Below, in pieces: positions 1 through 64,000 of a stretch of 64,000 bases of DNA. The position numbers and the translations under genes were made by a program. Below the pieces are notes generated by a model. It saw nothing but the letters and a program-made list of their open reading frames with translations. It searched no databases and was not told the DNA's origin. Positions within the stretch are counted from its first letter, which is position 1, and each line of letters begins with the position of its first letter. This stretch comes from Ureibacillus acetophenoni. GTDB lineage: Bacteria > Bacillota > Bacilli > Bacillales_A > Planococcaceae. The DNA lies in NCBI RefSeq assembly GCF_900220965.1, contig NZ_OBQC01000017.1, positions 1 through 64,000 on the forward strand, read 5' to 3'.

Positions 1-90
1 TAATATATATTAAATTACATTTTTTTAAAAGACCTATGCGTTAGCATGTAGTCTATGAAAATTAATATCTAGAAGTTAATGCCTTACAGA

Positions 91-158
91 AACTAACGGA
101 GGCAATTCTTCAATAAGAAAGATCGTCCTTTTTATTGAACAAAGGGAGTTTAGTTGAA
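91..158 (+). repeat. TP intergenic element, copy 1
   Basis: Begins AACTAACGGAGG, has a degenerate hairpin around CTTCAATAAGAAAG, then CCTTTTTATTGAAC, and ends GGGAGTTTAGTTGAAC. This is a full-length member of the family that punctuates the window. Bases 1 to 90 before it hold no recognisable gene. Confidence 0.7.
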
Positions 159-314
159 CTAATCTTTTTGTATATTGTTACTGTGATTATTGAAAGCAAA
201 GTATTAAATTTAACATAGAATAAGTATTAAAAGAGAAAAAATAGATCGTCTAGATATTTTATTCCTTGTTTTCGTTTTACATCCAAGTTCCTAAATGAGC
301 GAAGGTGAGTGAAC

Positions 315-701
315 ATGAAAAATAGAATAAAAACAAAAAGGATAAAAATACTCAGCGGAAACAGGGTAACTGGATTAACCGTTCAAGTTGCAGATACTCA
401 AGAAGAAAGAGAAAAGGGCTTAATGTTTGTTGAGCATTTACCCGAAAATGAGGGAATGTTATTTGTGTTTTCAAGAAAAACATACGGTGGCTTTTGGATG
501 AAAAACACATTAATTCCTTTATCGATTGCTTTTCTTGATTCCGACGGGGAAATTCTAAAAATACTTGATATGGAGCCTTGTATAGGGAATGAATGCCCTA
601 CCTATAATCCCAAACTTTCTTATCATTATGCAATCGAAGTGAACCTTGGATGGTTTGATAAGAATCAAATCAAAGAAGGGGATTATGTAAAGTTTGATTG
701 A
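315..701 (+). CDS. DUF192 family protein, copy A
   Basis: A 128-residue protein of the DUF192 (COG1430) family. The family core is visible: ADTQEEREKGLMFVEHLP, then GMLFVF, then FWMKNTLIPLSIAFLDSDG, with a late CIGNECPTY segment. No signal peptide or membrane helix is seen, although many relatives are exported. I chose the ATG at 315 because AAGGTGA sits about six bases before it; the GTG at 309 falls inside that binding site. The biochemical role of the family is not established. A second copy with only a handful of substitutions starts at 12435 and shares about 120 bases of upstream sequence, so this is a recent duplication or gene conversion. Confidence 0.85.
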   Translation: MKNRIKTKRIKILSGNRVTGLTVQVADTQEEREKGLMFVEHLPENEGMLFVFSRKTYGGFWMKNTLIPLSIAFLDSDGEILKILDMEPCIGNECPTYNPKLSYHYAIEVNLGWFDKNQIKEGDYVKFD

Positions 702-760
702 ATACATCTCACCTCTAAAAACTAGGACCATTTCTATTAGGTTTTTTGTTAAGTTAAAAG

Positions 761-812
761 TGGCTATTCTTCAATAAGAAGAGTAGCTTTTTTGTTGTAA
801 ACTAACGAGCAA
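761..812 (+). repeat. TP element, hairpin and left part
   Basis: GGCTATTCTTC pairs with GAAGAGTAGCT and is followed by TTTTTTGTTGTAA and ACTAACGAGC. It can end transcription of the DUF192 gene before it. The right-end TTGAAG motif is eroded. Confidence 0.6.
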
Positions 813-879
813 AATACTTTAAGAAAGATTCTTGAATTTTATGGTATTCTTTAGGGGAGATAGATTAGGGGGATGCCAA

Positions 880-1176
880 ATGGACAAGTTCACGAAATGG
901 TTTATAGCATCATTTATATTAGGGAGTGTAGGGCTAATAGCAGTATTTTTCGTGGAAGATATTGCAAGAGTAACGGGTGAATTGAATCGAAGCATTTTGT
1001 TAGTTAGCACTATAACAATATTCTTTTTAATTCTATCTTCTATATTTAGTATTGTTAAAGCGAATTCAAATAGAATACAAGGGGAATTAGTTCTCTCTGC
1101 CCTTATTTCCATAATTCCTCTATCAGCTTTAGTCATAAATGGGTTAATTTTTACGATTTATTTTGTAGGTAAGTAA
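880..1176 (+). CDS. Small integral membrane protein
   Basis: A 98-residue protein with three hydrophobic segments, roughly residues 6-25, 37-56 and 72-92, so it should span the membrane three times. The ATG at 880 follows TAGGGGG by about seven bases; a longer reading frame from 832 has no comparable site and adds non-hydrophobic residues. I do not recognise the family. It stands alone between two stretches of TP-type sequence, like most genes here. Confidence 0.65.
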   Translation: MDKFTKWFIASFILGSVGLIAVFFVEDIARVTGELNRSILLVSTITIFFLILSSIFSIVKANSNRIQGELVLSALISIIPLSALVINGLIFTIYFVGK

Positions 1177-1273
1177 TGTGGCTATTGTGAAGAAAAGTGC
1201 TTAAAGTAACGAGGCGTTTCAGGAATAAGCAGGAGGCAGTTTATTAGAAGGTTTGGTCAGGAGGCACTAAAGT

Positions 1274-1774
1274 TTGAAAAAAATTATTTTATTTTTAAGC
1301 GTGTTATTTTTAGTTGCTTGTTCTAGTGAAGAAGTGAAATATGATGGAGCTCCACTAAATATTGCAGTATTTGGTGATCTTCCAGAAGTTAAAAATAAAA
1401 ATATCCATTTTGAATTATTAACACTAGAAACGCTAAGCGAGGATACATCAAATATTGCTTTAAACTTTAATGCAATTATGATAACACCTTCAGTATTTGA
1501 AGAAGCATCAGACGATAGATTTGTAGAAGTATATAAAAGTTTAGAAACCCCAATTATATTTTTTGATACAAATAAAAGGCATTATCCTTTTGTAAATGAA
1601 AGTATTACTTATGAATCCGCGTATTTTGATGTTTTAGATAATGGTTCCCACACTACAATTTACATAGCTGATACCAAACTGAATAGAGAAGATGCTTGGT
1701 ATTTTTATTTAGAAGATAAAAAAGACGTTAATGTACTATACTCAGAAATCTTTAAAAAGATTGAGAATTTATAG
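1274..1774 (+). CDS. Putative lipoprotein, unknown function
   Basis: A 166-residue exported lipoprotein. The N-terminus has two lysines, a hydrophobic core and the lipobox LVAC with the modified Cys at residue 16. The start is TTG, with AGGAGG about ten bases upstream. The mature part is acidic and contains no motif I can name; the segment LNIAVFGDLPE suggests an alpha/beta fold. It probably sits on the outer face of the membrane. It is followed by a good terminator. Confidence 0.7.
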   Translation: MKKIILFLSVLFLVACSSEEVKYDGAPLNIAVFGDLPEVKNKNIHFELLTLETLSEDTSNIALNFNAIMITPSVFEEASDDRFVEVYKSLETPIIFFDTNKRHYPFVNESITYESAYFDVLDNGSHTTIYIADTKLNREDAWYFYLEDKKDVNVLYSEIFKKIENL

Positions 1775-1862
1775 CGAATAAATCATTCCTTATAACACAA
1801 CAGGATTAGAAAACAACGATTTGAAGACTGCTGAAGTCAAAAGCAATTAAATAAGTAACAGG

Positions 1863-1900
1863 GGGATTTTACAATGAATACGATGTGAAATCCCTTTTTT
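1863..1900 (+). terminator. Rho-independent terminator
   Basis: GGGATTTTACA pairs with TGTGAAATCCC and is followed by six T residues. It is not of the TP family and likely ends the lipoprotein transcript before it. Bases 1901 to 2080 hold only a degenerate TP fragment near 2000 (ACTAACGAGG). Confidence 0.75.
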
Positions 1901-2080
1901 CATTTTCATTTCATTTATTGATGGTATGACTTGCCACACATATTAGAGTGCTCAAAGATACATGGCGCTAGCTTCTTATTCAAGTAAAGCGAGCGTAGAC
2001 TAACGAGGTAAGTCATTTCAATAAGAACTTTGAATAATTTATATAAAGATTGCAGTTTAAATCGGTAAAGGGGGTTTGCT

Positions 2081-2476
2081 TTGTTTAGAAAAAACATTAT
2101 TCCGTTATTAGTTATTCTCCTTTTATTAAGTGCTTGTTCAAATTACAAAACGCGTGTTTATAAAGGCGAAACAAGTGATTGGAAGGCTGACTATGTTTAT
2201 AAAGAGACTTCTACCAAAGGATATGAATATATATTTCAATTAACTTACAAAAATGATGTTAGTGGACTTTCAGAGTTAAAAGATTTTACGATCAAATTTA
2301 AGGCTGGTTCTGGTGAAACCGGTGGCACTTTACCTATTAGTATTTTAAAAAATGGGGCATTTACAAGCAGTGGTGCATACGAGGGGACTAGTTTATTACG
2401 AGAGGATTCTCAAATTAAAGTGTATGTTAATTGGGGGACCAACGAAGATTCGTTTGTATTAGAATATAACGATTAA
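2081..2476 (+). CDS. Putative lipoprotein, unknown function
   Basis: A 131-residue lipoprotein with signal LLVILLLLSAC and the lipidated Cys at residue 19. It uses a TTG start after a GGGGG-type binding site. The mature domain is rich in Thr, Gly and aromatic residues and looks beta-rich, for example the stretches VYKETSTKGYEYIFQLTYK and IKVYVNWGTNEDSFVLEY. No family is recognised. It is followed by a TP element. Confidence 0.7.
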   Translation: MFRKNIIPLLVILLLLSACSNYKTRVYKGETSDWKADYVYKETSTKGYEYIFQLTYKNDVSGLSELKDFTIKFKAGSGETGGTLPISILKNGAFTSSGAYEGTSLLREDSQIKVYVNWGTNEDSFVLEYND

Positions 2477-2510
2477 AAGCTATAAACACTTATCCACATA
2501 GGTTATTCGG

Positions 2511-2590
2511 ATAACGGGGGCGTTGATCCGAGAAGGGGTTAATGCCTTTTATATTGAATTTTTTTACTAACGGGGCAGGTTAATTCCACA
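2511..2590 (+). repeat. TP element, full copy
   Basis: ATAACGGGGGCG, then hairpin GGCGTTGATCC / GGGTTAATGCC with CTTTT, then TTTACTAACGGGGCAGG and TTAATTCC. TTCCAC lies 16 bases before TATTAT, so a promoter for the gene at 2647 may start at the right end. Confidence 0.75.
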
Positions 2591-2646
2591 GTAACTAATA
2601 GGTATTATTATAAAATAATTGAAATAGGGGTTTATGGAGGGGAAAT

Positions 2647-2922
2647 ATGAATAAAAATTTTGTATCTTTTGCTTTTATTTTCTTTGGATTATGTATTGTT
2701 TTCAGCGCCTTTTATATTTCTTCAGCATTAAAAGAAATTGCGTATAATCAAAATCCTGATAATATTTCAGTAACACAAGATAATAATGACTGGGAACTAA
2801 TAGTGGTTAATGAAAATAACATCATTCTTTTTAACAGTTATACTGGTGAGTATTGGCGTAAATCTATTGAAACTAATGAAGGAGAATCTTATTGGGAAAG
2901 AGGAATTTTACCTGGTGAATAA
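2647..2922 (+). CDS. Small single-span membrane-anchored protein
   Basis: A 91-residue protein with one N-terminal hydrophobic segment (about residues 6-29) and an acidic soluble tail that is likely outside the cell. The ATG follows a good GGAGGGG site. The tail contains WELIVVNENNIILFNSYTGE, which resembles a single beta-propeller-like blade of the sort found at the ends of small secreted Bacillus proteins; this is only a resemblance. No family name can be given. Confidence 0.6.
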   Translation: MNKNFVSFAFIFFGLCIVFSAFYISSALKEIAYNQNPDNISVTQDNNDWELIVVNENNIILFNSYTGEYWRKSIETNEGESYWERGILPGE

Positions 2923-3008
2923 ATAGATATCGCATATACGTGATGAACTCTAAATAAAAGGTTTATCGAAGTAACTGGGCTTAAATTGAATAACAAATTC
3001 AGCAATCA

Positions 3009-3041
3009 AGCGCTTTTCCAGAGGGGAAATGCGCTTTTTCT
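3009..3041 (+). terminator. TP-type terminator hairpin
   Basis: AGCGCTTTTCC pairs with GGGGAAATGCGCT, followed by TTTTC and TTTATG. It belongs to the TP hairpin class but with a different stem sequence. It follows the gene ending at 2922. Confidence 0.65.
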
Positions 3042-3090
3042 TTATGTATCAAGGTATACTTAAAGGGTTGACTAATAGAGAGTATTTGCA

Positions 3091-3375
3091 ATGGGGAAAT
3101 CAATACACATAGTGATGAGGCCCACAAATCTAGTAAAGGGGAAGGTTTTCATAAAAATAGTAGAAGTAGATGACAAAGTAACTATTGATGGCTTTGGATT
3201 TTATGGTCATGTTGACCGACAACGTTGTTCAACCTGTAAGTGTAATTTAGTTTATTATGAGGAATTTGATGCGTATTTTTGCCCTAAATGTAATAATTGG
3301 ACTGAATCCAAATGCAGTGACCCTAACTGCAAGTATTGTCCGAATCGACCACAAAATCCATTGCCTAATAAATAG
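3091..3375 (+). CDS. Zinc-ribbon protein
   Basis: A 94-residue protein. The C-terminal half has CSTC, then CPKC about 20 residues later, then a CSDPNCKYC cluster, so at least one and possibly two Zn-binding sites. The N-terminal half is short, basic and beta-like. There is no signal peptide, so it should be cytoplasmic. The binding site before the ATG is weak (GAGAG), so the gene may be poorly expressed or the start may differ. The function cannot be assigned. Confidence 0.6.
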   Translation: MGKSIHIVMRPTNLVKGKVFIKIVEVDDKVTIDGFGFYGHVDRQRCSTCKCNLVYYEEFDAYFCPKCNNWTESKCSDPNCKYCPNRPQNPLPNK

Positions 3376-3782
3376 CTTAGTTGAAGAACAGACCGATATT
3401 ATCTCTACCTATCTTGGAGTATATAAAGGGGATTTAATGAAGAAGTTAAAACGAATTTATAATGGATAATGACCGATCTACAAATTCTAGTAGCGTTTAT
3501 ATATATATATATAGTACATACTTATCCACAAAAGACGGCGGATTTGCGGTCTTTCATGACTTGGGATTACTGATAATATACAGGTGTTATTTGGACAAAT
3601 CACATTGATATCATTGCTCCATTTCTAAAAGAAAAATAATTGAAACTGTCCAAAACAAAGTAACTACTGGTAAAAAGTACTTCTTGGAATGAACTATTAT
3701 CAATAGGTGAACTATGTTAATCTATGTAAGCGTGCCAAGATTTTTAGATTGAACAACATGAAACTACTAGGAGAATACTAAA
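3376..3782. other. Intergenic stretch, no convincing gene
   Basis: About 400 bases contain a TATATATATATATA run near 3500 and a stopped frame near 3590-3640 that reads like the tail of a lost gene (WTNHIDIIAPFLKEK). No start codon with a binding site supports translation. Confidence 0.5.
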
Positions 3783-4775
3783 ATGAAAAAGAAAATGAAT
3801 TATTTATTGTTCCTTTTAATGACGATCTTTATGGTTGGTTGTACCGACGTTGAAGATGTATCAAATACAGATGTAAAAACAGATTCACAAGAAGAAGTAA
3901 CAACAGAAAATACTATTGAAAATAGTGAAACAGAAGAAACAATTCCTACGACTGTTGAAGAACCAGTAGAAGAGGAAGCACAAACCCAACCAAATACTGA
4001 ATTATTCGCAGGATACAAACTGATTGAAGTTGATGGTGGAGATTTATCAGGATATCGTGAAGCTAACGTTGTCGTTAACATTGGTTTTGGGGAACGTGAT
4101 TATTGGGCATTTACAAATGAACACGGCCAACTAGTACGTGTCATTGCTGACGAAATCATTCTACAAGACGACAGTAACGAACCTGTATTATCGACTGGAA
4201 GATACTATTCTGATGAGGCGAAGGTTCCAGGTGTGGAAAGTAAAGATTTAGATGAAGGACATGTTATCGCGGATTCTCTTGGGGGAGTATCAAATGCATA
4301 CAATATTACACCGCAAGAAAGTACGTTAAATCGCCATGGTGACCAAGCCTATATGGAAGACGCAATTCGTAAAGCTGGTGGAGCGACTAATTTCGAAGCA
4401 ATTATCACATATCCAAATACGCAAACACAGATTCCTTCAAGCTATAAATATACCTATACTATAAAAGGTAACAAAGTCGTTGATACATTTGACAATGTAA
4501 ACCCTGATAAAGTAAACGAATCACTTGGCTTAACAGGCAGTAAGCCATCTAATTCAACTGGCTCGAATTCAGGTTCAAACACAAACACAAACACAAACAC
4601 AAACACAACAGGTTCAACTACTAACCATGATATTTCTTCAGTTGATACAAACGGTAATGGCCAAGTAACTATTAAAGAAGCAAAAGCAGCAGGTTACAAA
4701 ATGCCAATAACAAGAGATCATTGGTTATACCCTTATATGGACGACCGTGATAACGACGGGATGGTAGGCGAGTAA
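3783..4775 (+). CDS. Lipoprotein DNA/RNA non-specific endonuclease with Excalibur domain
   Basis: A 330-residue secreted lipoprotein (lipobox MVGC, Cys at residue 20). An acidic Glu/Thr-rich linker (about 25-75) leads to a nuclease domain (about 75-240) with the signature EGHVIADSLGGVSNAYNI and, further on, NRHGDQAYMEDAIRKAGG, matching the extracellular DNA/RNA non-specific endonuclease group. The usual DRGH is DEGH here, keeping the catalytic His. An Asn/Thr/Ser linker with an ACAAAC tandem repeat follows. The C-terminus (VDTNGNGQVTIKEAK, then DDRDNDGMVGE) resembles a Ca-binding Excalibur or dockerin-like loop pair. It probably degrades extracellular nucleic acid at the cell surface; a toxin or DNA-uptake role is possible. 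Confidence 0.8.
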   Translation: MKKKMNYLLFLLMTIFMVGCTDVEDVSNTDVKTDSQEEVTTENTIENSETEETIPTTVEEPVEEEAQTQPNTELFAGYKLIEVDGGDLSGYREANVVVNIGFGERDYWAFTNEHGQLVRVIADEIILQDDSNEPVLSTGRYYSDEAKVPGVESKDLDEGHVIADSLGGVSNAYNITPQESTLNRHGDQAYMEDAIRKAGGATNFEAIITYPNTQTQIPSSYKYTYTIKGNKVVDTFDNVNPDKVNESLGLTGSKPSNSTGSNSGSNTNTNTNTNTTGSTTNHDISSVDTNGNGQVTIKEAKAAGYKMPITRDHWLYPYMDDRDNDGMVGE

Positions 4776-4789
4776 ACCCGTAAAACAAA

Positions 4790-4837
4790 TAGCCGATAGC
4801 ATTTTACAAGGGTAGATGCTATCGGCTAATTTTTTTC
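4790..4837 (+). terminator. Strong rho-independent terminator
   Basis: A 13-base perfect stem, TAGCCGATAGCAT with ATGCTATCGGCTA, followed by a T run. It ends the nuclease transcript. Confidence 0.9.
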
Positions 4838-4892
4838 ATTTCTAGGATAAGCCATGCTTCTATGTTAATTTCTAGTCTGAAGAATAAGAAAT

Positions 4893-5083
4893 AGGGGGAA
4901 AAATTACGCTTATCTCCAAAATAAAATAGAAAATAGCCAAAATAGATGGAGAAATCCCCGTTATTCCCCTTAAAAATGAGAAAATGTGGTGTTATATTTC
5001 GCATAGAGGGAAATTTTACCCTTATTTGCCCTTAAATCGAGCATCATTACACCTATAAAGGGAAAATCTCCACTTATTTATCT
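4893..5083. repeat. Array of degenerate GGGGAAA-TTTCCCC hairpins
   Basis: Several units alternate a GGGGAAAAATTACGC-type arm with TTATCTCC or TTATTTGCCC-type arms. Each unit can fold back on itself or on a neighbour. A similar array lies at 59880-60104. A reading frame through the array (4819-5004, minus) is repetitive and not considered a gene. Confidence 0.6.
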
Positions 5084-5190
5084 AAGCTAGTTTGTCCCAG
5101 TTGCCTCATTCTCATTTCTTTCTGAAAATTCTACCATTTGATATGATGGGATTGGAATAAATAGAATTGTTAGAGGGAGTGGTTAAGAAT

Positions 5191-5997
5191 ATGGAATACA
5201 TAACACTTAATAATGGGTTGAAAATGCCAATAGTAGGTACAGGGACAAATACTTATGGAAAAGAAAATAACGATTATAACGGCGAGGTGAAAAATGAAAT
5301 TCCTGAACTCGTATCAGCACTTGAGTTGGGATACCGCTCAATAGACGCAGCGATTTCTTATAGAAACGAAGAACTTGTCGGAAGAGTTTTAGCAGAAAGC
5401 ACAGTGCCTCGAGAAGAGTTATTTATTACAACAAAAATTCCAGCCAACGAAGAATATATTTCTTCAAAGGAAGCTACTCGAGCAGCAATCGATAACAGTC
5501 TTAAAAATTTCCGAACAGACTATCTCGACCTACTTCTTATTCACCACCCAATCGAAGACAAAGAACAACTGAAAAACACTTGGGAAGTCTTTGAAGAGTA
5601 TTACGAAGCTGGGAAACTAAAAGCAATCGGCGTTTCAAACTTTGGAAAAAATCAACTAGATGATCTGAAAAAATTCGCTAAAGTAAAGCCAGCTGTGAAT
5701 CAAATACAAATTAACTTAAAAGAACCGAACAAAGAGCTCCTTGCAATCTTAGAAGAAGAGGGCATTACACCAGTTGCATGGGGACCTATGAAAACCGAAG
5801 CTCATCAACAAGAAGCATTAGATGAAATAGGTAAATCTTATAAAAAGTATGGTGCACAAGTCTTATTAAAATACCAAATCCAGCGCGGTGTGGTTGTGAT
5901 TCCTAAATCACACAACCGTGAAAATCAAGCAGCGAATATCGATCTTTTCGATTTCGAATTATCTGCAGAAGATGTAGAAAAAGTTGAAAACTTATAA
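5191..5997 (+). CDS. Aldo/keto reductase
   Basis: A 268-residue cytoplasmic NADPH-dependent aldo/keto reductase. The catalytic Asp and Tyr are in SIDAAISYRNEELVG, the Lys in FITTKIP and the His in LLLIHHP; the cofactor-binding VVVIPKSHNREN segment is near the C-terminus. It reduces small aldehydes or ketones, but the natural substrate cannot be read from sequence. I prefer the ATG at 5191 with GGGAG upstream over the TTG at 5167. It is a single-gene unit closed by its own terminator. Confidence 0.9.
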   Translation: MEYITLNNGLKMPIVGTGTNTYGKENNDYNGEVKNEIPELVSALELGYRSIDAAISYRNEELVGRVLAESTVPREELFITTKIPANEEYISSKEATRAAIDNSLKNFRTDYLDLLLIHHPIEDKEQLKNTWEVFEEYYEAGKLKAIGVSNFGKNQLDDLKKFAKVKPAVNQIQINLKEPNKELLAILEEEGITPVAWGPMKTEAHQQEALDEIGKSYKKYGAQVLLKYQIQRGVVVIPKSHNRENQAANIDLFDFELSAEDVEKVENL

Positions 5998-6005
5998 TTA
6001 GTTGG

Positions 6006-6054
6006 TCCTTCATCCTAGAGATACGAATAATGTCAATAGGATGAAGGATTTTTT
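6006..6054 (+). terminator. Rho-independent terminator
   Basis: TCCTTCATCCTA pairs with TAGGATGAAGGA, followed by six T residues. It ends the aldo/keto reductase transcript. Confidence 0.85.
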
Positions 6055-6083
6055 CAAAACAATGAGATTGGAGAAGTGCTGTT

Positions 6084-6120
6084 TTATATTGAACTAACGG
6101 GGCAGATAAGTTTAATAAGA
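6084..6120 (+). repeat. TP element, right half only
   Basis: TTATATTGAACTAACGGGGCAG is present without the hairpin. An extended -10 motif, TGGTATAAT, follows at about 6125. Bases are consistent with a promoter for the gene at 6167. Confidence 0.6.
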
Positions 6121-6166
6121 AATGGTATAATTTTCAAAAAAAGATAAGGCAAAGGGGAAGAGAAAA

Positions 6167-6511
6167 ATGATAGATTATAACGGTCGTAGCTTTGTATCAA
6201 TTGAAAATACAGATAATGGCGAAGTTTCTTCAAAAACTATTTTTGATTACAAACAAGAGGGGCAGATCATCTCAGCAACATACAGTGGCGGAGAAATTGT
6301 ACAAGGGACATTAATTGGAATAGTCAGAGAAGACGGTTGCTTAGAGTTTAGATATAACCACGTTAACAACAAAAATGAAATTAGAGGTGGACAGTGTATT
6401 TCTACTCCTAAAATCTTACCAGATGGGAGAATTAGGTTATATGAAAATTGGAAATGGCTTGATTCTGAAGCTACTGAGGGAAATTCAGTTATTGAGGAAA
6501 TTAGTAGATAA
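6167..6511 (+). CDS. Conserved hypothetical cytoplasmic protein
   Basis: A 114-residue protein with the pattern YNGRSF, then [23 protein letters not shown], and [14 protein letters not shown]. Relatives in Bacillales are often labelled N-acetylglutamate synthase, but there is no GNAT motif, so that label looks wrong. It is predicted to be an all-beta soluble domain of unknown function. The ATG has AAGGGGAAG upstream. It is flanked by TP sequence on both sides. Confidence 0.7.
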
Positions 6512-6544
6512 AACTAACGAACGTACTATATTATCCTTATTGTG

Positions 6545-6616
6545 CTAACGGAGGTGTTTCTTAAAGATATTAAAATGCCTTTTTTTATTGAACTAACGGG
6601 GCAGGATAGTTGAAGA
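6545..6616 (+). repeat. TP element, full copy
   Basis: CTAACGGAGGTGTTTCTT, poor hairpin, ATGCCTTTTTTTATTG, AACTAACGGGGCAGG and ATAGTTGAAGAAG. TTGAAG is 15 bases from TATTAT; the next start codon is 43 bases past the element. Confidence 0.75.
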
Positions 6617-6658
6617 AGCACTTTGATTAATATTATTAAGGTAAGGTGAATAAGAACA

Positions 6659-6994
6659 ATGGTACGCTTAAAAATTGGAGATGTATTTGGGATAGAAACT
6701 TCAAAAGGGTTAGCATATTTTCACTCTGTTCATAAGGATGAGACCATTGGTTCGCTAATACGAATATTACCGAGTTTACATGAAGGTACTCAAAATGAGT
6801 TTTTAAATGACTTAGTTAAACAGAAAGAGTTATTTTTCATTCAATTTACTTTAGGTCCAGCATTAAGTAGAGGAATTGAAGCCGGACAGGACGCGCCGCT
6901 TGTCGGCGCTGCGCTTTGCCCTTGGGGACGGGAACGGCGTTACGGGGGCAAAGCGCAGCGAATTTATATTTTCGGAAGTAGGGAAGAAAAATGA
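6659..6994 (+). pseudogene. Truncated protein, possibly Imm26-like, C-terminus replaced
   Basis: The first 70 or so residues (MVRLKIGDVFGIETSKGLAYF, LIRILPSLHEGTQ, LVKQKELFFIQFTL) look like the start of a polymorphic-toxin immunity protein of the Imm26 type. From about residue 75 the frame runs into a GC-rich palindrome and encodes an Arg/Gly-rich tail unlike any folded domain. The stop overlaps the next gene's ATG (ATGA). The native C-terminus appears lost. The family assignment is tentative. Confidence 0.55.
6881..6960. repeat. GC-rich palindromic insertion
   Basis: About 80 bases of high GC in an AT-rich surrounding. A 15-base perfect inverted repeat (CGCTGCGCTTTGCCC at 6907-6921 and its complement at 6946-6960) surrounds a GC-rich loop. 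The left shoulder GCCGGACAGG...CTTGTCGGC also pairs partly. The composition says this DNA came from elsewhere; it marks the left edge of a block carrying the following acetyltransferase. Confidence 0.75.
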
Positions 6995-7530
6995 TTGAAT
7001 TAAGAAAAATTACCCACGATAATTTTGAGGCAGTGTTGAAGTTAAGCATAACAGACGAGCAGAAAGGAAATGTGGATTCCAGCATATATTGTTTGGCTAA
7101 AGCCTATGTAAAGATACTCAACGACGAAAAACCTCCTATGATCTTCGCTATATGCAACAATGATGAAGTCATAGGATATGTCGATATTGGATTTTACGAA
7201 CTGGCAGAAAGTGCATTTTTATGTGAAAAATATGGAGATAAATCTACTTATGGACTTAATCGCTTTATGATTGATAAAAAGCATCAAGGCAAAGGATTTG
7301 GCAAACAAGCAATGATGAAAGTTATTGATTATATAAAGTCGTTTCCACAAGGAAAAGCCGATGCAGTTTCTACATCATATTGGATGGTAAATGAAGCCGT
7401 TCGGAAGTTGTTTGCGTCTGTCGGTTTCGTTGAAACAGGAGCGATATGGGACGGACAAACAGGGGATAATTGGAATGCAGAAAGAAAAGATATAGAGTAT
7501 GCAGAAGTAGGTGCCAGACTCGGATTATAA
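6991..7530 (+). CDS. GNAT family N-acetyltransferase
   Basis: A 179-residue GNAT. The acetyl-CoA loop is seen in KKHQGKGFGKQAMMKV (Q/R-x-x-G-x-G/A), preceded by LNRFMIDKKH and followed by a C-terminal NEAVRKLFASVGFVETG segment typical of the fold. It resembles spermidine or amino-acid acetyltransferases of the BltD type, but the substrate is unknown. Its ATG overlaps the stop of the truncated gene before it, so it may be translated by coupling. It directly follows the GC-rich palindrome and was probably brought in with it. Confidence 0.85.
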   Translation: MIELRKITHDNFEAVLKLSITDEQKGNVDSSIYCLAKAYVKILNDEKPPMIFAICNNDEVIGYVDIGFYELAESAFLCEKYGDKSTYGLNRFMIDKKHQGKGFGKQAMMKVIDYIKSFPQGKADAVSTSYWMVNEAVRKLFASVGFVETGAIWDGQTGDNWNAERKDIEYAEVGARLGL

Positions 7531-7685
7531 AGCTAACAATTTGAATAGTGCATCGTACAGTATAAGACCAACTATGCGAAGTCAATAGCAAAAATGCAAA
7601 AAGAAAGCACAACATTAGCCGTGCAAAAAAGTGCACGCTTCCGCGAACCGTAATGTAGAGCAGTTTACTTCAATAACAATCTTCA

Positions 7686-7703
7686 ACAATCGGGCGCGAT
7701 TGT
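7686..7703. repeat. ACAATCGGGC hairpin
   Basis: ACAATCG pairs with CGATTGT around GGGC. A longer version of the same hairpin lies at 14721-14745. The surrounding region 7531-7720 has no gene and looks like the far edge of the transferred block. Confidence 0.55.
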
Positions 7704-7721
7704 GGAGAAACATATTTTCTT

Positions 7722-7810
7722 TATTGAAGTAACGGAGGCTTACCTTTTAGAAGGTGAAGTCCTCTATTTTGTTGAAGTTATTGTACTAACGGGGCAGTTT
7801 AGTTGAAAAA
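7722..7810 (+). repeat. TP element, full copy
   Basis: TTGAAGTAACGGAGG, hairpin GGCTTACCTTTTAGAAGGTGAAGTCC, TTGTTGAAG, GTACTAACGGGGCAG and TTTAGTTGAAAAAGG. TTGAAA is exactly 16 bases from TATTAT, a plausible sigma-A promoter for the gene at 7859. Confidence 0.8.
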
Positions 7811-7858
7811 GGTGATAGATAAAATATTATTAGAACAAACTTGAAATGGGGTGAAAAT

Positions 7859-8434
7859 ATGAAGTTAACATTGGCAACAAATGTTGAGATCGATACACTT
7901 CATTCAAAGTTTAAAAAGTTTAATGTTCATCTTCTTGAAGAGCCAAGTAATCTATACAATTATATCGGTATTATGGATGTATTTAATCGTGTGCTTAATG
8001 AAGAAGAGGCAAGTGAGTTGTTAGGGATAAGCCATAATATAAAGCACAGTGCTAAATTTGTTAGTACCTTTACAAATCTTTTTCATATTGAAAAAGAGGT
8101 ATATGTACACATTAATAAAAAGGCTGTTAGAAAAGAAGAGTTGAAGTATATATTGAGCTGTTTAAATCGAAATGAAGCAAGTTTTTTTCGGAAGCTGTTT
8201 TCCAATAACAAGGGAATTTATAAAATCGGTGACGTTGAAACTCTTGTCTTTTTAACGAAACTCTCAGTGAATGAACTGTATTTTGCAGATTTTTTCTTTC
8301 CATCTCTTGAAACAGTGATAATTGGGAATTATGATATGTCTTTTCCTGTTTATTCTAAGACGGCAATAGGATTTAAAGAATGCAAGAAAATTATAGAAGA
8401 GAACGGCTTATTTATAAGACAGTCTATGAAGTAA
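7859..8434 (+). CDS. Hypothetical cytoplasmic protein
   Basis: A 191-residue protein with no signal peptide or membrane span. The sequence is a mix of Lys/Glu-rich helices and Phe-rich strands; a segment AVRKEELKYILSCLNRNEASFFRKLF stands out as an amphipathic helix pair. No family is recognised. The ATG at 7859 has TGGGGTGA five bases upstream and is preferred over the TTG at 7841. Confidence 0.6.
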   Translation: MKLTLATNVEIDTLHSKFKKFNVHLLEEPSNLYNYIGIMDVFNRVLNEEEASELLGISHNIKHSAKFVSTFTNLFHIEKEVYVHINKKAVRKEELKYILSCLNRNEASFFRKLFSNNKGIYKIGDVETLVFLTKLSVNELYFADFFFPSLETVIIGNYDMSFPVYSKTAIGFKECKKIIEENGLFIRQSMK

Positions 8435-8444
8435 CAATTTTCTT

Positions 8445-8485
8445 GTTCAACTAACGAAGGCTTTAGTTTAACAAGAAATACTTAA
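8445..8485 (+). repeat. TP element, left part
   Basis: GTTCAACTAACGAAGGCTTT followed by AGTTTAACAAGAAA. The hairpin is eroded. It lies between two convergent genes. Confidence 0.5.
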
Positions 8486-8527
8486 ATGATGTAAAAGAAA
8501 GTTAAAATTAAAGTAAAAGAGCGCAAC

Positions 8528-9697
8528 TCAAATTGCACTCTTTGTTTTGTAGGATGTCTTTTTCTTACTCTTAACAGAAATGTTAACAGTAATTAAAGAT
8601 AAGGTGATTAATATTCCGCCTGCAAATGGATTTACCTTGACTGAAAGTGTATCTACGATTCCAGCTCCAATAATTGAACCAACAGCAACACCTAAATGAA
8701 GAGCAGAATTATTCAAGCTTTGCTGAATTTCAGATGATTCAGGCGCTATTTCAATTAAATAAATTTGCATTGCCGGCGAAATTGCCCAACTGAGTATCCC
8801 CCATACGATAATGATGATGAAATAAACTGGTAAGAAATCTGTTGAATATGGGAATACAAAGAATAAAGCACTAAAAATAATTAGAGCAATAACCATTGTT
8901 TTTCTAGAGCCTAATTTGTCTGCCAATACACCGCCAATTCCTCCGCCGAATACAGCAGCAATACCAAAAATTAAATAGATGATACTAATCCAATTAGCAT
9001 TAAAATCAGTGGTTACTTCTAAATATGGTTTAAAATATGCATACATAATAGTATGCCCTGTTATATACAGGAATGTCGTTGTTAACCCTAATGTGATTTT
9101 GTGATTTTTAAATGCTGAAAGCTGTTGCTTTAAGGGAATTTGAGGCTTTGGCTCTATACGTCCCATAAATAAATGAACACCAATTATTGATAATGCGGTC
9201 AATACAGTTATTAGAACGAATGGTGCTCTCCAGCCAAAACTATTTCCTAGGAGTAGCCCGATCGGTACCCCTAAAACTAATGAAGCACTTACTCCCATAG
9301 AGACAATCCCAATGGCTCTACCTTTATACTGTTCTCCTGCTAAGCTAGGTGCCATAACTAAACACAATATGATTAATAGAGCACCGCTTAATGCTAAAAT
9401 AATTCTTCCAATAAACAATATAGTGAAAGTAGGTGCAAATACTGTTACGATACAACCGCTAAAAAATATGTATAAACAAACTAATTGTAACTTTTTCCTC
9501 TCTACTTTAGCTGTCATAACAAGTAAAATTGGCGATGCAATTGCAAAAATTAACGCAAAAACAGTGATCAACAAACCAGCTTGTCCGATGCTTACATTAA
9601 AATCTTCTGCAATTAAATCTAAAATGCCGCCAATGATCAGTTCAACCATCCCTATTACAAAGGATATAATCATTAAAAAATAAATACGCTTATCCAT
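8528..9697 (-). CDS. MFS transporter, DHA1 type
   Basis: A 389-residue integral membrane protein with twelve predicted spans. Motif A is clearest in the loop between spans 8 and 9 (GGVLADKLGSRKTMV); span 5 has the antiporter-like GVSASLVLGVPIGLLLG. It resembles the AraJ/YdhP-type drug:proton antiporters, which export small hydrophobic compounds or sugars; the substrate is unknown. Of two close ATG codons I chose the inner one (9697), which has GAGG six bases upstream. It is one of the few minus-strand genes in the first half. Confidence 0.85.
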   Translation of the reverse strand: MDKRIYFLMIISFVIGMVELIIGGILDLIAEDFNVSIGQAGLLITVFALIFAIASPILLVMTAKVERKKLQLVCLYIFFSGCIVTVFAPTFTILFIGRIILALSGALLIILCLVMAPSLAGEQYKGRAIGIVSMGVSASLVLGVPIGLLLGNSFGWRAPFVLITVLTALSIIGVHLFMGRIEPKPQIPLKQQLSAFKNHKITLGLTTTFLYITGHTIMYAYFKPYLEVTTDFNANWISIIYLIFGIAAVFGGGIGGVLADKLGSRKTMVIALIIFSALFFVFPYSTDFLPVYFIIIIVWGILSWAISPAMQIYLIEIAPESSEIQQSLNNSALHLGVAVGSIIGAGIVDTLSVKVNPFAGGILITLSLITVNISVKSKKKTSYKTKSAI

Positions 9698-9940
9698 GTT
9701 TAACCTCATTTCTAACTATATCCCAACCTAAATACTATCTCTTAATGAAAGTTTGCTCAAGAATAAGATAACATTTTCATAAGAAAAAAATAATTACGTA
9801 AATCCACAAGAATTGAAAAATATATACAATTAAATTTGCCAGTAAGGGCGAAATATTAAGCATTTTAAATTTGTGGGATATCTTCCTATCTAATCTAATT
9901 GGTAGAAAAACGAATAAATCTTTATTTGAGTTAATTCTTA

Positions 9941-10020
9941 TTCAACTAACGAGGGCGTTTCTTCAAGAAAGAGAAATGCTTTTTCTTACTGAAGTAAAGG
10001 GGCAGGTTAGTTGGAGAAGG
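9941..10020 (+). repeat. TP element, full copy with terminal inverted repeat
   Basis: Starts TTCAACTAACGAGG, hairpin GGCGTTTCTTCAAGAAAGAG, AAATGCTTTTTCTTACTG, and ends GGGGCAGGTTAGTTGGAG. The ends CAACTAAC and GTTAGTTG are an 8-base perfect inverted repeat. This is the clearest example of the two ends. Confidence 0.85.
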
Positions 10021-10079
10021 AGTTTCTTTTGGTGTTGGGGAATGGTTATGTGTAGACGATTATTAGGAGTGATAGATGA

Positions 10080-10709
10080 ATGAATAACAAAATAATCCAG
10101 CTAATCTATAGATGTTACTGGATAGGATTGTTGTTAGGCACGGTAATCTTTACTGCTGGATGTCAAATGGTAGAAGAAATCGGTTATAAAGATAAAGTTG
10201 AAGATAAAGAGATGAATTCTACTGAACAAAAGTCTATTGAAATTTCAGAAGATAACGGAAAGTTTTACTTAAATGGTATTACACTAGGAGATACTAGGGA
10301 TCAAGTAATTGAATTATTAGGAACAGATTATCTTGAAACTAACAAATCTCAAGAAGTAATAACTAACAAATCTCAAGAAATGCTTCATGAATCGATGCTT
10401 GATTATGGACATCTAATTGTTAATATCCAGAACGATGCAGTTAACCATATCACTGTTCCAAATATGAATGAGAAGTATTACGAAGAAATGTTCAATTTAT
10501 ACATTGAAGATGGGATTGTTTATACAAATGGTAAGGACTTAAACACTCATAGCGGTGCTAGAATTTTCTACTCTGAAGGGCATTCCCCAATATTACTAGC
10601 TAAGTATAACAATGATATGAAGTTATTTTTATATTTATATTATCCAGAAGGGAATTTTTTAGAGTCTATCGAATCCGGTGATATAAAAAAAATCTCTATC
10701 AACGAATAG
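10080..10709 (+). CDS. Putative lipoprotein, unknown function
   Basis: A 209-residue protein. A long N-region with Arg leads to a hydrophobic core and TAGC (Cys at residue 28), so it is probably a lipoprotein. The mature part has NGITLGDTRDQVIELLG, a pattern seen in small Bacillus envelope proteins that start with a SmpA/BamE-like helix, but the match is weak. A direct repeat TNKSQE-VI-TNKSQE (15 codons apart at DNA level near 10340 and 10364) shows local tandem duplication. TTAGGAG precedes the ATG. Confidence 0.65.
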   Translation: MNNKIIQLIYRCYWIGLLLGTVIFTAGCQMVEEIGYKDKVEDKEMNSTEQKSIEISEDNGKFYLNGITLGDTRDQVIELLGTDYLETNKSQEVITNKSQEMLHESMLDYGHLIVNIQNDAVNHITVPNMNEKYYEEMFNLYIEDGIVYTNGKDLNTHSGARIFYSEGHSPILLAKYNNDMKLFLYLYYPEGNFLESIESGDIKKISINE

Positions 10710-10786
10710 ACTCATAGAACCAGTTGGTGGAGGGTACTCCCTTGATGGAAAAACTCCTTAATGAAATATGGGATTAATGATTGGTT

Positions 10787-10876
10787 ATTCAACTAACGAA
10801 GGCGTTGATCCAAGAAGGATTAATGTCTTTTTTTATTGAACTTAATGTACTAACAGGGCAGTAGATTTGAAGAAAG
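10787..10876 (+). repeat. TP element, full copy
   Basis: TTCAACTAACGAAGG, hairpin GGCGTTGATCC / GGATTAATGTC, TTTTTTTATTGAA, ACTAACAGGGCAG and ATTTGAAGAAAG. TTGAAG is 15 bases before TATAGT. The next gene starts 54 bases after it. Confidence 0.8.
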
Positions 10877-10929
10877 AATTTCTAATTTATAGTCTAATTA
10901 TTTTATAGGGATGTATAGGGGGGCTTTAG

Positions 10930-11217
10930 ATGAATATTACCATTCGTAAGATGCACTACCAAGATACAAAACAAGTTCAAAACATAGCGAAAACAACTTG
11001 GAATGCTACATATGAGGGCATAATTCCATTGGAAGTACAAAATAAATTCTTAAGTTTAAATTACAATGATGAAAGTATGAAACAACGTATAGAACGTTCT
11101 ATTGTTTATGTCGATGGGAAATTTGTAGTAATTGGAGACTCATTTGACCCTAGTAATCTTTGCCAACCCATAGTTTTCAATAAACTTACATATGATTTTC
11201 TTCAAAAGGCAAGATAA
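10930..11217 (+). pseudogene. N-terminal fragment of a GNAT acetyltransferase
   Basis: The first 65 residues (MNITIRKMHYQDTKQVQNIA, TTWNATYEGIIP, QRIERSIVYV) match the start of a GNAT of the TYEGIIP class. The acetyl-CoA-binding core is absent: after VDGKFVVIGD an unrelated tail of about 28 residues follows. It cannot be an active acetyltransferase. Confidence 0.7.
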
Positions 11218-11236
11218 CTAAAAGAGGGGGGAAATT

Positions 11237-11470
11237 ATGCATTGGGGAGATATGGTTATTGAGTCCAAAATTTTTAGGCTAATTATTAAAGGAGCCTTTT
11301 GGACTTCTATTGCCCTAGCTATACTTATTTTACTTATGATAAGTAATTTCTTTTTCAAAATCATATTTTTAGATTATCGATTCGATGATGGCGAACTACA
11401 TCCACCCATTGAGGTTTCGATAAGTAATGGCTACCTAACTAACATTGACATTGATCCAAAGAGGGATTGA
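11237..11470 (+). CDS. Small membrane protein with element-derived C-terminus
   Basis: A 77-residue protein with one long hydrophobic segment (about residues 15-45). The last dozen residues (YLTNIDIDPKRD) are encoded by the left end and hairpin of a TP element, so the original C-terminus was probably lost or extended. GAGGGGGGAAA precedes the ATG. The function is unknown. Confidence 0.5.
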   Translation: MHWGDMVIESKIFRLIIKGAFWTSIALAILILLMISNFFFKIIFLDYRFDDGELHPPIEVSISNGYLTNIDIDPKRD

Positions 11471-11492
11471 TGTCTTTTTCGTTGAAGTTATT
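11434..11492 (+). repeat. TP element overlapping a coding end
   Basis: CCTAACTAACATTGAC, hairpin CATTGATCC / GGATTGATG, TCTTTTTCGTTGAAG. The family hairpin is used here as coding sequence and probably also as terminator. Confidence 0.65.
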
Positions 11493-11795
11493 AATGCAAT
11501 GAGTATTAAATTAATTAGAATTTCCCTAACATGTAACTTTGCATTTTCTTAAACTACATAAGTTGTATGTGTAAAATATCGCTTAAAAAAGTGCAAAATA
11601 CCTCTTGAAGCAACCCGTCCTAGTAAGAACGGGTTAGCTTTACTCAGATCATAAAATTAAAGAACTAGGATTGTAATTCTATATTCCTTCATCCCTGGCT
11701 AGGTTGAGTCTTTCTCCACCCATAAAATTGCATAACGTCTTTGGATCATATAAATCATCTCAATCTCCACCTTTCATGTTTTTTTATGAACAAAA

Positions 11796-11936
11796 TTAAA
11801 ATTGACGGAAATAATTTTCTACTTTGCTTCGGTTCTCTTCAAAGATTTTTTTCACACGTTCATTATGAAGTGCTTTCTCAAGAGAAATTTCACGTTTTGT
11901 AATAGTGATTGTTAAAGAAAAAATGTGCAATGTCAT
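11796..11936 (-). CDS. YrzI-family small protein
   Basis: A 46-residue protein starting MTLHIFSLTITITKREIS and continuing EKALHNERVKKIFEENRSK. This matches the Bacillus YrzI small-protein family: a hydrophobic first dozen residues, then a charged helix. The family is linked to sporulation by name but has no known function. GGAGGTGATACTAT gives a very strong ribosome binding site. It is the second gene of a small minus-strand unit and sits after two hairpins. Confidence 0.75.
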   Translation of the reverse strand: MTLHIFSLTITITKREISLEKALHNERVKKIFEENRSKVENYFRQF

Positions 11937-11968
11937 ATAGTATCACCTCCTAAAAATACCCCCAAAAT

Positions 11969-12001
11969 GGAAAAAACCGTAGAGAGAATCCCCCTACGGT
12001 T
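11969..12001 (-). terminator. Hairpin upstream of YrzI-like gene
   Basis: On the minus strand AACCGTAG pairs with CTACGGTT and is followed by a T run. It lies 30 bases before the YrzI binding site and could end or attenuate transcription. Confidence 0.65.
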
Positions 12002-12013
12002 AAAAAAAGGCAC

Positions 12014-12047
12014 AAAAATACCGTAGGGACACAATTCTCCCTACAGT
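12014..12047 (-). terminator. Terminator after 30-residue small gene
   Basis: On the minus strand ACTGTAGGGA pairs with TCCCTACGGT and is followed by ATTTTT. The stem is related in sequence to the next hairpin (both carry CCGTAG), so one may derive from the other or they may pair alternatively. Confidence 0.65.
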
Positions 12048-12075
12048 ATGGGTATGCTTAATGATAAAAAAAGTC

Positions 12076-12168
12076 TTAAGCGATCCATTCCGATCTGGTC
12101 GAATTTGTGATTTTCACTTTTGATGAAGTTGTATCTGCTAATGAATGTAATTTAACGATAACGATCAT
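12076..12168 (-). CDS. Possible 30-residue small protein
   Basis: ATG preceded by AAGGAGGTCGAATAAA, one of the best binding sites in the window. It encodes MIVIVKLHSLADTTSSKVK and a short polar tail ending EWIA. The hydrophobic start followed by a polar stretch is reminiscent of YrzI-type small proteins, but no match is recognised. It is followed by a terminator and then by the YrzI-like gene on the same strand. Confidence 0.5.
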   Translation of the reverse strand: MIVIVKLHSLADTTSSKVKITNSTRSEWIA

Positions 12169-12434
12169 TTTATTCGACCTCCTTAAGAATTTTTTATTTA
12201 CTTTGTAATTATATCCATCTTTAAGTTGTTTGTAAACATTTTTTGCCAATTTTCCTGAAATATGCTAATGGTTGGAGAAATTGTTAGGTGATTAGTGAAT
12301 ACAATGTATTAAATTTAAAACTAAAGAATAGGTATTAAAAGTGAAAAACAGATTACCTAGTTATTTTTTCTTCATGTTTTCGTTTTATATCCAAATTTCT
12401 TTCCTGCTTATTATATGAGCGAAGGTGAGTGAAC

Positions 12435-12821
12435 ATGAAAGATAGAATAAAAACAAAAAGGATAAAAATACTCAGCGGAAACAGGGAAACTGGATTAACC
12501 GTTCAAGTTGCAGATACTCAAGAAGAAAGAGAAAAGGGCTTAATGTTTGTTGAGCAATTACCCGAAAATGAGGGGATGTTATTTGTGTTTTCAAGAAAAG
12601 TATATGGTGGCTTTTGGATGAAAAACACATTAATTCCTTTATCGATTGCTTTTCTTGATTCAGATGGGGAAATTCTAAAAATACTTGATATGGAGCCTTG
12701 TAAAGGGAATGAATGTCCTACCTATGATCCCAAACTTTCTTATCATTATGCAATCGAAGTGAACCTTGGATGGTTTAATAAGAATCAGATCAAGGAAGGG
12801 GATTATGTAAAGTTTGATTGA
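12435..12821 (+). CDS. DUF192 family protein, copy B
   Basis: A 128-residue near-duplicate of the protein at 315. Changes include V to E near residue 21 and H to Q near residue 41. Most codons are identical and the binding site and part of the upstream region are shared. All family motifs are intact, so both copies may be functional. The pair brackets 12 kb of accessory genes and offers a direct repeat for recombination. Confidence 0.85.
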   Translation: MKDRIKTKRIKILSGNRETGLTVQVADTQEEREKGLMFVEQLPENEGMLFVFSRKVYGGFWMKNTLIPLSIAFLDSDGEILKILDMEPCKGNECPTYDPKLSYHYAIEVNLGWFNKNQIKEGDYVKFD

Positions 12822-12887
12822 TTTGTCTCACCTCTAAAACTAGGGGTGAGGTGGTATTAAAGGCTTTCACTAACTATAAATGAAATC

Positions 12888-12913
12888 AGAGCTTCCTCAA
12901 TTGAGGAAGCTCT
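12888..12913. terminator. Perfect palindrome between convergent genes
   Basis: AGAGCTTCCTCAA followed at once by its reverse complement. It lies between the convergent DUF192 and LysM/3D genes and can end transcription from both sides, though the T tracts are short. Confidence 0.65.
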
Positions 12914-12942
12914 TTAATGCTCTAATAGGTGTTATGAATATG

Positions 12943-13830
12943 CTAGTCTAATATTTTGACCTTTAATTGTTTTACTCCGAAATTAATTGCATCTTGTTTA
13001 GATGGAACAAAGACATCAATTCGATTGCCTTTAATCGCCCCGCCAGTATCCCCAGCGATGGCTTCACCATAGCCTTCAACATATACTTTACTACCAAGTG
13101 GAATGATAGACGGATCAACTGATATTACTTTTGCATCCGGATTTTCTTTTAGGTTAATTCCAGTAGCAGTAATACCTGAACATCCCTCACATGTAGCGGT
13201 ATAGGCTGTAGCCTCCACTGTTATTTCCTTTACATCAGCTTTAGTTGTTGATGGAGCAGATGGTTCAGTTTCTGCTTTATTAGTAGATGGAGTTGCTTCA
13301 GCTTCCGCTTTATTTGTTGGCGGAGCAGTTACCTCAGTTTGTACTTTATTTGAAGATGGTGTAGTCTCCACTTTTTTTTCTTTATTTGTTGACTGAGCGC
13401 TTACATCAGGAGTAGTTTCCTTTGATTTTGATGCTACAAGTACTACCTGCTTTTCAGCATTACTATTCTTTATACCTTCAAAGATTACTAGGTTTAACCC
13501 AGGTTTTATGAGATCCGTCTGTAATTGGTTCCATTCTTTAATTTGCGAAACTCTCACTTGATGATCTCGGGCTATTTCCCACAATGTGTCACCATTTTTA
13601 ACTGTATACTGTTTTTCCGTTACAATCGCTAGGACATCCCCAGGGTGTATAAGGTCTGTAGTAAGGTTATTAAATTTCTGTAAATTTTCTACAGTTGTAT
13701 TATTAGCACGAGATAAATCCCATAGGGTATCTCCTTTTTCTACTGTAACCGTTTCAGCTTGTGCACTAGTACCTAAAGTTAACGTAAGTGCAGCTACTGG
13801 AATAATTGAAATCATTTTTTTAAACATCAT
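12943..13830 (-). CDS. LysM / 3D-domain cell wall protein, YocH-like
   Basis: A 295-residue secreted wall protein. Residues 1-25 are a signal peptide ending AQA. Two LysM repeats follow (VEKGDTLWDLSRANNTT and VKNGDTLWEIARDHQV), which bind peptidoglycan. A Thr/Lys/Ala/Pro linker with repeated TEA/TKA units leads to a C-terminal 3D domain (VEATAYTATCEGCSGITATG, then GDTGGAIKGNRIDVF) with the conserved Asp residues of lytic transglycosylase-type beta barrels. It closely matches the architecture of B. subtilis YocH, a muropeptide-releasing wall enzyme. Two adjacent ATG codons follow GGAGG. Confidence 0.85.
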   Translation of the reverse strand: MMFKKMISIIPVAALTLTLGTSAQAETVTVEKGDTLWDLSRANNTTVENLQKFNNLTTDLIHPGDVLAIVTEKQYTVKNGDTLWEIARDHQVRVSQIKEWNQLQTDLIKPGLNLVIFEGIKNSNAEKQVVLVASKSKETTPDVSAQSTNKEKKVETTPSSNKVQTEVTAPPTNKAEAEATPSTNKAETEPSAPSTTKADVKEITVEATAYTATCEGCSGITATGINLKENPDAKVISVDPSIIPLGSKVYVEGYGEAIAGDTGGAIKGNRIDVFVPSKQDAINFGVKQLKVKILD

Positions 13831-13977
13831 TTTGCCTCCATCTTCTTAGGTTGCGATTCTATAATAATCGTAGCATAGAATTTTCTGAGAAAAAGAACAG
13901 GGAGGTGTTAATTCGTTTACGTCCATGGCAGTTATATTGCAAGACCATGTCCATGTTACAAGATATAAGTAATGCAA

Positions 13978-14045
13978 GGCATTAATCAAGAAGGATTAAT
14001 GCCTTTTATGTGGAAGTTACTGAACTAACGGGGCAGGTTAAGATT
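13978..14045 (+). repeat. TP element, full copy
   Basis: Hairpin GGCATTAATC / GGATTAATGCC, TTTTATGTGGAAG, TGAACTAACGGGGCAGG and TTAAGATT. TTAAGA is 16 bases from TATTAT, a possible promoter for the lipoprotein starting at 14092. Confidence 0.75.
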
Positions 14046-14091
14046 TTAAGATTGTTAGTTATTATTAAATTAAAAAAGGGGAGTGTAAGAA

Positions 14092-14610
14092 ATTAAAATT
14101 AGGTTTATTCAATTTTTATTTCTTAGTTTGATATTTTTAGTTGCTTGTTCAGAACAGACATACGATAAAAATGAGGTTATAGCAACTTTAAAAGGTGAAG
14201 ATATAAAAGTAAGCGATATACTTACACAGTATCCGATTGAGGATGAATATATAGAAAACTTCTTAAAAGAAGAAATCGTAATACACGAAGCTAAAAATAT
14301 GGGTATTACAGTATCAGACGAAAAGATAGAAGAACTAAAACAAACGTATTACCCAAGAGGTGAATTTACTATAATAGAAGATTTTCATAAAGAACAAGCT
14401 GAAGTCTTAGGTATCACAGCAGAAGAATACTTTGAAATTTGGTCTTTAACGTACCTTAAAAGAAATGAATATATTCAAGAATATATAAAAGCCAAATTTA
14501 ATGAACCATCTTCTATTGAAGAAGGTGAAAAATGGGGTGAAGAGATTGAGGCGCATATTAACAATCTATTTACCCATTATAAAGAAAACAGAGATTTGAT
14601 AATAAAGTAA
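14092..14610 (+). CDS. Lipoprotein with SurA/PrsA-like N-terminal domain, ATT start
   Basis: A 172-residue lipoprotein. With an ATT start at 14092 the signal reads IKIRFIQFLFLSLIFLVAC: basic n-region, hydrophobic core and lipobox. GGGGAG lies eight bases before the ATT. No ATG, GTG or TTG gives a complete signal; the TTG at 14128 begins inside the hydrophobic core. The mature part (EVIATLKGEDIKVSDIL, LKEEIVIHEAKNMGITVSDEKIEE) matches the chaperone half of PrsA/SurA-type foldases, but the peptidyl-prolyl isomerase domain is missing. It may be a surface chaperone. Identity of the start is inferred. Confidence 0.7.
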   Translation: MKIRFIQFLFLSLIFLVACSEQTYDKNEVIATLKGEDIKVSDILTQYPIEDEYIENFLKEEIVIHEAKNMGITVSDEKIEELKQTYYPRGEFTIIEDFHKEQAEVLGITAEEYFEIWSLTYLKRNEYIQEYIKAKFNEPSSIEEGEKWGEEIEAHINNLFTHYKENRDLIIK

Positions 14611-14632
14611 AAAGTGGAACATAATATCTTCT

Positions 14633-14711
14633 TTTAACTAATAGGGATGTTTCTTTGTGAAAGTGAAATGCCTTTTTTATTTGAGTATCAGGGTAGCCCA
14701 TTGAAGAATAA
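14633..14711 (+). repeat. TP element, full copy
   Basis: TTAACTAATAGGG, hairpin GATGTTTC / GTGAAATGCC, TTTTTTATTTGAG and a degenerate right end with CATTGAAGAATA. Confidence 0.65.
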
Positions 14712-14720
14712 ATAGATTTG

Positions 14721-14745
14721 TTCCACAATCGGGCCGATTGTGGAA
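14721..14745. repeat. Perfect 12-base-stem hairpin
   Basis: TTCCACAATCGG, one G, then its exact complement. It is the fuller version of the hairpin at 7686. It follows directly on a TP element right end. Confidence 0.7.
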
Positions 14746-14809
14746 AAGTTTTTGTAGAGGATTCGATATTTTATGTTAGAGTAAAGGTCATGGAGGTAGT
14801 TATCAATTC

Positions 14810-15067
14810 ATGTCAAAACCAAACAAACCATCAATTGTACAAGAAAGTATTTTTTTAGTCGTCACAATACTTATAAATATACTTGCCCTTCCAGCTGCTT
14901 TAGTCATTGGAGTCATGGCTACTGATTCACCAGGTAGTGGCATGAAAGAACTGGTAATGGGTTTTCTATTTGTTCAGGCAGTGCCTTTAATCCTATTTGC
15001 AGGCAGTTTAATTCTGTTCATTATCAAGATTCGAGAAATCAGAAATAATAATGAAATTTCTACATAA
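14810..15067 (+). CDS. Small two-span membrane protein
   Basis: An 85-residue protein with hydrophobic segments at about 12-35 and 48-73, a basic C-terminus (KIREIRNNNE) and a short GSGMKE loop. GGAGG is about 13 bases before the ATG. The family is not recognised. The unit is closed by a TP element. Confidence 0.6.
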   Translation: MSKPNKPSIVQESIFLVVTILINILALPAALVIGVMATDSPGSGMKELVMGFLFVQAVPLILFAGSLILFIIKIREIRNNNEIST

Positions 15068-15102
15068 GGAAATGGTGAACTAATAAAGTTCTATAAACGG
15101 TT

Positions 15103-15168
15103 CTTAACGAGGGCATTGATCCAAGAAGGATTAATGCTTTTTTGTTGAAGTGAAGGGATAGCTTAGAT
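15103..15168 (+). repeat. TP element, full copy
   Basis: TTAACGAGGGCATTG, hairpin GGCATTGATCC / GGATTAATGCT, TTTTTGTTGAAG and a degenerate right end. An extended -10 (TGTATAAT) follows at about 15187. Confidence 0.7.
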
Positions 15169-15236
15169 CAAAATCAATTTAAACTAATGTATAATTAAAA
15201 AATAATATTTATCTGAAATTCAGGAGATGTAGCAAT

Positions 15237-15688
15237 TTGGATATTTTTGGTTTTATCGCACTCGTAATAGCAGGCTTTACTGCTTGTGCTGAGTTTACTT
15301 CTTACGCTTTAGTACATCCAGTTATCCGTCAATTACCTCAAAAGGAACATATACGTTTTGAACAAGGTTCACTGAAATCATATGGCCTGATTATGCCAAT
15401 ATTTATGCCTCTAAGTGTTATCCTAACCTTGTCCACGCATTATTCTCTTATGAAATTGGTGGTATTGAATTGATTAGTCGTTTTTCCTCCGCCGTAATGT
15501 TTATATTAGCAACAATAATAACTATTAGATATAACGTTCCTATTAACAAAGCAATGAAACAGTGGGATGCGGACAATCCACCCACTGATTGGAAGGAAAT
15601 AAGAAAACGATGGATGTTCTTTCAATCTATTCGTTCTTGGATCCTTCTTGCTGGCTTTGTGTTACTTTGTTTCACAGTCACAATTTGA
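15237..15688 (+). pseudogene. DUF1772 membrane protein, frameshifted
   Basis: Two overlapping frames make one gene. The first (15237-15473) gives the N-terminal membrane spans and LVHPVIRQLP; the second (15470-15688) gives NVPINKAMKQWDADNPPTDW and RKRWMFFQSIRSW, the C-terminal signature of the DUF1772 (anthrone-oxygenase-like) family. The second frame stays open upstream as SYEIGGIELISRF, so a single-base shift lies between about 15431 and 15473. It may be a true frameshift mutation or a sequencing error. The TTG start has AGGAG upstream. Confidence 0.7.
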
Positions 15689-15715
15689 TTAATATTGAAT
15701 TCTTTATTACATTAT

Positions 15716-15776
15716 TGTGCTAACAAGGCTATTCTTGGGGTAAAGAATAGCCTTTACTATTTGATGTATTAAGTAA
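15716..15776 (+). repeat. TP element with perfect hairpin
   Basis: TGCTAACAAGG, hairpin AGGCTATTCTT / AAGAATAGCCT, TTACTATTTGATG. The stem sequence differs from other copies but pairs perfectly. Confidence 0.7.
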
Positions 15777-15837
15777 GAGACAAAAAAGAGTAACGATCCT
15801 TTTTAATTTACGTCAAATAAGCTAAGGGAGATTTTTT

Positions 15838-16200
15838 ATGTTCAAAAGAGCACTTTTATCAGCCATTTCATTATTGTTAGTTTCGATTACACTAGTTGGA
15901 TGTAGTTCTTCATCAAACGGATCATATCAAGGGATTCTGTCGGTGAATGGAGAAAAGTATTTCTTACGAGGTGAAATGAAGGATGCTGAATTTACCCTCG
16001 GCGAAAAACTAGGCAAAGTACAAAAAAAGGTAAATCCAAAGATCAATCCGAATGAGCATTTGTCATCGAACTACCTTGAAATAGGTGAAGAAATTTACAC
16101 TTCGAACGAAGATAGTGAGGTGCTTATTGTAAAGCGGGAAAATGGGGAATTGGAAATAATGGTAAATGAAAGCTACTATAATATTGAAGAAGGTAACTGA
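15838..16200 (+). CDS. Putative lipoprotein, unknown function
   Basis: A 120-residue lipoprotein: Lys/Arg n-region, long hydrophobic core, lipobox LVGC (Cys at residue 22) and a Ser-rich tether. The mature domain is small and charged (GSYQGILSVNGEKYFLRGE), likely beta-rich. No family is recognised. The ATG follows AAGGGAG. The gene is followed after 45 bases by a membrane protein with no TP element between them, so these two may be co-transcribed. Confidence 0.7.
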   Translation: MFKRALLSAISLLLVSITLVGCSSSSNGSYQGILSVNGEKYFLRGEMKDAEFTLGEKLGKVQKKVNPKINPNEHLSSNYLEIGEEIYTSNEDSEVLIVKRENGELEIMVNESYYNIEEGN

Positions 16201-16245
16201 GATTAGTAGCGTTATCAATAAAATCTAGGTGAGGGGAAGTTAGTT

Positions 16246-16614
16246 ATGAAGTTTTTTAATACATTGGATATAATATATTTTTTTGTGATGTCGCTTTTAC
16301 TAGTTTATGATTTTTTCCCTAACTTCCCATTTGCTGACTCTGTTCCAACAAATGTTTTAATCCCACTGATTTTAGTGTTAATGGTGTTGAGTATTTTATT
16401 AAAACAATATAATGACAAAAGCAAAAAGGATTTATTAAAAGCGCAAATATTTTGGACCATTTATCTACTTCTATTGATAGTAATCTTGACTGTATTAGGT
16501 GGTCAATCTAAGACTGGTATAGCGTTAGATAATGGAGTTTTGTGGATTGCCGTTTTAATTTCATTAGTAGGACCATTGTCTCGATGGAGAAAGTTAAAGA
16601 ATTCAGAAGAATAG
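16246..16614 (+). CDS. Integral membrane protein
   Basis: A 122-residue protein with four hydrophobic segments (about 5-22, 34-52, 64-84 and 94-112). GAGGGGAAG precedes the ATG. I do not recognise the family. It is probably co-transcribed with the lipoprotein before it and is closed by a TP hairpin. Confidence 0.65.
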   Translation: MKFFNTLDIIYFFVMSLLLVYDFFPNFPFADSVPTNVLIPLILVLMVLSILLKQYNDKSKKDLLKAQIFWTIYLLLLIVILTVLGGQSKTGIALDNGVLWIAVLISLVGPLSRWRKLKNSEE

Positions 16615-16621
16615 ATTTTAA

Positions 16622-16685
16622 GAGGTAGGCATTTCTTTTTGAAGGAGAAATGCTTTTTCTTATTGAAGTAAAGAAGCAGAAGTAT
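16622..16685 (+). repeat. TP element, hairpin and TTATTGAAG part
   Basis: GGCATTTCTTTTTGAAGGAGAAATGCT followed by TTTTCTTATTGAAGTAAAG. TTGAAG is 17 bases from TTTATT. The open frame of the next gene runs back into this element. Confidence 0.7.
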
Positions 16686-16721
16686 TTTATTAACACATTT
16701 AAATCGAGGAGCTTAACTCAT

Positions 16722-17171
16722 ATGTGGACTAAAAACAGATTTTCAATTTCTACGAATAAAGATGATTTAGATTTAACAACGATTCATCAATTTTTAAGTG
16801 AAGAAGCTTATTGGTCAAAAGGGATCCCTAAGGAAACCGTGAAAAAGGCAATTAAAAATACAACTTTTTGTTTCGGTGTCTATAAAGGGGAAGTAGGTAA
16901 GGAAGACGTTGTTCAAGTTGGTTTTGCAAGGGTAATTACGGATTTAACGAGGTTCGCATATCTTTGTGATGTATTTATTTTACCGGAATATCGAAAGTTA
17001 GGATTATCTAAATGGTTAATGGAAGTAATTACAAACCATCCTGACTTAAAGGAAGTTCGTAGATTTATGTTAGCTACGAATGATGCACATACCTTATATT
17101 CAAAATACGGTTTTGAAAGCATTGATCATCCAGAACGCTTTATGCAGAAGGTGCGTCAAGACCCTTTTTAA
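16722..17171 (+). CDS. GNAT family N-acetyltransferase
   Basis: A 149-residue GNAT. AYLCDVFILPEYRKLGLSKW is the beta4/acetyl-CoA loop, and LYSKYGFESI the C-terminal signature. The N-terminus (FLSEEAYWSKGIPKETVKKAI) matches the small GNAT group common in Firmicutes. The substrate is unknown. The ATG at 16722 has GAGGA upstream; 24 extra residues from an earlier start come from the TP element and are not native. Confidence 0.85.
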   Translation: MWTKNRFSISTNKDDLDLTTIHQFLSEEAYWSKGIPKETVKKAIKNTTFCFGVYKGEVGKEDVVQVGFARVITDLTRFAYLCDVFILPEYRKLGLSKWLMEVITNHPDLKEVRRFMLATNDAHTLYSKYGFESIDHPERFMQKVRQDPF

Positions 17172-17207
17172 GACAAATAATCATTGCAGCAAAGGAGCGC
17201 GGCAAAA

Positions 17208-17588
17208 TTGAAATTAAAAATGTTAGATTCAACGTTTTCTGTAGTGAAAGTTCCACCAACTGAAACCATTCCATTGTGGGCAATAAATGCCGATATGTTT
17301 TCTATTACCAAAACTGATGAAGAACTATCCATCGTTTGTCCTTCCGAATGTTTACCGTCGAATGAGGAATATAAGTATGTTGAAAACGATTGGATGTGTA
17401 TCAAGGTTGAGGGAATCTTAGACTTTAGTTTAACGGGAATCTTATCTTCATTAGCCAACACATTAGCTAAAAATCAAATAAGTATTTTCGCCATATCAAC
17501 CTATAATACGGATTACCTTCTTATTAAAAGCCATTCAATTGAAAAGGCAAAAGTCGTTTTAGAGAATGAAGGACACACTTTCTCGTGA
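17208..17588 (+). CDS. ACT-domain protein
   Basis: A 126-residue protein of the two-ACT, aspartate-kinase-like group (COG3603). Typical pattern: VVKVPPTETIPLWA, then EELSIVCPSE, then VEGILDFSLTGILSSLANTLAKNQISIFAISTYNTDY. Such proteins bind amino acids, but the effector is unknown. I prefer the TTG at 17208 because AAAGGAG is just upstream. It lies 36 bases after the GNAT gene, so the two may share a transcript. Confidence 0.8.
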   Translation: MKLKMLDSTFSVVKVPPTETIPLWAINADMFSITKTDEELSIVCPSECLPSNEEYKYVENDWMCIKVEGILDFSLTGILSSLANTLAKNQISIFAISTYNTDYLLIKSHSIEKAKVVLENEGHTFS

Positions 17589-17606
17589 AAAAAAGTGTGT
17601 TCTTTC
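17571..17606 (+). terminator. Rho-independent terminator
   Basis: GACACACTTT pairs with AAAGTGTGTTC at the end of the ACT gene, followed by TTT. It overlaps the last codons. Confidence 0.65.
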
Positions 17607-17694
17607 AAATAGAGGGGTTATCCCAAAATGGAATTTAATATGAAGCTTTAAGTAATTTAAGTTTATTTTTAATACAATGTTTTATATAATTGAT

Positions 17695-17716
17695 ATTGAT
17701 TGATTAATCAATCAAT
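17695..17716. promoter_or_regulatory. TetR operator upstream of tetR
   Basis: A perfect 22-base palindrome: ATTGATTGATT followed by its reverse complement, then further ATCA repeats to about 17728. It lies 35 bases before the TetR start codon. An identical palindrome is at 18369 before the MFS gene. Confidence 0.8.
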
Positions 17717-17750
17717 CAATCAATCAATATAATGTTGAGGATGAACTTTA

Positions 17751-18344
17751 ATGTCTGGTGAAAATCAAAGTAGATCAATTGAACAGAAGAAAGAAAACGT
17801 ATTACAATGTGCCATTAAACTTTTTGCTGAAAAGGGGTATGATGCCACAACCATTGGAGAAATCGCTAAAGCAGCAAATGTAAGTTTTGGCCTTGTTTCA
17901 ACATATTACGGAAATAAGGAACAGCTTTTTACTGCATGTATCTCGATTCCAGCCGAAACATACTTAGCGGAGATGTTGATGTTCGAAACAGAACCTCTTT
18001 CATTCAAAGAGGAGATCACACAAATGATAAAAAACCATATCCATATCATTTCTAATAGGAAAGACTATTTACAATTGTTTGTCCAGGTGAATAGTCAGTA
18101 TGAACGTTTTCCAAAAGCCTTTGAAGTCGCAAATATCTATACACAAAAACTAACTAGAAATATTGAGGAACTCATCAAGAACGGAAAGTTGAAGGATCAA
18201 TTAATCACAGGAAATGCAGAAAAAATTGCAATTGCCTATGTTAGTTTGCTATTTGGTCTGCGATTATCCTATTCCGATGATCCAACAACAGAAGATTGGA
18301 ATCAGTTTGTTGATATCGCCTTACGTTTATTTGGACCGAAATAA
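17751..18344 (+). CDS. TetR/AcrR family repressor
   Basis: A 197-residue dimeric repressor. The helix-turn-helix is at about residues 28-50 (TTIGEIAKAANVSFGLVSTYYGNKEQLF). The C-terminal ligand domain is not assignable. Two identical 22-base palindromes, one before this gene and one before the MFS gene, are almost certainly its operators, so it should repress itself and the transporter until an inducer binds. It forms a self-contained drug-efflux control unit. Confidence 0.9.
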   Translation: MSGENQSRSIEQKKENVLQCAIKLFAEKGYDATTIGEIAKAANVSFGLVSTYYGNKEQLFTACISIPAETYLAEMLMFETEPLSFKEEITQMIKNHIHIISNRKDYLQLFVQVNSQYERFPKAFEVANIYTQKLTRNIEELIKNGKLKDQLITGNAEKIAIAYVSLLFGLRLSYSDDPTTEDWNQFVDIALRLFGPK

Positions 18345-18368
18345 TTGGTCCATTTATTTTTAGTTTTT

Positions 18369-18390
18369 ATTGATTGATTAATCAATCAAT
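18369..18390. promoter_or_regulatory. TetR operator upstream of MFS gene
   Basis: An exact copy of the 22-base palindrome at 17695-17716, between the tetR stop codon and the MFS ATG. It shows that the transporter has its own repressed promoter. Confidence 0.8.
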
Positions 18391-18434
18391 TCTAAGTTAA
18401 TGAAATTATTGTCGCTTAACAAAGGGGAAATGTT

Positions 18435-19646
18435 ATGAAAATACTATTCACATTTAACAAAACGATTCAGATTCGAATGATACTAAACTTTATCTCAATC
18501 ACTGGTTCAGCTATGGTAATGCCTTATGCAGTTGTATATTTTACAAATAAGATTGGTGCAGCATTAACTACCATTACAATATTAGTGATTGGGATTCTTA
18601 GTTTGTTAGGATATTTAATCGGGGGCCGATTTACAGATCGTATCGGTAGGAAGAAAGTGATACTAGTGAGTGAAGTAGTTTCAGGTATTTGCTTTCTGAT
18701 CATCAGTTATTTTGATTCATTCGATTATTTCTATGCTCTTCCAATAATCATTGCATTTATGATTATGTATATTTTTGAAAGTGCTGCTAATCCGGCATAC
18801 TCTGCACTAATCATTGATGCAAGTGATGAGAAAAATAGAAGTGTAATTTATACATGTTTTATGTGGATTTCCAATATTGCATTTGCTGTTGGAAGTGTAT
18901 TAGGGGGATTCTATTTTGAAAAGTATTCAGCAGTTTTATTTTTTATAGTTGGTGTCTCGTCTATTCTTTCAGCTATATGTACTTATTATTTTATAGTAGA
19001 TATGTATGTTAATAAAATCGCGACAAAAACATCTAAAGAGAACTCAATAATTAATAAAGCTCCATTTAGCATATCGGCTACATTTGCTTCACGAATTTTT
19101 CTTTTCTTATGTGTAGGTATTTTATTATTGAATTTATTAAGTGAACAATTTCCAAACTACTTATCCATCCGGGTTGTATCAAATTATCCAATAGGAAATA
19201 TCTCTGGGTTTAATATGATTGGCTATCTACATTTAGTAGATACTCTAATAACAGTCTTCGCAGTTGGAGTCATTTTGAAAGTTACAACTAAGCTATCTGA
19301 AAAAGGAAAATTAATGATAGGTTTAGCATTGTTTAGCCTTGGATATATTTGTTTAAGTTACTTTATACAGCCGTATTTCCTACTTTTAGGGATGATACTT
19401 ATATCTATAGGAAGATTAATCTACTACCCAACTTTACAATCCATTACTGCAAAAGTAATTCCGGAAGAAATGAGAGGATCCCATCTATCAATATTAGGTT
19501 TACTGTCTGCGATGGGAGGGATGTTATCTAGCTTATTTATTTTAGGTATGGAATACATCTCTGAATCTAGTATTACCATTATTTTCATTTGTATAGGGAT
19601 TTGTATAATATTAAATTACTATTCTGCTTATAAATTTATAAATTAG
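18435..19646 (+). CDS. MFS transporter controlled by TetR
   Basis: A 403-residue integral membrane protein with twelve predicted spans. Motif A is GGRFTDRIGRKKVI between spans 2 and 3, and a second copy-like loop GRLIYYPTLQSITAKVIPEE is in the C-half. It belongs to the DHA1 drug-efflux group (MdtG/YttB-like); the substrate is unknown. AAAGGGG precedes the ATG. Control by the neighbouring TetR protein is inferred from the shared operator. Confidence 0.85.
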   Translation: MKILFTFNKTIQIRMILNFISITGSAMVMPYAVVYFTNKIGAALTTITILVIGILSLLGYLIGGRFTDRIGRKKVILVSEVVSGICFLIISYFDSFDYFYALPIIIAFMIMYIFESAANPAYSALIIDASDEKNRSVIYTCFMWISNIAFAVGSVLGGFYFEKYSAVLFFIVGVSSILSAICTYYFIVDMYVNKIATKTSKENSIINKAPFSISATFASRIFLFLCVGILLLNLLSEQFPNYLSIRVVSNYPIGNISGFNMIGYLHLVDTLITVFAVGVILKVTTKLSEKGKLMIGLALFSLGYICLSYFIQPYFLLLGMILISIGRLIYYPTLQSITAKVIPEEMRGSHLSILGLLSAMGGMLSSLFILGMEYISESSITIIFICIGICIILNYYSAYKFIN

Positions 19647-19777
19647 TAGAATGGAAAAATAAAATAATTCTTCTGATATTTATTATGTCTGAATATTTGA
19701 AAATTAATTATTAAATGTTAAAATAAACCATAATATTAGATGCGAAAAAAACTGAGATTTGATAGGTGGTTGTACAT

Positions 19778-19957
19778 ATGAATGATAGGAAAATGGGGAA
19801 ATTTCAAGTCTTTGTAATTGTTTTACTGGTATTACTATTGGCCGCAGCGTTCGGTTCATTGTTCTTAGGTGAATATGGTGTGGCGTTAGTTTTAATTGGA
19901 GTTTGGATGGCATTTGTAAGTTCTATTTGGATGGGAACTACGAATGAGGTTTATTAA
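19778..19957 (+). CDS. Small two-span membrane protein
   Basis: A 59-residue protein with hydrophobic segments at about 9-30 and 33-52. The ATG at 19778 has AGGTGGT eight bases upstream; a longer frame from 19766 begins inside that site. The function is unknown. It is closed by a TP element. Confidence 0.55.
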   Translation: MNDRKMGKFQVFVIVLLVLLLAAAFGSLFLGEYGVALVLIGVWMAFVSSIWMGTTNEVY

Positions 19958-19969
19958 TAAAAAGTGTGA

Positions 19970-20025
19970 ACAGAGGCGTTGATCCCAAAAGGATTAATGC
20001 CTTTTTTGTTAAATTAGTTTAGAAG
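19970..20025 (+). repeat. TP element
   Basis: AACAGAGGCGTTGATCC, hairpin with GGATTAATGCC, TTTTTTGTTAAA and TTAGTTTAGAAG. Confidence 0.65.
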
Positions 20026-20077
20026 ACATGTGCTTTTGGCATCCTAATAAGATATATCAATATAAGGGATGGAAAAA

Positions 20078-20527
20078 ATGATATTAAATATAATTCTGGT
20101 ATTTGCATTGCCCTGGATTGTATGTCTGTTTCATATTTTTAAGCATGATAAAAGGCTTGTTGTTACAATCAGTACATTTTCAAGTGTAATAGGATTCACG
20201 GTAAATGAAATTGGAGAATACTTCGGCTTTTGGCGTGTCTACCCATTCCATAAAAGCCATATATCAACACTACCGTTTATTTTGGGTGTTTATTCAGTCT
20301 TAGGAGTATATTTAATATATTTTTTGAGAAAATACAAACGTCCGTATTTTGTCATTTTTCTTTTCACTTTATGTACAACTATTTTAGAGGGTATCTGGTT
20401 CCTAATGGGTAGGGTTATGTTTGGAAATGGTTGGAATATCGGCTGGACATTTGTATCTTATTTATTTCCGTACATCTTTGTCTATTTATATTATTTAGGT
20501 TTAAAAGGATTAAAAATCTTAGAATAA
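20078..20527 (+). CDS. CBO0543-family membrane protein
   Basis: A 149-residue integral membrane protein with five hydrophobic segments. GFTVNEIGEYFGFWRVYPF and EGIWFLMGRVMFGNGWN are typical of the Firmicutes CBO0543 family, of unknown function. I chose the second ATG (20078), nine bases after AAGGG; the first overlaps that site. It is closed by a TP element. Confidence 0.75.
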   Translation: MILNIILVFALPWIVCLFHIFKHDKRLVVTISTFSSVIGFTVNEIGEYFGFWRVYPFHKSHISTLPFILGVYSVLGVYLIYFLRKYKRPYFVIFLFTLCTTILEGIWFLMGRVMFGNGWNIGWTFVSYLFPYIFVYLYYLGLKGLKILE

Positions 20528-20528
20528 T

Positions 20529-20587
20529 TTAGGGCATTTCTTTTTGAAGGAGAAATGCCTTTTCTTATTGAAGTAAACGAGCATGGG
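20529..20587 (+). repeat. TP element, hairpin and TTATTGAAG part
   Basis: GGGCATTTCTTTTTGAAGG and AGAAATGCCTTTTCTTATTG, then AAGTAAACGAGCA. The stem is perfect, of the GGCATTTCT/AGAAATGCC subtype. Confidence 0.7.
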
Positions 20588-20613
20588 ATTAATACATTAA
20601 AAGTGGTGATAAT

Positions 20614-21444
20614 ATGACGCTGAAGTTAGAACTAAAAAACTTAGATAAAACTTTACACCAAGGTAATCTAGACAAATTAATCGATAGCATGGTAGATCAT
20701 ATTGGATCAGTTGACCCTGAACTTAGGGATACTCTGATTTATAATTCCTTTGGAAAATTGATTCTAGAAGATTATTTAACCAAAGATCAGCTTACTCATA
20801 TCTTTGAAGTTTGTCTTGAAAAGTTATTCATGGGTATTGGTCAAAAAGAAGATGACTCCGTTTTTACACGAACTTTTTCCGCATTAGTGCTAGTTTTAAT
20901 ATTACAAAAAGATAGGGAAACGAGGTTTTTATCACAGAATCAATTGACTCAAGGGTTTGAGGGAAGTATTAACTATTTGAAACAAGAAGTAGATATTCGT
21001 GGCCATGTAGATGGAAAGGGTTGGGCTCATAGCATAGCGCATGGAGCCGATTTATTAACAGCAGCTATCAGCCATCCGGATTTTGATCTGACATTATTCC
21101 ATGAATGTCTCCATACTATTAAGCTTTGCTTATTTAAAGAGAGTACCAGAGATATACCTTATGTCGATGAAGAAGAGGAAAGATTGATCTTCGCAGTAGA
21201 AGCCCTTCAAGAAAAGGGTATCACTGATCAAGAAATCGAATCCTTGTTATTAACGATTTCTAATCAGCTCATTGAACTACTAGAAAAAGAAGACTATAGC
21301 TTAAATTTCTTCTGGAAGAAATCTAATGTGATCAACTTTTTACGAGGTTATTATTTCAGACTCTTGTTTAAAAATGAAGGCGTAAAATTACGAGAAACAA
21401 TCGCCATGATTTTAGAACAATGGCATAAAAGAATGTACAGGTAG
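20614..21444 (+). CDS. DUF2785 family protein
   Basis: A 276-residue helical cytoplasmic protein. The hallmark DGKGWAHSIAHGADLLTAA is at about residues 128-147, and the C-terminus ends MILEQWHKRMYR. The family is of unknown function. A decayed copy of its last codons is found at 26546-26590 in front of an unrelated membrane protein. ATG preceded by AAAGTGGTGA. Confidence 0.85.
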   Translation: MTLKLELKNLDKTLHQGNLDKLIDSMVDHIGSVDPELRDTLIYNSFGKLILEDYLTKDQLTHIFEVCLEKLFMGIGQKEDDSVFTRTFSALVLVLILQKDRETRFLSQNQLTQGFEGSINYLKQEVDIRGHVDGKGWAHSIAHGADLLTAAISHPDFDLTLFHECLHTIKLCLFKESTRDIPYVDEEEERLIFAVEALQEKGITDQEIESLLLTISNQLIELLEKEDYSLNFFWKKSNVINFLRGYYFRLLFKNEGVKLRETIAMILEQWHKRMYR

Positions 21445-21513
21445 CATGTAAAGGAAATAAGGGAAATACATAAATCACGACCATGATAGGCATAAATAGG
21501 GGGTGATTTTCTA

Positions 21514-22023
21514 GTGCGAAAATGGGGGATCTTAATCATCATCATTATTTTAGGGGGAGCAATATATATTGATTGGCTTTCAAAAAAAGAATTTGAGGTT
21601 ATTGGATATATTTTAAATACGAGCCCCGATATTGATTCGATTTCTATTAGGGATGGTAAAACAAAAGAAGAACTCTTAGCATTTTCAAAGTCAGATTCTG
21701 CTTTTTCAGAATTAGGGCTTTTTTACAGAAGTATTCTTCATCTAAATGGAACCGAGAAAGATATATTGAATGGAGAAACTTTAGCTGAAATCGACTACTA
21801 TGAAAACGGCGAAGTAAGATATACTGTGAGTATTTATCAGCTGGAAGATGATATCACGGTGAACCGACCTGTTTCGAATTTATATACTTACCAATATACT
21901 CCGAAAGGAATAACTAGCCCTTTTGTCTTTGCACTTAAAGATAACTATATTCTCTTTGGTGTAAATCGAGGAATGAAAGATCTAGTGAATCTATTAATTC
22001 AAGAGAAAGCCTTGTATAAGTAA
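21514..22023 (+). CDS. Membrane-anchored protein, unknown function
   Basis: A 169-residue protein with one N-terminal span (about 5-22, ILIIIIILGGAIYIDWL) and an outside domain with IDSISIRDGKTKEE and YYENGEVRYTVSIYQLEDD, likely beta-rich. GTG start with AGGGGGTGA upstream. No family is recognised. It is followed after 15 bases by another small membrane protein, so these two probably form an operon. Confidence 0.65.
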   Translation: MRKWGILIIIIILGGAIYIDWLSKKEFEVIGYILNTSPDIDSISIRDGKTKEELLAFSKSDSAFSELGLFYRSILHLNGTEKDILNGETLAEIDYYENGEVRYTVSIYQLEDDITVNRPVSNLYTYQYTPKGITSPFVFALKDNYILFGVNRGMKDLVNLLIQEKALYK

Positions 22024-22038
22024 GGGGGAGAACTTTAT

Positions 22039-22236
22039 ATGGTAAATGAACCTACAGAAAAAGATATAGCAGATATGGCAGTGAAATTAGGATTAAATAA
22101 AACTGAACCTTTAAAGAATCCTCTGTTCCATGGTGACTTTGGACACACTATTAACCTTCCTTTACTTATCTCAACGATTATCCTAACTTTAGCGGGGTTT
22201 GTTCTGATTTTTTATTGGAAGATAAAAAGAAATTAA
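22039..22236 (+). CDS. Small tail-anchored-like membrane protein
   Basis: A 65-residue protein with an acidic N-terminal half (PTEKDIADMAVKLGLNKTEP) and one C-terminal span (about 41-60) ending KIKRN. AAGGGGGAG gives a strong binding site 15 bases after the previous gene. The function is unknown. Confidence 0.65.
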   Translation: MVNEPTEKDIADMAVKLGLNKTEPLKNPLFHGDFGHTINLPLLISTIILTLAGFVLIFYWKIKRN

Positions 22237-22265
22237 ATTCAGATTATTATGATTCCTTCGCAACA

Positions 22266-22312
22266 TTTAACTAATGAAAGCGTTTCTGTAATATACAGGA
22301 ACGCTTTTTCAC
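22266..22312 (+). repeat. TP element with variant hairpin
   Basis: TTTAACTAATGAAAG, hairpin AGCGTTTCTGT / ACAGGAACGCT, TTTTTCAC. The stem is unlike other copies yet pairs well and has a T run; the right end is missing. Confidence 0.65.
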
Positions 22313-22361
22313 TAAGTGCAGCGAAATATGGAGTTTTTAAATTATACGAAGGGGGAAGAAA

Positions 22362-22775
22362 GTGAGGAACCTATTCTTAGTAGTCATTTCGTTACTTTTA
22401 TTAGCTGGTTGTTCAAATGAAATAATGAATGATGACCAATTTATAAAAGTTCAACTATGGGATGAAGACGAAAACCAATATGAAGATTTCAAAGAAATTA
22501 CAAATAATGAAGAAGTACAAAAAGTGAAAGAGATCGTATTTGATATTGAATGGGAAAAAGCAAAGGTACAGATGGAACACCCTGCTGATTATAGATTTAT
22601 ATTTCAGTATAAAAACCCTAATATAGAAGCGAAAGCAGTAACTTATAAACTCTGGATTAGTTCTAATAATGATCTAGTCGAAATTGTAATGGAAGATAAT
22701 GCATACGCTAAACTGAATAAGGAAAATTCAAGAACTTTAATTGATGTATTAACTGTTGAAAACTCTGCGAATTAA
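22362..22775 (+). CDS. Putative lipoprotein, unknown function
   Basis: A 137-residue lipoprotein with LLLLAGC (Cys at residue 18). GTG start after GAAGGGGGAAG. The mature part contains WDEDENQYEDFKEITNNEEV and a beta-rich C-half; such proteins are frequent in Bacillus as YhfM-like small lipoproteins, but I cannot confirm the family. A solo TP right end follows. Confidence 0.65.
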   Translation: MRNLFLVVISLLLLAGCSNEIMNDDQFIKVQLWDEDENQYEDFKEITNNEEVQKVKEIVFDIEWEKAKVQMEHPADYRFIFQYKNPNIEAKAVTYKLWISSNNDLVEIVMEDNAYAKLNKENSRTLIDVLTVENSAN

Positions 22776-22785
22776 AAGAATCTTC

Positions 22786-22822
22786 TTCAACAAACGGCGT
22801 AGGGGCAGTTTAGTTGCACAAG
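22786..22822 (+). repeat. TP element, right end only
   Basis: TCTTCAACAAACGGCGTAG, GGGCAGTTTAGTTGCAC. No hairpin. The next gene starts 35 bases later. Confidence 0.55.
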
Positions 22823-22856
22823 AGTGTTAATTATAAACGGTAAAGGATGATTAAGT

Positions 22857-23312
22857 TTGGAAAGTATTAAACGAACTTTCCCATTAATTTTAATATTTTT
22901 GTTGATAGGATGTTCTAAAGAACTTTCTCTTGAGGATGAAATCTTAAAAATTCTTGAAAGCAGTGAAGGTAAAGATTATGAAAGAGTGATTGACTATGAC
23001 ATTAAAGACGATTATATAGTTGTCATTTATAAGAGTAAAAAAAATGAACAGTTAAATATAGGATTTATCAAATTGAACGATGGTAAATTAAATTGGGAGA
23101 TTGGTATAGGGGGACCAGAATTAAGTGGTGGCGATAGTTTTATTTCTGACCCATTGTATGTGAATGTTATGATCCCAAAAGAGTCTGGCGTAAAGCATGT
23201 AAAAGTTTTTGGTGAATATGCAAGACAAGTAATGTATTCTAATGAAATTAATTATTGGATTTCATATACGAATAAATCACCAAACAGCTTAGATGTTGAA
23301 TACATCAAATAA
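22857..23312 (+). CDS. Putative lipoprotein, unknown function
   Basis: A 151-residue lipoprotein: Lys/Arg n-region, core, LIGC (Cys at residue 19). TTG start after GGTAAAGGATG. The mature domain starts with a charged helix (LEDEILKILESSEGKDYERV) followed by strands. No family is recognised. The gene for a three-span membrane protein follows after 38 bases. Confidence 0.65.
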   Translation: MESIKRTFPLILIFLLIGCSKELSLEDEILKILESSEGKDYERVIDYDIKDDYIVVIYKSKKNEQLNIGFIKLNDGKLNWEIGIGGPELSGGDSFISDPLYVNVMIPKESGVKHVKVFGEYARQVMYSNEINYWISYTNKSPNSLDVEYIK

Positions 23313-23350
23313 CTACAGTCTTATTAAAAAGGATTGATGGAGGGATAGTT

Positions 23351-23638
23351 ATGTGGATCATATTTGGGGTAATTGCAATAGTAATAACTTTTATAAATCT
23401 TTATTTGTATATAGTAGGTAAGGATTATAAGATTGCTATGGCGTTAGGATTATCATTTACAGCATTAACACTATGTGCAGAATACAGTCTTATATCGATG
23501 TGGGTAGAAGCAGAAGATTGGGCTGCTTTAATGGATGTAGTACCTGGTATGGAAAGGGCATTATGGTTTTTAACAATAGTTTCTATTTTACTAAATATAG
23601 CACCTATATTTTTAGAACGTAGACGTAAGAAAAAATGA
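23351..23638 (+). CDS. Small three-span membrane protein
   Basis: A 95-residue protein with spans at about 3-24, 30-52 and 70-88 and a basic tail (RRRKKK) that should be inside. GGAGGGATAG precedes the ATG. It resembles small uncharacterised Bacillus membrane proteins with a VEAEDWAALMDVVP loop; the function is unknown. Confidence 0.7.
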   Translation: MWIIFGVIAIVITFINLYLYIVGKDYKIAMALGLSFTALTLCAEYSLISMWVEAEDWAALMDVVPGMERALWFLTIVSILLNIAPIFLERRRKKK

Positions 23639-23660
23639 CTTATTGTTTTATTCAATAGGC

Positions 23661-23725
23661 CTAACTAACGGAGGTTTTAATTATTACTAAAACTGATCCA
23701 CCTAAAAGTGGATCTTTTTTTATTA
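23661..23725 (+). repeat. TP left end joined to another terminator
   Basis: CTAACTAACGGAGG is followed by TGATCCACCTAAAAGTGGATC and a T run at 23694-23721. The hairpin is not the usual type. Further degenerate TP remnants lie at 23768-23812. Confidence 0.65.
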
Positions 23726-23880
23726 TTCTCAAATATAAAATGATGAGTATTAATGTTACTAAATTAGGCAGTGCCGGTTCAAGAAGGAGTAACGTCCCTT
23801 TGTGTTGAAGTATTTGTAATTCCTGTTATTACTTGCAATGGGAATTAGTGAACCATAAAAACAGACTCAACTTCAACGAT

Positions 23881-23958
23881 AGAGGGTGTTTCATAAAGGA
23901 GAAGAAATGCCTATTCTTATTGAAGTAAGTGAATCACTAACGGCGGAAGCATAGTTTC
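23881..23958 (+). repeat. TP element, full copy
   Basis: AGAGGGTGTTTC, degenerate hairpin with AGAAATGCC, TATTCTTATTGAAG, CACTAACGGCGGAAGC. The region 23639-24003 contains only such repeats. Confidence 0.65.
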
Positions 23959-24003
23959 ATAGAAATTGTGTTTACATTAAGTATTGATTTTGGAGGAATT
24001 ATT

Positions 24004-24561
24004 ATGGAGATTGAGAGAATTTATAGCGAATTACCAATATTAGAAACTGAACGACTTATTCTTAGAAAGGTTACATTAGAAGACGTTGAAGATATGTATT
24101 TATACGGTTCTGATGATGAAGTAACAAGATATGTCACTTGGGATACACATAAATCCATTAACGACTCAAAAGGATTTATTCAATTCATTTTAAACAGGTA
24201 TGAAAATCAGCAAGTCGCTCCGTGGGGAATTGAATATAAGGAAAATGGAAAATTCATTGGAACGATTGATTTTGTTTGGTGGCAACCAAATCATAAAACT
24301 GCTGAAATCGGTTATGTTCTAGCAAAAGAGTATTGGGGAAAGGGTTTAACTACAGAAGCGGTAAAGGAAATCATAAGATTTGGTTTTAATGAAATGGATT
24401 TAGTTCGCATTCAAGCAAGATGTTTAGTAGAAAACATCGGTTCATCCCGCGTAATGGAAAAGTCGGGAATGCAATTCGAAGGAACCATTAGAAAAGGGAT
24501 GTTTATTAAAGGAAAACATCAAGATTTAAAAATGTATTCGATATTAAAAGAAGACTTTTAA
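24004..24561 (+). CDS. GNAT acetyltransferase, RimJ/RimL type
   Basis: A 185-residue GNAT. LETERLILRKVTLEDVEDMY is the typical RimJ/RimL start; AEIGYVLAKEYWGKGLTTEA carries the acetyl-CoA loop (Y-W-G-K-G-L-T); NIGSSRVMEKSGMQFEG and RKGMFIKGKHQDLKMYSIL end the domain. Family members acetylate ribosomal proteins or small amines. ATG has GGAGG eight bases upstream. A decayed copy of its second half lies at 28037. Confidence 0.88.
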   Translation: MEIERIYSELPILETERLILRKVTLEDVEDMYLYGSDDEVTRYVTWDTHKSINDSKGFIQFILNRYENQQVAPWGIEYKENGKFIGTIDFVWWQPNHKTAEIGYVLAKEYWGKGLTTEAVKEIIRFGFNEMDLVRIQARCLVENIGSSRVMEKSGMQFEGTIRKGMFIKGKHQDLKMYSILKEDF

Positions 24562-24589
24562 ATATCTATATATAAAACCACTAACTGAT

Positions 24590-24648
24590 TTGACTAACTA
24601 GGGCGTTGATCTAAGAAGGATTAATGTCCTTTTTTGTTGAAGTGATTG
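24590..24648 (+). repeat. TP element
   Basis: TGACTAACTAGGGCG, hairpin GGCGTTGATC / GGATTAATGTCC, TTTTTTGTTGAAGTG. The right end is missing; the next start is 20 bases on. Confidence 0.7.
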
Positions 24649-24667
24649 TAAAGAGAAGGTGATTAAA

Positions 24668-25544
24668 TTGAAGATAACGATTAAGAAATATGAGAGCAAA
24701 GATGAAGGTAAGTTTATAAATTTAATAAGTCTATGTCATGAAGATGAGTATTTAATAAATATTGTTAATAGTCCAAAGTTGAAATTTGCATACTCTGCTT
24801 TTTTTGAAAATGAATTAATAGGTATTATATTCGGATGGACAAGTAGTTTTCATCCTTACTGTACATATTTCAGGATTTTATAGAGGGATTAGAATCGAAG
24901 GAAAATTGTTAGCTGAAGTTGAAAAAATGGAGACCATAAATCTTCCTCTCCAAACTTCTATTTGGGAAACTTCGGTTAACTTAAAAAAGTTTTATGAGGA
25001 CAATGGTTTTATTGAAATTCGAAGAACCTATATGCCGCTGTTAAAGGTATCTGATGCTAAGAAAGTATTATCTAATACTAGCAATAATGTTGCAATAAAA
25101 TCTTTAAAAGAAGTTATGTCTAATGATTTGTTAGTTGAAAGTCTAACGCATAATGTGAAAAGAAACTATGAAAATACACACCTAGTAAATCCAGTAGCAA
25201 CAATGGGAATAGATGAATGGAAGGATTTGATTTTTGCAGATGATCTAGTACTCAGTGGAAGTTACGTTTATTTGGATAACGATGAAAAGCAGATTTTAGC
25301 ATATTCTTTTTTACATGATTCAGAAAAAGAAAGTACCTTAGAATTAGGTTGGTGTGGCACAGCAGGAAGTGAAAATATTGAGTTGATTCCGCAATTAGTA
25401 TATCAACAAATAAGATATGCATATAAACATGATATTCAATTTATTTTGGGAGAATTCGATACAACTGACAAATATGGTATGGAGGTTCTAAATTACTTAC
25501 TATTTGCTCCATGTCCAACTTGGATTACTTATCAAAAGAAGTAA
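24668..25544 (+). pseudogene. Long GNAT-type protein, frameshifted
   Basis: The frame from 24668 (TTG after AAGGTGAT) runs KITIKKYESKDEGKFI to FGWTSSFHPYC and stops at 24883. The +1 frame continues the same protein as TVHISGFYRGIRIEGKLLAEVE and on to 25544, with SIWETSVNLKKFYEDNGFIEIRRTY typical of a GNAT end, then a second domain of about 150 residues. The join lies between about 24850 and 24880. One base lost or gained would restore a gene of about 290 codons. It may be a mutation or a sequencing error. Confidence 0.7.
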
Positions 25545-25614
25545 AACAATAAGGGATTTGATCTGTTACGGGGCAATTAGTATATTAAGAAATGCAGAAT
25601 ATTGGGGTGAATAT

Positions 25615-26034
25615 ATGAATATAGAAATCCATACTGATTTTAATAATGCAGATGTCGATGAAATGAAAGAAGTTTATGTGTCAGTTGGGTGGAAGAAGCA
25701 TACAAATGAGATTATTCAACAAGTATTCGAAGCGAGTAATGTCATAGCGATACTAAAAATAGATGGTAGAATTGTAGGTTTCGGTAGAGGAATGACAGAT
25801 GGTATTTTTAATGCTGCAATTTATGATGTAGTGGTACATAAGGATTTCCAAGGGCAAGGAATAGCGAAAAAGATTATGGAGTTTTTGCTTGAGAAACTAA
25901 GCAATGTTTCTTGTGTTCATTTAATATCAACAACTGGTAACGAAAGATTTTATAGTAAACTAGGATTTAAACAATTGAAAACTGGTATGGCAAGGTATTT
26001 AAATCAGAGTCTAAGTGATGAGTATTTAGAGTGA
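25615..26034 (+). CDS. GNAT family N-acetyltransferase
   Basis: A compact 139-residue GNAT. IYDVVVHKDFQGQGIAKKIM is the acetyl-CoA-binding segment and RFYSKLGFKQLKTGM the C-terminal signature. MKEVYVSVGW near the start places it with the small YjcF/YesJ-like GNATs. The substrate is unknown. TGGGGTGA precedes the ATG; a longer frame from 25504 only reads back over the previous gene. Confidence 0.85.
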   Translation: MNIEIHTDFNNADVDEMKEVYVSVGWKKHTNEIIQQVFEASNVIAILKIDGRIVGFGRGMTDGIFNAAIYDVVVHKDFQGQGIAKKIMEFLLEKLSNVSCVHLISTTGNERFYSKLGFKQLKTGMARYLNQSLSDEYLE

Positions 26035-26091
26035 TGCACTTTATGTTGAAGATATTGAATTAACAAGGTAGTTAATTGGAGGGGAAACAAA

Positions 26092-26403
26092 ATGGATTTC
26101 TCTGAAATAATTATGATTATGCTTGTTTATGGCGGTCTTTTTTTATATGCATTACAAATGGTTTCTTCTAAAAACAAAATGGTAGGTTTTGTAAAATCAG
26201 CAATCCTAATAATTTTGTTTGGTTTTATTTCTACTACGATCTGGCTAACTTATAAAGCAGAAGAATACCATATCAATAACCATAGCGGATATGAACCAAT
26301 TAGTTTTACACATCATGCAATTCTTATGATAGTTGGTTTAAGCATTTATAGTGTAGTTTTGTTTTCGTTAAGTATTCTTTTGAAAAAGAGTAGGTATTCT
26401 TAA
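26092..26403 (+). CDS. Small three-span membrane protein
   Basis: A 103-residue protein with spans at about 6-23, 33-52 and 78-97 and a His-rich external loop (EEYHINNHSGYEPISFTHH). GGAGGGGAAAC precedes the ATG. No family is recognised. A degenerate TP right end (26041-26080) lies directly upstream. Confidence 0.6.
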   Translation: MDFSEIIMIMLVYGGLFLYALQMVSSKNKMVGFVKSAILIILFGFISTTIWLTYKAEEYHINNHSGYEPISFTHHAILMIVGLSIYSVVLFSLSILLKKSRYS

Positions 26404-26458
26404 AGTATACGAAAAACTAATTCTTTATAAGAATGATAGAAAGTCTTAAATAATAATA

Positions 26459-26517
26459 TTCAACTAACTAGGGTGTTAATCCAAGAAGGATTAATGCCTT
26501 TTCTTATTGAAGTAAAC
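26459..26517 (+). repeat. TP element
   Basis: TTCAACTAACTAGGG, hairpin TGTTAATCC / GGATTAATGCC, TTTTCTTATTGAAGTAA. TTGAAG is 17 bases from TAAATT. The expected right end is replaced by debris of another gene. Confidence 0.75.
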
Positions 26518-26545
26518 CTACAATGGAGTTAAATTCTGTAAAAAG

Positions 26546-26590
26546 GGCGCTACGATTTTAGAACAATGGCATAAACAAATACACATAGAA
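26546..26590 (+). pseudogene. Remnant of DUF2785 gene 3' end
   Basis: The frame reads TILEQWHKQIHIE, matching the end MILEQWHKRMYR of the protein at 20614, and the DNA keeps GATTTTAGAACAATGGCATA. Only about 40 bases survive, between a TP element and the next gene. Confidence 0.7.
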
Positions 26591-26616
26591 TATGTTTTCT
26601 ACAAGGAGGTTTTTCC

Positions 26617-27060
26617 GTGAAAAAAGTAATTTTGATTTTATTAGGATTTATTCCGTTACCTATAGGGTTTTTAATGAATTCATGGTTGATGGAAAATCAA
26701 GATAGTATATTACCGTTTCTATATATAGGAATACTCTTTCTTGCATTCTGGGCATTGCTTGGATTCATCACTTGTAAGTCTGAAAAGACACCATATCATT
26801 CGGCACTCTTTATTCATACACCTGCAATAATCGCATTTTTATTATTATCTTATCAAGATAGGGTGTTAGAACAAATTTGGCCCAATATGATTGGAATCGC
26901 TACCCAAAATTTTTACTTACCTTTGATTAACCTTTCTAGCATTATTATTGGTGGAGGATTATATGTTGAGATGTGGTTAGCAAGCGGAATCGCTTTTTTA
27001 CTAATGTATGGTTCATATTATTTAGGGTGTTATTTGAATATGATCCTTAGCAAACAGTGA
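26617..27060 (+). CDS. Integral membrane protein
   Basis: A 147-residue protein with four predicted spans (about 4-22, 33-55, 66-84 and 118-140). GTG start after AAGGAGG. The sequence is not recognised. It is followed by a lipoprotein gene after 55 bases with no TP element between, so the two may be one operon. Confidence 0.7.
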   Translation: MKKVILILLGFIPLPIGFLMNSWLMENQDSILPFLYIGILFLAFWALLGFITCKSEKTPYHSALFIHTPAIIAFLLLSYQDRVLEQIWPNMIGIATQNFYLPLINLSSIIIGGGLYVEMWLASGIAFLLMYGSYYLGCYLNMILSKQ

Positions 27061-27115
27061 AGTGTGTCTAGCATGACAGTTTAATTGAATAGAAGAAGAC
27101 AGAAAGGTTGAAGGA

Positions 27116-27871
27116 TTGAAGAAAATTTACTTTTTCATCTTTTGTTGTAGTCTGCTTTTGATCGGTTTGTCTGCTTGTCAGGTGGATAGAGGTGAAATAA
27201 AAGGTGTTTTTATTGAAAGTTCCTCAGTTGAATTTGGCTCATTACAAGATCCTGATGATAGGGCATTACATTTCCGTGTGCAAATTAGTGACTATGGCAA
27301 TGATCCAGAACTTGAATATAAAGTTAGATTCCTTATTCAGGATCCGTACATTAGTGACCTAATTGGGGAGGGGAAAATTGAAAATAATGTGCCCTATAAA
27401 ACACAACCGTTGCCTAATGATGGGGAAGTGGGAATGGTTATAGGGAGTTCAAGGGAAATCATAAAAGAATTTGATATAGATGAAATCAGAAAATCAATAG
27501 AAAACGAAAAAGCAGTAATTGTCGAACTCTATCATCTTGATAAAACAATTGATAGAGAAGAAATTACGATTTTTAAAGCAAACATAGAGCCGTTGGTAAA
27601 GATTAATCCAAATTCAAGAATAGAAAACATTAATTTAAACGAAACAAATAAGATATCCATCTTTAGAAGAGTAGTCAGTGATTCAACAAAACAGCAAAGT
27701 ATTTCTTATATTATTCAACCCAAATATACTTTCAAGCTTGATAATGAATCATATTTTCTTTGGATTACTGAAGATGAAGGGTACATTATGAACATAAAAG
27801 ACACTTTTGCAATTTACAAACTTTCGAAAAGTTCGCTAAAAGAAGTGAAAGAAGTAATTCAAGAAGATTAA
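27116..27871 (+). CDS. Putative lipoprotein, unknown function
   Basis: A 251-residue lipoprotein with LIGLSAC (Cys at residue 21). TTG start after AAAGGTTGAAGG. The mature domain is acidic and mostly strands, with HFRVQISDYGNDPELEYKVRFLIQD suggesting an Ig-like fold; a second domain after about residue 165 (FRRVVSDSTKQQSISYIIQPKYTFK, shortened here to its key FRRVVSDS and SYIIQPKYTF) follows. No family is recognised. It is ended by its own terminator. Confidence 0.65.
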   Translation: MKKIYFFIFCCSLLLIGLSACQVDRGEIKGVFIESSSVEFGSLQDPDDRALHFRVQISDYGNDPELEYKVRFLIQDPYISDLIGEGKIENNVPYKTQPLPNDGEVGMVIGSSREIIKEFDIDEIRKSIENEKAVIVELYHLDKTIDREEITIFKANIEPLVKINPNSRIENINLNETNKISIFRRVVSDSTKQQSISYIIQPKYTFKLDNESYFLWITEDEGYIMNIKDTFAIYKLSKSSLKEVKEVIQED

Positions 27872-27873
27872 CA

Positions 27874-27908
27874 AGGGCAATCTACTATAACACGGATTGC
27901 CCTTTGCT
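27874..27908 (+). terminator. Rho-independent terminator
   Basis: AGGGCAATC pairs with GATTGCCCT, followed by TTGCTTTTT. Confidence 0.75.
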
Positions 27909-27918
27909 TTTTGAAATG

Positions 27919-27998
27919 AATAACTAACGGAGGGGTATTTCCAACAAGGATTTACTCCTTTTCTGAACAGGGAAGTAATGTTTGAAAGGGGTAAAAAC
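27919..27998 (+). repeat. TP element, variant type
   Basis: ATAACTAACGGAGGGG, hairpin GTATTTCC / GGATTTACTCC, TTTTCTGAACAGGGAAG and TTTGAAAGGGGTAAAAAC. The right part is almost identical to that of the copy at 29813. Confidence 0.7.
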
Positions 27999-28036
27999 AT
28001 GGGATACATACAAGAGTTAAGGAAAATTGTTGGCCA
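27999..28036 (+). pseudogene. Nudix hydrolase 5' remnant, copy 1
   Basis: ATG after AAAGGGG, encoding MGYIQELRKIVGH, the usual start of a Firmicutes Nudix hydrolase. It breaks off after 13 codons into GNAT-derived sequence. An equivalent remnant starts at 29914. Confidence 0.65.
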
Positions 28037-28323
28037 TGTGGCAACCAAATCACAATATTACTGAGATTGGTTATGTTTCTATCTAAAGAGTATTGGGGAA
28101 TGGGTTTAACTACTGAAGCGGTAAAGGGAAATAATAAGATTTGGTTTTAATGAAATGGATTTAGTTCCCATTCAAGCGAGATGTTTTGTAGAAAATATTG
28201 GTTCATACAGCGTAATGGAAAAGTAGAGAATGCAATTTGAAGGGATTATTAGAAAAGGGATGTTTGTTAAAGGAAAACATCAAGATTTAAAAATGTATTC
28301 TATATTAAGAGAAGATTTTAATT
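28037..28323 (+). pseudogene. Decayed C-terminal half of a RimL-type GNAT gene
   Basis: Aligned by eye to 24274-24561, the DNA is close to identical over about 290 bases: GTGGCAACCAAATCA, AAAGAGTATTGGGGAA, GTTTAACTAC and AAAGGAAAACATCAAGA are all kept. In-frame stops (TAA after TTTCTATC, TAG in AAAAGTAGAG) and indels abolish coding. It is fused to a Nudix gene start, so it arose by duplication plus deletion. Confidence 0.85.
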
Positions 28324-28428
28324 AACACTTAGGCGCGTATTCTTTGGTAGGCATTACATAAGGCATTAAGTCGGGGCTGTTAATTTAATAAGAGTAAAGA
28401 ACTAACTGATATAATACATATAAAAAAA

Positions 28429-28454
28429 CAGACAGAATGAGATAATTCTGTCTG
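28429..28454 (-). terminator. Terminator of MBL-fold gene
   Basis: CAGACAGAAT pairs with ATTCTGTCTG and, read on the minus strand, is followed by seven T residues. Confidence 0.8.
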
Positions 28455-28463
28455 ACTTTAGCT

Positions 28464-29243
28464 TTAAAATGAATATGATTCGCCATCATTTGGTACTAAC
28501 ACATTAGACGTAATTTTTTTTTCTTTAATAAAGTTCTTTAATTCTTCCCTTGATAATGTCCAATGATTTACAGCTTCCATGTGGACAGCAATGACTTTCG
28601 CCTCTGGTGCAGCCTTAACTACCTCATTGACATCATCTTTCCCCATTACAAGAGAACCACCCACTAGGAATTGATTATCACCAGCATTAACAACAATGAT
28701 TTCTGGTTTATGTGTTTCAATAACTTCTTGTACCGCATCATACCAAACTGTATCGCCAGCAACGTATAATGTTTTCTCATTTACATGCTTAAAGACAACA
28801 CCACAAGTGTGACCAGCATGCTCTAAGATTTCTCCTCTGCCATGCTCGGCTTTTGTTTTAATTAATTGAATCCCTTCATAAATTGTATCCTCTTGTAACA
28901 CTACTACATTTCGAAAACCAGTGTTTCTGATTACTGTTGCATCTTCTTCATTTTGTGCAAATAATTTGATGTCTTTTGACAATGCTTCAATTGCGGCTTC
29001 ATCCCAGTGGTCAGGATGTAAATGAGTAACAATAACAGCATCAATATTAGATATAATATTGTCAATGCTTGTTGGTAAACTCACTAAAGGATTATTTTGA
29101 TCTTCTCTTGGTGCTGGGGGTAAACCAACACCTGTTCCAAATGGTGGCATAGTTCCTTTTTCTGCTAACATTGGGTCAATCAAAAACTTTTTCCCTGCGT
29201 ATTCAACAACGATTGTTGCATTACGAATGTGGTGTATATTCAT
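28464..29243 (-). CDS. MBL-fold metallo-hydrolase, UlaG-like
   Basis: A 259-residue cytoplasmic enzyme. The metal site is VTHLHPDHWDEAA (H-x-H-x-D-H), with further ligands in HAGHTCG, VAGDTVW and AVHMEAVNHW. It resembles the UPF0173/UlaG-type beta-lactamase-fold hydrolases that act on phosphodiesters or lactones; the substrate is unknown. AAGGAG precedes the ATG. It is divergent from an Lrp-type regulator, which is the obvious candidate for its control. Confidence 0.88.
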   Translation of the reverse strand: MNIHHIRNATIVVEYAGKKFLIDPMLAEKGTMPPFGTGVGLPPAPREDQNNPLVSLPTSIDNIISNIDAVIVTHLHPDHWDEAAIEALSKDIKLFAQNEEDATVIRNTGFRNVVVLQEDTIYEGIQLIKTKAEHGRGEILEHAGHTCGVVFKHVNEKTLYVAGDTVWYDAVQEVIETHKPEIIVVNAGDNQFLVGGSLVMGKDDVNEVVKAAPEAKVIAVHMEAVNHWTLSREELKNFIKEKKITSNVLVPNDGESYSF

Positions 29244-29285
29244 CTATATAAACTCCTTTTTTTACGATTTACTTTGAACAATGTA

Positions 29286-29323
29286 TAGTCTAAACTATGA
29301 CCTCCAGTGGAATACATAGACTA
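29286..29323. promoter_or_regulatory. Inverted repeat in divergent promoter region
   Basis: TAGTCTA (29286-29292) and TAGACTA (29317-29323), about three helical turns apart between centres, between the divergent MBL and Lrp-type genes. This spacing would suit a dimeric or wrapped regulator such as an Lrp protein. Binding is inferred. Confidence 0.5.
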
Positions 29324-29371
29324 AATAAAGTTTTTTGACCGTTTGACTTTAATAATGAAAGGAGTTAGCGA

Positions 29372-29782
29372 ATGCTAGATCATACAGACATGAAAATCAT
29401 AGAAGAACTCTCTAAGAACAGTCGAATTACAATGAAAGAATTGGGAAAGATAGTTCATTTAACAGGTCCAGCTACATCAGCTAGAGTTGCAAAATTAGAA
29501 GAAAGTGGAGTTATTGAAGGTTATACCATTAATGTAAATCAAGAAAAATTAGGATATCATATACATGCTTTTATTACCATTATTACAGAAAGCATATTTC
29601 ATCAGCCATATCTGTCATTCATCAAAACACAAGAGAAGTATCTAGTAAATAACTTTAAAATCAGTGGAGATGGTTGTTACATTCTTGAATGTCAATTTCC
29701 ATCCACTGAAGTAATGAATCAATTTCTAGAAGAATTAAACGTGCATGCAAACTATAAATTATCCATTGTTATTGATAAATAG
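29372..29782 (+). CDS. Lrp/AsnC family regulator
   Basis: A 136-residue regulator. The N-terminal helix-turn-helix is visible in LDHTDMKIIEELSKNSRITM and LGKIVHLTGPATSARVAKLEESGVI, followed by the RAM ligand/oligomer domain (YTINVNQEKLGY to the end). It is slightly shorter than typical family members of 140-165. It is divergently arranged with the MBL hydrolase, a common local-regulator layout. AAAGGAG precedes the ATG. Confidence 0.88.
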   Translation: MLDHTDMKIIEELSKNSRITMKELGKIVHLTGPATSARVAKLEESGVIEGYTINVNQEKLGYHIHAFITIITESIFHQPYLSFIKTQEKYLVNNFKISGDGCYILECQFPSTEVMNQFLEELNVHANYKLSIVIDK

Positions 29783-29812
29783 TAATTGAATACAATGCAA
29801 AGTATGTCAATA

Positions 29813-29902
29813 TATTTGCTTAAACTAAAGAGGTGTTGATCAACAAGGATTTACGCCTTTTCTGTTGAAGTTAATGTACTAACAGGGAAGTAATGTTTGA
29901 AA
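29813..29902 (+). repeat. TP element, variant type
   Basis: TTAAACTAAAGAGG, hairpin GTGTTGATC / GGATTTACGCC, TTTTCTGTTGAAG, TACTAACAGGGAAG and TTTGAAAGGGG. Shares its right end with the copy at 27919. Confidence 0.7.
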
Positions 29903-29913
29903 GGGGTAAAAAC

Positions 29914-29967
29914 ATGGGATACATACAAGAGTTAAGGGAAATTGTTGGCCATAGACCAATGATATGA
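29914..29967 (+). pseudogene. Nudix hydrolase 5' remnant, copy 2
   Basis: ATG after AAAGGGG, encoding MGYIQELREIVGHRPMI then TGA. A shifted frame continues as FVGSVTIL, resembling the next residues of a Nudix protein. The body is gone; 29968-30120 contains another short frame, MILDEFLAKHYSKEKITKG, of unknown origin. Confidence 0.65.
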
Positions 29968-30120
29968 TATTTGTAGGTTCGGTAACAATTTTGATAATTT
30001 GGGTTTTCTTCTATCCTCATGAACTGCCTTAAAAGTCATAGGATGATTTTAGATGAATTTTTAGCGAAACACTATTCAAAAGAAAAGATAACAAAGGGTT
30101 AATGTCAAAGGGGTGTCTTT

Positions 30121-30663
30121 ATGTTTTCGTTCAAAGTTGATGAGGAAATATCAATAGAATTATTACAGCAAAATAATAAGGAAGAGTTATATGAACTAAT
30201 CGATACAAATCGTGAACATCTTAGAAAGTGGTTACTATGGGTGGATAAAAGAAAATCAGCTGAGGATTTTGAATCGATAATTCCTATTTGGATTAAGAAA
30301 TATGCAGACAATGATGGTTTTGATGCAGGTATTAGATATAAAGGGAAGTTAGTAGGTATGATAGGGCTTCATTTTATAGATTGGAAAAACAGTACAACCA
30401 ATATTGGTTATTTTCTGTCAGAAGCATATCAAGGTAAAGGTATTATTACAAGATCTGTAACAGCATTGCTAAACTATTTATTTGAAACTTTGAATATTAA
30501 TAGAGTAGAAATTCAATGTGCAGCAAGCAATCAAAAAAGTAGAGCAATTCCCGAAAGATTAGGCTTTGTTAAAGAAGGTATTAAAAGAGATGGCCAATGG
30601 TTATATGACCATTACGAAGATGTAGTTACATATAGTTTATTATCTAGGGAATGGAATAAATAG
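30121..30663 (+). CDS. GNAT acetyltransferase, YdaF/RimL type
   Basis: A 180-residue GNAT. LIDTNREHLRKWLLWVDKRKSAEDF matches the YdaF subfamily; NIGYFLSEAYQGKGIITRS has the acetyl-CoA loop; IQCAASNQKSRAIPERLGFVKEG (key residues IQCAASNQKS) is the C-terminal part. YdaF-like enzymes acetylate N-terminal Ser or Ala of ribosomal proteins, so a similar role is possible. AAAGGGGTG precedes the ATG. Confidence 0.87.
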   Translation: MFSFKVDEEISIELLQQNNKEELYELIDTNREHLRKWLLWVDKRKSAEDFESIIPIWIKKYADNDGFDAGIRYKGKLVGMIGLHFIDWKNSTTNIGYFLSEAYQGKGIITRSVTALLNYLFETLNINRVEIQCAASNQKSRAIPERLGFVKEGIKRDGQWLYDHYEDVVTYSLLSREWNK

Positions 30664-30725
30664 GCTGTGTTAATCCAATGATTAATGCACTAACGGGTCA
30701 ATTAGTACAATATTGGAGGGGACCT

Positions 30726-31352
30726 ATGGAAAAAGTAATAGGTAAGGTTACATGCTTTATTACTAGAGAAATAGATAACAAATTAGAACTACTTTTAATT
30801 CAACATCCTAGTGCCGGTATTCAAATACCAGCAGGTACAGTAGAAATAAATGAGGAATATGATAAAGCAGCAATTAGAGAAGCAATTGAAGAAACAGGTC
30901 TTAGAGAATTTGTTTCTTGTAAAGTTATTGGTAGCCAAGAACAATACTTAGAAGGTAAGTACATCATTTTTGAAAATGCAAAAGTATATTCAAAACCAGA
31001 CAAGTCTAGTTTCCACTGCGCGGAAATTAGAAGAGGAATTACTGTTATTCATGAACGAAGACAGGGGGAATTTCTACAAATTTCCTATAAAGAGGGAGAT
31101 AAATATCCTGAGCCGAACTATATATCTTATCAGATAACTGGTTGGGTAGAACAATCAAAATTAGCATCCAAAGTTACCAGACAATTTTATCATCTACGAT
31201 CAAACAGTGAGTCAAATGAATGGGAAATTGAAACAGATAATCACAAGTTTAAATTATTTTGGTCCACATTAGAAAACTTACCAGAAATAGTTTCCCCACA
31301 AAATGAATGGCTTGATTACTTTTTAAAAGAAAATATTTACTTTCAAAGATAA
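30726..31352 (+). CDS. Nudix hydrolase
   Basis: A 208-residue hydrolase. The Nudix box begins at the Gly in AGTVEINEEYDKAAIREAIE and continues ETGL, fitting G-x5-E-x7-REUxEExGU. It cleaves a nucleoside diphosphate linked to another moiety; the substrate is unknown. It is longer than minimal Nudix proteins, with an extra C-terminal domain of about 90 residues. The ATG at 30726 has GGAGGGG upstream. The upstream 16 codons of an extended frame come from degenerate TP sequence. Confidence 0.87.
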   Translation: MEKVIGKVTCFITREIDNKLELLLIQHPSAGIQIPAGTVEINEEYDKAAIREAIEETGLREFVSCKVIGSQEQYLEGKYIIFENAKVYSKPDKSSFHCAEIRRGITVIHERRQGEFLQISYKEGDKYPEPNYISYQITGWVEQSKLASKVTRQFYHLRSNSESNEWEIETDNHKFKLFWSTLENLPEIVSPQNEWLDYFLKENIYFQR

Positions 31353-31428
31353 AATAATATCACAGGAAATCACTGGCAGGGAAATCAAATTGTAATGGGT
31401 ATCAATAAGAATAACAGGAGTGAATAAG

Positions 31429-32094
31429 GTGAAACAGGAAGTTTGGGAAAAAGAATATCGAAATGTGGATAACTTGTGGGGATTTACTCCAAACAATATA
31501 TTGCTAAAATATATTGACCTTGTTCCTAAAGGTGGAAAGGTATTAGATGTTGGTATTGGGGAAGGTAGAAATGCCCTCTTTTTTGCTAAGCAAGGGTTTG
31601 TGGTACAAGGTATAGATATATCTGAGACTGCAATAAATAGGTGTCTGGATCTTTCAAAAGAACACAATCTTAAAATCGTTGCGAAAGTTGATGACATTAG
31701 AAACTATGAAGTAAAGAAAGACCAATACTCATTAATCATACTTTCTAACGTACTTAATTTTTTCCCAGATCACGAGATTAGTGAAATAATTGCCAAACTA
31801 AAGAATGGGTTAAAAGAAAACGGTTTAATATATATCAATGTATTTGATAATGAAGAACCTAGCTTAACGAAAGCAAAGGAAAGATGTAAGCAGATAGCCG
31901 ATTTCACTTACTACGACGAGAAAAATGAAATGTATCATCATTATTTTACTCAAGATGAGTTAAAAAACTTAGTGGCTGAACATGAAACTATCAGTCTGGT
32001 TAAATCTCGATTTTTAGATATGACTCACGGACAACCACACTATCACAGTACATTAGAGATTCTGTCTAAAAAGACTAATGAATATATACCTTGA
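31429..32094 (+). CDS. SAM-dependent methyltransferase, TehB-like
   Basis: A 221-residue class I methyltransferase. Motif I is VLDVGIGEGRNALFFAKQG, followed by GIDISETAINR, an acidic DDIRNY loop and SLIILSNVLNFFP. It is most like TehB-type small-molecule methyltransferases (tellurite or thiol methylation), but the substrate is not known. I chose the GTG at 31429, eight bases after CAGGAG; the GTG at 31420 overlaps that site. Confidence 0.85.
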   Translation: MKQEVWEKEYRNVDNLWGFTPNNILLKYIDLVPKGGKVLDVGIGEGRNALFFAKQGFVVQGIDISETAINRCLDLSKEHNLKIVAKVDDIRNYEVKKDQYSLIILSNVLNFFPDHEISEIIAKLKNGLKENGLIYINVFDNEEPSLTKAKERCKQIADFTYYDEKNEMYHHYFTQDELKNLVAEHETISLVKSRFLDMTHGQPHYHSTLEILSKKTNEYIP

Positions 32095-32212
32095 TAACGA
32101 GGGGAAGTTAATTGAAAATCGATGTTTACCTTGTGTATCACAAGATAGGAACGGATTGTGGCACGTATGCTAAAATCAAAGATGAATAAGTTATAAAGGA
32201 AGAACGATTTTA

Positions 32213-32395
32213 ATGAAGGTTAAGAACAAAAATTTAATTATGGTTTCAGTAATCATTTTCTCATTTATTGTAATATCCATTGTTGCGAATTATAACTCTC
32301 TTGAAAATGCAAAAGATAGTTGTGTAGAAAATAATAAGACTCCTAGTATTGAACAAGACTTTCTAGCAATTAATTGGGCTGTTTCTTGTGAATAA
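32213..32395 (+). CDS. Small membrane-anchored protein
   Basis: A 60-residue protein with one span (about 8-25) and an outside tail containing two Cys residues (DSCVENNK and WAVSCE), possibly a disulfide. AAAGGAAGAA precedes the ATG. The function is unknown. Confidence 0.55.
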   Translation: MKVKNKNLIMVSVIIFSFIVISIVANYNSLENAKDSCVENNKTPSIEQDFLAINWAVSCE

Positions 32396-32463
32396 TAAAT
32401 AATTATCTAGCGCTTGTCTTTAATGAGAAAGCGACTTTTTGCATAGATAACACAAATAAGATT

Positions 32464-32536
32464 ATTTCACCAACGAGGGTATTTCTCAAGAAGGAGAAAT
32501 GCCTTTTCTTATTGAAGTAAGGGTTAGTTAAAGAGG
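32464..32536 (+). repeat. TP element, full copy
   Basis: TTTCACCAACGAGGG, hairpin TATTTCT / AGAAATGCC, TTTTCTTATTGAAG, GGGTTAGTTAAAGAGG. Left CCAAC and right GTTAG ends pair in part. Confidence 0.75.
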
Positions 32537-32583
32537 TATGACAAAACCAAGTAGAGGGGAAAAGAATAATAACGAGTCAAAAG

Positions 32584-32820
32584 GTGAAATTTATTGAGTT
32601 TGGTATAGGTAATACTTGGCTAATAAGAACTGAAGTTGAACTTAAAGATGGTACGGAATATGAGGTAAAGGGCATTAAAGGTCCAATCGAATTTCAATCA
32701 TTATATTTAAGAATTTGGATTGGTAAAACTGTCTTTATCTTTGATTTAAAAGATGGGTTTAAAAAAGTTAAAAAGAATAGAAAAGAATATAAATTGATAT
32801 TTGGTATTGTAAGCAAGTAG
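32584..32820 (+). CDS. DUF3977 family protein
   Basis: A 78-residue soluble protein: MKFIEFGIGNTWLIRTEVEL, then GPIEFQSLYLRIWIGKTVFIF and GFKKVKKNRKEYKLIFGI. This is the full DUF3977 domain, of unknown function, common in Bacillales. GTG start; the binding site is poor. Confidence 0.8.
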   Translation: MKFIEFGIGNTWLIRTEVELKDGTEYEVKGIKGPIEFQSLYLRIWIGKTVFIFDLKDGFKKVKKNRKEYKLIFGIVSK

Positions 32821-32999
32821 TTGTTGAGGCAGATCAAGTTAAAGTTATTTGGAAAGATGGACATGAACGTATCGAGACTATAGACAATCGCCACGCATTA
32901 ATAATTCCTTATGATAATAAAACTGCAAATATATCAAAACAGGTTTCTAAAGTCTATTTACTAGATGAGAGTGGGGAAATTATCTTTGAAGTTTTATAG
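32820..32999 (+). pseudogene. Orphan C-terminal coding remnant
   Basis: A 59-codon open frame with no start signal, reading VVEADQVKVIWKDGHERIET, then VSKVYLLDESGEIIFEVL before a TAG. Composition and the DGHERIET/DESGEII pattern look like true protein. The 5' part has been lost. It starts exactly where DUF3977 stops, in another frame. Confidence 0.5.
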
Positions 33000-33032
33000 T
33001 TGTTATTTTCTTTACTTTTACTAGACGAAAAT

Positions 33033-33070
33033 AAAACACACCTCAAGTATTATACAAAAGGTGTGTTTTT
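33033..33070. terminator. Bidirectional terminator
   Basis: AAAACACACCT pairs with AGGTGTGTTTT with T runs on both strands. It ends the minus-strand OpuC-like operon and anything reading in from the left. Confidence 0.8.
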
Positions 33071-33075
33071 CAAGT

Positions 33076-33972
33076 TTATTTCGCTTCAATTAACCCTGAT
33101 TCAATAAGAAACTCTCTTGCGACAAGTTCGACCATCATGCCATCATTGTCGACTTTTCCATTCATAATTTGCATTGCCTCTTCATCGATCTTACCTTCAA
33201 GTAGACGTAGTACTTCTTCTAGCTCAGGATATTCGTTAAGCGTTTCCTTGCGAACGAGAGGAAGCGCATGGTATGGCGGGAAATATGATTTATCGTCTTC
33301 TAACACACGTAAATCATATATTTGAAGCTGTCCGTCTGTTGTATATGAGTTAATTACATCCACTTCACCCGCGTTAATAGAACGATACATCATACCATGG
33401 TCCATCCCTTTAACGTCTTTAAACTCAATATTGTATTCCTTCTGAAAACCTGGCAGTCCATCAGGTCTATCGATAAACTCGAATACTGCACCCAATCTGA
33501 AGTCCTGGGAATACTCGGTGAAGTCGCTAAACGTTACAATACCAAGCTCTTCTGCTTTTGATTCATCTAATGCAAGTGTATACGTATTGTTAAACCCAAA
33601 AGTGTTAAAAGCGACAATATCATCAGTTTCAACAAGTCGTTTTGTTGCTTCTAACGTTTCCTCTGCTGTTCCTGGTTCTTCATGGTAATAAGTAACAACA
33701 ATCGTTCCTGTATAATCCGGAATTACATCGATATGTCCATTTGTCATTGCGTTCCAAACAACGTTGGAACCTCCGAGGTTTTCTTTATAAAGGACATCGA
33801 TTCCTAATCGGTCTTCAATCAGTTGTCCCATGATATTTGACAAAATAATACTCTCCGTATTATTTCTAGATCCGAGTCTGAGTGTATCTTTCTCTATAAA
33901 AATACAACCTGATAGTGTACTTATTAGAAGAAACATAAGCATTACTAGTGAAAGTTTTTTTCTTACCTTCAT
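33076..33972 (-). CDS. opuCC: Glycine betaine/carnitine/choline ABC transporter, substrate-binding lipoprotein
   Basis: A 298-residue lipoprotein with LISTLSGC (Cys at residue 23). The OpuAC/OpuCC fold is visible: LRLGSRNNTESIILSNIMGQ, VIPDYTGT, YRSINAGEVDVINSYTTDGQ, and FPPYHALPLVRKE. It captures a quaternary ammonium compound for osmoprotection and hands it to the permease. It is last in an operon with the ATPase and permease genes, four bases after the permease stop. The precise substrate (betaine, carnitine or choline) is not readable, and the gene name is by similarity. Confidence 0.85.
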   Translation of the reverse strand: MKVRKKLSLVMLMFLLISTLSGCIFIEKDTLRLGSRNNTESIILSNIMGQLIEDRLGIDVLYKENLGGSNVVWNAMTNGHIDVIPDYTGTIVVTYYHEEPGTAEETLEATKRLVETDDIVAFNTFGFNNTYTLALDESKAEELGIVTFSDFTEYSQDFRLGAVFEFIDRPDGLPGFQKEYNIEFKDVKGMDHGMMYRSINAGEVDVINSYTTDGQLQIYDLRVLEDDKSYFPPYHALPLVRKETLNEYPELEEVLRLLEGKIDEEAMQIMNGKVDNDGMMVELVAREFLIESGLIEAK

Positions 33973-33976
33973 TGTA

Positions 33977-34630
33977 TTATCTCAATCCTTTCGGTGTTGT
34001 CCAGCGTTCAACAGAACTAAAGAAAGTTTCGATGACAATCGCAAGAAGGGTAGCTGGAATTGCTCCGAGTAAAATTAACCCATCAATTCCACGTGTAATG
34101 CCTAGGAAAATAAAGTCACCAAGTCCACCCGCTCCAATAAAGGCAGCGAGAGTTGCATTTCCGACATTAATAACAGCAGCTGTACGGATACCAGCCATAA
34201 TAACAGGAATTGCAAGAGGGAGTTCCACTTTAAATAAAATCTGCATATTGGTCATACCTAAACCTCTTGCCGCCTCAATAGTGGCCTGGTCAACATCTTT
34301 AATACCGGTATAGGTATTTCGCATAATCGGAAGTAATGAGTAAAGAAACAATGCCGCAATGGCAGTATATACACCAATTCCAAAAATCGGAATCATAAAA
34401 CCAAGCAATGCTAAACTTGGTATTGTCTGCAGGACACCTGTTCCGCCTAGTACGATGGTCTTAAGCCAAGGTACACGTGTTACTATTATTCCAAGCGTAA
34501 CTGCTAATACAGTTGCAATAATCATTGAGAAAAATACGAGTTGAATATGAACAAATGTTGCTTCAAGTACTTCTCCCCAACGTAACTGTGTTTGCTCAAC
34601 GAGTTGTTGCCATATATTCATATTATTCAT
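33977..34630 (-). CDS. opuCB: Quaternary amine ABC transporter permease
   Basis: A 217-residue membrane protein with about six spans. The EAA-loop signature lies in TIEAARGLGMTNMQILFKVELP, here quoted as EAARGLGMTNMQILFKVELP, and AAVINVGNATLAAFIGAGGLG is the typical ProW/OpuCB segment. It overlaps the ATPase gene by eight bases, showing tight coupling. The usual second permease (OpuCD) is not found after the binding protein. Confidence 0.85.
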   Translation of the reverse strand: MNNMNIWQQLVEQTQLRWGEVLEATFVHIQLVFFSMIIATVLAVTLGIIVTRVPWLKTIVLGGTGVLQTIPSLALLGFMIPIFGIGVYTAIAALFLYSLLPIMRNTYTGIKDVDQATIEAARGLGMTNMQILFKVELPLAIPVIMAGIRTAAVINVGNATLAAFIGAGGLGDFIFLGITRGIDGLILLGAIPATLLAIVIETFFSSVERWTTPKGLR

Positions 34631-35762
34631 CTTGATCTTCCTCCTCCGTTTCTATCCACTGACTAGATAATGCGGAAAGTAAGGAGCCCCGTGTGACAAG
34701 TCCTACAAGTTTATGGTCTTTGTCAACAATCGGAATCATTCCAAAAGGAGCAACATCAATCTGAACAATAGCATCTTTTGCTGTTGCAGTATCAAGTAAA
34801 TATGGCTCTGCAGGTTTCATGATTTCATCAATCGTTTTGACGGTACCCAATCCTTTAAGTAGATCATAAGCAGATACAATACCTAGTAATCTACCATCCG
34901 TGTCTTGGATAATAAGGTTCGTGATTTTCCGTTGGCGAGTTAGTGCAATCGCCCTTTCAGGAGATTTCTGAGGAGAAGAAGTAACAATGGATTCTGCCAT
35001 AATTTCTGTAACAGGCATTAGTTCGGGATTCTGGGTAATACGGTGTTTACCTATAAACTCCTCTACGAATCCGTGAGCTGGTTCATGTAGTAATTTTTCT
35101 GGGGTGTCTAATTGAAGTATGTCTCCATCTTTCATAATGGCGATACGGTCGCCCATTTTCAATGCTTCATCGATGTCATGGGTTACAAATACAATTGTCT
35201 TTTTTAGTTTTTTGTGTAATGTAATTAGCTCTGCCTGTAGTTGTTCGCGTGTAAGTGGATCTAACGCACTGAACGGTTCATCCATTAAGATGATATCTGG
35301 ATTAGAAGCAAGTGCCCTTGCAATGCCGACACGTTGTTGCTGTCCACCTGAAAGTTCTTTCGGATACCGAGTAGCATGAATTTCGGGATCCAGTCCAACT
35401 AATTCGAGCAACTCTTTCACACGGGAACTAATGTCTTTCTCTGCCCAACCTTTAAGCTGGGGAACAATCGCAATATTCTTTTCGATTGTGTAATGGGGGA
35501 AAAGTCCAATTTGCTGAATTACATAACCGATATTCCTTCGAAGTTCAGCAACATTATAAGAGGTGATATCTTTGCCGTTAATCGTAATTCGCCCGGTGGT
35601 ATGTGGGTTAATTCGGTTAATCATTTTCATGGTAGTTGACTTTCCCGAACCACTCGGCCCAATCAGTACAAGCAATTCTCCCTCATGGATTTCAAAGTTT
35701 AGTGATTTTACAGCTTGAAACCCACTTTCGTACACTTTTGAAACATTTTCAAATTTAATCAT
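34623..35762 (-). CDS. opuCA: Quaternary amine ABC transporter ATPase with CBS domains
   Basis: A 379-residue ATPase. Walker A is GPSGSGKST, the Q-loop QQIGLFPHYT, the signature LSGGQQQRVGIARAL, Walker B IILMDEPFSALD, and the switch VTHDIDEA. After residue 250 come two CBS domains (ESIVTSSPQKSPERAIALTR and SLLSALSSQ near the end), which sense ionic strength or nucleotides in OpuCA/OpuBA proteins. It energises uptake of osmoprotectants. The ATG at 35762 has GGAGG upstream. Confidence 0.9.
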   Translation of the reverse strand: MIKFENVSKVYESGFQAVKSLNFEIHEGELLVLIGPSGSGKSTTMKMINRINPHTTGRITINGKDITSYNVAELRRNIGYVIQQIGLFPHYTIEKNIAIVPQLKGWAEKDISSRVKELLELVGLDPEIHATRYPKELSGGQQQRVGIARALASNPDIILMDEPFSALDPLTREQLQAELITLHKKLKKTIVFVTHDIDEALKMGDRIAIMKDGDILQLDTPEKLLHEPAHGFVEEFIGKHRITQNPELMPVTEIMAESIVTSSPQKSPERAIALTRQRKITNLIIQDTDGRLLGIVSAYDLLKGLGTVKTIDEIMKPAEPYLLDTATAKDAIVQIDVAPFGMIPIVDKDHKLVGLVTRGSLLSALSSQWIETEEEDQDE

Positions 35763-36339
35763 AAGAACCTCCAATTCTTTTAAACCACATTAATCATAAC
35801 ATATATCGACACCGTCCGATGTCACTATTTTGAAAATTCTGACTTTGTTACCAAAATTTCAGCCCAATTTACACGGAGTCGTAATGTGAAAATACATCAC
35901 TCTTAATAGAGTAATATGTTAATACTGTAACATTAAATTTTTGTAAGGTTCAAATTAGGTATTTAGACTTACGTATATATATGTCTGTAAATATGTGCTA
36001 AATAAAAAACTTGAATAAAAGGGGAAATCCATTTAATAAAATGTTTACAAAATGCTGATTAGGTATATGTTATCTGTTTCAAATAGATTTATAAAATTTA
36101 GGGAAATAAAATTATTCTATTTAACGTTTTATTATTAAGGTTAAAAGGATTGAAGGGTATTAATAACTATAAAATACGTAGGTAAAATAATCCCTTTTAC
36201 ATATGTCGAAGGGAGGGGGGGAGTGGTTAATTCTGGAATAAATATTACTTAATTAATAATTGGCGCACAAATTTCTAGAAGGATTAATCCGTTTTTTATT
36301 GAAGTTAATGTTATCAGCGTAGTTTAAAAGGAGAACTCT
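35763..36339. other. Long AT-rich intergenic region before two divergent units
   Basis: About 575 bases with no open frame of note. It must hold the opuCA promoter on the minus strand and that of the kinase gene on the plus strand. A degenerate TP right part lies at 36270-36330 (AGAAGGATTAATCC, TTTTATTGAAGTTAATG). No GbsR/OpcR regulator gene is present. Confidence 0.55.
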
Positions 36340-37323
36340 ATGAAACTAGAAACTACAGAATCTATTCGAGAAGATATTTTCGATTCCATTAGGAGCCTAT
36401 TCGGGTTCACGATTACCGACTTTACAAAAATTGAGCTAGGTTTTCGAAATGTAAAATGGAAAATTGAGACCGATCACGGTGTATTTTTTGCTAAGCAATA
36501 TAATAAAATCCGATATCCTGAGCATATGGTTCAGGGGTTGGAAACTGCATTAAACCACCAAGTTCATCTATATAACAAAGGAATCCCTTGCCCAAAAATT
36601 TTAACGCATAATGGTAACTATGTAATAAGAACTGCTCAAGGTGAACGTTATGTTTTAATGGGGTTTTGTGAAGGTAGTATTATTCAGGCAGGAACAGGAA
36701 ACGTAGATCAAATGTATAGTTTAGGGAAAATCGTTGGGCAAATGCACACCATCTTAAACAGTAACCCTACAACTCGATTACCATTACACTGGGAAATCCG
36801 GTCAAAGGAAAGTATGCTTGAAAATTGGCAATCACGATGGGAAGAGGCAGTACGTTTGGACAGTGAACATACACTAGCTCACTTGGAAATACAAAGAAAC
36901 ATCATTGAAAAGTGTGATTCAAATATATTCTCTCAATGTGAAACAGGGTGGGCTCATTGGGACTTATTTGTAGATAATATCTTATTTCAATCGGATCGTG
37001 TTTCTGCCATTCTTGATTTTGATCGAATGCATTATGTATATCCGGAATTTGACATATCAAGACCGATTTTATCCTGTTGTTTAGAGAATGGACATATACA
37101 TTTAGATAGGGTATCGGCGTTTGTAAGAGGATATCAGGAGCATCTAGAGCTTACACATAAAAAGTTAGTACGCTCCATCAAATTAACATGGTGGAAAGAA
37201 GCAGAGTGGATTCGCGCGGAATACACCAATTTAACATCTCCGTTAAAGAGGTTCGTAGAAGAGAATGTTTGGGTAGGGGAGAATTGGGATCATTTAGATG
37301 AGCTATTCTCTAAGTTATTGTGA
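36340..37323 (+). CDS. Aminoglycoside phosphotransferase/choline kinase-fold kinase
   Basis: A 327-residue kinase. The Brenner-type catalytic loop is AHWDLFVDNILF (H-x-D-x4-N) and the metal-binding Asp is in AILDFDRMHYVYPEFDI. The ATP lobe has FRNVKWKIETDHGVFFAKQY. The family phosphorylates aminoglycosides, homoserine, choline or fructosamine, and the substrate here is unknown. AAAGGAGAA precedes the ATG. Confidence 0.85.
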   Translation: MKLETTESIREDIFDSIRSLFGFTITDFTKIELGFRNVKWKIETDHGVFFAKQYNKIRYPEHMVQGLETALNHQVHLYNKGIPCPKILTHNGNYVIRTAQGERYVLMGFCEGSIIQAGTGNVDQMYSLGKIVGQMHTILNSNPTTRLPLHWEIRSKESMLENWQSRWEEAVRLDSEHTLAHLEIQRNIIEKCDSNIFSQCETGWAHWDLFVDNILFQSDRVSAILDFDRMHYVYPEFDISRPILSCCLENGHIHLDRVSAFVRGYQEHLELTHKKLVRSIKLTWWKEAEWIRAEYTNLTSPLKRFVEENVWVGENWDHLDELFSKLL

Positions 37324-37383
37324 ATGAGAAATTAGGCGGGTTAATGTAACGAAGGTATTTTGAGAAACTAGAGGAGCGAAGAA

Positions 37384-37785
37384 ATGCTAATTACAAAACT
37401 ATTATTATTTGCAGCAATGTTCTTTAGTTTGAAATTTCTATTAAAAATGGCCCTTATTAATATATTCAAAGTTGAAAAAGAGTTTTATCATAAGGATTTT
37501 GTTCACAAGAAACATAAAATCATTAATGTAATATTAGGAACAATTTTAATTCCTATTTTTATTCTACTATTTTACTTTTTGCAAAAAGGATTTATCTCAC
37601 AGATGTCAGTATTAGGTATCTTTCTTTTACTTGCAGCTGTACCATTAGTGATCGAATCGTACTTTTGGTGGAAGCAAGATCCCGACTCAAGATATTACGT
37701 TTTATGTATTGGTGATGCAATATTCTTTATTATTTTTGCGGTAATTGTATGGCAGTTTGGGATCTTTGGACTTACAATGATTTAA
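37384..37785 (+). CDS. DUF4181 family membrane protein
   Basis: A 133-residue protein with four spans. The N-terminal segment KVEKEFYHKDFVHKKHK and the central FWWKQDPDSRYYVLCIGDA match DUF4181, a Bacillales membrane family of unknown function. A frameshifted relative lies at 63059-63474. AGAGGAGCGAAG precedes the ATG. Confidence 0.75.
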   Translation: MLITKLLLFAAMFFSLKFLLKMALINIFKVEKEFYHKDFVHKKHKIINVILGTILIPIFILLFYFLQKGFISQMSVLGIFLLLAAVPLVIESYFWWKQDPDSRYYVLCIGDAIFFIIFAVIVWQFGIFGLTMI

Positions 37786-37832
37786 TTTGAAATATGGTAT
37801 GACAAAGTTGGTAATCTGGGAGGAGTAATTGG

Positions 37833-38366
37833 ATGCATTTTAATATGGACGAAGCTATAGAGGTGCTAGAACGAACACAGCAAACACTTGAGCATTTTTT
37901 AGCTGGGTTATCGGAAGGATGGCTACAATGCAATGAAGGCGACGGAACTTGGAATTCCATTGAAGTAGTGGACCACCTGATTGAAGGGGAGAAAACAAAT
38001 TGGATACCAAGATTAGAACATATTCTCCAAGAAGGCTGTAATAAACCATTTCCTCCATTTGATCGATTCTCACACTTAAATGATAAGTCTTCACAATCAA
38101 TTGACCAAAAGTTACAGGAATTTAAAGCAATAAGAATGCAAAATATTAATAAACTAAAATCACTTATTGACCCTGATATACATCTAGAGTTGGAGGGTTC
38201 ACACCCTGCATTTGGAACAGTGAAGGTAAGAGAATTGCTTTCAACTTGGGTAGTCCATGATCTAACACATATTGCCCAAATTGTAAGGGTAATGGCTGAG
38301 CGATACAGAACAGACGTAGGGCCTTGGAAAGAATATTTAGGTATTTTGAAAAGAGCAGGCGAATAA
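37833..38366 (+). CDS. DinB-like domain protein
   Basis: A 177-residue helical protein of the DinB/YfiT superfamily. Three metal-binding His residues are apparent: VVDHLIEGE at about residue 50 and HDLTHIAQI at about 145-150. Relatives are bacillithiol or mycothiol S-transferases or are uncharacterised. TGGGAGGAG precedes the ATG. It is soluble and cytoplasmic. Confidence 0.85.
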
Positions 38367-38382
38367 ACAATAAACTAGATTC

Positions 38383-38530
38383 TAATAACTCCGCGATTTT
38401 TCTAATAACTCCATCAGTTTTTCTAATAAGTAGTCATTTTTGTCTAATATCAGCAAGATAGGGTCTTAGATTTAAGATAGATTCTAATACAACACCTGCA
38501 ATTTTAAAAATAGGGCTGATTTTTGGCAGG
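38383..38530. repeat. Tandem TTCTAATAACTCC-type repeats
   Basis: TTCTAATAACTCCGCGATTT, TTCTAATAACTCCATCAGTT, TTCTAATAAGTAGTCATTTT and later ATTCTAATACAACACCTGC form four or five degenerate units of 20 to 25 bases. They are neither TP-like nor palindromic. Function unknown. Confidence 0.6.
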
Positions 38531-38549
38531 ATGAAAGGAGGAGTTTCTG

Positions 38550-39197
38550 ATTAAATCAAAGATTAATTATATTTGGATATATTTCATCATATTTTTTGCC
38601 TTATGGAGTTTCAGAGAACTATGGTTTGTCCAATATTTAGATTTGTTGGACCCCGTTCCAAGAGCTATAACATCAGCCACAATTAAGATAGCTGTTTGGA
38701 TCGTTCCGGTAATTTTTTTAGTTAAATTAATAGAAAAAGAGGAACCATTCTCTTACTTAGGATTACGTCATAATTTTCGAAAAGGTTTGAAGTGGGCAGG
38801 TTGGGTAATCTTAATCTTGCTATTCTACTCTGTTATTAATATTACCGTTTTAAAAAACGATCTCGATTTTCAACTAGACTTTCATGAATGGCTGAATGTT
38901 GTCCTACTGGTTGGAATTACTGAGGAAATTGTCTTTAGAGGGTACCTATTAAGAAAACTGATGGATTCTTATAAGTTCTGGATAGCCAATACGATTACAT
39001 CTCTACTTTTTGTCTCGATTCATTTTCCTATTTGGATTTATAAAGGTCTAATTGAATTCCCGACTATTCTAGGTACTACAGTATCTATTTTTGTATTGAG
39101 TATGATTTTTGGGTTTATCTATAAGAAAAGTAATTCTCTTTGGTCAGTCATTATTATTCATTCTTTGTATAATTTGATCGTGTTACTCTTCAATTAA
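38550..39197 (+). CDS. CPBP intramembrane metalloprotease, ATT start
   Basis: A 215-residue membrane protein with six or so spans. The CPBP motifs are present: TEEIVFRGYLLRKL (EExxxR), FVSIHFP (FxxxH) and IIIHSLYNL (HxxxN). Relatives process prenylated or other membrane proteins or act in bacteriocin immunity. With an ATT start at 38550 the first span (YIWIYFIIFFALW) is complete; AAAGGAGG lies eight bases before it. A CTG at 38547 is the alternative. No ATG, GTG or TTG occurs before 38643, which would delete the first span. Confidence 0.8.
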   Translation: MKSKINYIWIYFIIFFALWSFRELWFVQYLDLLDPVPRAITSATIKIAVWIVPVIFLVKLIEKEEPFSYLGLRHNFRKGLKWAGWVILILLFYSVINITVLKNDLDFQLDFHEWLNVVLLVGITEEIVFRGYLLRKLMDSYKFWIANTITSLLFVSIHFPIWIYKGLIEFPTILGTTVSIFVLSMIFGFIYKKSNSLWSVIIIHSLYNLIVLLFN

Positions 39198-39273
39198 ATG
39201 ACGAGTCTTATAGTTCCAAAACTCGCCCGTAATCATAAGATGTTCATATTAGTTAGAGAAAAGAGGTAATTGT

Positions 39274-39786
39274 TTGAAAAAACATTTAGATTTTCAATAT
39301 TATGATGGGCTAACCTTACCGACTGTAAGATATCAGTACCCGGAAAATGGTATTAATCCGTTTGACTTAAATAATGAAGGTGCATTTTTTATCATCGCAA
39401 GTGGAGAAAGTCTGTTATCAAGTGATGTTGAGTTTTTTAAAGAACCATACAAAAATTCATTAGTTGTAAAAAATATACCAATGGGATACAAAAATGTGAG
39501 TGTGTTCTATCGTGTTCTTGTTGTAAGGGATGGGATTGTTTACAGGGAATTTTCTGAGGACTACGAAAAAGTACTTAAGATTAATCCACACTTTGAAAAA
39601 GAATCTTTAAGCAAAGGATCTAATACGGGAAGATACTTTATTATCCAATCATCAGAAAGTGCGTACATTGAAGGGATAAATACTGACTATACGGTTGCCC
39701 GAAAACGAACAATCGAATTATCAAAGGATAACCCAAACAATGCATTCATTGTAGCTAGAGAACTCATTAATGTATATTGGCATTAA
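39274..39786 (+). CDS. Hypothetical cytoplasmic protein
   Basis: A 170-residue protein with no signal peptide or spans. It starts MKKHLDFQYYDGLTLPTVRY and has two repeats of a GAFFIIASGES / GRYFIIQSSES pattern about 100 residues apart, so it may contain a duplicated fold. TTG start after AAAGAGGT. No family is recognised. Confidence 0.65.
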   Translation: MKKHLDFQYYDGLTLPTVRYQYPENGINPFDLNNEGAFFIIASGESLLSSDVEFFKEPYKNSLVVKNIPMGYKNVSVFYRVLVVRDGIVYREFSEDYEKVLKINPHFEKESLSKGSNTGRYFIIQSSESAYIEGINTDYTVARKRTIELSKDNPNNAFIVARELINVYWH

Positions 39787-39840
39787 TCAATTAGCTTTGT
39801 GAGTAGACTGTTAATAAAGAGAAACAGATTGGAGCAATCT

Positions 39841-40407
39841 ATGATTATTTTAATTAGTGCTGTAGGTAGTACGGGTAAAACCTTAATGGCCCAAAAGTTA
39901 CTAGAAAAATATCATATTCCATATCTCTCAATCGACCATTTAAAAATGGGCTTGTATAGAGGGGATAAGAATTGTGGATTCACACCGATGGATAGCAATG
40001 AGGTAATAGGTGATAAGATTTGGCCTATTTTAAAAGGATTGATTATGACCAATATTGAGAATAAACAACACATCATAATTGAAGGGTGCTACATATTGCC
40101 TCACTATTTGAAGGACTTTGACATCAACTATTCAGAAAAAATAGTTCCAGTTTTTTTGGGTTTCTCGACAAACTATATTAAAGAAAACTTCGAATCGAAA
40201 ATCGTGCAACATAGGAATGCGATTGAGCAGCGGAGTTGGCCGGAAGATAGAAGTATAGATAAGCTCATCAAGGAACACGAAGAATTTAAAGCAATCTGTC
40301 TAGAATCAGGTGTTAAGTACTTTGAAATCGATGAGGACTATGACAATGAAGTAATCACTGTTTATAATTATATTGAAGCTGAAAAACGGAGAATGGATGC
40401 TTTATAA
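39841..40407 (+). CDS. P-loop kinase-like ATP-binding protein
   Basis: A 188-residue P-loop protein. Walker A is SAVGSTGKTLMA, and HIPYLSIDHLKMGLYRG and IIIEGCYILPHYL follow as in small kinases of the adenylate-kinase/zeta-toxin-like AAA_33 group. It probably phosphorylates a small molecule. The ATG at 39841 has TTGGAG upstream; earlier codons in the frame lack a site. Confidence 0.8.
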   Translation: MIILISAVGSTGKTLMAQKLLEKYHIPYLSIDHLKMGLYRGDKNCGFTPMDSNEVIGDKIWPILKGLIMTNIENKQHIIIEGCYILPHYLKDFDINYSEKIVPVFLGFSTNYIKENFESKIVQHRNAIEQRSWPEDRSIDKLIKEHEEFKAICLESGVKYFEIDEDYDNEVITVYNYIEAEKRRMDAL

Positions 40408-40436
40408 ATAGCGTATTCAAGTTCGAATACGCTATT
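40407..40436. terminator. Hairpin between convergent genes
   Basis: AATAGCGTATTC pairs with GAATACGCTATT. It lies between the kinase gene and a minus-strand lipoprotein gene and can serve both. Confidence 0.7.
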
Positions 40437-40440
40437 AAAG

Positions 40441-40842
40441 TCATTTCGGATATTCCTGCGTGACGTATTCCACACCTTCTGAATCTTTAATTTTTCGCTG
40501 CGCAACTTTTTCAAACTCTAAAGTAGTCGTTTCATCAAGAGTGACATAGTATTTTGTACCCGTTGTTTCAATCTTTCCTTCGGAATAAACTTTACTAAAA
40601 TGTTTATCATTTCCTGCATTTTCTTTCTCAAGAACTTTATCTAAGCTGCTCTTTTTTTCAGGTGAATGAAGTGTTCCACTAACTAATATGCCAGCATCCT
40701 CAACTATAGCTATAATCTGACCTTTCGTATTTGTAAATCCTGAATCCTCAAAGTCAGACACCTTTGCCTCAAATGCATCTTCAGTATTTACACAAGCTGT
40801 CAGGATCAAAGCTGTTAAAACAAACAAAATTAGTTTTTTCAT
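40441..40842 (-). CDS. Putative lipoprotein, unknown function
   Basis: A 133-residue lipoprotein with LILTAC (Cys at residue 17). The mature domain is mostly beta with a Lys-rich middle (SPEKKSSLDKVLEKENAGND). AGGAGGGA precedes the ATG. No family is recognised. It is convergent with the kinase gene. Confidence 0.7.
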   Translation of the reverse strand: MKKLILFVLTALILTACVNTEDAFEAKVSDFEDSGFTNTKGQIIAIVEDAGILVSGTLHSPEKKSSLDKVLEKENAGNDKHFSKVYSEGKIETTGTKYYVTLDETTTLEFEKVAQRKIKDSEGVEYVTQEYPK

Positions 40843-40987
40843 TGAATCCCTCCTGTGTTTTATTACTACTTATTTCATTTACGAATAGCAGATTAAAAAG
40901 TTTCTAAATTGGTATCTTTTTGAAAAGGAACAATAATAAATTATATAGAAGTAATTAGGAGATAGACCATGTTTAGGGGGGATTAAA

Positions 40988-41728
40988 ATTACACGTATTG
41001 CAATAATTACCGACATCCACGGTAACGCAGCTGCCTTAGAAGCAGTCCTTACGGAAATTGATAAAAATGAAATTGACCATATTTATTGCTTAGGGGACAT
41101 GATTGGCATTGGACCTGATACGAACGAAGTATTACATATGCTATTTTCAAGAATGGATCTTTCAATGATCACTGGGAATCATGATGAAGCTATTTTAGCT
41201 TTAGCAAAGGGAGAAGAGTATCCGAACAATCACCCTCACGTTAAAGTACATCATCAATGGATCTTAAATAAAATGGATCCATCATTCATTCCTAAACTAG
41301 AACAATTACTTCGAACGATCAACCAAACGATTGACGGTCGTTCTATTCTATTTACACATTACCAATTTAAAAAGGGTAAATTACATGAGCACATCAGTAA
41401 AAATCCATTTAGTTCAATAGTGGAACCAAGCCTAGTAAACTTAGAATCTTTATTTGTGGATAATAATGAAGACTTAATTTGTTTTGGTCACCATCATCCA
41501 CTTCATTATTTTAGAGGAGATAAATCTATCTATTTAAATCCTGGTTCCCTCGGCTGTAATCATAAACCGACCGCACCTTATGCAATTGTAAGTGTGTCAA
41601 ACAATGAGATAGAAATTAACCTCGAAGAAGCACCATATGATAACACTGCTTTCTTAGATTCATACCAGAAGTTAAAAGTTCCAGAACGAGAATTTATTTT
41701 AAGAGTATTTCATGGAAATCAAATTTAA
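40988..41728 (+). CDS. Metallophosphoesterase, ATT start
   Basis: A 246-residue calcineurin-type phosphoesterase. All motifs are intact if translation begins at ATT 40988: ITRIAIITDIHGNAAALEAV (DxHGN), LGDMIGIGP (GD), TGNHDEAI (GNHD), FTHYQF and FGHHHPLHYF (GHxH), then NPGSLG. GGGGGG lies six bases before the ATT. The first ATG (41099) would delete the first metal ligand motif, and the frame has a stop at 40952 with no ATG, GTG or TTG in between. It resembles YfcE/ApaH-like phosphodiesterases. Confidence 0.82.
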   Translation: MTRIAIITDIHGNAAALEAVLTEIDKNEIDHIYCLGDMIGIGPDTNEVLHMLFSRMDLSMITGNHDEAILALAKGEEYPNNHPHVKVHHQWILNKMDPSFIPKLEQLLRTINQTIDGRSILFTHYQFKKGKLHEHISKNPFSSIVEPSLVNLESLFVDNNEDLICFGHHHPLHYFRGDKSIYLNPGSLGCNHKPTAPYAIVSVSNNEIEINLEEAPYDNTAFLDSYQKLKVPEREFILRVFHGNQI

Positions 41729-41732
41729 TAAT

Positions 41733-41782
41733 AATTACTGGGGCATTTCTCAAAGAAGGAGAAATGCCTTTCTGTATTGAAA
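41733..41782 (+). repeat. TP element, hairpin part
   Basis: TTACTGGGGCATTTCTC, hairpin GGCATTTCTC / GAGAAATGCC, TTTCTGTATTGAAAG. It is one of few copies right of 33 kb. Confidence 0.7.
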
Positions 41783-41822
41783 GAGATTGATAATACGAGA
41801 CTTTCCACAGAGGGGATAAATT

Positions 41823-42299
41823 ATGAGTAAAAGTAATGTTGAAATCCCTTTACGAAGTAAGGGAATTGCGGTCGTTTTATTGAAAAGATTTGGTCATGAA
41901 TATAAAGTGCTTTTATTAAAACGAGCAACGCCTGTGTTGCAAAATACATGGTGTTATATTGGCGGGAGTATTGAAGATGGGGAGACAGCATGGCAATCGG
42001 CTTTAAGGGAAATTAAAGAAGAGACGGGGATAACAAATGTTTCATTGTACACTTCAAATACATTTGATCAATTTTACTCGCCGATAGAGAACTATATTTA
42101 TATTGCACCAGTATTTGTAGGGTTTGTGGATGCTGATCAGGATGTCATTCTAAACTATGAACATAGTGAATATAGATGGTTAAGTTTCGATGAAGCGATT
42201 GAACTTGTTACGCTGCCAGGTAACGATGAGGTGCTTAAATTTATTGAAAAACATTTTGTTAAGAAAGTTCCAGCAGAGTTTTTACGAATTGGAAAGTGA
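41823..42299 (+). CDS. Nudix hydrolase
   Basis: A 158-residue Nudix protein. The box runs GGSIEDGETAWQSALREIKE then ETGI, fitting the consensus. The N-terminus has LLLKRATPVLQNTWCYIGGS. The substrate is unknown; its size fits NTP or ADP-ribose-type enzymes. GAGGGGAT precedes the ATG. A GNAT gene follows after 13 bases, probably in the same transcript. Confidence 0.87.
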   Translation: MSKSNVEIPLRSKGIAVVLLKRFGHEYKVLLLKRATPVLQNTWCYIGGSIEDGETAWQSALREIKEETGITNVSLYTSNTFDQFYSPIENYIYIAPVFVGFVDADQDVILNYEHSEYRWLSFDEAIELVTLPGNDEVLKFIEKHFVKKVPAEFLRIGK

Positions 42300-42312
42300 A
42301 GAGGGGTTAATA

Positions 42313-42876
42313 ATGAACGATTTATTTACAATCGATAGTGGAGATATTATTCTTAGAGAATTCCGAGTTGAAGATGTAGATGCTATCTACGAAATTACTT
42401 CACAACCGGAAGTCAATGAATTTTTACCAGATTGGAAATCAACGAGAGAACAGCGTTTGGATTGGGTAACAAATTACGAAATCCCTTCAAACAAAAGCTT
42501 TTTATCTGCAGTACCTAATATTGATGAAGAAAATTACCTGAAACTAGGGATTATATTAAAAGAATCTGGTGAATTTATAGGTTTCTGCAATACAGGAATA
42601 AAAGAAGAGTTACCTGAACCAAATAGAGAGATTGTCTTCGCAATTTCAAAGTATTATAGAAATAGAGGCTACACAACGAAAGCAGTAAAAGGGCTCATTA
42701 AGTATTTGTTTCATCAAACAAATACTGAACAATTAAATGCCGTTGTTCTTATTAAAAATGCTAGCTCCAGCAGAGTAATTCAAAAATGTGGATTTAAATA
42801 TGTAGGGAATATAGAAATTGAAAAACAGATCTATCAGCATTACATTCTTCATAAAAGTGAATGGGAAAACTACTAG
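42313..42876 (+). CDS. GNAT acetyltransferase, RimJ/RimL type
   Basis: A 187-residue GNAT: IILREFRVEDVDAIYEITSQ, FAISKYYRNRGYTTKAVKGL (acetyl-CoA loop, R-N-R-G-Y) and NASSSRVIQKCGFKYVGN. The substrate is unknown. The ATG at 42313 has GAGGGG upstream and lies 13 bases after the Nudix gene. A longer frame from 42190 merely overlaps that gene. Confidence 0.85.
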   Translation: MNDLFTIDSGDIILREFRVEDVDAIYEITSQPEVNEFLPDWKSTREQRLDWVTNYEIPSNKSFLSAVPNIDEENYLKLGIILKESGEFIGFCNTGIKEELPEPNREIVFAISKYYRNRGYTTKAVKGLIKYLFHQTNTEQLNAVVLIKNASSSRVIQKCGFKYVGNIEIEKQIYQHYILHKSEWENY

Positions 42877-42912
42877 TTTATGGGATAATAATTATAGAAA
42901 ACTTGCGAAGGA

Positions 42913-42939
42913 AAGCATCTTTCACAGATGCTTTTTTTA
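42913..42939 (+). terminator. Rho-independent terminator
   Basis: AGCATCT pairs with AGATGCT, followed by seven T residues. It ends the Nudix-GNAT pair. Confidence 0.8.
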
Positions 42940-43031
42940 TATGAAAATAATAAATCTATTAAAATTTGAACCTAATATGATTTGGCAATCGTCTAATAGC
43001 AGAATTTGAAGTAGGTTGGGAGGGTAGTAGA

Positions 43032-43223
43032 TTGGACAGAGAAGAAAAAGATTTCCTACTAGAAAAAATAATGATTGAATATGGTAATGAACTAGTACGA
43101 TTGGCCTTTTCATATGTGAAAGATGCTGAGACAGCTAAGGATCTCGTTCAAAATACGTTTATTAAATGTTACAAAAACCTAGATACCTTTCAATTCTGTT
43201 TCAGAAGAATTAACCACGTTTAA
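43032..43223 (+). pseudogene. Truncated ECF-type sigma factor
   Basis: A 63-codon frame: MDREEKDFLLEKIMIEYGNE, LVRLAFSYVKDAETAKDLVQ, NTFIKCYKNLDTFQ. This is sigma region 2 of an ECF factor. Region 4 is missing; the frame changes to FCFRRINHV and stops. TTG start after GGGAGGG. It cannot direct -35 recognition. Confidence 0.75.
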
Positions 43224-43236
43224 TTGAAAATGATTA

Positions 43237-43270
43237 TGAGGGTATTAATCCATTTTGATTAATACCCTCA
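43237..43270. terminator. Hairpin between convergent genes
   Basis: TGAGGGTATTAATC pairs with GATTAATACCCTCA. The T tracts are weak, but the position after a sigma remnant and a minus-strand GntR gene suggests a terminator. Confidence 0.6.
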
Positions 43271-43277
43271 ATTACAC

Positions 43278-43916
43278 TTAAAAGCGCCCACTTCTTGCAA
43301 TTATCTCTAGAATGTAGCTCATATCTTTCTTTAAATGGTTGGCCATTAATTCGCCGGCAAGTTGTTCGTTTCTATCCTTAATAGCATTGTAGATCTCTTC
43401 GTGCTCATCTATTATATGTGGACGTTTATAAATATTAAGTTTTAAACTAAACAAATAGAAAATGGTTTTTGCTATTTCTAATCTTTCAATCATTAATGGA
43501 TTGTGGCACTCATTTGCAATCAAGTCATGAAAGTGTTGGTTTACATGATACATCTTTTTGTACTGCTCGTCCGAAAAAGCTTTATGTGCTTCCGTAATGG
43601 TATTCTCTAATTCTTTAATCGTTTCTTCTTTCATATTTTCTGCTGCTTTTTTCGCTGCATAACTTTCTATTAGTATGCGTAATTCATATATGTAGATTAA
43701 ATCCTGAGCAGAAGGATTATAAATTCTTTTATTTCTAATCAAACCTTCTTGCTCCAGTCTTCGGATGGCTTCACGAATTGGTGTACGGCTCACACCAATT
43801 TCTTCCGAGAGGCGATCTTCAATAAGCTTCATTCCACCTTCATAAGATCCATCCAACATACGTTCTCGAATATATTCATAAGCGTATTTATATGCATTCT
43901 TTTTGTCCGAAACCAT
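43278..43916 (-). CDS. GntR family regulator, FadR/FCD subfamily
   Basis: A 212-residue regulator. The winged helix is seen in RLSEEIGVSRTPIREAIRRL followed by EQEGLI; the C-terminal FCD domain has VNQHFHDLIANECHNPLM and HEEIYNAIKDR, with the metal-binding His residues. Ligands are usually carboxylic acids. AAGGGGAT precedes the ATG. No metabolic target lies beside it. Confidence 0.88.
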   Translation of the reverse strand: MVSDKKNAYKYAYEYIRERMLDGSYEGGMKLIEDRLSEEIGVSRTPIREAIRRLEQEGLIRNKRIYNPSAQDLIYIYELRILIESYAAKKAAENMKEETIKELENTITEAHKAFSDEQYKKMYHVNQHFHDLIANECHNPLMIERLEIAKTIFYLFSLKLNIYKRPHIIDEHEEIYNAIKDRNEQLAGELMANHLKKDMSYILEIIARSGRF

Positions 43917-44078
43917 ATCGCATCCCCTTGGAATTATATTAATAGAACTTATTATACTTTAAAAATGACACTTTATGAAGGATACTACAACATAGAGCAG
44001 TTATGATTAGATTTTAAGCAATTTTTGGAACTTACATCCAATTAGTACGTAAAACTAATAAAAGCCTTGGGGGAGATA

Positions 44079-44300
44079 ATGATCATGAAATTAAAATTAT
44101 TAATTTGGGTACTATTTCTCCCATTATTAATATTCTTCGCAGCAATGTTTTACATCGATGTATCACTCTCTTCAGGATTTCCCGGTACATCTTTTTGGAT
44201 ATCTTTAGGGGATGAATGGTACGGTTCAATTTGGTTTTATGCAATTGTATTGATTTTATCCTTCTTAGTATGTTTCTCGATTCTACATAAACCAAAATGA
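44079..44300 (+). CDS. Small two-span membrane protein
   Basis: A 73-residue protein with spans at about 4-24 and 47-67 and an external DVSLSSGFPGTSFWISLGDE loop. TTGGGGGAG precedes two nearby ATG codons (44079 and 44085). No family is recognised. A short frame after it (44321-44377, 18 codons) looks like the signal of a lost lipoprotein. Confidence 0.6.
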   Translation: MIMKLKLLIWVLFLPLLIFFAAMFYIDVSLSSGFPGTSFWISLGDEWYGSIWFYAIVLILSFLVCFSILHKPK

Positions 44301-44384
44301 GGCAAAAAGGGGAGAGAGTTTTGAAGAAACTAATGCTTTTAATAGTGATAATGACTGCTGTTTATATCAAATTGTAGGTAAGAG

Positions 44385-44412
44385 CAATGGAATGGAATCC
44401 ATTGTTTTTTTT
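44385..44412 (+). terminator. Rho-independent terminator
   Basis: CAATGGA pairs with TCCATTG, followed by eight or more T residues. Confidence 0.75.
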
Positions 44413-44485
44413 ATGTTTTAAAAAAATTACTAATATCATAATCAAGGGTTTTCCTGTTTTAATTTAATATTCAATGTAACCTTAC

Positions 44486-44505
44486 GTTCATTTTCTGTTC
44501 ATCTA
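44486..44505 (+). promoter_or_regulatory. HssR box upstream of hrtB
   Basis: A direct repeat GTTCATTTT-CT-GTTCATCTA, matching the form of the HssR-binding site described upstream of hrtAB in staphylococci (two GTTCATATT half-sites two bases apart). It lies 47 bases before the hrtB start codon. Confidence 0.75.
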
Positions 44506-44551
44506 AGAGATGTACTCTAAGGATGTCAAATAGAAAGTGGAGGAATGAAAT

Positions 44552-45586
44552 ATGAATCTTGCATTTAAAGAAATCAAAAGGAATAAAGTAAGATTTTTAA
44601 TATTAGGTTCAATAGTATTTCTAGTAAGTTTACTAACGTTTATTATTTCGGGTTTAGCGAATGGCTTATCGCAGGATAATGCTTCTTTAATTAAAGATTT
44701 ACCAGAAGGACAGTTTTACATGAATGATGATGCAGAGGAAACTTACACTTTGTCTAGAATCGATAGTAGTTTACAAGATGAGCTTCTGACCAACTATAAA
44801 GACGCTACGGCATTATCAATTCAAATGGGAATATTAAATAATCATAATGGCAAACAACAAAGCGTAGTTTTTGTTGCTTCAACCGAATCGAAAAATTTTA
44901 AGGATGTTAAAGACGGTGAAATTATATTAGATCAGTCAATGGAAGAGAAAGGAATTAATGTGGGAGATACTTTGACGAATCCTCAATTTAGTGGTGAGTT
45001 TACTGTAAAAGGTTTTGTTGACCAAACAAAATTCAGCCATGCAGCAGTTGCATTTATTAATATAGAAAACTACAAAGAGATCTATAGAGTGAATGAAATG
45101 CAATTAGTATTTGTACCCAAAGATAATTCACCCCAAGAAATTTCGGGATTACAATCCTTTTCAAAGCATGAATTTTTGAAAACAATACCTAGTTTTAATG
45201 CAGAACAGATGACATTAAACATGATTGTTTGGTTTTTAGTGGTCATAAGTGGTATGTTGTTTGCAATCTTTTTCTACATGATGAACGTTCAAAAGATTGG
45301 GTTATTCGGCATATTAAAAGCAATTGGTTTAAAGACGAGCAGGTTATTTACGATTATGTGGACACAGATGATTTTTATTACAATTACTTCACTTGCACTG
45401 TCCATTGCAATAAGCCAAGGATTTAATTTAATTGCCCCTGAAGGAATGCCATTTAGTCTAACGATAGAAACAACAATGAATTTATCCGTTGTATTCTTAG
45501 TCATCGGATTTATTGGTACTACCATCGCAAGCTTACAAATTAAAAAAATCGAACCATTACAAGCCATTCAACAAGGAGAGATATAA
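44552..45586 (+). CDS. hrtB: Heme efflux ABC transporter permease
   Basis: A 344-residue FtsX/MacB-type permease: one N-terminal span (about 15-35), a large outer domain, then three spans (about 225-245, 270-295 and 305-330). The end QIKKIEPLQAIQQGEI is typical. With HrtA it removes excess heme from the membrane. The assignment rests on order hrtB-hrtA-hssR-hssS and on the HssR box in front. GTGGAGG precedes the ATG. Confidence 0.85.
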   Translation: MNLAFKEIKRNKVRFLILGSIVFLVSLLTFIISGLANGLSQDNASLIKDLPEGQFYMNDDAEETYTLSRIDSSLQDELLTNYKDATALSIQMGILNNHNGKQQSVVFVASTESKNFKDVKDGEIILDQSMEEKGINVGDTLTNPQFSGEFTVKGFVDQTKFSHAAVAFINIENYKEIYRVNEMQLVFVPKDNSPQEISGLQSFSKHEFLKTIPSFNAEQMTLNMIVWFLVVISGMLFAIFFYMMNVQKIGLFGILKAIGLKTSRLFTIMWTQMIFITITSLALSIAISQGFNLIAPEGMPFSLTIETTMNLSVVFLVIGFIGTTIASLQIKKIEPLQAIQQGEI

Positions 45587-45587
45587 T

Positions 45588-46271
45588 ATGTCTTTATTTA
45601 CACTTAATGAAGTGAAAAAAACGTTTACTATTGGAGAAGTAAAGGAAGAAATATTAAAAGGGGTAAATCTCTCTCTTAGAGAAGGGGAAGTAACAGCGTT
45701 AGTAGGTGCATCAGGATCGGGTAAGAGTACATTACTGACAATAGCCGCGGGATTACAATCTGCCTCAAATGGGCAGGTAATATTTGAAGGTAACAATCTT
45801 AGTCAAATGGAAGAAGAAGGTATTCGAAAAATACGTGCAAATCATTTTGGTTTTATCTTTCAATTTGCTCATCTTGTTCCTTTTCTCACAGTAGAAGAAC
45901 AATTACTATTAATGTTAGATGTTTCGGAATCGAAATTAAAAAAACATGAACAAAAGAGTGAGGTAAATCGAATTCTACAAGTAGTTGGAATGGAACATAG
46001 AAAACAGGCTTATCCATCTTCATTGTCAGGTGGGGAGAAACAACGAGTTGCTATTGCACGTGCAATTATTCATAAACCAAAAGTACTTTTTGCTGATGAA
46101 CCGACCGCAAGTTTAGATTCAAAAAGGTCTAAAGATGTGATGGCGTTAATTAGGGAAATCACGAAAACGTTGAACATTACTACGCTAGTTGTAACTCATG
46201 ATGAAGAGATGCTTGTCTTTGTGGACCATATTATTAAAATGAGTGATGGCTTGATTGTGCAGCATAGTTAA
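45588..46271 (+). CDS. hrtA: Heme efflux ABC transporter ATPase
   Basis: A 227-residue ATPase. Walker A is GASGSGKST, signature SLSGGEKQRVAIARAI, Walker B VLFADEPTASLD, switch VVTHDEEM, as in the MacB/LolD-like group. It starts one base after the hrtB stop with GGAGAG as the binding site, so the two are co-translated. It powers heme export. Confidence 0.88.
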   Translation: MSLFTLNEVKKTFTIGEVKEEILKGVNLSLREGEVTALVGASGSGKSTLLTIAAGLQSASNGQVIFEGNNLSQMEEEGIRKIRANHFGFIFQFAHLVPFLTVEEQLLLMLDVSESKLKKHEQKSEVNRILQVVGMEHRKQAYPSSLSGGEKQRVAIARAIIHKPKVLFADEPTASLDSKRSKDVMALIREITKTLNITTLVVTHDEEMLVFVDHIIKMSDGLIVQHS

Positions 46272-46301
46272 CTAATTAATACTAAGAGACAACATACCAT
46301 T

Positions 46302-46329
46302 TAGCCCGGTTTTTGTGCTGGGCTTTTTT
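46302..46329 (+). terminator. Terminator between hrtA and hssR
   Basis: AGCCCGG pairs with CTGGGCT, followed by six T residues. It separates the regulated efflux genes from the two-component genes. Confidence 0.8.
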
Positions 46330-46364
46330 CACATTACAATTGTCAACTGTAAGGAGCTATCATA

Positions 46365-47045
46365 ATGACAAAAATTTTAGTTGTTGATGATGATGTCCAT
46401 ATTTTAAACCTTGTATCCATTCACTTATCTGAGGAAGGGTATATTGTATTCAAAGCAACAGATGGAATTAGCGCATTAGAAATTCTTCAAAAGGAAAACT
46501 GTCATTTAGCCATCGTAGATGTGATGATGCCATTTATGGACGGTTTTGAACTAACAAAGGAAATCAGACAGCAATTTAATATCCCCGTTATTCTTTTAAC
46601 AGCCAAAAGTCAAATAGAGGATAAAGAGAAGGGTTTTCAAGCTGGCACTGATGATTATGTAGTAAAACCATTTGAGCCGAAAGAATTGAGCTATCGTATA
46701 AAAGCCCTCTTGAGGAGATATGACAATGTCTCGGAAGAATCTATTATTCGTATGGGAAATACAACAATTAATAAAAAAAGCTATGAGGTTCAGATTGATG
46801 ATCGTATGTTCCTTTTACCTTTGAAGGAATTTGAACTTTTGTATTTTCTTATGGCTAATCCTAAGCAAGTCTTTTCAAGAGAGCACCTTATTGAACAAAT
46901 TTGGGGGATTGATTATGAAGGAGACGAAAGAACAGTAGATGTTCATATCAAAAGATTAAGGGAACGTTTTTCACAGTTAACAGATGACTTTCACATTAAA
47001 ACTATACGCGGGGTTGGCTATTCGCTGGAGGCAAAGCGGTCATGA
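46365..47045 (+). CDS. hssR: Heme-response regulator
   Basis: A 226-residue OmpR-type regulator. Acidic pocket VVDDDVHI, phospho-acceptor Asp in AIVDVMMPFMDGFEL, Lys in DYVVKPFEP, then a winged helix ending RTVDVHIKRLRERFSQL and IRGVGYSLE. It is expected to bind the direct repeats at 44486 and 48486 after phosphorylation by HssS. AAGGAGC precedes the ATG. It overlaps hssS by four bases. Confidence 0.88.
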   Translation: MTKILVVDDDVHILNLVSIHLSEEGYIVFKATDGISALEILQKENCHLAIVDVMMPFMDGFELTKEIRQQFNIPVILLTAKSQIEDKEKGFQAGTDDYVVKPFEPKELSYRIKALLRRYDNVSEESIIRMGNTTINKKSYEVQIDDRMFLLPLKEFELLYFLMANPKQVFSREHLIEQIWGIDYEGDERTVDVHIKRLRERFSQLTDDFHIKTIRGVGYSLEAKRS

Positions 47046-48448
47046 AATCTCTATACGTAAAATTCGTCGTTGTTACGGTTGGAATCATGATATTGAGTAG
47101 TATTTTAGCCTTTTTAATATCCAATACCTACTATCAACAAAAGTTAAAACCCGACAATGATAGTAAAATCACAAAAATTGCAGAATCCGTCACAACTTAT
47201 ATTAACGAGCAACCAGAAATTAATTTAGAAGAATACTTCAATCATATTTCCTCGATTGGCTATCAGCTCTACTTGATTGATGGAGAGGGAGAAGATGGTT
47301 ACTGGGGTGCAGAATTTAGGGATAAAACTCTGCCATCCTCAACAATAGAACACGTATTAAAGGGAAATACGTATCATGGAATTCTTAACTTTCCACAAGA
47401 AACTTTTGTAACAGGCTTTTTTGCAAATGAATTGAAAAATACAATAGGAGTTCCATTTAAACATAACGAAAAAAAGTATGCTCTTTTCATCCGGCCAGAT
47501 ATTAAACTTCTCTTTAATGAAATGCATCTTTTATTTGGCTGGTTACTTGTATTAACCATATTTTTAAGCATCGTTATAGTCCTTTTTAGTACAAAATATT
47601 TAGTAAAGCCCATTTCAAAACTCACATCTGCCACAAAATCACTTTCAAATGGCCATTTTAATGTGGAACTTGATATTAATCGTAATGATGAGCTTGGGGA
47701 GCTTTCCAATAGTTTTTTAAGTATGGCTAGAAAACTAGAACAAATGGATGACGTAAAAAAGGAATTTATTTCGAATATTTCTCATGATATTCAGTCACCA
47801 TTGTCTAATATAAAAGGGTATACAAAGCTGTTGGAAAATGAATCGATTAGTCAGCAGGAAAAAGGGCAGTACGTTTCAATAATTAATGACGAAATAAGCA
47901 GATTATCGAATTTAACGAAACAACTGTTACTCCTTGCCTCACTAGATCGTAATCATGATATTTTGAAGAAAAAATCATTGAATGTTGGTCAACAAATAAA
48001 AGAATTAGCGCGAAGTTATCAATGGTTAGTAGGCGAGAAAGGGATAATGCTTAGCTACACTCTGCCAGATGTTAACTTCTTTGGTGATCCATCTTTACTT
48101 AATACAGTTTGGGATAACTTACTTACAAATGCCATTAAATATAACAACCCAGACGGCAGCATTGAGATAGCACTAGAAGAAAAGGAAGATTCAATCATTA
48201 TTCGTTTCAAAGATACAGGTATCGGATTAAACAAAGTTGAAATTGACCGGATTTTCGACCGATTTTATCGTGCAGATACCTCTCGTACACGGACAATTGA
48301 GGGAACTGGCTTAGGCTTATCTATCGTTTGGACAATTATTAAACTGCATGACGGTCATATTCAGGTGGAAAGTATAGAGAATGAAGGAACGACATTTATT
48401 GTAGAGCTACCTATTCATAAACATTTGATGCCATCCATTGAAGATTAA
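47042..48448 (+). CDS. hssS: Heme-sensing histidine kinase
   Basis: A 468-residue membrane kinase. Two spans (about 8-27 and 165-185) flank an outer sensing domain of about 135 residues; a HAMP linker follows; the H-box is FISNISHDIQSPLSNIKGYT with His at about residue 249; N-box DNLLTNAIKYN, G1 IIRFKDTGIGL and G2 GTGLGLSI are intact. The layout and the neighbouring hrtBA indicate HssS. The start overlaps the hssR stop. Confidence 0.87.
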   Translation: MKSLYVKFVVVTVGIMILSSILAFLISNTYYQQKLKPDNDSKITKIAESVTTYINEQPEINLEEYFNHISSIGYQLYLIDGEGEDGYWGAEFRDKTLPSSTIEHVLKGNTYHGILNFPQETFVTGFFANELKNTIGVPFKHNEKKYALFIRPDIKLLFNEMHLLFGWLLVLTIFLSIVIVLFSTKYLVKPISKLTSATKSLSNGHFNVELDINRNDELGELSNSFLSMARKLEQMDDVKKEFISNISHDIQSPLSNIKGYTKLLENESISQQEKGQYVSIINDEISRLSNLTKQLLLLASLDRNHDILKKKSLNVGQQIKELARSYQWLVGEKGIMLSYTLPDVNFFGDPSLLNTVWDNLLTNAIKYNNPDGSIEIALEEKEDSIIIRFKDTGIGLNKVEIDRIFDRFYRADTSRTRTIEGTGLGLSIVWTIIKLHDGHIQVESIENEGTTFIVELPIHKHLMPSIED

Positions 48449-48475
48449 TTAACAATCTGCAATGGATGGTTTTTT
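48431..48475 (+). terminator. Terminator of hssRS
   Basis: CCATCCATTGAAGATT pairs with AATCTGCAATGGATGG, followed by six T residues; it overlaps the end of hssS. Confidence 0.85.
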
Positions 48476-48485
48476 GTAACCTCTT

Positions 48486-48505
48486 ATTCATCCTCTGTTC
48501 ATATT
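48486..48505 (+). promoter_or_regulatory. HssR box upstream of oxidase-like gene
   Basis: ATTCATCCT-CT-GTTCATATT. The second half-site equals the consensus and the two-base spacer CT is the same as in the hrtB box at 44486. It lies 55 bases before the start of the membrane protein at 48560. Confidence 0.7.
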
Positions 48506-48559
48506 AATGGAGTAAGTTATAGAAGTGGATAGGAAGGGTATGAAAAGGAGGGATACTAG

Positions 48560-48949
48560 TTGAGTAATTATAGTTTAGTACTATTACGATTTGCTAGTGT
48601 ATTTGGTTTAATAGGGGCGATATTAGGTGCTCATATGGCTGGTGCTGGTTCTTATGCCTTTCGCCCAGTTCATGCACATATACTAGTGGTTGGATGGTTA
48701 AGTTTATTTGCATGGGCTGTATATTATAAGGTTTTTCAGACAAAAAAGACGGTTATGGCAAAAATCCATGTTTGGACTGCCATAATAGGTACGGTTGGTC
48801 TTACATTAGGCATGTGGTTATACATGGTTAAGCCATTTAATCTACCAGAAGGTATAACATTGGTCCTTTATATTGGTGGCGGGGTTACCTTACTTTTAAG
48901 TTATATAATCTTTTGTTTCAATACTCTAATTTACAGAGAAGATAGATAA
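48560..48949 (+). CDS. Single-domain cytochrome oxidase subunit I-like membrane protein
   Basis: A 129-residue protein with four spans (about 9-27, 38-57, 73-92 and 102-122). GAHMAGAGSYAFRPVHAHIL and VVGWLSLFAWAVYY resemble the first helices of heme-copper oxidase subunit I, with His residues that could bind heme. Relatives are sometimes labelled cytochrome-c oxidase, but the copper site is absent. Its position after hssS and the HssR-like box suggest a role in heme handling. TTG start after AAGGAGG. Confidence 0.7.
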   Translation: MSNYSLVLLRFASVFGLIGAILGAHMAGAGSYAFRPVHAHILVVGWLSLFAWAVYYKVFQTKKTVMAKIHVWTAIIGTVGLTLGMWLYMVKPFNLPEGITLVLYIGGGVTLLLSYIIFCFNTLIYREDR

Positions 48950-49057
48950 TATATTTGAATGATTAAAGCTTAAAAATTAAAAATGGGCGTGTATACTCTG
49001 TCAAAGTTTTAAGTTACTAATTATATTGGATGAGGTTATAGAATAGGGTGAGAATGG

Positions 49058-50137
49058 TTGCAACAGAATTTACAAAAGGAAGCCAGAGAGTTTATTAAAG
49101 TTTGTTATAGTGAGCTAAATAAAAGTGAGAGGGAAATAGAGAAAAGACTGGCCCAGATTAATAAAGAAATTAATAGCTTTGGGTATTACGAACATACTCC
49201 AGAGGAATTAGAACATGGGGCTAAAATGGCTTGGAGAAACAGCAATCGGTGTATCGGGAGATTATATTGGGATAGTCTGACGGTTTTTGATAAACGTGAT
49301 CTCCGTACTGAGGAATCTATTCATGAAGCGTTATTAAATCATATTGAATTCGCGACAAATAAGGGGCGTATTCGTCCAACCATAACCATTTTTCAGCAGA
49401 AAAAGAATAATGAGTCCATTCGGATCTGGAATCATCAATTAATTCGTTATGCCGGTTATCATACAGAAAGTTCTATTATCGGAGACCCTGACTCTATTGC
49501 TTTTACTGAAATATGTAAAGACTTGGGCTGGAAAGGGAAAGGTACTCAATTTGATGTGCTTCCATTAGTGATTCAATTAAATCAAAAGGACCCAAAAATA
49601 TTTGAAATACCAGAGAGGCTTGTACTTGAAGTTCCTTTGCGCCATCCTTCTTTACAATGGTTCGAGGATTTAAACTTGAAATGGTATGCTGTTCCTATCA
49701 TTTCAAACATGACCCTTGAAATAGGCGGGATTGTTTATTCAGCAGCACCTTTTAACGGTTGGTATATGGGAACTGAAATCGGCGCCAGAAATTTGGCTGA
49801 TGATTTTCGATATAATATGCTGCCAAAAATTGGCGCTCTAATGGGCTTAGATATTTGCAAGAATAGTTCTCTTTGGAAAGATCGAGCGTTAATAGAATTA
49901 AATGAAGCTGTTCTATATTCTTATAAAGAAGATGGTGTCAGCATTGTCAATCACCATACAGCGGCGAAGCAATTTAAACTCTTTGAAGAAAAAGAAATAG
50001 AAAATGAAAGAGGTGTCACTGGAGATTGGACTTGGTTAATTCCCCCCGTCTCTCCAGTTGCTACCCATATTTTTCATAAATCTTATAAAAATAAAATATT
50101 GAAACCAAATTATTTTTATCAGCCGTTGCCGTATTAG
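49058..50137 (+). CDS. nos: Nitric oxide synthase oxygenase
   Basis: A 359-residue oxygenase without a reductase domain, as usual in bacteria. The heme-thiolate Cys is in [17 protein letters not shown]; the substrate region has [18 protein letters not shown] with the Glu that binds arginine; [14 protein letters not shown] is the pterin/dimer segment. It makes nitric oxide from arginine with external flavodoxin or reductase partners. TTG start after AGGGTGAG. It carries heme and follows the heme-stress genes. Confidence 0.92.
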
Positions 50138-50233
50138 TCGTAATAGCTATGAAAAGAATGGGGTTTACCAGTAAAAGTAATTATTGTTAATAACGGCTCT
50201 CTCGGAATGGTCCGCTAGTGTAAACTGTAAAAA

Positions 50234-50270
50234 ATCCCTTAATGTGTTTCCTTATAACACATTAAGGGAT
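50234..50270. terminator. Bidirectional terminator
   Basis: ATCCCTTAATGTGTT pairs with AACACATTAAGGGAT. It separates the convergent nos and SDR genes, with A/T runs on both sides. Confidence 0.8.
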
Positions 50271-50280
50271 CATTTTAATT

Positions 50281-51018
50281 TTATTGAGCTGTGAAACCAC
50301 CATCAACTGTTAATGTATTCCCAGTCATGAATGAAGAGTCGTCAGAAACTAGGAATAACACAGCTTTTGCCATTTCCTCTGATGTACCTAAACGTCTCAT
50401 TGGAGTAACATCTCGTAAAGTTTGTTTATAGTCTTCAGGGATAATTGGTGTATCAATGTATCCTGGGCATAGGGCGTTTACGCGAATATTACGAGTTGCG
50501 TATTCAAGTCCTAATGAACGTGTTAAGTTAATCACTCCACCTTTAGCAGCGTTGTAAGCGGCACTACCAGGTGATCCAACCCAACCGTACATAGAAGCAG
50601 TATTAACAATCACGCCACCACCAGTTTTTAACATCTCTTTAATCGCATGTTGGGCAACTAAAAATGTACCATCTAAATCGACTGCAACAGTTTTACGATA
50701 TTCAGCATAAGTTAATTCTTCCGTTGGTTTTACTGCGCCAATCCCAGCGTTATTGAATAAAATATCTACCTTACCAAAAGTATCAATCGTTTCTTTATAA
50801 ACATTTGCCACATCTTCTTCACTAGCAACGTCCGCTTTTACAAAAATTGCTTCGCCACCTTGACCTGTCAATTCGTCAACAAAAGATTTAGCATTTTGGT
50901 CATTCCAGTCAACAAGAACAACTTTTGCTCCTTCTTTCACAAAAAGTCTTGCTGTCTCCGCACCAATACCTGAAACTCCACCTGTAATAATCGCAACTCT
51001 ATCTTGTAATTTAGCCAT
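50281..51018 (-). CDS. Short-chain dehydrogenase/reductase
   Basis: A 245-residue SDR. The NAD(P) site is ITGGVSGIGAETARLF, then ADVASEEDV and NNAGIGA; the catalytic Ser is in VNTASMYGW and YxxxK in YNAAKGG. An Asp after the second strand (VVLVDWN) favours NAD. The substrate is unknown (glucose, alcohol or acyl type are possible). The ATG at 51018 has GGAGGG upstream; a longer frame is not supported. Confidence 0.9.
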   Translation of the reverse strand: MAKLQDRVAIITGGVSGIGAETARLFVKEGAKVVLVDWNDQNAKSFVDELTGQGGEAIFVKADVASEEDVANVYKETIDTFGKVDILFNNAGIGAVKPTEELTYAEYRKTVAVDLDGTFLVAQHAIKEMLKTGGGVIVNTASMYGWVGSPGSAAYNAAKGGVINLTRSLGLEYATRNIRVNALCPGYIDTPIIPEDYKQTLRDVTPMRRLGTSEEMAKAVLFLVSDDSSFMTGNTLTVDGGFTAQ

Positions 51019-51459
51019 TTTAATACCCTCCAGTTCATTATTTGAAATACACATTTGTATCATGCTCAAAGATCCGCATACTCATTCCAACAGAGGAAGA
51101 CTATGCTCAACATTTCACAAACTCGTTGAAAAAAATAAAGTTTTTATGTGAAATATTTCACAAACATATTTAAAAAAATATATGAAGAAACTGGCTAGCC
51201 CAAAAGAATTCAATACGTTCTTTTAATTTATTACTTGTCTCAAAGATGCTTAATGCTTTGAGAGTTATGATGAGGATCCTTACCATTTAATTCAATTATA
51301 ACTCGATTAAATTTAAAGTCATTTACCATTAAGGATAATTACTTGCATAATGTTTGGGTCAATTAGATAAGGATTTGTTGAGAGGATAGTAATACTGTCA
51401 CAAAAAAGGAAATCAAAGATTGAAATAGAATATGAAGCAGTGGGGAAGGGGGATCGGTG
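51019..51459. other. Intergenic region between divergent genes
   Basis: About 440 bases with no gene. It contains the Rex-like palindrome and, near 51239-51270, a hairpin (CTCAAAG with CTTTGAG). Promoters for both the SDR and the serine hydrolase must lie here. Confidence 0.5.
51148..51161. promoter_or_regulatory. Rex-like palindrome upstream of SDR gene
   Basis: A perfect 14-base palindrome GTGAAATATTTCAC in TATGTGAAATATTTCACAAA. It differs by one base from the Rex site form TTGTGAA-N4-TTCACAA. Another TTTCACAAA half-site is at 51113. Control of the SDR gene by NADH/NAD is inferred. Confidence 0.5.
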
Positions 51460-52380
51460 ATGGATAAATTATTACTTCATAAGTTAGAAAAGAAACTTAA
51501 AAGTATTAGAATTGAAGCTTTTGTTGTTCATAAGGGAAGTACACGGATTTTCGAATACGTGAAAAATAAGAAGGTCGTAGAAAAGCCAGCAAAGGTGTAT
51601 TCCATTACAAAGAGCATTGTTTCTCTATTAATCGGAATTATGGTAGATCAAGGGTTAATAAAAAATATTCACGAACCCATTCAAAACTACTTTCCAGAAA
51701 TAGCAGAGTCAAATGATCCAAAGAAGAAAGAAATTACAATCTTTCATTTACTAACGATGACTTCAGGGTTACAAGTAAGGGATATTCAAGGATCTAAAAA
51801 CTGGGTGAAATTCATACTAGAACAGCCCGTTATATATAACCCGGGTTCAACCTTTCAGTACAATTCGGGAGACTCTCATTTACTAAGTGCAATTATTCAA
51901 CAAGTTTCTGGAATGCCTACTGCTTTATTTGCTGAAAAATATCTATTCGGACCATTAGGAATCAATCAATACAATTGGCTAACGGATCCGCAAGGAATTC
52001 ATGGTGGTGGATTTAGTATTTCACTAAAGTTTGAGGATATGGTAAAAATCGGGCTGTTGTTATTAAACGAAGGGCGATTTAATTCAAAACAAGTAGTTTC
52101 CTCCGACTGGATTCTTCAGGCAAGAAGACCATATAAACATCTTGATACTACAGAAGAAGATACCTACGGATATGGTTATCAACTATGGACATATGAAAAT
52201 ATGAATATTCATCCACCGATTGAATATTACTATGCTAACGGATTATTTGGGCAATACATATTCGTAGTTCCTCAGTTAAATATACTTGCTGTGGCAAAAA
52301 GCCATCTACAAAATGACCAGCAATCTGCACCGAGAATTTTTTTCGAAGAATTATTAGGTAGTTGGATGGAAGAGGAGTAA
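51460..52380 (+). CDS. Serine beta-lactamase-like hydrolase
   Basis: A 306-residue class C beta-lactamase/DD-peptidase-fold enzyme. SxxK is SITKSIVSLL, YxN is QYNSGDSHL, and the third motif region is GIHGGGFS. There is no signal peptide, so it is probably a cytoplasmic esterase or peptidase rather than a beta-lactamase. The ATG at 51460 has AGGGGGAT upstream. A small membrane protein gene follows. Confidence 0.85.
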   Translation: MDKLLLHKLEKKLKSIRIEAFVVHKGSTRIFEYVKNKKVVEKPAKVYSITKSIVSLLIGIMVDQGLIKNIHEPIQNYFPEIAESNDPKKKEITIFHLLTMTSGLQVRDIQGSKNWVKFILEQPVIYNPGSTFQYNSGDSHLLSAIIQQVSGMPTALFAEKYLFGPLGINQYNWLTDPQGIHGGGFSISLKFEDMVKIGLLLLNEGRFNSKQVVSSDWILQARRPYKHLDTTEEDTYGYGYQLWTYENMNIHPPIEYYYANGLFGQYIFVVPQLNILAVAKSHLQNDQQSAPRIFFEELLGSWMEEE

Positions 52381-52420
52381 GAAATCCAGTTTGGTAATTT
52401 GTGAGGGGAGGGGGATACTG

Positions 52421-52681
52421 TTGAAAAGCGATAGGGAAGAAGAGAAATTTGATTTACTAACAGTCTGTCAATTTTGTTTAATGGTCTCCATCCTGTTAGT
52501 CAGTACATATAATTTAGTGACTTTAAACTTTACCTTAGCGCCATTGATGTACATTCTGTGTAGTGTATTAGCTGTAACATTAGCAATACAAGAATATAAA
52601 AAATCTAAAAGTATATTTTGGTGTGTATTTTATTGTTGTCTTTCACTATATTTGTTCTCAGCAATTTTTAGATATGATTGA
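52421..52681 (+). CDS. Small three-span membrane protein
   Basis: An 86-residue protein with a charged N-terminus (MKSDREEEKFDLL) and three spans (about 14-34, 36-54 and 64-80). I chose the TTG at 52421, seven bases after GAGGGGAGGGGG. No family is recognised. It is followed by a DUF1648-type gene after 40 bases. Confidence 0.6.
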   Translation: MKSDREEEKFDLLTVCQFCLMVSILLVSTYNLVTLNFTLAPLMYILCSVLAVTLAIQEYKKSKSIFWCVFYCCLSLYLFSAIFRYD

Positions 52682-52721
52682 AATTAGCCTTTCATTAATG
52701 AAAAATATTGAAGGTGATAAA

Positions 52722-53192
52722 ATGAAACACAAAGGTTTTAAAACAATTCTTTTAATAATCTCAATTGTTATTTTTGGCTATCATATTTTTAATTTAATTT
52801 CCCTGTGGTCGAGTATTCCTGATCGTATCGCGATCCACTTTACTAACGATACGCCAGATAATTGGGGTCCAAAATATGCATTATTAATTATGCCTATTAT
52901 AAGTCTCCTAGCTTGGTTTCTTATTGGATTGTTAATAAAGAACCCAGAAAAATTAAACTATGTAAATCTAACAGAAGCGAATAAAGAAATTCAATATTCA
53001 AGAGCCACAAAATTATTGATACTCATTCAACATCTTAGTTTTCTAGTTTTTATATTTGCTAATGAAGTATTTCTAAACTTCTCGATTGGAACGAATTATA
53101 GCCTGCCTTTTATCATCTCGCTCACTCTCTCGGCTATTTGTTTGATTGCTCCAATATATCTTTTAATTTGGGCAGCAACATTGAAATATTAA
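52722..53192 (+). CDS. DUF1648-type membrane protein
   Basis: A 156-residue protein with four spans. SIPDRIAIHFTNDTPDNWGPK between spans 1 and 2 is the DUF1648 signature (here quoted to its first 20 as SIPDRIAIHFTND). The family is found in SdpI-like immunity proteins and related regulators. Whether it provides immunity is not known. GAAGGTGAT precedes the ATG. Confidence 0.75.
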   Translation: MKHKGFKTILLIISIVIFGYHIFNLISLWSSIPDRIAIHFTNDTPDNWGPKYALLIMPIISLLAWFLIGLLIKNPEKLNYVNLTEANKEIQYSRATKLLILIQHLSFLVFIFANEVFLNFSIGTNYSLPFIISLTLSAICLIAPIYLLIWAATLKY

Positions 53193-53343
53193 AGATAAAT
53201 TAAAGTAAAGAATCATCTGGAGATGGTTCTTATTTATTTTTAGTAATTATGAATATTTTTACATTTATACAAAAATATGAAACTTTCTTTATCCAAAATC
53301 TGTATATGAAGTATAGAACTTTTCATATGGAAGGAGAGAGGTT

Positions 53344-53892
53344 ATGCTAAATCGAACATCCCCTAGAACGGTTTTTATTGTTTTCTCTATCTTACTCATC
53401 ATCTTAGCCCCAGTCTTTGTTTTCATTTTCCCAATTTTTAGTGTTGAAACTTTTCATTTTGAAAAAGGTCAAATTGTGCTTATTCCTTCAGAAAAAAACT
53501 TCTATATCGTGTTGATTGCTTTTATTTCAATAATAATCGGGTTACTGATACTTGCTTTTAAAAGAAATTGGATGACCTATTTTCTTTCTGGATTACTTTG
53601 TGTAGCGTTTTTTGCACTTATGTATGTTTCTACAATTAGTTACACACTCATTCATAAAGAGTTCATTGTACTTCAAGACATTACAGTGGCAGAAAAATTT
53701 GCTTGGGATGAAATTTCTGACGTTGTCTATGAATATGAGGTAGGTCAATTAGGTACGTATAATTTCCGCACAATAGATGGGATAGAGTTTTCGATACTGG
53801 AAAACGGCCAGTTTGGAAGAGATGAAACAAGAGAAATAGCACATATCATTAATGTAAAGAAAATAAACTATGAAAAAAAGCAACTGAATTAA
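53344..53892 (+). CDS. Membrane protein with C-terminal soluble domain
   Basis: A 182-residue protein with three spans (about 10-30, 55-73 and 80-100) and a C-terminal domain (KFAWDEISDVVYEYEVGQLG, RTIDGIEFSILENGQFG) that resembles a bacterial PH-like fold. GGAAGGAGAG precedes the ATG. No family is named. It is followed after 62 bases by a DUF3267 gene. Confidence 0.65.
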   Translation: MLNRTSPRTVFIVFSILLIILAPVFVFIFPIFSVETFHFEKGQIVLIPSEKNFYIVLIAFISIIIGLLILAFKRNWMTYFLSGLLCVAFFALMYVSTISYTLIHKEFIVLQDITVAEKFAWDEISDVVYEYEVGQLGTYNFRTIDGIEFSILENGQFGRDETREIAHIINVKKINYEKKQLN

Positions 53893-53954
53893 ATCTACTA
53901 TTAAAGGAAACAGGAACGAGTACTAGAGTGTTAGTTTTATGAGGAAGGGAGTAG

Positions 53955-54488
53955 ATGCTCATGATCCTGTGGTTCCGACACTTTCCAAAAATCAGCATGG
54001 ATACAGCAGAATGGAAGCCATTTATAAAAAATGATTGGTTTCGAGTACATTATATGAAGTTTGTGTATCTACTTCAGGCTACACTTATTTTATTTGCTTT
54101 TTTCATAGACTTTGGATACCGCTCGATTAATCAATTTACACTTATCTTAATAGGAGTTATTGTCTTTATTATTCACGAAGTACTCCATGTAATTGTTATC
54201 TATAATAAAGGTGATATTAGCCTTACATTTTCAGGATTTTTTTGGCTGAATACGAATGCTGTGTTATCCAAAATGAGATTTTGGACTTTTATGAGCCTGC
54301 CTCTCATCGGATTATCCGTAGTACCTGCCATATTATCGTTATTTGTTTCAGGTGAAATTCAATCCATATTAATCTATATAAGTTTGCTCAACTTAATCAT
54401 CTCTGGCTCTGATATTTTTAATTCATTTTTAATTGCTATAAAACCGAAGAACTCCGTGTTTTGCCGAGGGTATTACCGAGTGGAATAG
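53955..54488 (+). CDS. DUF3267 family membrane protein, putative metalloprotease
   Basis: A 177-residue protein with four spans. Span 2 carries FIIHEVLHVIVIY, an HExxH zinc motif, as in DUF3267 proteins which resemble site-2-type proteases. A third ligand is not obvious. GGAAGGGAG precedes the ATG. It has a role of unknown nature in the membrane. Confidence 0.75.
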   Translation: MLMILWFRHFPKISMDTAEWKPFIKNDWFRVHYMKFVYLLQATLILFAFFIDFGYRSINQFTLILIGVIVFIIHEVLHVIVIYNKGDISLTFSGFFWLNTNAVLSKMRFWTFMSLPLIGLSVVPAILSLFVSGEIQSILIYISLLNLIISGSDIFNSFLIAIKPKNSVFCRGYYRVE

Positions 54489-54556
54489 ACTCCCTAGTTT
54501 GAACGGAATTATTTTTCGAACTATAATAAATGAAACAAGAACTAGGAGAATGTATC

Positions 54557-54910
54557 ATGACGAAGAAACATCGAATCTATACTATGAGTTTCGCAGGTGT
54601 ATACCCTCATTATGTTGAGAAGGCTGAGAAAAAAGGCCGTACGAAAGAAGAAGTGGATGAAATCATCCGTTGGTTAACTGGATATAGCCAAGAACAATTA
54701 GAAGCGATCATAGAAAACAAAACAAACTTCGAAACTTTCTTCGCAGAAGCACCAAAACTGAATCCTTCACGAGAATTAATCAAAGGTGTCATCTGTGGTG
54801 TGAGAATTGAAGAAATCGAAGATCCGTTAATGAAGGAAGTACGCTATATGGATAAGCTAATTGATGAATTAGCTAAAGGTAAAGCAATGGAGAAAATCTT
54901 GCGCGGATAG
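54557..54910 (+). CDS. DUF2200 family protein
   Basis: A 117-residue soluble protein: [40 protein letters not shown] and [18 protein letters not shown]. This is the whole DUF2200 domain, a widespread family of unknown function. The ATG at 54557 has AGGAG upstream. Confidence 0.88.
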
Positions 54911-54919
54911 TAATGAAAT

Positions 54920-54957
54920 AACACTGATTCTTTATTTGAAAGAGTCAGTGTTTTTTA
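54920..54957 (+). terminator. Rho-independent terminator
   Basis: AACACTGATTCT pairs with AGAGTCAGTGTT, followed by T residues. Confidence 0.8.
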
Positions 54958-55028
54958 TTTCTCAAAATAAAGGAAAATTGTGCCTGAAAAGAGAAGTGTT
55001 AACTCATCACTGTATGGGGGGATTCTAA

Positions 55029-55445
55029 GTGGGTGAGAAATTAGTAAGAATCGGTACTACATATATTCCAGTAACTGATGTAGAACGTTCAGCTAAGTGG
55101 TACGTAAGTAAATTGGATGCAGCATTAAACTATCAAGATGAGGATAAGGCAATTCTAAATCTAGCTAACCAAAGCATTTTTCTAGTGAAATCAAAAGAAC
55201 AACAAACTGCTAATTTCATAGATAGTTATGGAGAAGAACGTTTTTCATTAACCTTTGAAGTGAATGGTTTAGATGCTTTATTGACTATCCATAAGCAGTT
55301 TTTAGATAAAGGAATTCGAATTGGGGAGGTTGAGGACAGAGGGCACGCCGGCAGAAATTTTGTTTTTTATGATCTAGACGGCAATAAGTTTGATGTGTGG
55401 AGTGAACTAAGTCCAAAATTTAAATATTTAATTGAAGGCGAATGA
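55029..55445 (+). CDS. VOC family (glyoxalase-like) protein
   Basis: A 138-residue protein with two beta-alpha-beta-beta-beta modules: YIPVTDVERSAKWYVSKLDA and RIGEVEDRGHAGRNFVFYDL followed by DGNKFDVW. The final Glu or Asp of FDVW is near the expected metal site. It may be a lyase, dioxygenase or resistance protein. GTG start after GGGGG. Its last codons overlap the next gene by four bases. Confidence 0.83.
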   Translation: MGEKLVRIGTTYIPVTDVERSAKWYVSKLDAALNYQDEDKAILNLANQSIFLVKSKEQQTANFIDSYGEERFSLTFEVNGLDALLTIHKQFLDKGIRIGEVEDRGHAGRNFVFYDLDGNKFDVWSELSPKFKYLIEGE

Positions 55446-55765
55446 ACAAAATGAATAAATTAATAGAATTACTTAGGCATCTTTTTCGAATGAAGCCTAA
55501 AAATGTAGGAACAACCATCTTTGCACCAATAAAGATTTTGCCAGAGTATTTAGTGGACGAGGGAAATGGCAAAGTCATAGGGGTTGTAAAACATAATGAG
55601 AAGGTATATTTAACGGTAGTTGTAGATGTTCTAAATAGAAAAACAAAAGTTCAGGGAAGTCTTCGAAGGATTCGTAATCATACGAATCCTTTTAGGAAGT
55701 CCCATTACATAGAAATGATTCAACGTGAAGCTCATCATCTCATTCATACTAATCGTTCTAAATGA
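55442..55765 (+). CDS. Hypothetical basic protein
   Basis: A 107-residue protein that starts within the VOC stop (ATGA), so it is translationally coupled. It is basic, with MNKMNKLIELLRHLFRMKPK and a beta-rich centre (VDEGNGKVIGVVKHNEKVYL). No family is recognised. Confidence 0.65.
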   Translation: MNKMNKLIELLRHLFRMKPKNVGTTIFAPIKILPEYLVDEGNGKVIGVVKHNEKVYLTVVVDVLNRKTKVQGSLRRIRNHTNPFRKSHYIEMIQREAHHLIHTNRSK

Positions 55766-55962
55766 ATATGATGGTTGGTTAGAGGGTGCTGGGATTTTTG
55801 GATATTGCTCATGTTTGAATGTGGAGTATTTTACTTTTTAGTCTCATATGAAAAGAACAGACGCAGTCCTTAAATAATGGCAGAATACATACTAAATTTA
55901 ACTTAGGATGGCGTCTCTTTTGAAAAGAAATGCCTCTAATTTTTTATTAAGGGAGTGCATTG

Positions 55963-56355
55963 GTGAAGAAATTACTGATATTACTTTTTAGTCTATTGAT
56001 TGTCTTTGTCGTAGGATGTTCTTCTAAAACTTTCTCAAGTAAAAACTTAGAGAGAATCGATATTTATGAGCTTGATAATGGAACTGAGTTAAAGTTGAAC
56101 ACTAGAATTTCACTGACTGACCCCGAAGAAATTAAACAATTTATAAATGCGATAAACAAATCTGAAAAAAGTGAAGAGTTAACATTTGAGCCTAATTACC
56201 AAGTTGAATTAACGAATCTTGAAGGGTCTTTTTTCCTTTCATTAAACGAGACCCAGGGCTATTTAGTTAGGGCAAATGATGAGTCTGAGAGCTATATTCT
56301 GTCGGAGAATTCAGTGGTTTTAATAAATAATTTAATAAGTAACGTAAGCCCATAA
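55963..56355 (+). CDS. Putative lipoprotein, unknown function
   Basis: A 130-residue lipoprotein with VFVVGC (Cys at residue 19). I chose the GTG at 55963, seven bases after AAGGGAG; a TTG immediately before is the alternative. The mature part has IDIYELDNGTELKLNTRISL, typical of small YhfM-like lipoproteins. A membrane-anchored protein gene follows after 47 bases. Confidence 0.68.
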   Translation: MKKLLILLFSLLIVFVVGCSSKTFSSKNLERIDIYELDNGTELKLNTRISLTDPEEIKQFINAINKSEKSEELTFEPNYQVELTNLEGSFFLSLNETQGYLVRANDESESYILSENSVVLINNLISNVSP

Positions 56356-56402
56356 AATTAGAGCAGAGTGGATTGTTAACGAGGACTAAGGGGGCTACCT
56401 CA

Positions 56403-56894
56403 ATGAAAAATAAAAAGCTATGGTACTTAATAGCGGGGATTGTAGTAATCTTAATCATTTGCTCTTTGAAAATAGTTAATGATTATAGAGAAAGAAACCT
56501 TGTGGATTTAATTACCTATAAACCGGCAGAGTTTTATTCCCTTGGATTTATTAAAAATGAAGTACCAGAATATAAAGCATATAGTTGGTTTACAAAAGAT
56601 AAAGAACCAGCGGATGAATTAATGGATTTCTTAAGTCAGTACCGTGTGAAAAAGATAAGTGAGGAAGAATTTAATCAAGGTATGTTTAGTGTTGAAAAGT
56701 TTGAATTCACTATAACACATTCTAAGGCAAACCCAGCAATTATCTTTGCATACGAGAATGTTGTTCATATTGTTGCAGGAAACTACTATGAAATTGAAAA
56801 TGGCCCAATCGATATGGAATGGATTACTAGTTTTCATGCAAAGTATCAAGGTATGATGAATGATAAATTCGAAGACTTGTACAGTTTGGAATAA
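56403..56894 (+). CDS. Membrane-anchored protein, unknown function
   Basis: A 163-residue protein with one N-terminal span (about 6-24) and an outer domain of charged strands and helices (FYSLGFIKNEVPEYKAYSWF and later VVHIVAGNYYEIENGPIDME). AAGGGGG precedes the ATG at 56403 at a somewhat long spacing. No family is recognised. It may be co-transcribed with the lipoprotein before it. Confidence 0.65.
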   Translation: MKNKKLWYLIAGIVVILIICSLKIVNDYRERNLVDLITYKPAEFYSLGFIKNEVPEYKAYSWFTKDKEPADELMDFLSQYRVKKISEEEFNQGMFSVEKFEFTITHSKANPAIIFAYENVVHIVAGNYYEIENGPIDMEWITSFHAKYQGMMNDKFEDLYSLE

Positions 56895-56935
56895 AAGGGG
56901 AACTTTAAAATTGGGATTAATCGTGGGGGATTAAG

Positions 56936-57160
56936 ATGAATGCAATTGTTCTATTAATATTAATTGTTTGTTTAATCTATATACTTGTTAAAAAAAGCAG
57001 CGATACATCAGGGATAAAATATATGCTACTTGGAATAAGTATTATTTTAGTAGGTGGAATTATTGCGGTTGATGCAAATTCCTACTTAGGCGGGTATGAA
57101 TACCTAATTGTTTTAGTCGGATTGATTTTTTCAATTGTAGGTTTTGGTAAGTACAATTAA
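56936..57160 (+). CDS. Small membrane protein
   Basis: A 74-residue protein with three short spans (about 2-18, 27-44 and 54-70). GTGGGGGAT precedes the ATG. The function is unknown. It is closed by a TP element. Confidence 0.65.
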   Translation: MNAIVLLILIVCLIYILVKKSSDTSGIKYMLLGISIILVGGIIAVDANSYLGGYEYLIVLVGLIFSIVGFGKYN

Positions 57161-57163
57161 TTT

Positions 57164-57212
57164 TATTCTCTAACAAGGCGTTTCTTAAGAAGAAATGCCT
57201 TTTTCATTTTGT
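57164..57212 (+). repeat. TP element, hairpin part
   Basis: CTCTAACAAGGCGTTTCTT, hairpin GGCGTTTCTT / AAGAAATGCC, TTTTTCATTTTG. This is the last clear copy in the window. Confidence 0.7.
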
Positions 57213-57371
57213 GTGATTTCTAGAAGTTAGGGGTTACTTTTCCCACAAGATGGAAGCAGAAACTCAACTTCATACGGATAAATCATAAAGTTTTAATGAA
57301 CTAAATATATTAGAGGATAATAAACTGCTAAATTCGTTTTTTAAAGCAGAGAACTATATTGGAGGGAATAT

Positions 57372-58574
57372 ATGAAATCCTATTCAGAGTTTAGTATACC
57401 TAGTTCTGTATTTTACGGTCAGAATTCTTTATCCGAATTAGGAGAACAAGTGAGGACACTTGGAAAGAAAGTACTTTTAATTAGTGATCGAATAATCGAA
57501 AAGATAGGTCACGTAAAAACATGCCAGAACATTTTTAAAGAGGTTGATGTTGCTTACACTTCCTATCTTGATGTGAACATGGAGCCAACAGATTTACATG
57601 TTAGCGAAGCTCTACAGCTTTGTTTAGATGAACAATGTGATGTAATTGTTGCTATAGGTGGAGGAAGTTGTATTGATGCGGCTAAAGCAGTAGCTGTACT
57701 AGCGACGAATGGTGGATATATTGGAGATTACATGGGCGGGAAAACACCGATTCCAGAACAACCTATTCCGATGATTGCAATTCCAACGACTGCTGGAACA
57801 GGTTCTGAAGTAACGAATGTAACGGTCATAACTAATACCCGTGAAGATATAAAAATGATGATTAAACATCCGGCATTTTTACCCAAAGTGGCAATCGTAG
57901 ATCCATTGCTTACAACTACATCTCCTCCGTCCGTTACGGCAGCTACTGGGGTGGATGCACTGTGTCACGCAATCGAAGCTTATATATCACGTAGATCCCA
58001 ACCGTTAACAGATACTCTCGCACTGTCGGCAATTGAAGCTATAATAAATAATTTAAGGACAGCTTATGAAAACGGAGAAAATGCTGACGCAAGAGAAAAA
58101 ATGGCCACTGCTTCAATGCAGGCTGGAATCTCGTTTAGTAATGCGTCAGTCACACTAGTTCATGGTATGTCCCGTCCAATTGGCGCGCTGTTCCATGTAC
58201 CACACGGTGTTTCCAATGCGATGTTGCTTCCTGCAGTGCTTGAATTTACGAAAGAATCCGCAATTGAGAAATTAGCAACGATCGGTCGAATCATTTCTCC
58301 AGAGTCTACATCCTTATCGAATACAGAATTAGCTGACCTCACGATTAAAGAAGTTAAACAACTTTGTTGCGACTTAAGCATCCCGAACTTAAAAACATGG
58401 GGAATCGATGAACAAAAATTTGAACAAGTCACCGAGAAAATGGCAACGGATGCCATCGCAAGTGGTAGCCCAGCAAACAATCCGAAAGTGCCGACGAAAC
58501 AAGAAATTATAGATCTCTACAAAACTTGTTTTAAATACGACTTTTCAGGAAACACAAGTACGCTAACATCATAA
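57372..58574 (+). CDS. Iron-containing alcohol dehydrogenase
   Basis: A 400-residue group III dehydrogenase. NAD-binding GGGSCIDAAKA and TTAGTGSEVT are present; metal ligands lie in GVDALCHAIEAY and VHGMSRPIGALFHVPHG. It oxidises or reduces small alcohols and aldehydes or lactaldehyde-type substrates. GGAGGG precedes the ATG. It is a single-gene unit ended by its own terminator. Confidence 0.92.
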   Translation: MKSYSEFSIPSSVFYGQNSLSELGEQVRTLGKKVLLISDRIIEKIGHVKTCQNIFKEVDVAYTSYLDVNMEPTDLHVSEALQLCLDEQCDVIVAIGGGSCIDAAKAVAVLATNGGYIGDYMGGKTPIPEQPIPMIAIPTTAGTGSEVTNVTVITNTREDIKMMIKHPAFLPKVAIVDPLLTTTSPPSVTAATGVDALCHAIEAYISRRSQPLTDTLALSAIEAIINNLRTAYENGENADAREKMATASMQAGISFSNASVTLVHGMSRPIGALFHVPHGVSNAMLLPAVLEFTKESAIEKLATIGRIISPESTSLSNTELADLTIKEVKQLCCDLSIPNLKTWGIDEQKFEQVTEKMATDAIASGSPANNPKVPTKQEIIDLYKTCFKYDFSGNTSTLTS

Positions 58575-58587
58575 AATCTCAAACTGC

Positions 58588-58622
58588 GAGCATTTATCCA
58601 ATTTAGGATGAATGCTCTTTTT
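58588..58622 (+). terminator. Rho-independent terminator
   Basis: GAGCATTTATCC pairs with GGATGAATGCTC, followed by five T residues. Bases 58623 to 58932 contain no gene that I can see. Confidence 0.8.
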
Positions 58623-58932
58623 ATGTTAGCTAAAGTTTCTTCTATTATATATAAACATTCCAAATGAAAGAGGATTAAAGACGTATTTTCGTAATCTTGT
58701 TGTAACAATAAAGTAAAAGCTTTGAATTATATTATAAAATTATAAAACTGTCAATAGGTTTGAGAAGGTAATTATCTTTTTTGTTGGTTGATGTTGGAAG
58801 AATTATAGAATGAAAATCTATGAATTAATAGGATTTTAAATTTAAATGTCACTCCTACCAGTTTATGGACCCTTTATTACAAAAATCGTGCTGTAACATT
58901 GGTGTTGTAGAAAACAAGGGAGGAATTAAAAC

Positions 58933-59781
58933 ATGAAAAAGTTCTTAGCAACATCAGTAATCGCAGCATCATTATTCGGAGCATCTTTCACTTCAGCAGA
59001 TGCAGCAAGTTTAAATAAAGAAATTAAAATCGAATCAAATCCACAAGTTATTCAAATGATTAAAGGAGATAACTATCAAGCTATCGCATTAAATTTAATT
59101 AATAGTATCACTGTAAATGGACAATTCGATTTAAATAAAATTGAAGATCTAGCAAAGAAAACGTTAAATGCTACAGATGCAAATACAGTAATTCAAGCAT
59201 TAAACAAAGTAGAAAAATCTACTGCAAATCAAACTACTACTAATAAACCAGTAGAAAAAGAGGTAAAAGCACCTCAAGCACCTGCAAAAAAACCTGCAGC
59301 ACCAGCTAAACAAACAGCTGCACCGGTAACAAAAGCTCCAACAAATAACCAACAAGTTGAAGCACCTGTTAAACAAACACCTGCTACAAATGCAAATCAA
59401 TCAGTCTCTGAATTTGAGAAACAAGTAGTAGATTTAACAAATGCTGAGCGTCAAAAAGCAGGTCTTAAACCGCTTCAAATTCATACACAATTAATGAATG
59501 TAGCTGAAGCAAAATCTGCTGATATGGCGAAAAACAATTACTTCAGCCATAACAGCCCAACTTACGGTAGCCCATTTGATCAAATCAAAGCAGCTGGAAT
59601 TTCATACCGTGCAGCGGGTGAAAACATTGCTCAAGGTCAAAGAACACCAGCTCAAGTAGTACAAGCTTGGATGGACTCACCAGGTCACCGTGCAAACATC
59701 TTAAATGCTAACTTCACTCATATCGGTGTAGGTTATGTTGCAGATGGTAACTACTGGACACAACAATTTATTCAACTATAA
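58933..59781 (+). CDS. YkwD-like CAP-domain secreted protein
   Basis: A 282-residue secreted protein. Signal peptide MKKFLATSVIAASLFGASFT ends near SADA. A helical N-domain, then a Pro/Ala/Lys/Thr linker with repeated APAKK/APVKQ units (about 105-155), lead to the CAP domain: VVDLTNAERQKAGLKPLQIH, FSHNSPTYGSPFDQIKAAGI, GENIAQGQRTPAQVVQAWMD, SPGHRANILNANFTHIGVGY. This matches the spore-associated YkwD/SafA-type CAP proteins. AGGGAGG precedes the ATG. It probably works in the wall or spore coat. Confidence 0.9.
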   Translation: MKKFLATSVIAASLFGASFTSADAASLNKEIKIESNPQVIQMIKGDNYQAIALNLINSITVNGQFDLNKIEDLAKKTLNATDANTVIQALNKVEKSTANQTTTNKPVEKEVKAPQAPAKKPAAPAKQTAAPVTKAPTNNQQVEAPVKQTPATNANQSVSEFEKQVVDLTNAERQKAGLKPLQIHTQLMNVAEAKSADMAKNNYFSHNSPTYGSPFDQIKAAGISYRAAGENIAQGQRTPAQVVQAWMDSPGHRANILNANFTHIGVGYVADGNYWTQQFIQL

Positions 59782-59805
59782 TAAATAATAGAATCATATA
59801 ATAAG

Positions 59806-59841
59806 ATGGTCTTAAGTCGGAATGGCTTAAGGCCATTTTTT
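59806..59841 (+). terminator. Rho-independent terminator
   Basis: ATGGTCTTAAG pairs with CTTAAGGCCAT, followed by six T residues. Confidence 0.85.
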
Positions 59842-59879
59842 ATTGTTACCAATTATAGTAGTTTGTATTTATTATTAAA

Positions 59880-60098
59880 CGGAAAAATTCCGTTTAATTT
59901 ATAAAATACGAATAACTAACCCAAAATAAGGGAAGTTTTTCCGCTTATCTTATATAAATCTTTAGATTTTACATAATTTAGAGTAGCTAAGCGGAATTTC
60001 TCCTCTTATTTTCCCTATTTTAGCCCTGATTTTATACATAGACGGAAATTCTCCGCTAATAATAAAAAGGGAAACCCTCCATAACGGAAGATTTCCCT
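59880..60098. repeat. Array of degenerate GGAAA-TTTCC hairpins
   Basis: GGAAAAATTCCG, GGGAAGTTTTTCCGCTTATC, GCGGAATTTCTCCTCTTATT, GGAAATTCTCCGCTAA and GGGAAACCCTCC units recur every 40 to 60 bases. It is related to the array at 4893. It also serves as the end of the minus-strand heme O synthase gene. An open frame through it (59962-60369, minus) is repeat-derived. Confidence 0.65.
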
Positions 60099-60104
60099 TT
60101 AGTA

Positions 60105-61046
60105 TTAATTGAAGATTGACGAAGTTAACAGAATCATTAATAAAAATAATGAAAATAAATAAATTAAAGAAAAGCGTAAATTCGCCTGTGCCCATCCCTT
60201 CACATCTTTTGTTTTTGGCCCTTTCATGGCAAGGATGATCCATCCAACAGTTAAGACTATAGCAACCGAAAAGAAAAACCAACCAAAAGAAGTAACTAAT
60301 AAGAAGGGGAAGGGCAACAATGTAATAATATAAATTAAGTTTTGTCGTATCGTTACCGGTACACCGCAAACAACGGGTAACATTGGAACACCCGCCCGTG
60401 TATAATCTTCCAACCTCTTAATCGTAATCGCAAGAGTATGTGGAATTTGCCAAATGAATAAGATGCAGAATAAAACAATAGGTACAATGTGGTTGACTGG
60501 TGCAATCACTGCCCAACCGATTAGGGGAGTAAATGCACCAGAAACACTACCTACAACTGTATTTAATGTATATCTTCGTTTTGTCCAAAACGTATAAAGC
60601 ACAACATAGACAAACCAACCTAAAAAGGAATAAAGAGTAGCTTCCCATGTTGTAAAGAGCATCATGACTAGTCCAACTATGGATGTTATAATGCCCATCC
60701 ATAAAACGGCTTTCAAAGAAAAATTCCCGTTTACTGTTGGTCTTTTTTGGGTGCGGACCATTTTTTGGTCCAAATCGACTTCATACCAATTATTGAGCAT
60801 TAACGCACCAGAAATGACGAGCGTACTTCCAATCATCGTCAACAGAAATACGCCCCAATGATCCGCAAATCGTTCCCCATGAAAATGAAGTGCTAACCAA
60901 TAGGCTGTAAATACTGGCAGCACGTTGGCGACTAACACTTTTCCTTTCAATAAAAACTTCATATCTATCAAAAAGTTTAGAAGTTTAGAAGAACTTCCAG
61001 CTGTTGTTTTTAACGTAGGTTCAGCTAGTAATTGTCCATTTTTCAT
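60105..61046 (-). CDS. ctaB: Heme O synthase (protoheme IX farnesyltransferase)
   Basis: A 313-residue prenyltransferase with about nine spans. The substrate motif is NNWYEVDLDQKMVRTQKRP (NxxxDxxxD), and the second Asp motif lies in KRLEDYTRAGVPMLP. It adds a farnesyl tail to heme b to give heme O for cytochrome oxidases. It lies apart from ctaA and the oxidase genes, so it may be a second paralogue of the CtaO type. TTAGGGGAT precedes the ATG. Confidence 0.9.
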   Translation of the reverse strand: MKNGQLLAEPTLKTTAGSSSKLLNFLIDMKFLLKGKVLVANVLPVFTAYWLALHFHGERFADHWGVFLLTMIGSTLVISGALMLNNWYEVDLDQKMVRTQKRPTVNGNFSLKAVLWMGIITSIVGLVMMLFTTWEATLYSFLGWFVYVVLYTFWTKRRYTLNTVVGSVSGAFTPLIGWAVIAPVNHIVPIVLFCILFIWQIPHTLAITIKRLEDYTRAGVPMLPVVCGVPVTIRQNLIYIITLLPFPFLLVTSFGWFFFSVAIVLTVGWIILAMKGPKTKDVKGWAQANLRFSLIYLFSLFLLMILLTSSIFN

Positions 61047-61217
61047 AAATATCCCCTAATTTCTATTATTTTAAATGTAAAATTGCAAAAATAATATCAT
61101 TAATAAATTCATTATAACATGTGGTGTTTGTCCTATTTGTGTATAATATTTGAAATGATGAAAGGGGTTGTTCAGCTATGAAAGGGTTGGGGAGAAGAAT
61201 AAAGAGATTGATTAAAC

Positions 61218-61243
61218 AAAAAAACTACATCCAGAGGATGCAG
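61218..61243 (-). terminator. Terminator of small minus-strand gene
   Basis: On the minus strand CTGCATCC pairs with GGATGTAG and is followed by seven T residues. Confidence 0.8.
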
Positions 61244-61245
61244 TT

Positions 61246-61356
61246 TTATCTTTTTCCACCAAATAATATATCCGCAAGAGGTATTCCAATCACAACAACC
61301 AGCACAGTTAAAACTGTCAGTGCTTGTAAAAGAAATATTGCTAGACTATCGTACAT
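61246..61356 (-). CDS. 36-residue single-span membrane protein
   Basis: ATG preceded by AAAAGGAGGAGAATTAGT, a near-ideal site. It encodes MYDSLAIFLLQALTVLTVLV and ends IPLADILFGGKR. One long hydrophobic helix with a basic end suggests an inner-membrane microprotein. The terminator right after the stop supports a real gene. The function is unknown. An open frame on the other strand is its shadow. Confidence 0.65.
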   Translation of the reverse strand: MYDSLAIFLLQALTVLTVLVVVIGIPLADILFGGKR

Positions 61357-61572
61357 ACTAATTCTCCTCCTTTTGCTCTTACCATCCATATTACCTTATA
61401 TATTACAAAATTTCCAACATACTAATAGGAATAACATATTTTACCAACTAATTACCAACATTACTGGGTTTAAATAACATGGCAAAGCATTTTTTTGTAT
61501 TTTAAAGGAAATTATTTACTCGAAAAAGAATTTAAGTTATTAGTGTCAATATAACACATTGGGGGAATTACG

Positions 61573-62019
61573 GTGGAATGTAGATTGGTTAGGAAAGCAT
61601 TTAAAGTAGTAGGCATAGAAGGTAAGGGATATTACGCGGATTTTGGAAGTGAAGTACCGAAACTTGCTCAACAACTTCAATCTCGATTAACTGAAGTGGA
61701 AAGTCATACGGGTATTGAAATTGGCATATTTGAACCAAAAAGGGATGAAGATCATTTAGAAGGAAGCTATTTTGTAGGGGTAATTGTGAATGAAGCTCCA
61801 ACAGCTGTTCCAGCCGGGTTAGAATTTATTGAGACAGCGAAAACATATGCAACAACTCGAGGGAACATAAACTATATCGGGCACTTACACGACCATTTAT
61901 TACAATGGGTAGATGAACAAGGGTATATAAGAGACTTAGAATCTCATATTATTGAAACTTATCATTCATTGGAAAATGGTAAGGAAGATGTAGAGATTTA
62001 TTTGCCAATTTATAGTTAA
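61573..62019 (+). CDS. GyrI-like small-molecule-binding protein
   Basis: A 148-residue protein of the GyrI/AraC-effector-binding (SOUL-like) fold: AFKVVGIEGKGYYADFGSEV, SYFVGVIVNEAPTAVPAGLE, AKTYATTRGN and a C-terminal EDVEIYLPI. Such domains bind drugs or other hydrophobic molecules. It lacks a DNA-binding part. GTG start after GGGGGAAT. A GNAT gene follows after 19 bases and is probably co-transcribed. Confidence 0.8.
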   Translation: MECRLVRKAFKVVGIEGKGYYADFGSEVPKLAQQLQSRLTEVESHTGIEIGIFEPKRDEDHLEGSYFVGVIVNEAPTAVPAGLEFIETAKTYATTRGNINYIGHLHDHLLQWVDEQGYIRDLESHIIETYHSLENGKEDVEIYLPIYS

Positions 62020-62038
62020 ACTTTAGGGGGATTGAATA

Positions 62039-62551
62039 ATGGAATTCTTTGATGATCTGAAACCATTTAATATAAAAATTGCTACGAATAACGATAGTCG
62101 TAAGGTAATTAAGATGTTAAAAGAGATTGCTCAATGGATGAAAGATAACAATATAAACCAATGGAGGTTCCTGTTAGAAGGAGGGGATGACGAAGAGATT
62201 AAACAAGCCATAGCCAACCAAGAAACATATATTGTTATGAATGACAATGAATTAGTTGCAACGTTTACGCTTCTATCTAAGCAAAGTGAGTGGGACTTTC
62301 ATATTTGGGGGGAGGATCATACCTCAAATACACTTTACTTACATAGACTCGCAATCGTGCCCTCTTACATGAATAAAGGTTTAGGTAAAAGAATTTTGGC
62401 TTGGATAGAAGAAAATACAAGTAATAAGGAATATCTTCGATTAGATTGTGTTGAGGAAAATAAAAAATTAAATTCTTTTTATAAGAATAGTGGTTATGAG
62501 CTAGTTGGTGTTACGGATGGTCATAGTAAATTTGAAAAACGATTAATGTGA
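62039..62551 (+). CDS. GNAT family N-acetyltransferase
   Basis: A 170-residue GNAT. TLYLHRLAIVPSYMNKGLGK has the acetyl-CoA loop (Y-M-N-K-G-L-G-K), and LNSFYKNSGYELVGV is the C-terminal signature. The WMKDNNINQWRF segment is typical of a broad antibiotic-acetyltransferase-like group, but the substrate is unknown. GGGGG precedes the ATG. Confidence 0.87.
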   Translation: MEFFDDLKPFNIKIATNNDSRKVIKMLKEIAQWMKDNNINQWRFLLEGGDDEEIKQAIANQETYIVMNDNELVATFTLLSKQSEWDFHIWGEDHTSNTLYLHRLAIVPSYMNKGLGKRILAWIEENTSNKEYLRLDCVEENKKLNSFYKNSGYELVGVTDGHSKFEKRLM

Positions 62552-62585
62552 TTTGAGCCACAATAAATAGCCTAGGAAAAACGTA

Positions 62586-62625
62586 AACGCCTCAACACTT
62601 GTTTAACAGAGTTGAGGCGTTCTTT
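62586..62625 (+). terminator. Rho-independent terminator
   Basis: AACGCCTCAAC pairs with GTTGAGGCGTT, followed by CTTTTG. Confidence 0.8.
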
Positions 62626-62724
62626 TGTGTATTTTACTAGTGTATTGCTCAGTTTATCTATTTCGGAAGGAATTCATATGGGCATCTTGAGGTGGTTGAT
62701 CAAGATAAGTGGAAAAAGTCTAAA

Positions 62725-62847
62725 TTAGTAGTAGCGATCATTCATGAACGCTGTTCCAACAATAATTAATAAGATAAACAACACAACTAGTAAAGCAAAT
62801 TTATTATTGTCTTTACGATCAAAACTTCCTTGAACATAGCCAGACAT
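62725..62847 (-). CDS. YjcZ-family small sporulation protein
   Basis: A 40-residue protein MSGYVQGSFDRKDNNKFALL then VVLFILLIIVG and a short polar end. The hydrophobic FALLVVLFILLIIVG core is the hallmark of YjcZ-like proteins of the spore coat or membrane. AAAGGGGGGTG precedes the ATG. Most relatives carry a Gly/Tyr-rich start; this one has a charged one. Confidence 0.75.
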   Translation of the reverse strand: MSGYVQGSFDRKDNNKFALLVVLFILLIIVGTAFMNDRYY

Positions 62848-63058
62848 ATAATTTCACCCCCCTTTAATACTAATAACTTATGAATTACTACACCGCCCGG
62901 AAGGTATAAATGCGGATAAAAATGATTAATTTTAGCTTAGGGAAATGGTCTAATTGCACCATAATTTCAAAAAGGTAATTTAAAATTATTCCAGTTGTAG
63001 TAGCATAATGGTAAAGGATGTTGCATCGTAAGAAAATGATTCGGGGAAGGTAGGGGAA

Positions 63059-63474
63059 ATGATGAACGAGTTTGGTTTAAAACTTATCCTTGTGCTAGTA
63101 GCGGTAGCTTTAATATATTTCGTATTTAACTATTTTTTGAGAAAGCTATTGAAGGTGGAAAAGAAACCAGGTTTTCTTACAACCATGTAAATGATATACA
63201 TAAAAAAATTGATTGGGCGATTCGAATCACGTCAGTAATCGTAATTATAGCGAGTACCTATTTTAGAATTTATGAGGAGCCGTTAGAGTTCCCATGGTAT
63301 TTTGAAATATGGTTTATATTAATAGTATTTATCGTCCTTTCCGAATCTGTAAGAGCCTTTATGGAGTGGAAATATGACACGAATCCTAGAACATATATTT
63401 TAACGCTGTCCGAAATGGTGCTCCTAATTGGATTAATTATTTTAGTTGTGAATACGGGTCACTTAATATTCTGA
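63059..63474 (+). pseudogene. DUF4181 membrane protein, frameshifted
   Basis: The first frame (to 63190) encodes MMNEFGLKLILVLVAVALIY and LRKLLKVEKKPGF, then shifts at a short T run near 63172-63177. The other frame continues SYNHVNDIHKKIDWAIRITS and later AFMEWKYDTNPRTYILTLSE, which are DUF4181 signatures also seen at 37384. One added T restores the whole gene. It could be a mutation, a phase-variable site or a sequencing error. Confidence 0.78.
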
Positions 63475-63575
63475 TCGTTTCATCGAAATAGGTAAACAAT
63501 TCCCAAAAACTAGACACGATAATGGAAAGGCTAGATCAGCAGAATAAAAGGTGATTTTATTCTACTTAATATTAG

Positions 63576-63608
63576 ATGCATTACTGAATCGACGGTAATG
63601 CATTTTTT
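63576..63608 (+). terminator. Rho-independent terminator
   Basis: ATGCATTAC pairs with GTAATGCAT, followed by T residues. Confidence 0.75.
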
Positions 63609-63644
63609 ATAGCAAGTAACTATAAACTTAGGGGTGTATTATTT

Positions 63645-64000
63645 ATGAAGCCGAAAGTATTAATTGTTGGAACGTTTCATTTTGGGGGATCAGCAGATTA
63701 TATTCAAGTAGAAACAGATAATCTGCTTTCAGAAAAACGGCAGGGAGAAATAATCGAAGTTGTGGGGAGACTAGCAAAATTCAACCCAACAAAAATTGCA
63801 GTTGAGTATGTAAAGGAAAATGAGGAAGCACTTAACGAAGAATATCAAAATTTCCTCAAGGGCACATATGAGTTAAAAGTAAATGAAATTGATCAAATTG
63901 GTTTCCGCTTAGCAAAGGAAATGGGACATCAGAAAGTCCATTCAATTGATTGGATGGGAGATGTAGGAAGTAGAAGTATTGATGAAGTGATGGATTGGGC
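63645..64000 (+). CDS. DUF5694 family protein, cut by window end
   Basis: The first 118 codons of a gene that runs past the window. MKPKVLIVGTFHFGGSADYI, QVETDNLLSEKRQGEI and IAVEYVKENEEALNEEYQNF match DUF5694, a TraB/Tiki-like cytoplasmic family with an HFGGS motif and a conserved Glu; it may be a metalloprotease-like fold. TAGGGGTG precedes the ATG. Confidence 0.8.
   Translation, partial: MKPKVLIVGTFHFGGSADYIQVETDNLLSEKRQGEIIEVVGRLAKFNPTKIAVEYVKENEEALNEEYQNFLKGTYELKVNEIDQIGFRLAKEMGHQKVHSIDWMGDVGSRSIDEVMDW

What the first reader, a model, noticed from the sequence alone, without database searches (positions are those of the whole stretch)
1..33000. Dispersed intergenic element that combines a terminator and a promoter
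About thirty copies of one element separate the genes in the first half. Full copies run: AACTAACG, a terminator-type hairpin, T residues, TTATTGAAG, ACTAACGGGGCAG, GTTAGTTGAAGAA. In several copies the right end gives a -35-like TTGAA(G/A) hexamer with a TATTAT-type box at the right distance: 7722 copy (TTGAAA, 16 bases, TATTAT), 6545 copy (TTGAAG, 15, TATTAT), 2511 copy (TTCCAC, 16, TATTAT), 13978 copy (TTAAGA, 16, TATTAT), 10787 copy (TTGAAG, 15, TATAGT). Next start codons lie 35 to 60 bases beyond. This would make every gene an insulated transcription unit. Intergenic repeat families are known in Bacillales, but I do not know one described as a terminator-promoter pair.
Basis: partly seen in the sequence, partly recalled or inferred. 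Interest (0 to 1): 0.78.

Follow-up and report, generated by a model that had tools for sequence, protein, structure and literature searches.

The report
Integron-like gene cassette array in Bacillales
The repeated element between the genes looks like the worn recombination site of an apparently undescribed, integron-like system by which Bacillus relatives collect and swap single genes; the same site also brackets some well-known antibiotic-resistance genes on Gram-positive plasmids.

Summary
The repeats are real, but are best read as recombination sites of a gene-cassette array, not as terminator-promoter modules. The core is CTTATTGAACTAAC-GGGGCAG-GTTAGTTGAATAAG: 14-bp inverted arms (13 of 14 complementary), 7-bp asymmetric spacer. 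The window's 3.98-Mb genome has 18 cores (up to 3 mismatches), all in one orientation, on three contigs. Other Bacillales genera carry dense, mostly one-way arrays. In them, on the opposite strand, lies a ~279-aa tyrosine recombinase. Across 68 recombinase loci 335 cores lie on the opposite strand, 9 on the same. A conserved attI-like stretch precedes the first cassette in 22 of 67 loci. Homology between shared cassettes switches inside the core; two closely related Paenisporosarcina genomes differ by replacements, 6 of 10 ends on sites. Terminators are real and look like tiny ORF-less cassettes; promoters are not enriched. The window's genome has no recombinase match: probably a fossil array. 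The recombinase fails the IntI model: integron-like, not an integron. Such sites bracket cat of pC194, dfrK and, degenerately, dfrG. Recombination itself was not shown.

The parts
1..33000 (+). right-hand part of an array of small genes (lipoproteins, GNATs, NUDIX, methyltransferase, DUF192 twice, about half without a Pfam family) separated by one-way sites; most genes on +, with 8528-9709, 12943-13830 and 28464-29243 on -; sites also on contigs C9 (102-149 kb) and C4
90..151 (+). full element: A-type site (AACTAACGGAGG), hairpin, right arm
   Evidence: E 7.8e-10
757..811 (+). degenerate element with terminator hairpin 762-788 and CTAACGAG core at 802
   Evidence: (E 0.12)
1204..1255 (+). partial site AAGTAACGAGGC
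2000..2020 (+). partial site CTAACGAGGTAA
2503..2583 (+). full element: A-type site 2511, hairpin, B-type core CTAACGGGGCAG at 2567
6070..6114 (+). B-type core CTAACGGGGCAG at 6094 (no terminator mini-cassette)
6536..6613 (+). full element: A-type site 6545, hairpin, B-type core 6593
7721..7806 (+). full element: A-type site, hairpin, B-type core 7786
8442..8479 (+). single site TTCAACTAACGAAGG
   Evidence: E 0.0028
9937..10014 (+). full element: A-type site 9946, hairpin, B-type core GTAAAGGGGCAG at 9994
10785..10863 (+). full element: A-type site 10793, terminator 10798-10830, B-type core CTAACAGGGCAG 10850
11447..11492 (+). terminator-only copy
   Evidence: (E 0.035)
13966..14041 (+). element: hairpin and B-type core 14025
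14633..14687 (+). A-type site and hairpin
   Evidence: E 5.4e-5
15104..15170 (+). A-type site, hairpin, degenerate core
   Evidence: E 4.8e-14
16623..16682 (+). hairpin 16627-16655 and degenerate core
19968..20027 (+). element with terminator 19972-20004
20530..20585 (+). element with terminator 20531-20561
22265..22310 (+). weak A-type copy with hairpin
   Evidence: E 0.035
22780..22815 (+). degenerate site (not in the strict list); an 85%-identical segment shared with an array of another genus (L022) ends here at 22797
23663..23714 (+). site AACTAACGGAGG and terminator 23695-23714; segment 23337-23669 shared with a recombinase locus of another genus (L154) ends here
23754..23812 (+). degenerate element
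   Evidence: E 2.8e-6
23871..23940 (+). element copy
   Evidence: E 1.1e-12
24586..24667 (+). element with terminator 24600-24630
25562..25585 (+). degenerate B-type core GTTACGGGGCAA
26039..26075 (+). degenerate B-type core
   Evidence: E 0.029
26457..26536 (+). element with terminator 26470-26500
27920..27967 (+). A-type site and hairpin; start of the 72-nt duplicate 27966-28037
29820..29890 (+). element with core CTAACAGGGAAG 29879; 28373-29890 shared with a G010 array ends here; start of duplicate 29881-29952
30688..30712 (+). B-type core CTAACGGGTCAA
32462..32524 (+). element with terminator 32475-32506
41733..41781 (+). further element copy right of the given range, next to a stop codon
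   Evidence: E 5.9e-9

Best explanation
The element is the footprint of an integron-like cassette system of Bacillales. The conserved right end is a recombination core: two 14-bp inverted arms around GGGGCAG. Each half belongs to a different cassette: ...CTTATTGAACTAACG ends one cassette, and NNGCAGGTTAGTTGAATAAG... begins the next (to within a few bases). A dedicated ~279-aa XerC/D/A-like tyrosine recombinase, encoded in the arrays on the opposite strand beside a conserved attI-like stretch, would excise and insert single-gene cassettes at these cores. Because the spacer is asymmetric, cassettes point the same way. SHOWN by sequence comparison: orientation, linkage to the recombinase, the attI-like platform, where homology switches, and mostly site-bounded replacements between two closely related genomes. 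INFERRED: that this recombinase does the reaction, that circular cassettes exist, that the terminators end transcripts. In the window's own genome no recombinase was found and the cores are worn, so this array is probably an immobile remnant.
For: Own genome: 18 cores (<=3 mismatches), all +, on C9 102-149 kb, C4 and C32 (window) only; reversed-pattern control 0. Order: exact 20-mer in 58 of 261 genomes, 475 copies, reversed control 0. Recombinase >=77% identical (E<=1e-100): 24 of 32 such genomes have the 20-mer against 34 of 229 others (Fisher 7e-12); >=10 copies: 11 of 32 against 2 of 229. Strand coupling: 335 opposite, 9 same, in 68 loci of many genera, 65 of 68 with at least one opposite; shuffled sequence of all 79 loci gave 30 on both strands together. 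attI-like: first core 73-82 bp from the recombinase start in 22 of 67 loci; alignment score per base of the 70 nt before the core 0.61 in all 22 and 0.79 in 13 Planococcaceae-type loci, after the core 0.40 and 0.39, shuffled 0.38. Crossover: 84 left-homologous pairs differ at 0-1% of positions through TAACG, then at 44% and 56% of the next two; 73 right-homologous pairs agree from GCAG on (0-8%) and are intermediate just before (pairs are not independent). G034 vs G154 (blocks 96.6-99.8% identical): of 10 block ends read, 6 fall on sites. R138, K162, H228, R231 invariant in 19 of 19, H254 and Y263 in at least 90% (catalytic roles recalled). Window genes recur in recombinase loci or site-rich arrays of other genera (L132, L154, L121, L022).
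Against: No recombination was observed. Eight of 32 recombinase-bearing genomes have no exact 20-mer, and 34 of 229 without a match have some, one (G154) with 46. In the window's own array only 7 of 78 ends of segments shared with other loci lie on sites (3 of 39 starts, 4 of 39 ends; 2.7% expected per end; p 0.09 and 0.02), so there the evidence is weak. Four of 10 block ends in G034/G154 are not on sites; two of these concern a small difference outside the array. Cores flank the recombinase on both sides (177 on its 5' side, 149 on its 3' side), unlike a classical integron with the integrase at one end. In left-homologous pairs the GCAG after the switch again agrees (4-6% mismatch), as expected if all B-type cassettes begin alike, but this blurs the switch point. 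A 65-67% identical recombinase clade shows the opposite strand bias (13 same, 2 opposite, 11 loci) and few cores.
Confidence: 0.83

Rival explanations
1. Terminator-promoter module: each copy ends one transcript and starts the next, insulating every gene.
For: Terminator-like hairpins are about 2.6-fold over chance in the window (33 vs 12.5); some right ends do carry TTGAA and TATTAT at promoter spacing.
Against: -10-like hexamers after 388 right ends are at shuffled level with no spacing peak; some cores have no terminator (6094; several); it explains neither the recombinase linkage nor the homology switch inside the core.
Confidence: 0.05
2. Dispersed repeats (MITE or REP-like) between which ordinary homologous recombination shuffles genes, without a dedicated recombinase.
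For: Short repeats exist at the junctions; arrays persist in genomes without a recombinase match (G000, G010; G154).
Against: Homology shared between copies is short (about 35-80 bp); one orientation; strict opposite-strand coupling to one recombinase family across many genera; attI-like platform.
Confidence: 0.07
3. dif-module type system: host XerC/XerD move modules between dif-like cores, as pdif modules in Acinetobacter.
For: Core architecture (inverted arms, short spacer) resembles Xer sites (recalled); the recombinase scores 207.6 and 200.9 bits with the XerD and XerC models.
Against: Those scores are far below the cut-offs 329.6 and 335.2; tyrosine-recombinase genes were found in 16 of 16 genomes searched, 8 of which have no exact 12-mer; a dedicated recombinase sits in the arrays.
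Confidence: 0.04
4. A true integron with an unusual IntI.
For: Similar layout: divergent integrase, attI-like site, one-way cassettes, small diverse genes.
Against: IntI model TIGR02249: 95.9 and 90.0 bits, cut-off 265; core is a short inverted repeat with no covariation signal for a folded single strand (a confounded test).
Confidence: 0.01

Closest known systems
[quoted passage not shown]
   Same: One-way arrays of small single-gene cassettes, ORF-less cassettes, tyrosine recombinase divergent from the array with a conserved platform before the first cassette, arrays without recombinase as likely remnants
   Different: Recombinase is not IntI; core is ~35 bp with 14-bp arms and a 7-bp spacer; recombinase copies lie inside arrays; terminator mini-cassettes; host clade where complete integrons are reported as extremely rare (passages of PMC9024848)
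pdif/dif modules (XerC/XerD), known mainly from Acinetobacter plasmids
   Same: Genes bracketed by short Xer-like cores
   Different: Dedicated recombinase, arrays of tens of cassettes, cores in one orientation (pdif papers seen as a search listing only; rest recalled)
XerA/XerC/XerD recombinases (NF040815)
   Same: Passes the NF040815 cut-off (224.2 and 224.1 vs 220); closest solved relatives by sequence XerD 1a0p, XerC-like 4a8e, XerA 5hxy
   Different: Up to several copies per genome, embedded in cassette arrays, no match at E<=1e-100 in 203 of 261 genomes
Intergenic repeat families of Bacillales (such as bcr repeats; recalled)
   Same: Short, intergenic, hairpin-bearing, many copies
   Different: Clustered in one-way arrays and tied to a recombinase; not compared by sequence here

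Membership tests
Integron | Integrase of the IntI family | tested here: not met
   TIGR02249 95.9 and 90.0 bits against cut-off 265
Integron | IntI-specific extra domain | tested here: inconclusive
   Best profile match to IntI4 (2a3v) covers only residues 200-266; AlphaFold model too poor to judge (mean pLDDT 59.4)
Integron | attI beside the integrase, cassettes pointing away from it | tested here: met
   22 of 67 loci with a core at 73-82 bp after a conserved stretch; strand coupling 335 to 9; but cores also lie on the other side of the recombinase
Integron | attC site that folds as a long single-stranded hairpin, RYYYAAC/GTTRRRY boxes | tested here: inconclusive
   Boxes AACTAAC/GTTAGTT each miss the recalled consensus at one place; no pairing covariation at position -4/18 (z -0.25, n 544); other positions reach z 3.7 within a cassette, but the test is confounded by false sites
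Integron | Cassettes exchanged as units bounded by the sites | tested here: met
   (6 of 10 block ends on sites); strain comparison, not an experiment
pdif module | dif-like 11-6-11 cores served by host XerC/XerD | tested here: inconclusive
   Arms of 14 and spacer of 7 by reading; comparison with dif is recalled, not computed
Terminator-promoter module | Intrinsic terminator | tested here: met
   consensus scan, no transcripts
Terminator-promoter module | Promoter at the right end more often than chance | tested here: not met
Known structured RNA family | Match to an Rfam family | tested here: not met
   0 matches in the window at gathering cut-offs
MITE / REP repeat | Target-site duplications or a linked transposase | not tested
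   Not examined

The most novel reading that the evidence does not exclude
Bacillales have their own gene-capture platform, convergent with integrons: a dedicated Xer-like recombinase, attI-like site, one-way single-gene cassettes and mobile terminator mini-cassettes, spread over many genera and some plasmids. Classical Gram-positive resistance genes (cat of pC194, dfrK, dfrG) are escaped cassettes of it.
Probability: 0.65. Interest if true: 0.95.

Novelty: new variant of a known kind. Interest (0 to 1): 0.9.

Why it matters
Integrons are reported as extremely rare in Firmicutes; IntegronFinder 2.0 names one complete integron, in Limnochorda, and a few CALIN (passages of PMC9024848). If this is right, Bacillales run a comparable system that tools built on IntI and attC models would be expected to miss. 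It would explain how these bacteria gather GNATs, lipoproteins and orphan genes, it offers a route by which several textbook resistance genes reached staphylococcal and enterococcal plasmids, and it makes the question 'why so few integrons in Gram-positives?' directly testable.

Tried and rejected
Promoter reading: rejected. Rfam: nothing at gathering cut-offs. ARAGORN: no tRNA in the window. Empty-site test of the window's array: the left-flank gene is found in 9 of 25 genus genomes and the right-flank gene in 4 of 25 (own genome counted in both); in G020, where both lie on one contig, they are about 2 Mb apart, so no empty site. Single-strand hairpin covariation: no clear support, and confounded. 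Structure model of the recombinase: too poor (mean pLDDT 59.4), not used for a fold search. Loose site lists (<=3 mismatches) gave many sites likely to be false in the own array, so a stricter list was used. Duplicate gene 174-726 / 12280-12844 (90%): its ends do not lie on strict-list sites. Phage collection: 4 recombinase hits, none above 60% identity. Literature: eight listings (45 showed 20 of 114 papers and 50 showed 10 of 41; titles and starts of abstracts) show no description of this site or system; preprints and most subscription papers are not held, so absence from print is not proved. A ninth, on dfrK (15 of 39 shown), was seen as a listing only.


Full report
WHAT WAS CHECKED. A profile from 16 window copies finds 21 copies in 1-33000 at E<=0.01 (16 of them the training copies), three more to the right, and 25 out-of-sample copies in 59,940 bases of contigs C9 and C4 of the same genome, all on the plus strand. 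The exact 12-mer CTAACGGGGCAG occurs 11 times in the 3.98-Mb genome, 11 forward and 0 reverse. The 20-mer core with up to three mismatches occurs 18 times, all forward, only on C9 102-149 kb, C4 (5.1 kb) and C32, the window. C9 ends and C32 begins inside the array, so the three contigs are probably neighbours; that order is inferred. The array would then be about 85 kb or more.

THE CORE. In other genera the copies are fresher. Reading them and counting 773 B-type sites with up to two mismatches gives CTTATTGAACTAAC-GGGGCAG-GTTAGTTGAATAAG: 14-bp inverted arms, complementary at 13 of 14 places, around a 7-bp asymmetric spacer, the build of a tyrosine-recombinase core. A second, A-type form reads CTAACGGGTGCTTTAGTTGAAG and opens an ORF-less piece of about 50-65 bp that is a hairpin with a T run and ends in the same left arm (by reading).

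DISTRIBUTION. Among 101 genomes (own included) the 12-mer is found in 32, with 87 copies in G029, 68 in G034, 59 in G054 and 17 in G047, in clusters that are mostly of one orientation (places listed in part). Among 261 genomes of the order (own included) the 20-mer occurs in 58, 475 copies in all, and the reversed control in none.

THE RECOMBINASE. A search for tyrosine recombinases in 16 genomes led to a ~279-aa family lying inside arrays on the opposite strand. It is XerA/C/D-like: NF040815 224.2 bits (cut-off 220), XerD 207.6 (329.6), XerC 200.9 (335.2), IntI 95.9 (265). Members at least 77% identical (E<=1e-100) occur in 32 of 261 genomes; 24 of these 32 have the 20-mer against 34 of the other 229, and 11 of 32 have ten or more copies against 2 of 229 (one of the two, G047, has recombinase fragments below the cut-off used). 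Against this, G154 has 46 copies and no match at that cut-off, and 8 of the 32 have no exact 20-mer. A genome-contig scan found 183 stretches that encode a relative and kept 79 loci, in many named Bacillales genera. In the 68 of these at 71% identity or more, 335 cores (up to two mismatches) lie on the strand opposite the recombinase and 9 on the same; 65 of 68 have at least one opposite. Shuffled sequence of all 79 loci gave 30 on both strands together. In the 11 loci at 65-67% the count is 13 same, 2 opposite, which I cannot explain. The window's genome has no match at E<=1e-45.

THE ATTI-LIKE PLATFORM. Of 67 loci looked at, 22 have a core 73-82 bp from the recombinase start; several others show a more worn core at the same place by eye. 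The alignment score per base of the 70 nt before the core is 0.61 over all 22 loci and 0.79 over 13 Planococcaceae-type loci; after the core it is 0.40 and 0.39, the shuffled level being 0.38. Cores lie on both sides of the recombinase (177 on its 5' side, 149 on its 3' side), so it is embedded in the array rather than at its end.

WHERE HOMOLOGY SWITCHES. Among 1141 sites, 84 pairs share the left flank but not the right, and 73 the reverse; the pairs are not independent. Left-sharing pairs agree through TAACG (0-1% mismatch), disagree at the next two bases (44% and 56%), agree again at GCAG (4-6%), which B-type cassettes share anyway, and disagree beyond it. Right-sharing pairs agree from GCAG onward (0-8% there), are intermediate at the three bases before, and differ further left. 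A cassette is therefore roughly NNGCAG...CTAACG in linear form. Comparing G034 with G154, whose colinear blocks are 96.6-99.8% identical, whole stretches of array differ; of ten block ends that I picked from the BLAST table and read, six fall on sites, two array-side ends do not, and two belong to a small difference outside the array. In one case a single stretch of 0.65-0.77 kb is swapped between two sites.

THE WINDOW. Of 39 window proteins of 1-33 kb scanned, 19 matched a Pfam family over its cut-off, one only below it, and 19 none. Hits include GNATs, NUDIX, a methyltransferase, DUF192 twice, MFS, aldo-keto reductase and AsnC-type and TetR regulators; a 40th protein scanned, at 33.1 kb, is an OpuAC binding protein. 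Segments of the window match recombinase loci or arrays of other genera (331-717 in L132 at 86%; 23337-23669 in L154 at 85%; 22402-22797 in L022 at 85%; 23970-24567 in L121 at 78%). Of 39 shared segments of the own array, 3 starts and 4 ends lie on sites (2.7% expected per end; p 0.09 and 0.02), a weak signal, as one would expect of a worn array. The 72-nt duplicate 27966-28037 / 29881-29952 begins inside the core.

TERMINATOR AND PROMOTER. Terminator-like hairpins exceed chance in both halves (18 vs 7.0 +- 2.8; 15 vs 5.5 +- 2.7; 10 of the 33 on element copies). Promoter-like pairs do not (55 vs 70.8 +- 9.4; 80 vs 86.2 +- 10.6). After 388 right ends -10 boxes are at shuffled level (0.0180 vs 0.0175) without a spacing peak. 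Single promoters in single copies remain possible.

PLASMIDS AND RESISTANCE GENES. A 34-nt core query matches 70 of 72,556 plasmids at E<=0.1; 42 of the 70 match over at least 80% of it, and the shorter matches may include chance. A recombinase relative (E<=1e-60) is on 7 (one, 84.6% identical, on Sporosarcina psychrophila pSP10-266k). On S. hyicus pKKS966 dfrK (1016-1507 of L179) lies between exact cores at 944 and 1510. On pC194 the cat gene (1260-1910) lies between an exact B-type core at 1974 and a one-mismatch A-type site at 1102, both on the minus strand; primers for pC194 cat printed in PMC4403831 sit on these sites (passages seen). dfrG on an Enterococcus raffinosus plasmid lies between two three-mismatch sites with recognisable arms; three-mismatch hits without arms also turn up by chance in these stretches. 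These are descriptions of position only.

MECHANISM. Best reading: Xer-like, site-specific excision and insertion of cassettes at the core, with the asymmetric spacer setting one orientation. Whether the reaction uses double strands or a folded single strand is open; the one test I made gave no clear sign of pairing and is confounded. It works like an integron; it is not shown to be one, since the IntI test failed.

NOVELTY. Eight listings showed no description. The 12-mer itself appears in 8 papers; in the two that I opened it is in primer tables. IntegronFinder 2.0 reports one complete integron in Firmicutes and a few CALIN (passages). Preprints were not searchable.

Noticed in passing
L179 944-1520; L185 448-1401; L186 722-1309; L187 203-1075: dfrK, dfrG and the pC194 cat gene lie between two copies of the site (dfrG's are degenerate); cat is reversed relative to the sites.
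   Followed up: partly
L181 1319-1347 (Vibrio phage Rostov 7): A 27-of-29 match to the core, itself palindromic, lies just before a phage site-specific integrase gene; possibly its attP.
   Followed up: no
L180 4001-4034 (Klebsiella grimontii pNY3A): A near-perfect core (94% over 34 nt) on an AT-rich stretch of a plasmid filed under Klebsiella; transfer or a mislabelled assembly.
   Followed up: no
L153, L155-L164: A 65-67% identical recombinase clade with few nearby cores shows the opposite strand bias (13 same, 2 opposite).
   Followed up: no
G054 C1 1.45-2.59 Mb: Listed cores are mostly + up to about 2.01 Mb and mostly - from 2.07 to 2.53 Mb (list partial), as if oriented by replichore around the terminus; origin not located.
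   Followed up: no
L001 1-1136 and L002 1889-2609: Tandem repeats of about 52 bp in the left flank of, and inside, the own array.
   Followed up: no
L005 7941-8780 and L008 15448-16287: The same recombinase (100% protein identity) with its neighbouring cassette at two places about 88 kb apart in Paenisporosarcina sp. HGH0030; by reading, each border of the shared 1.27 kb lies on a site.
   Followed up: yes
window 28038-28324: A copy of part of the GNAT gene 24279-24564 (89%) where no open frame of 60 aa is listed on +, following the start of another duplicated stretch that ends at 28037.
   Followed up: partly
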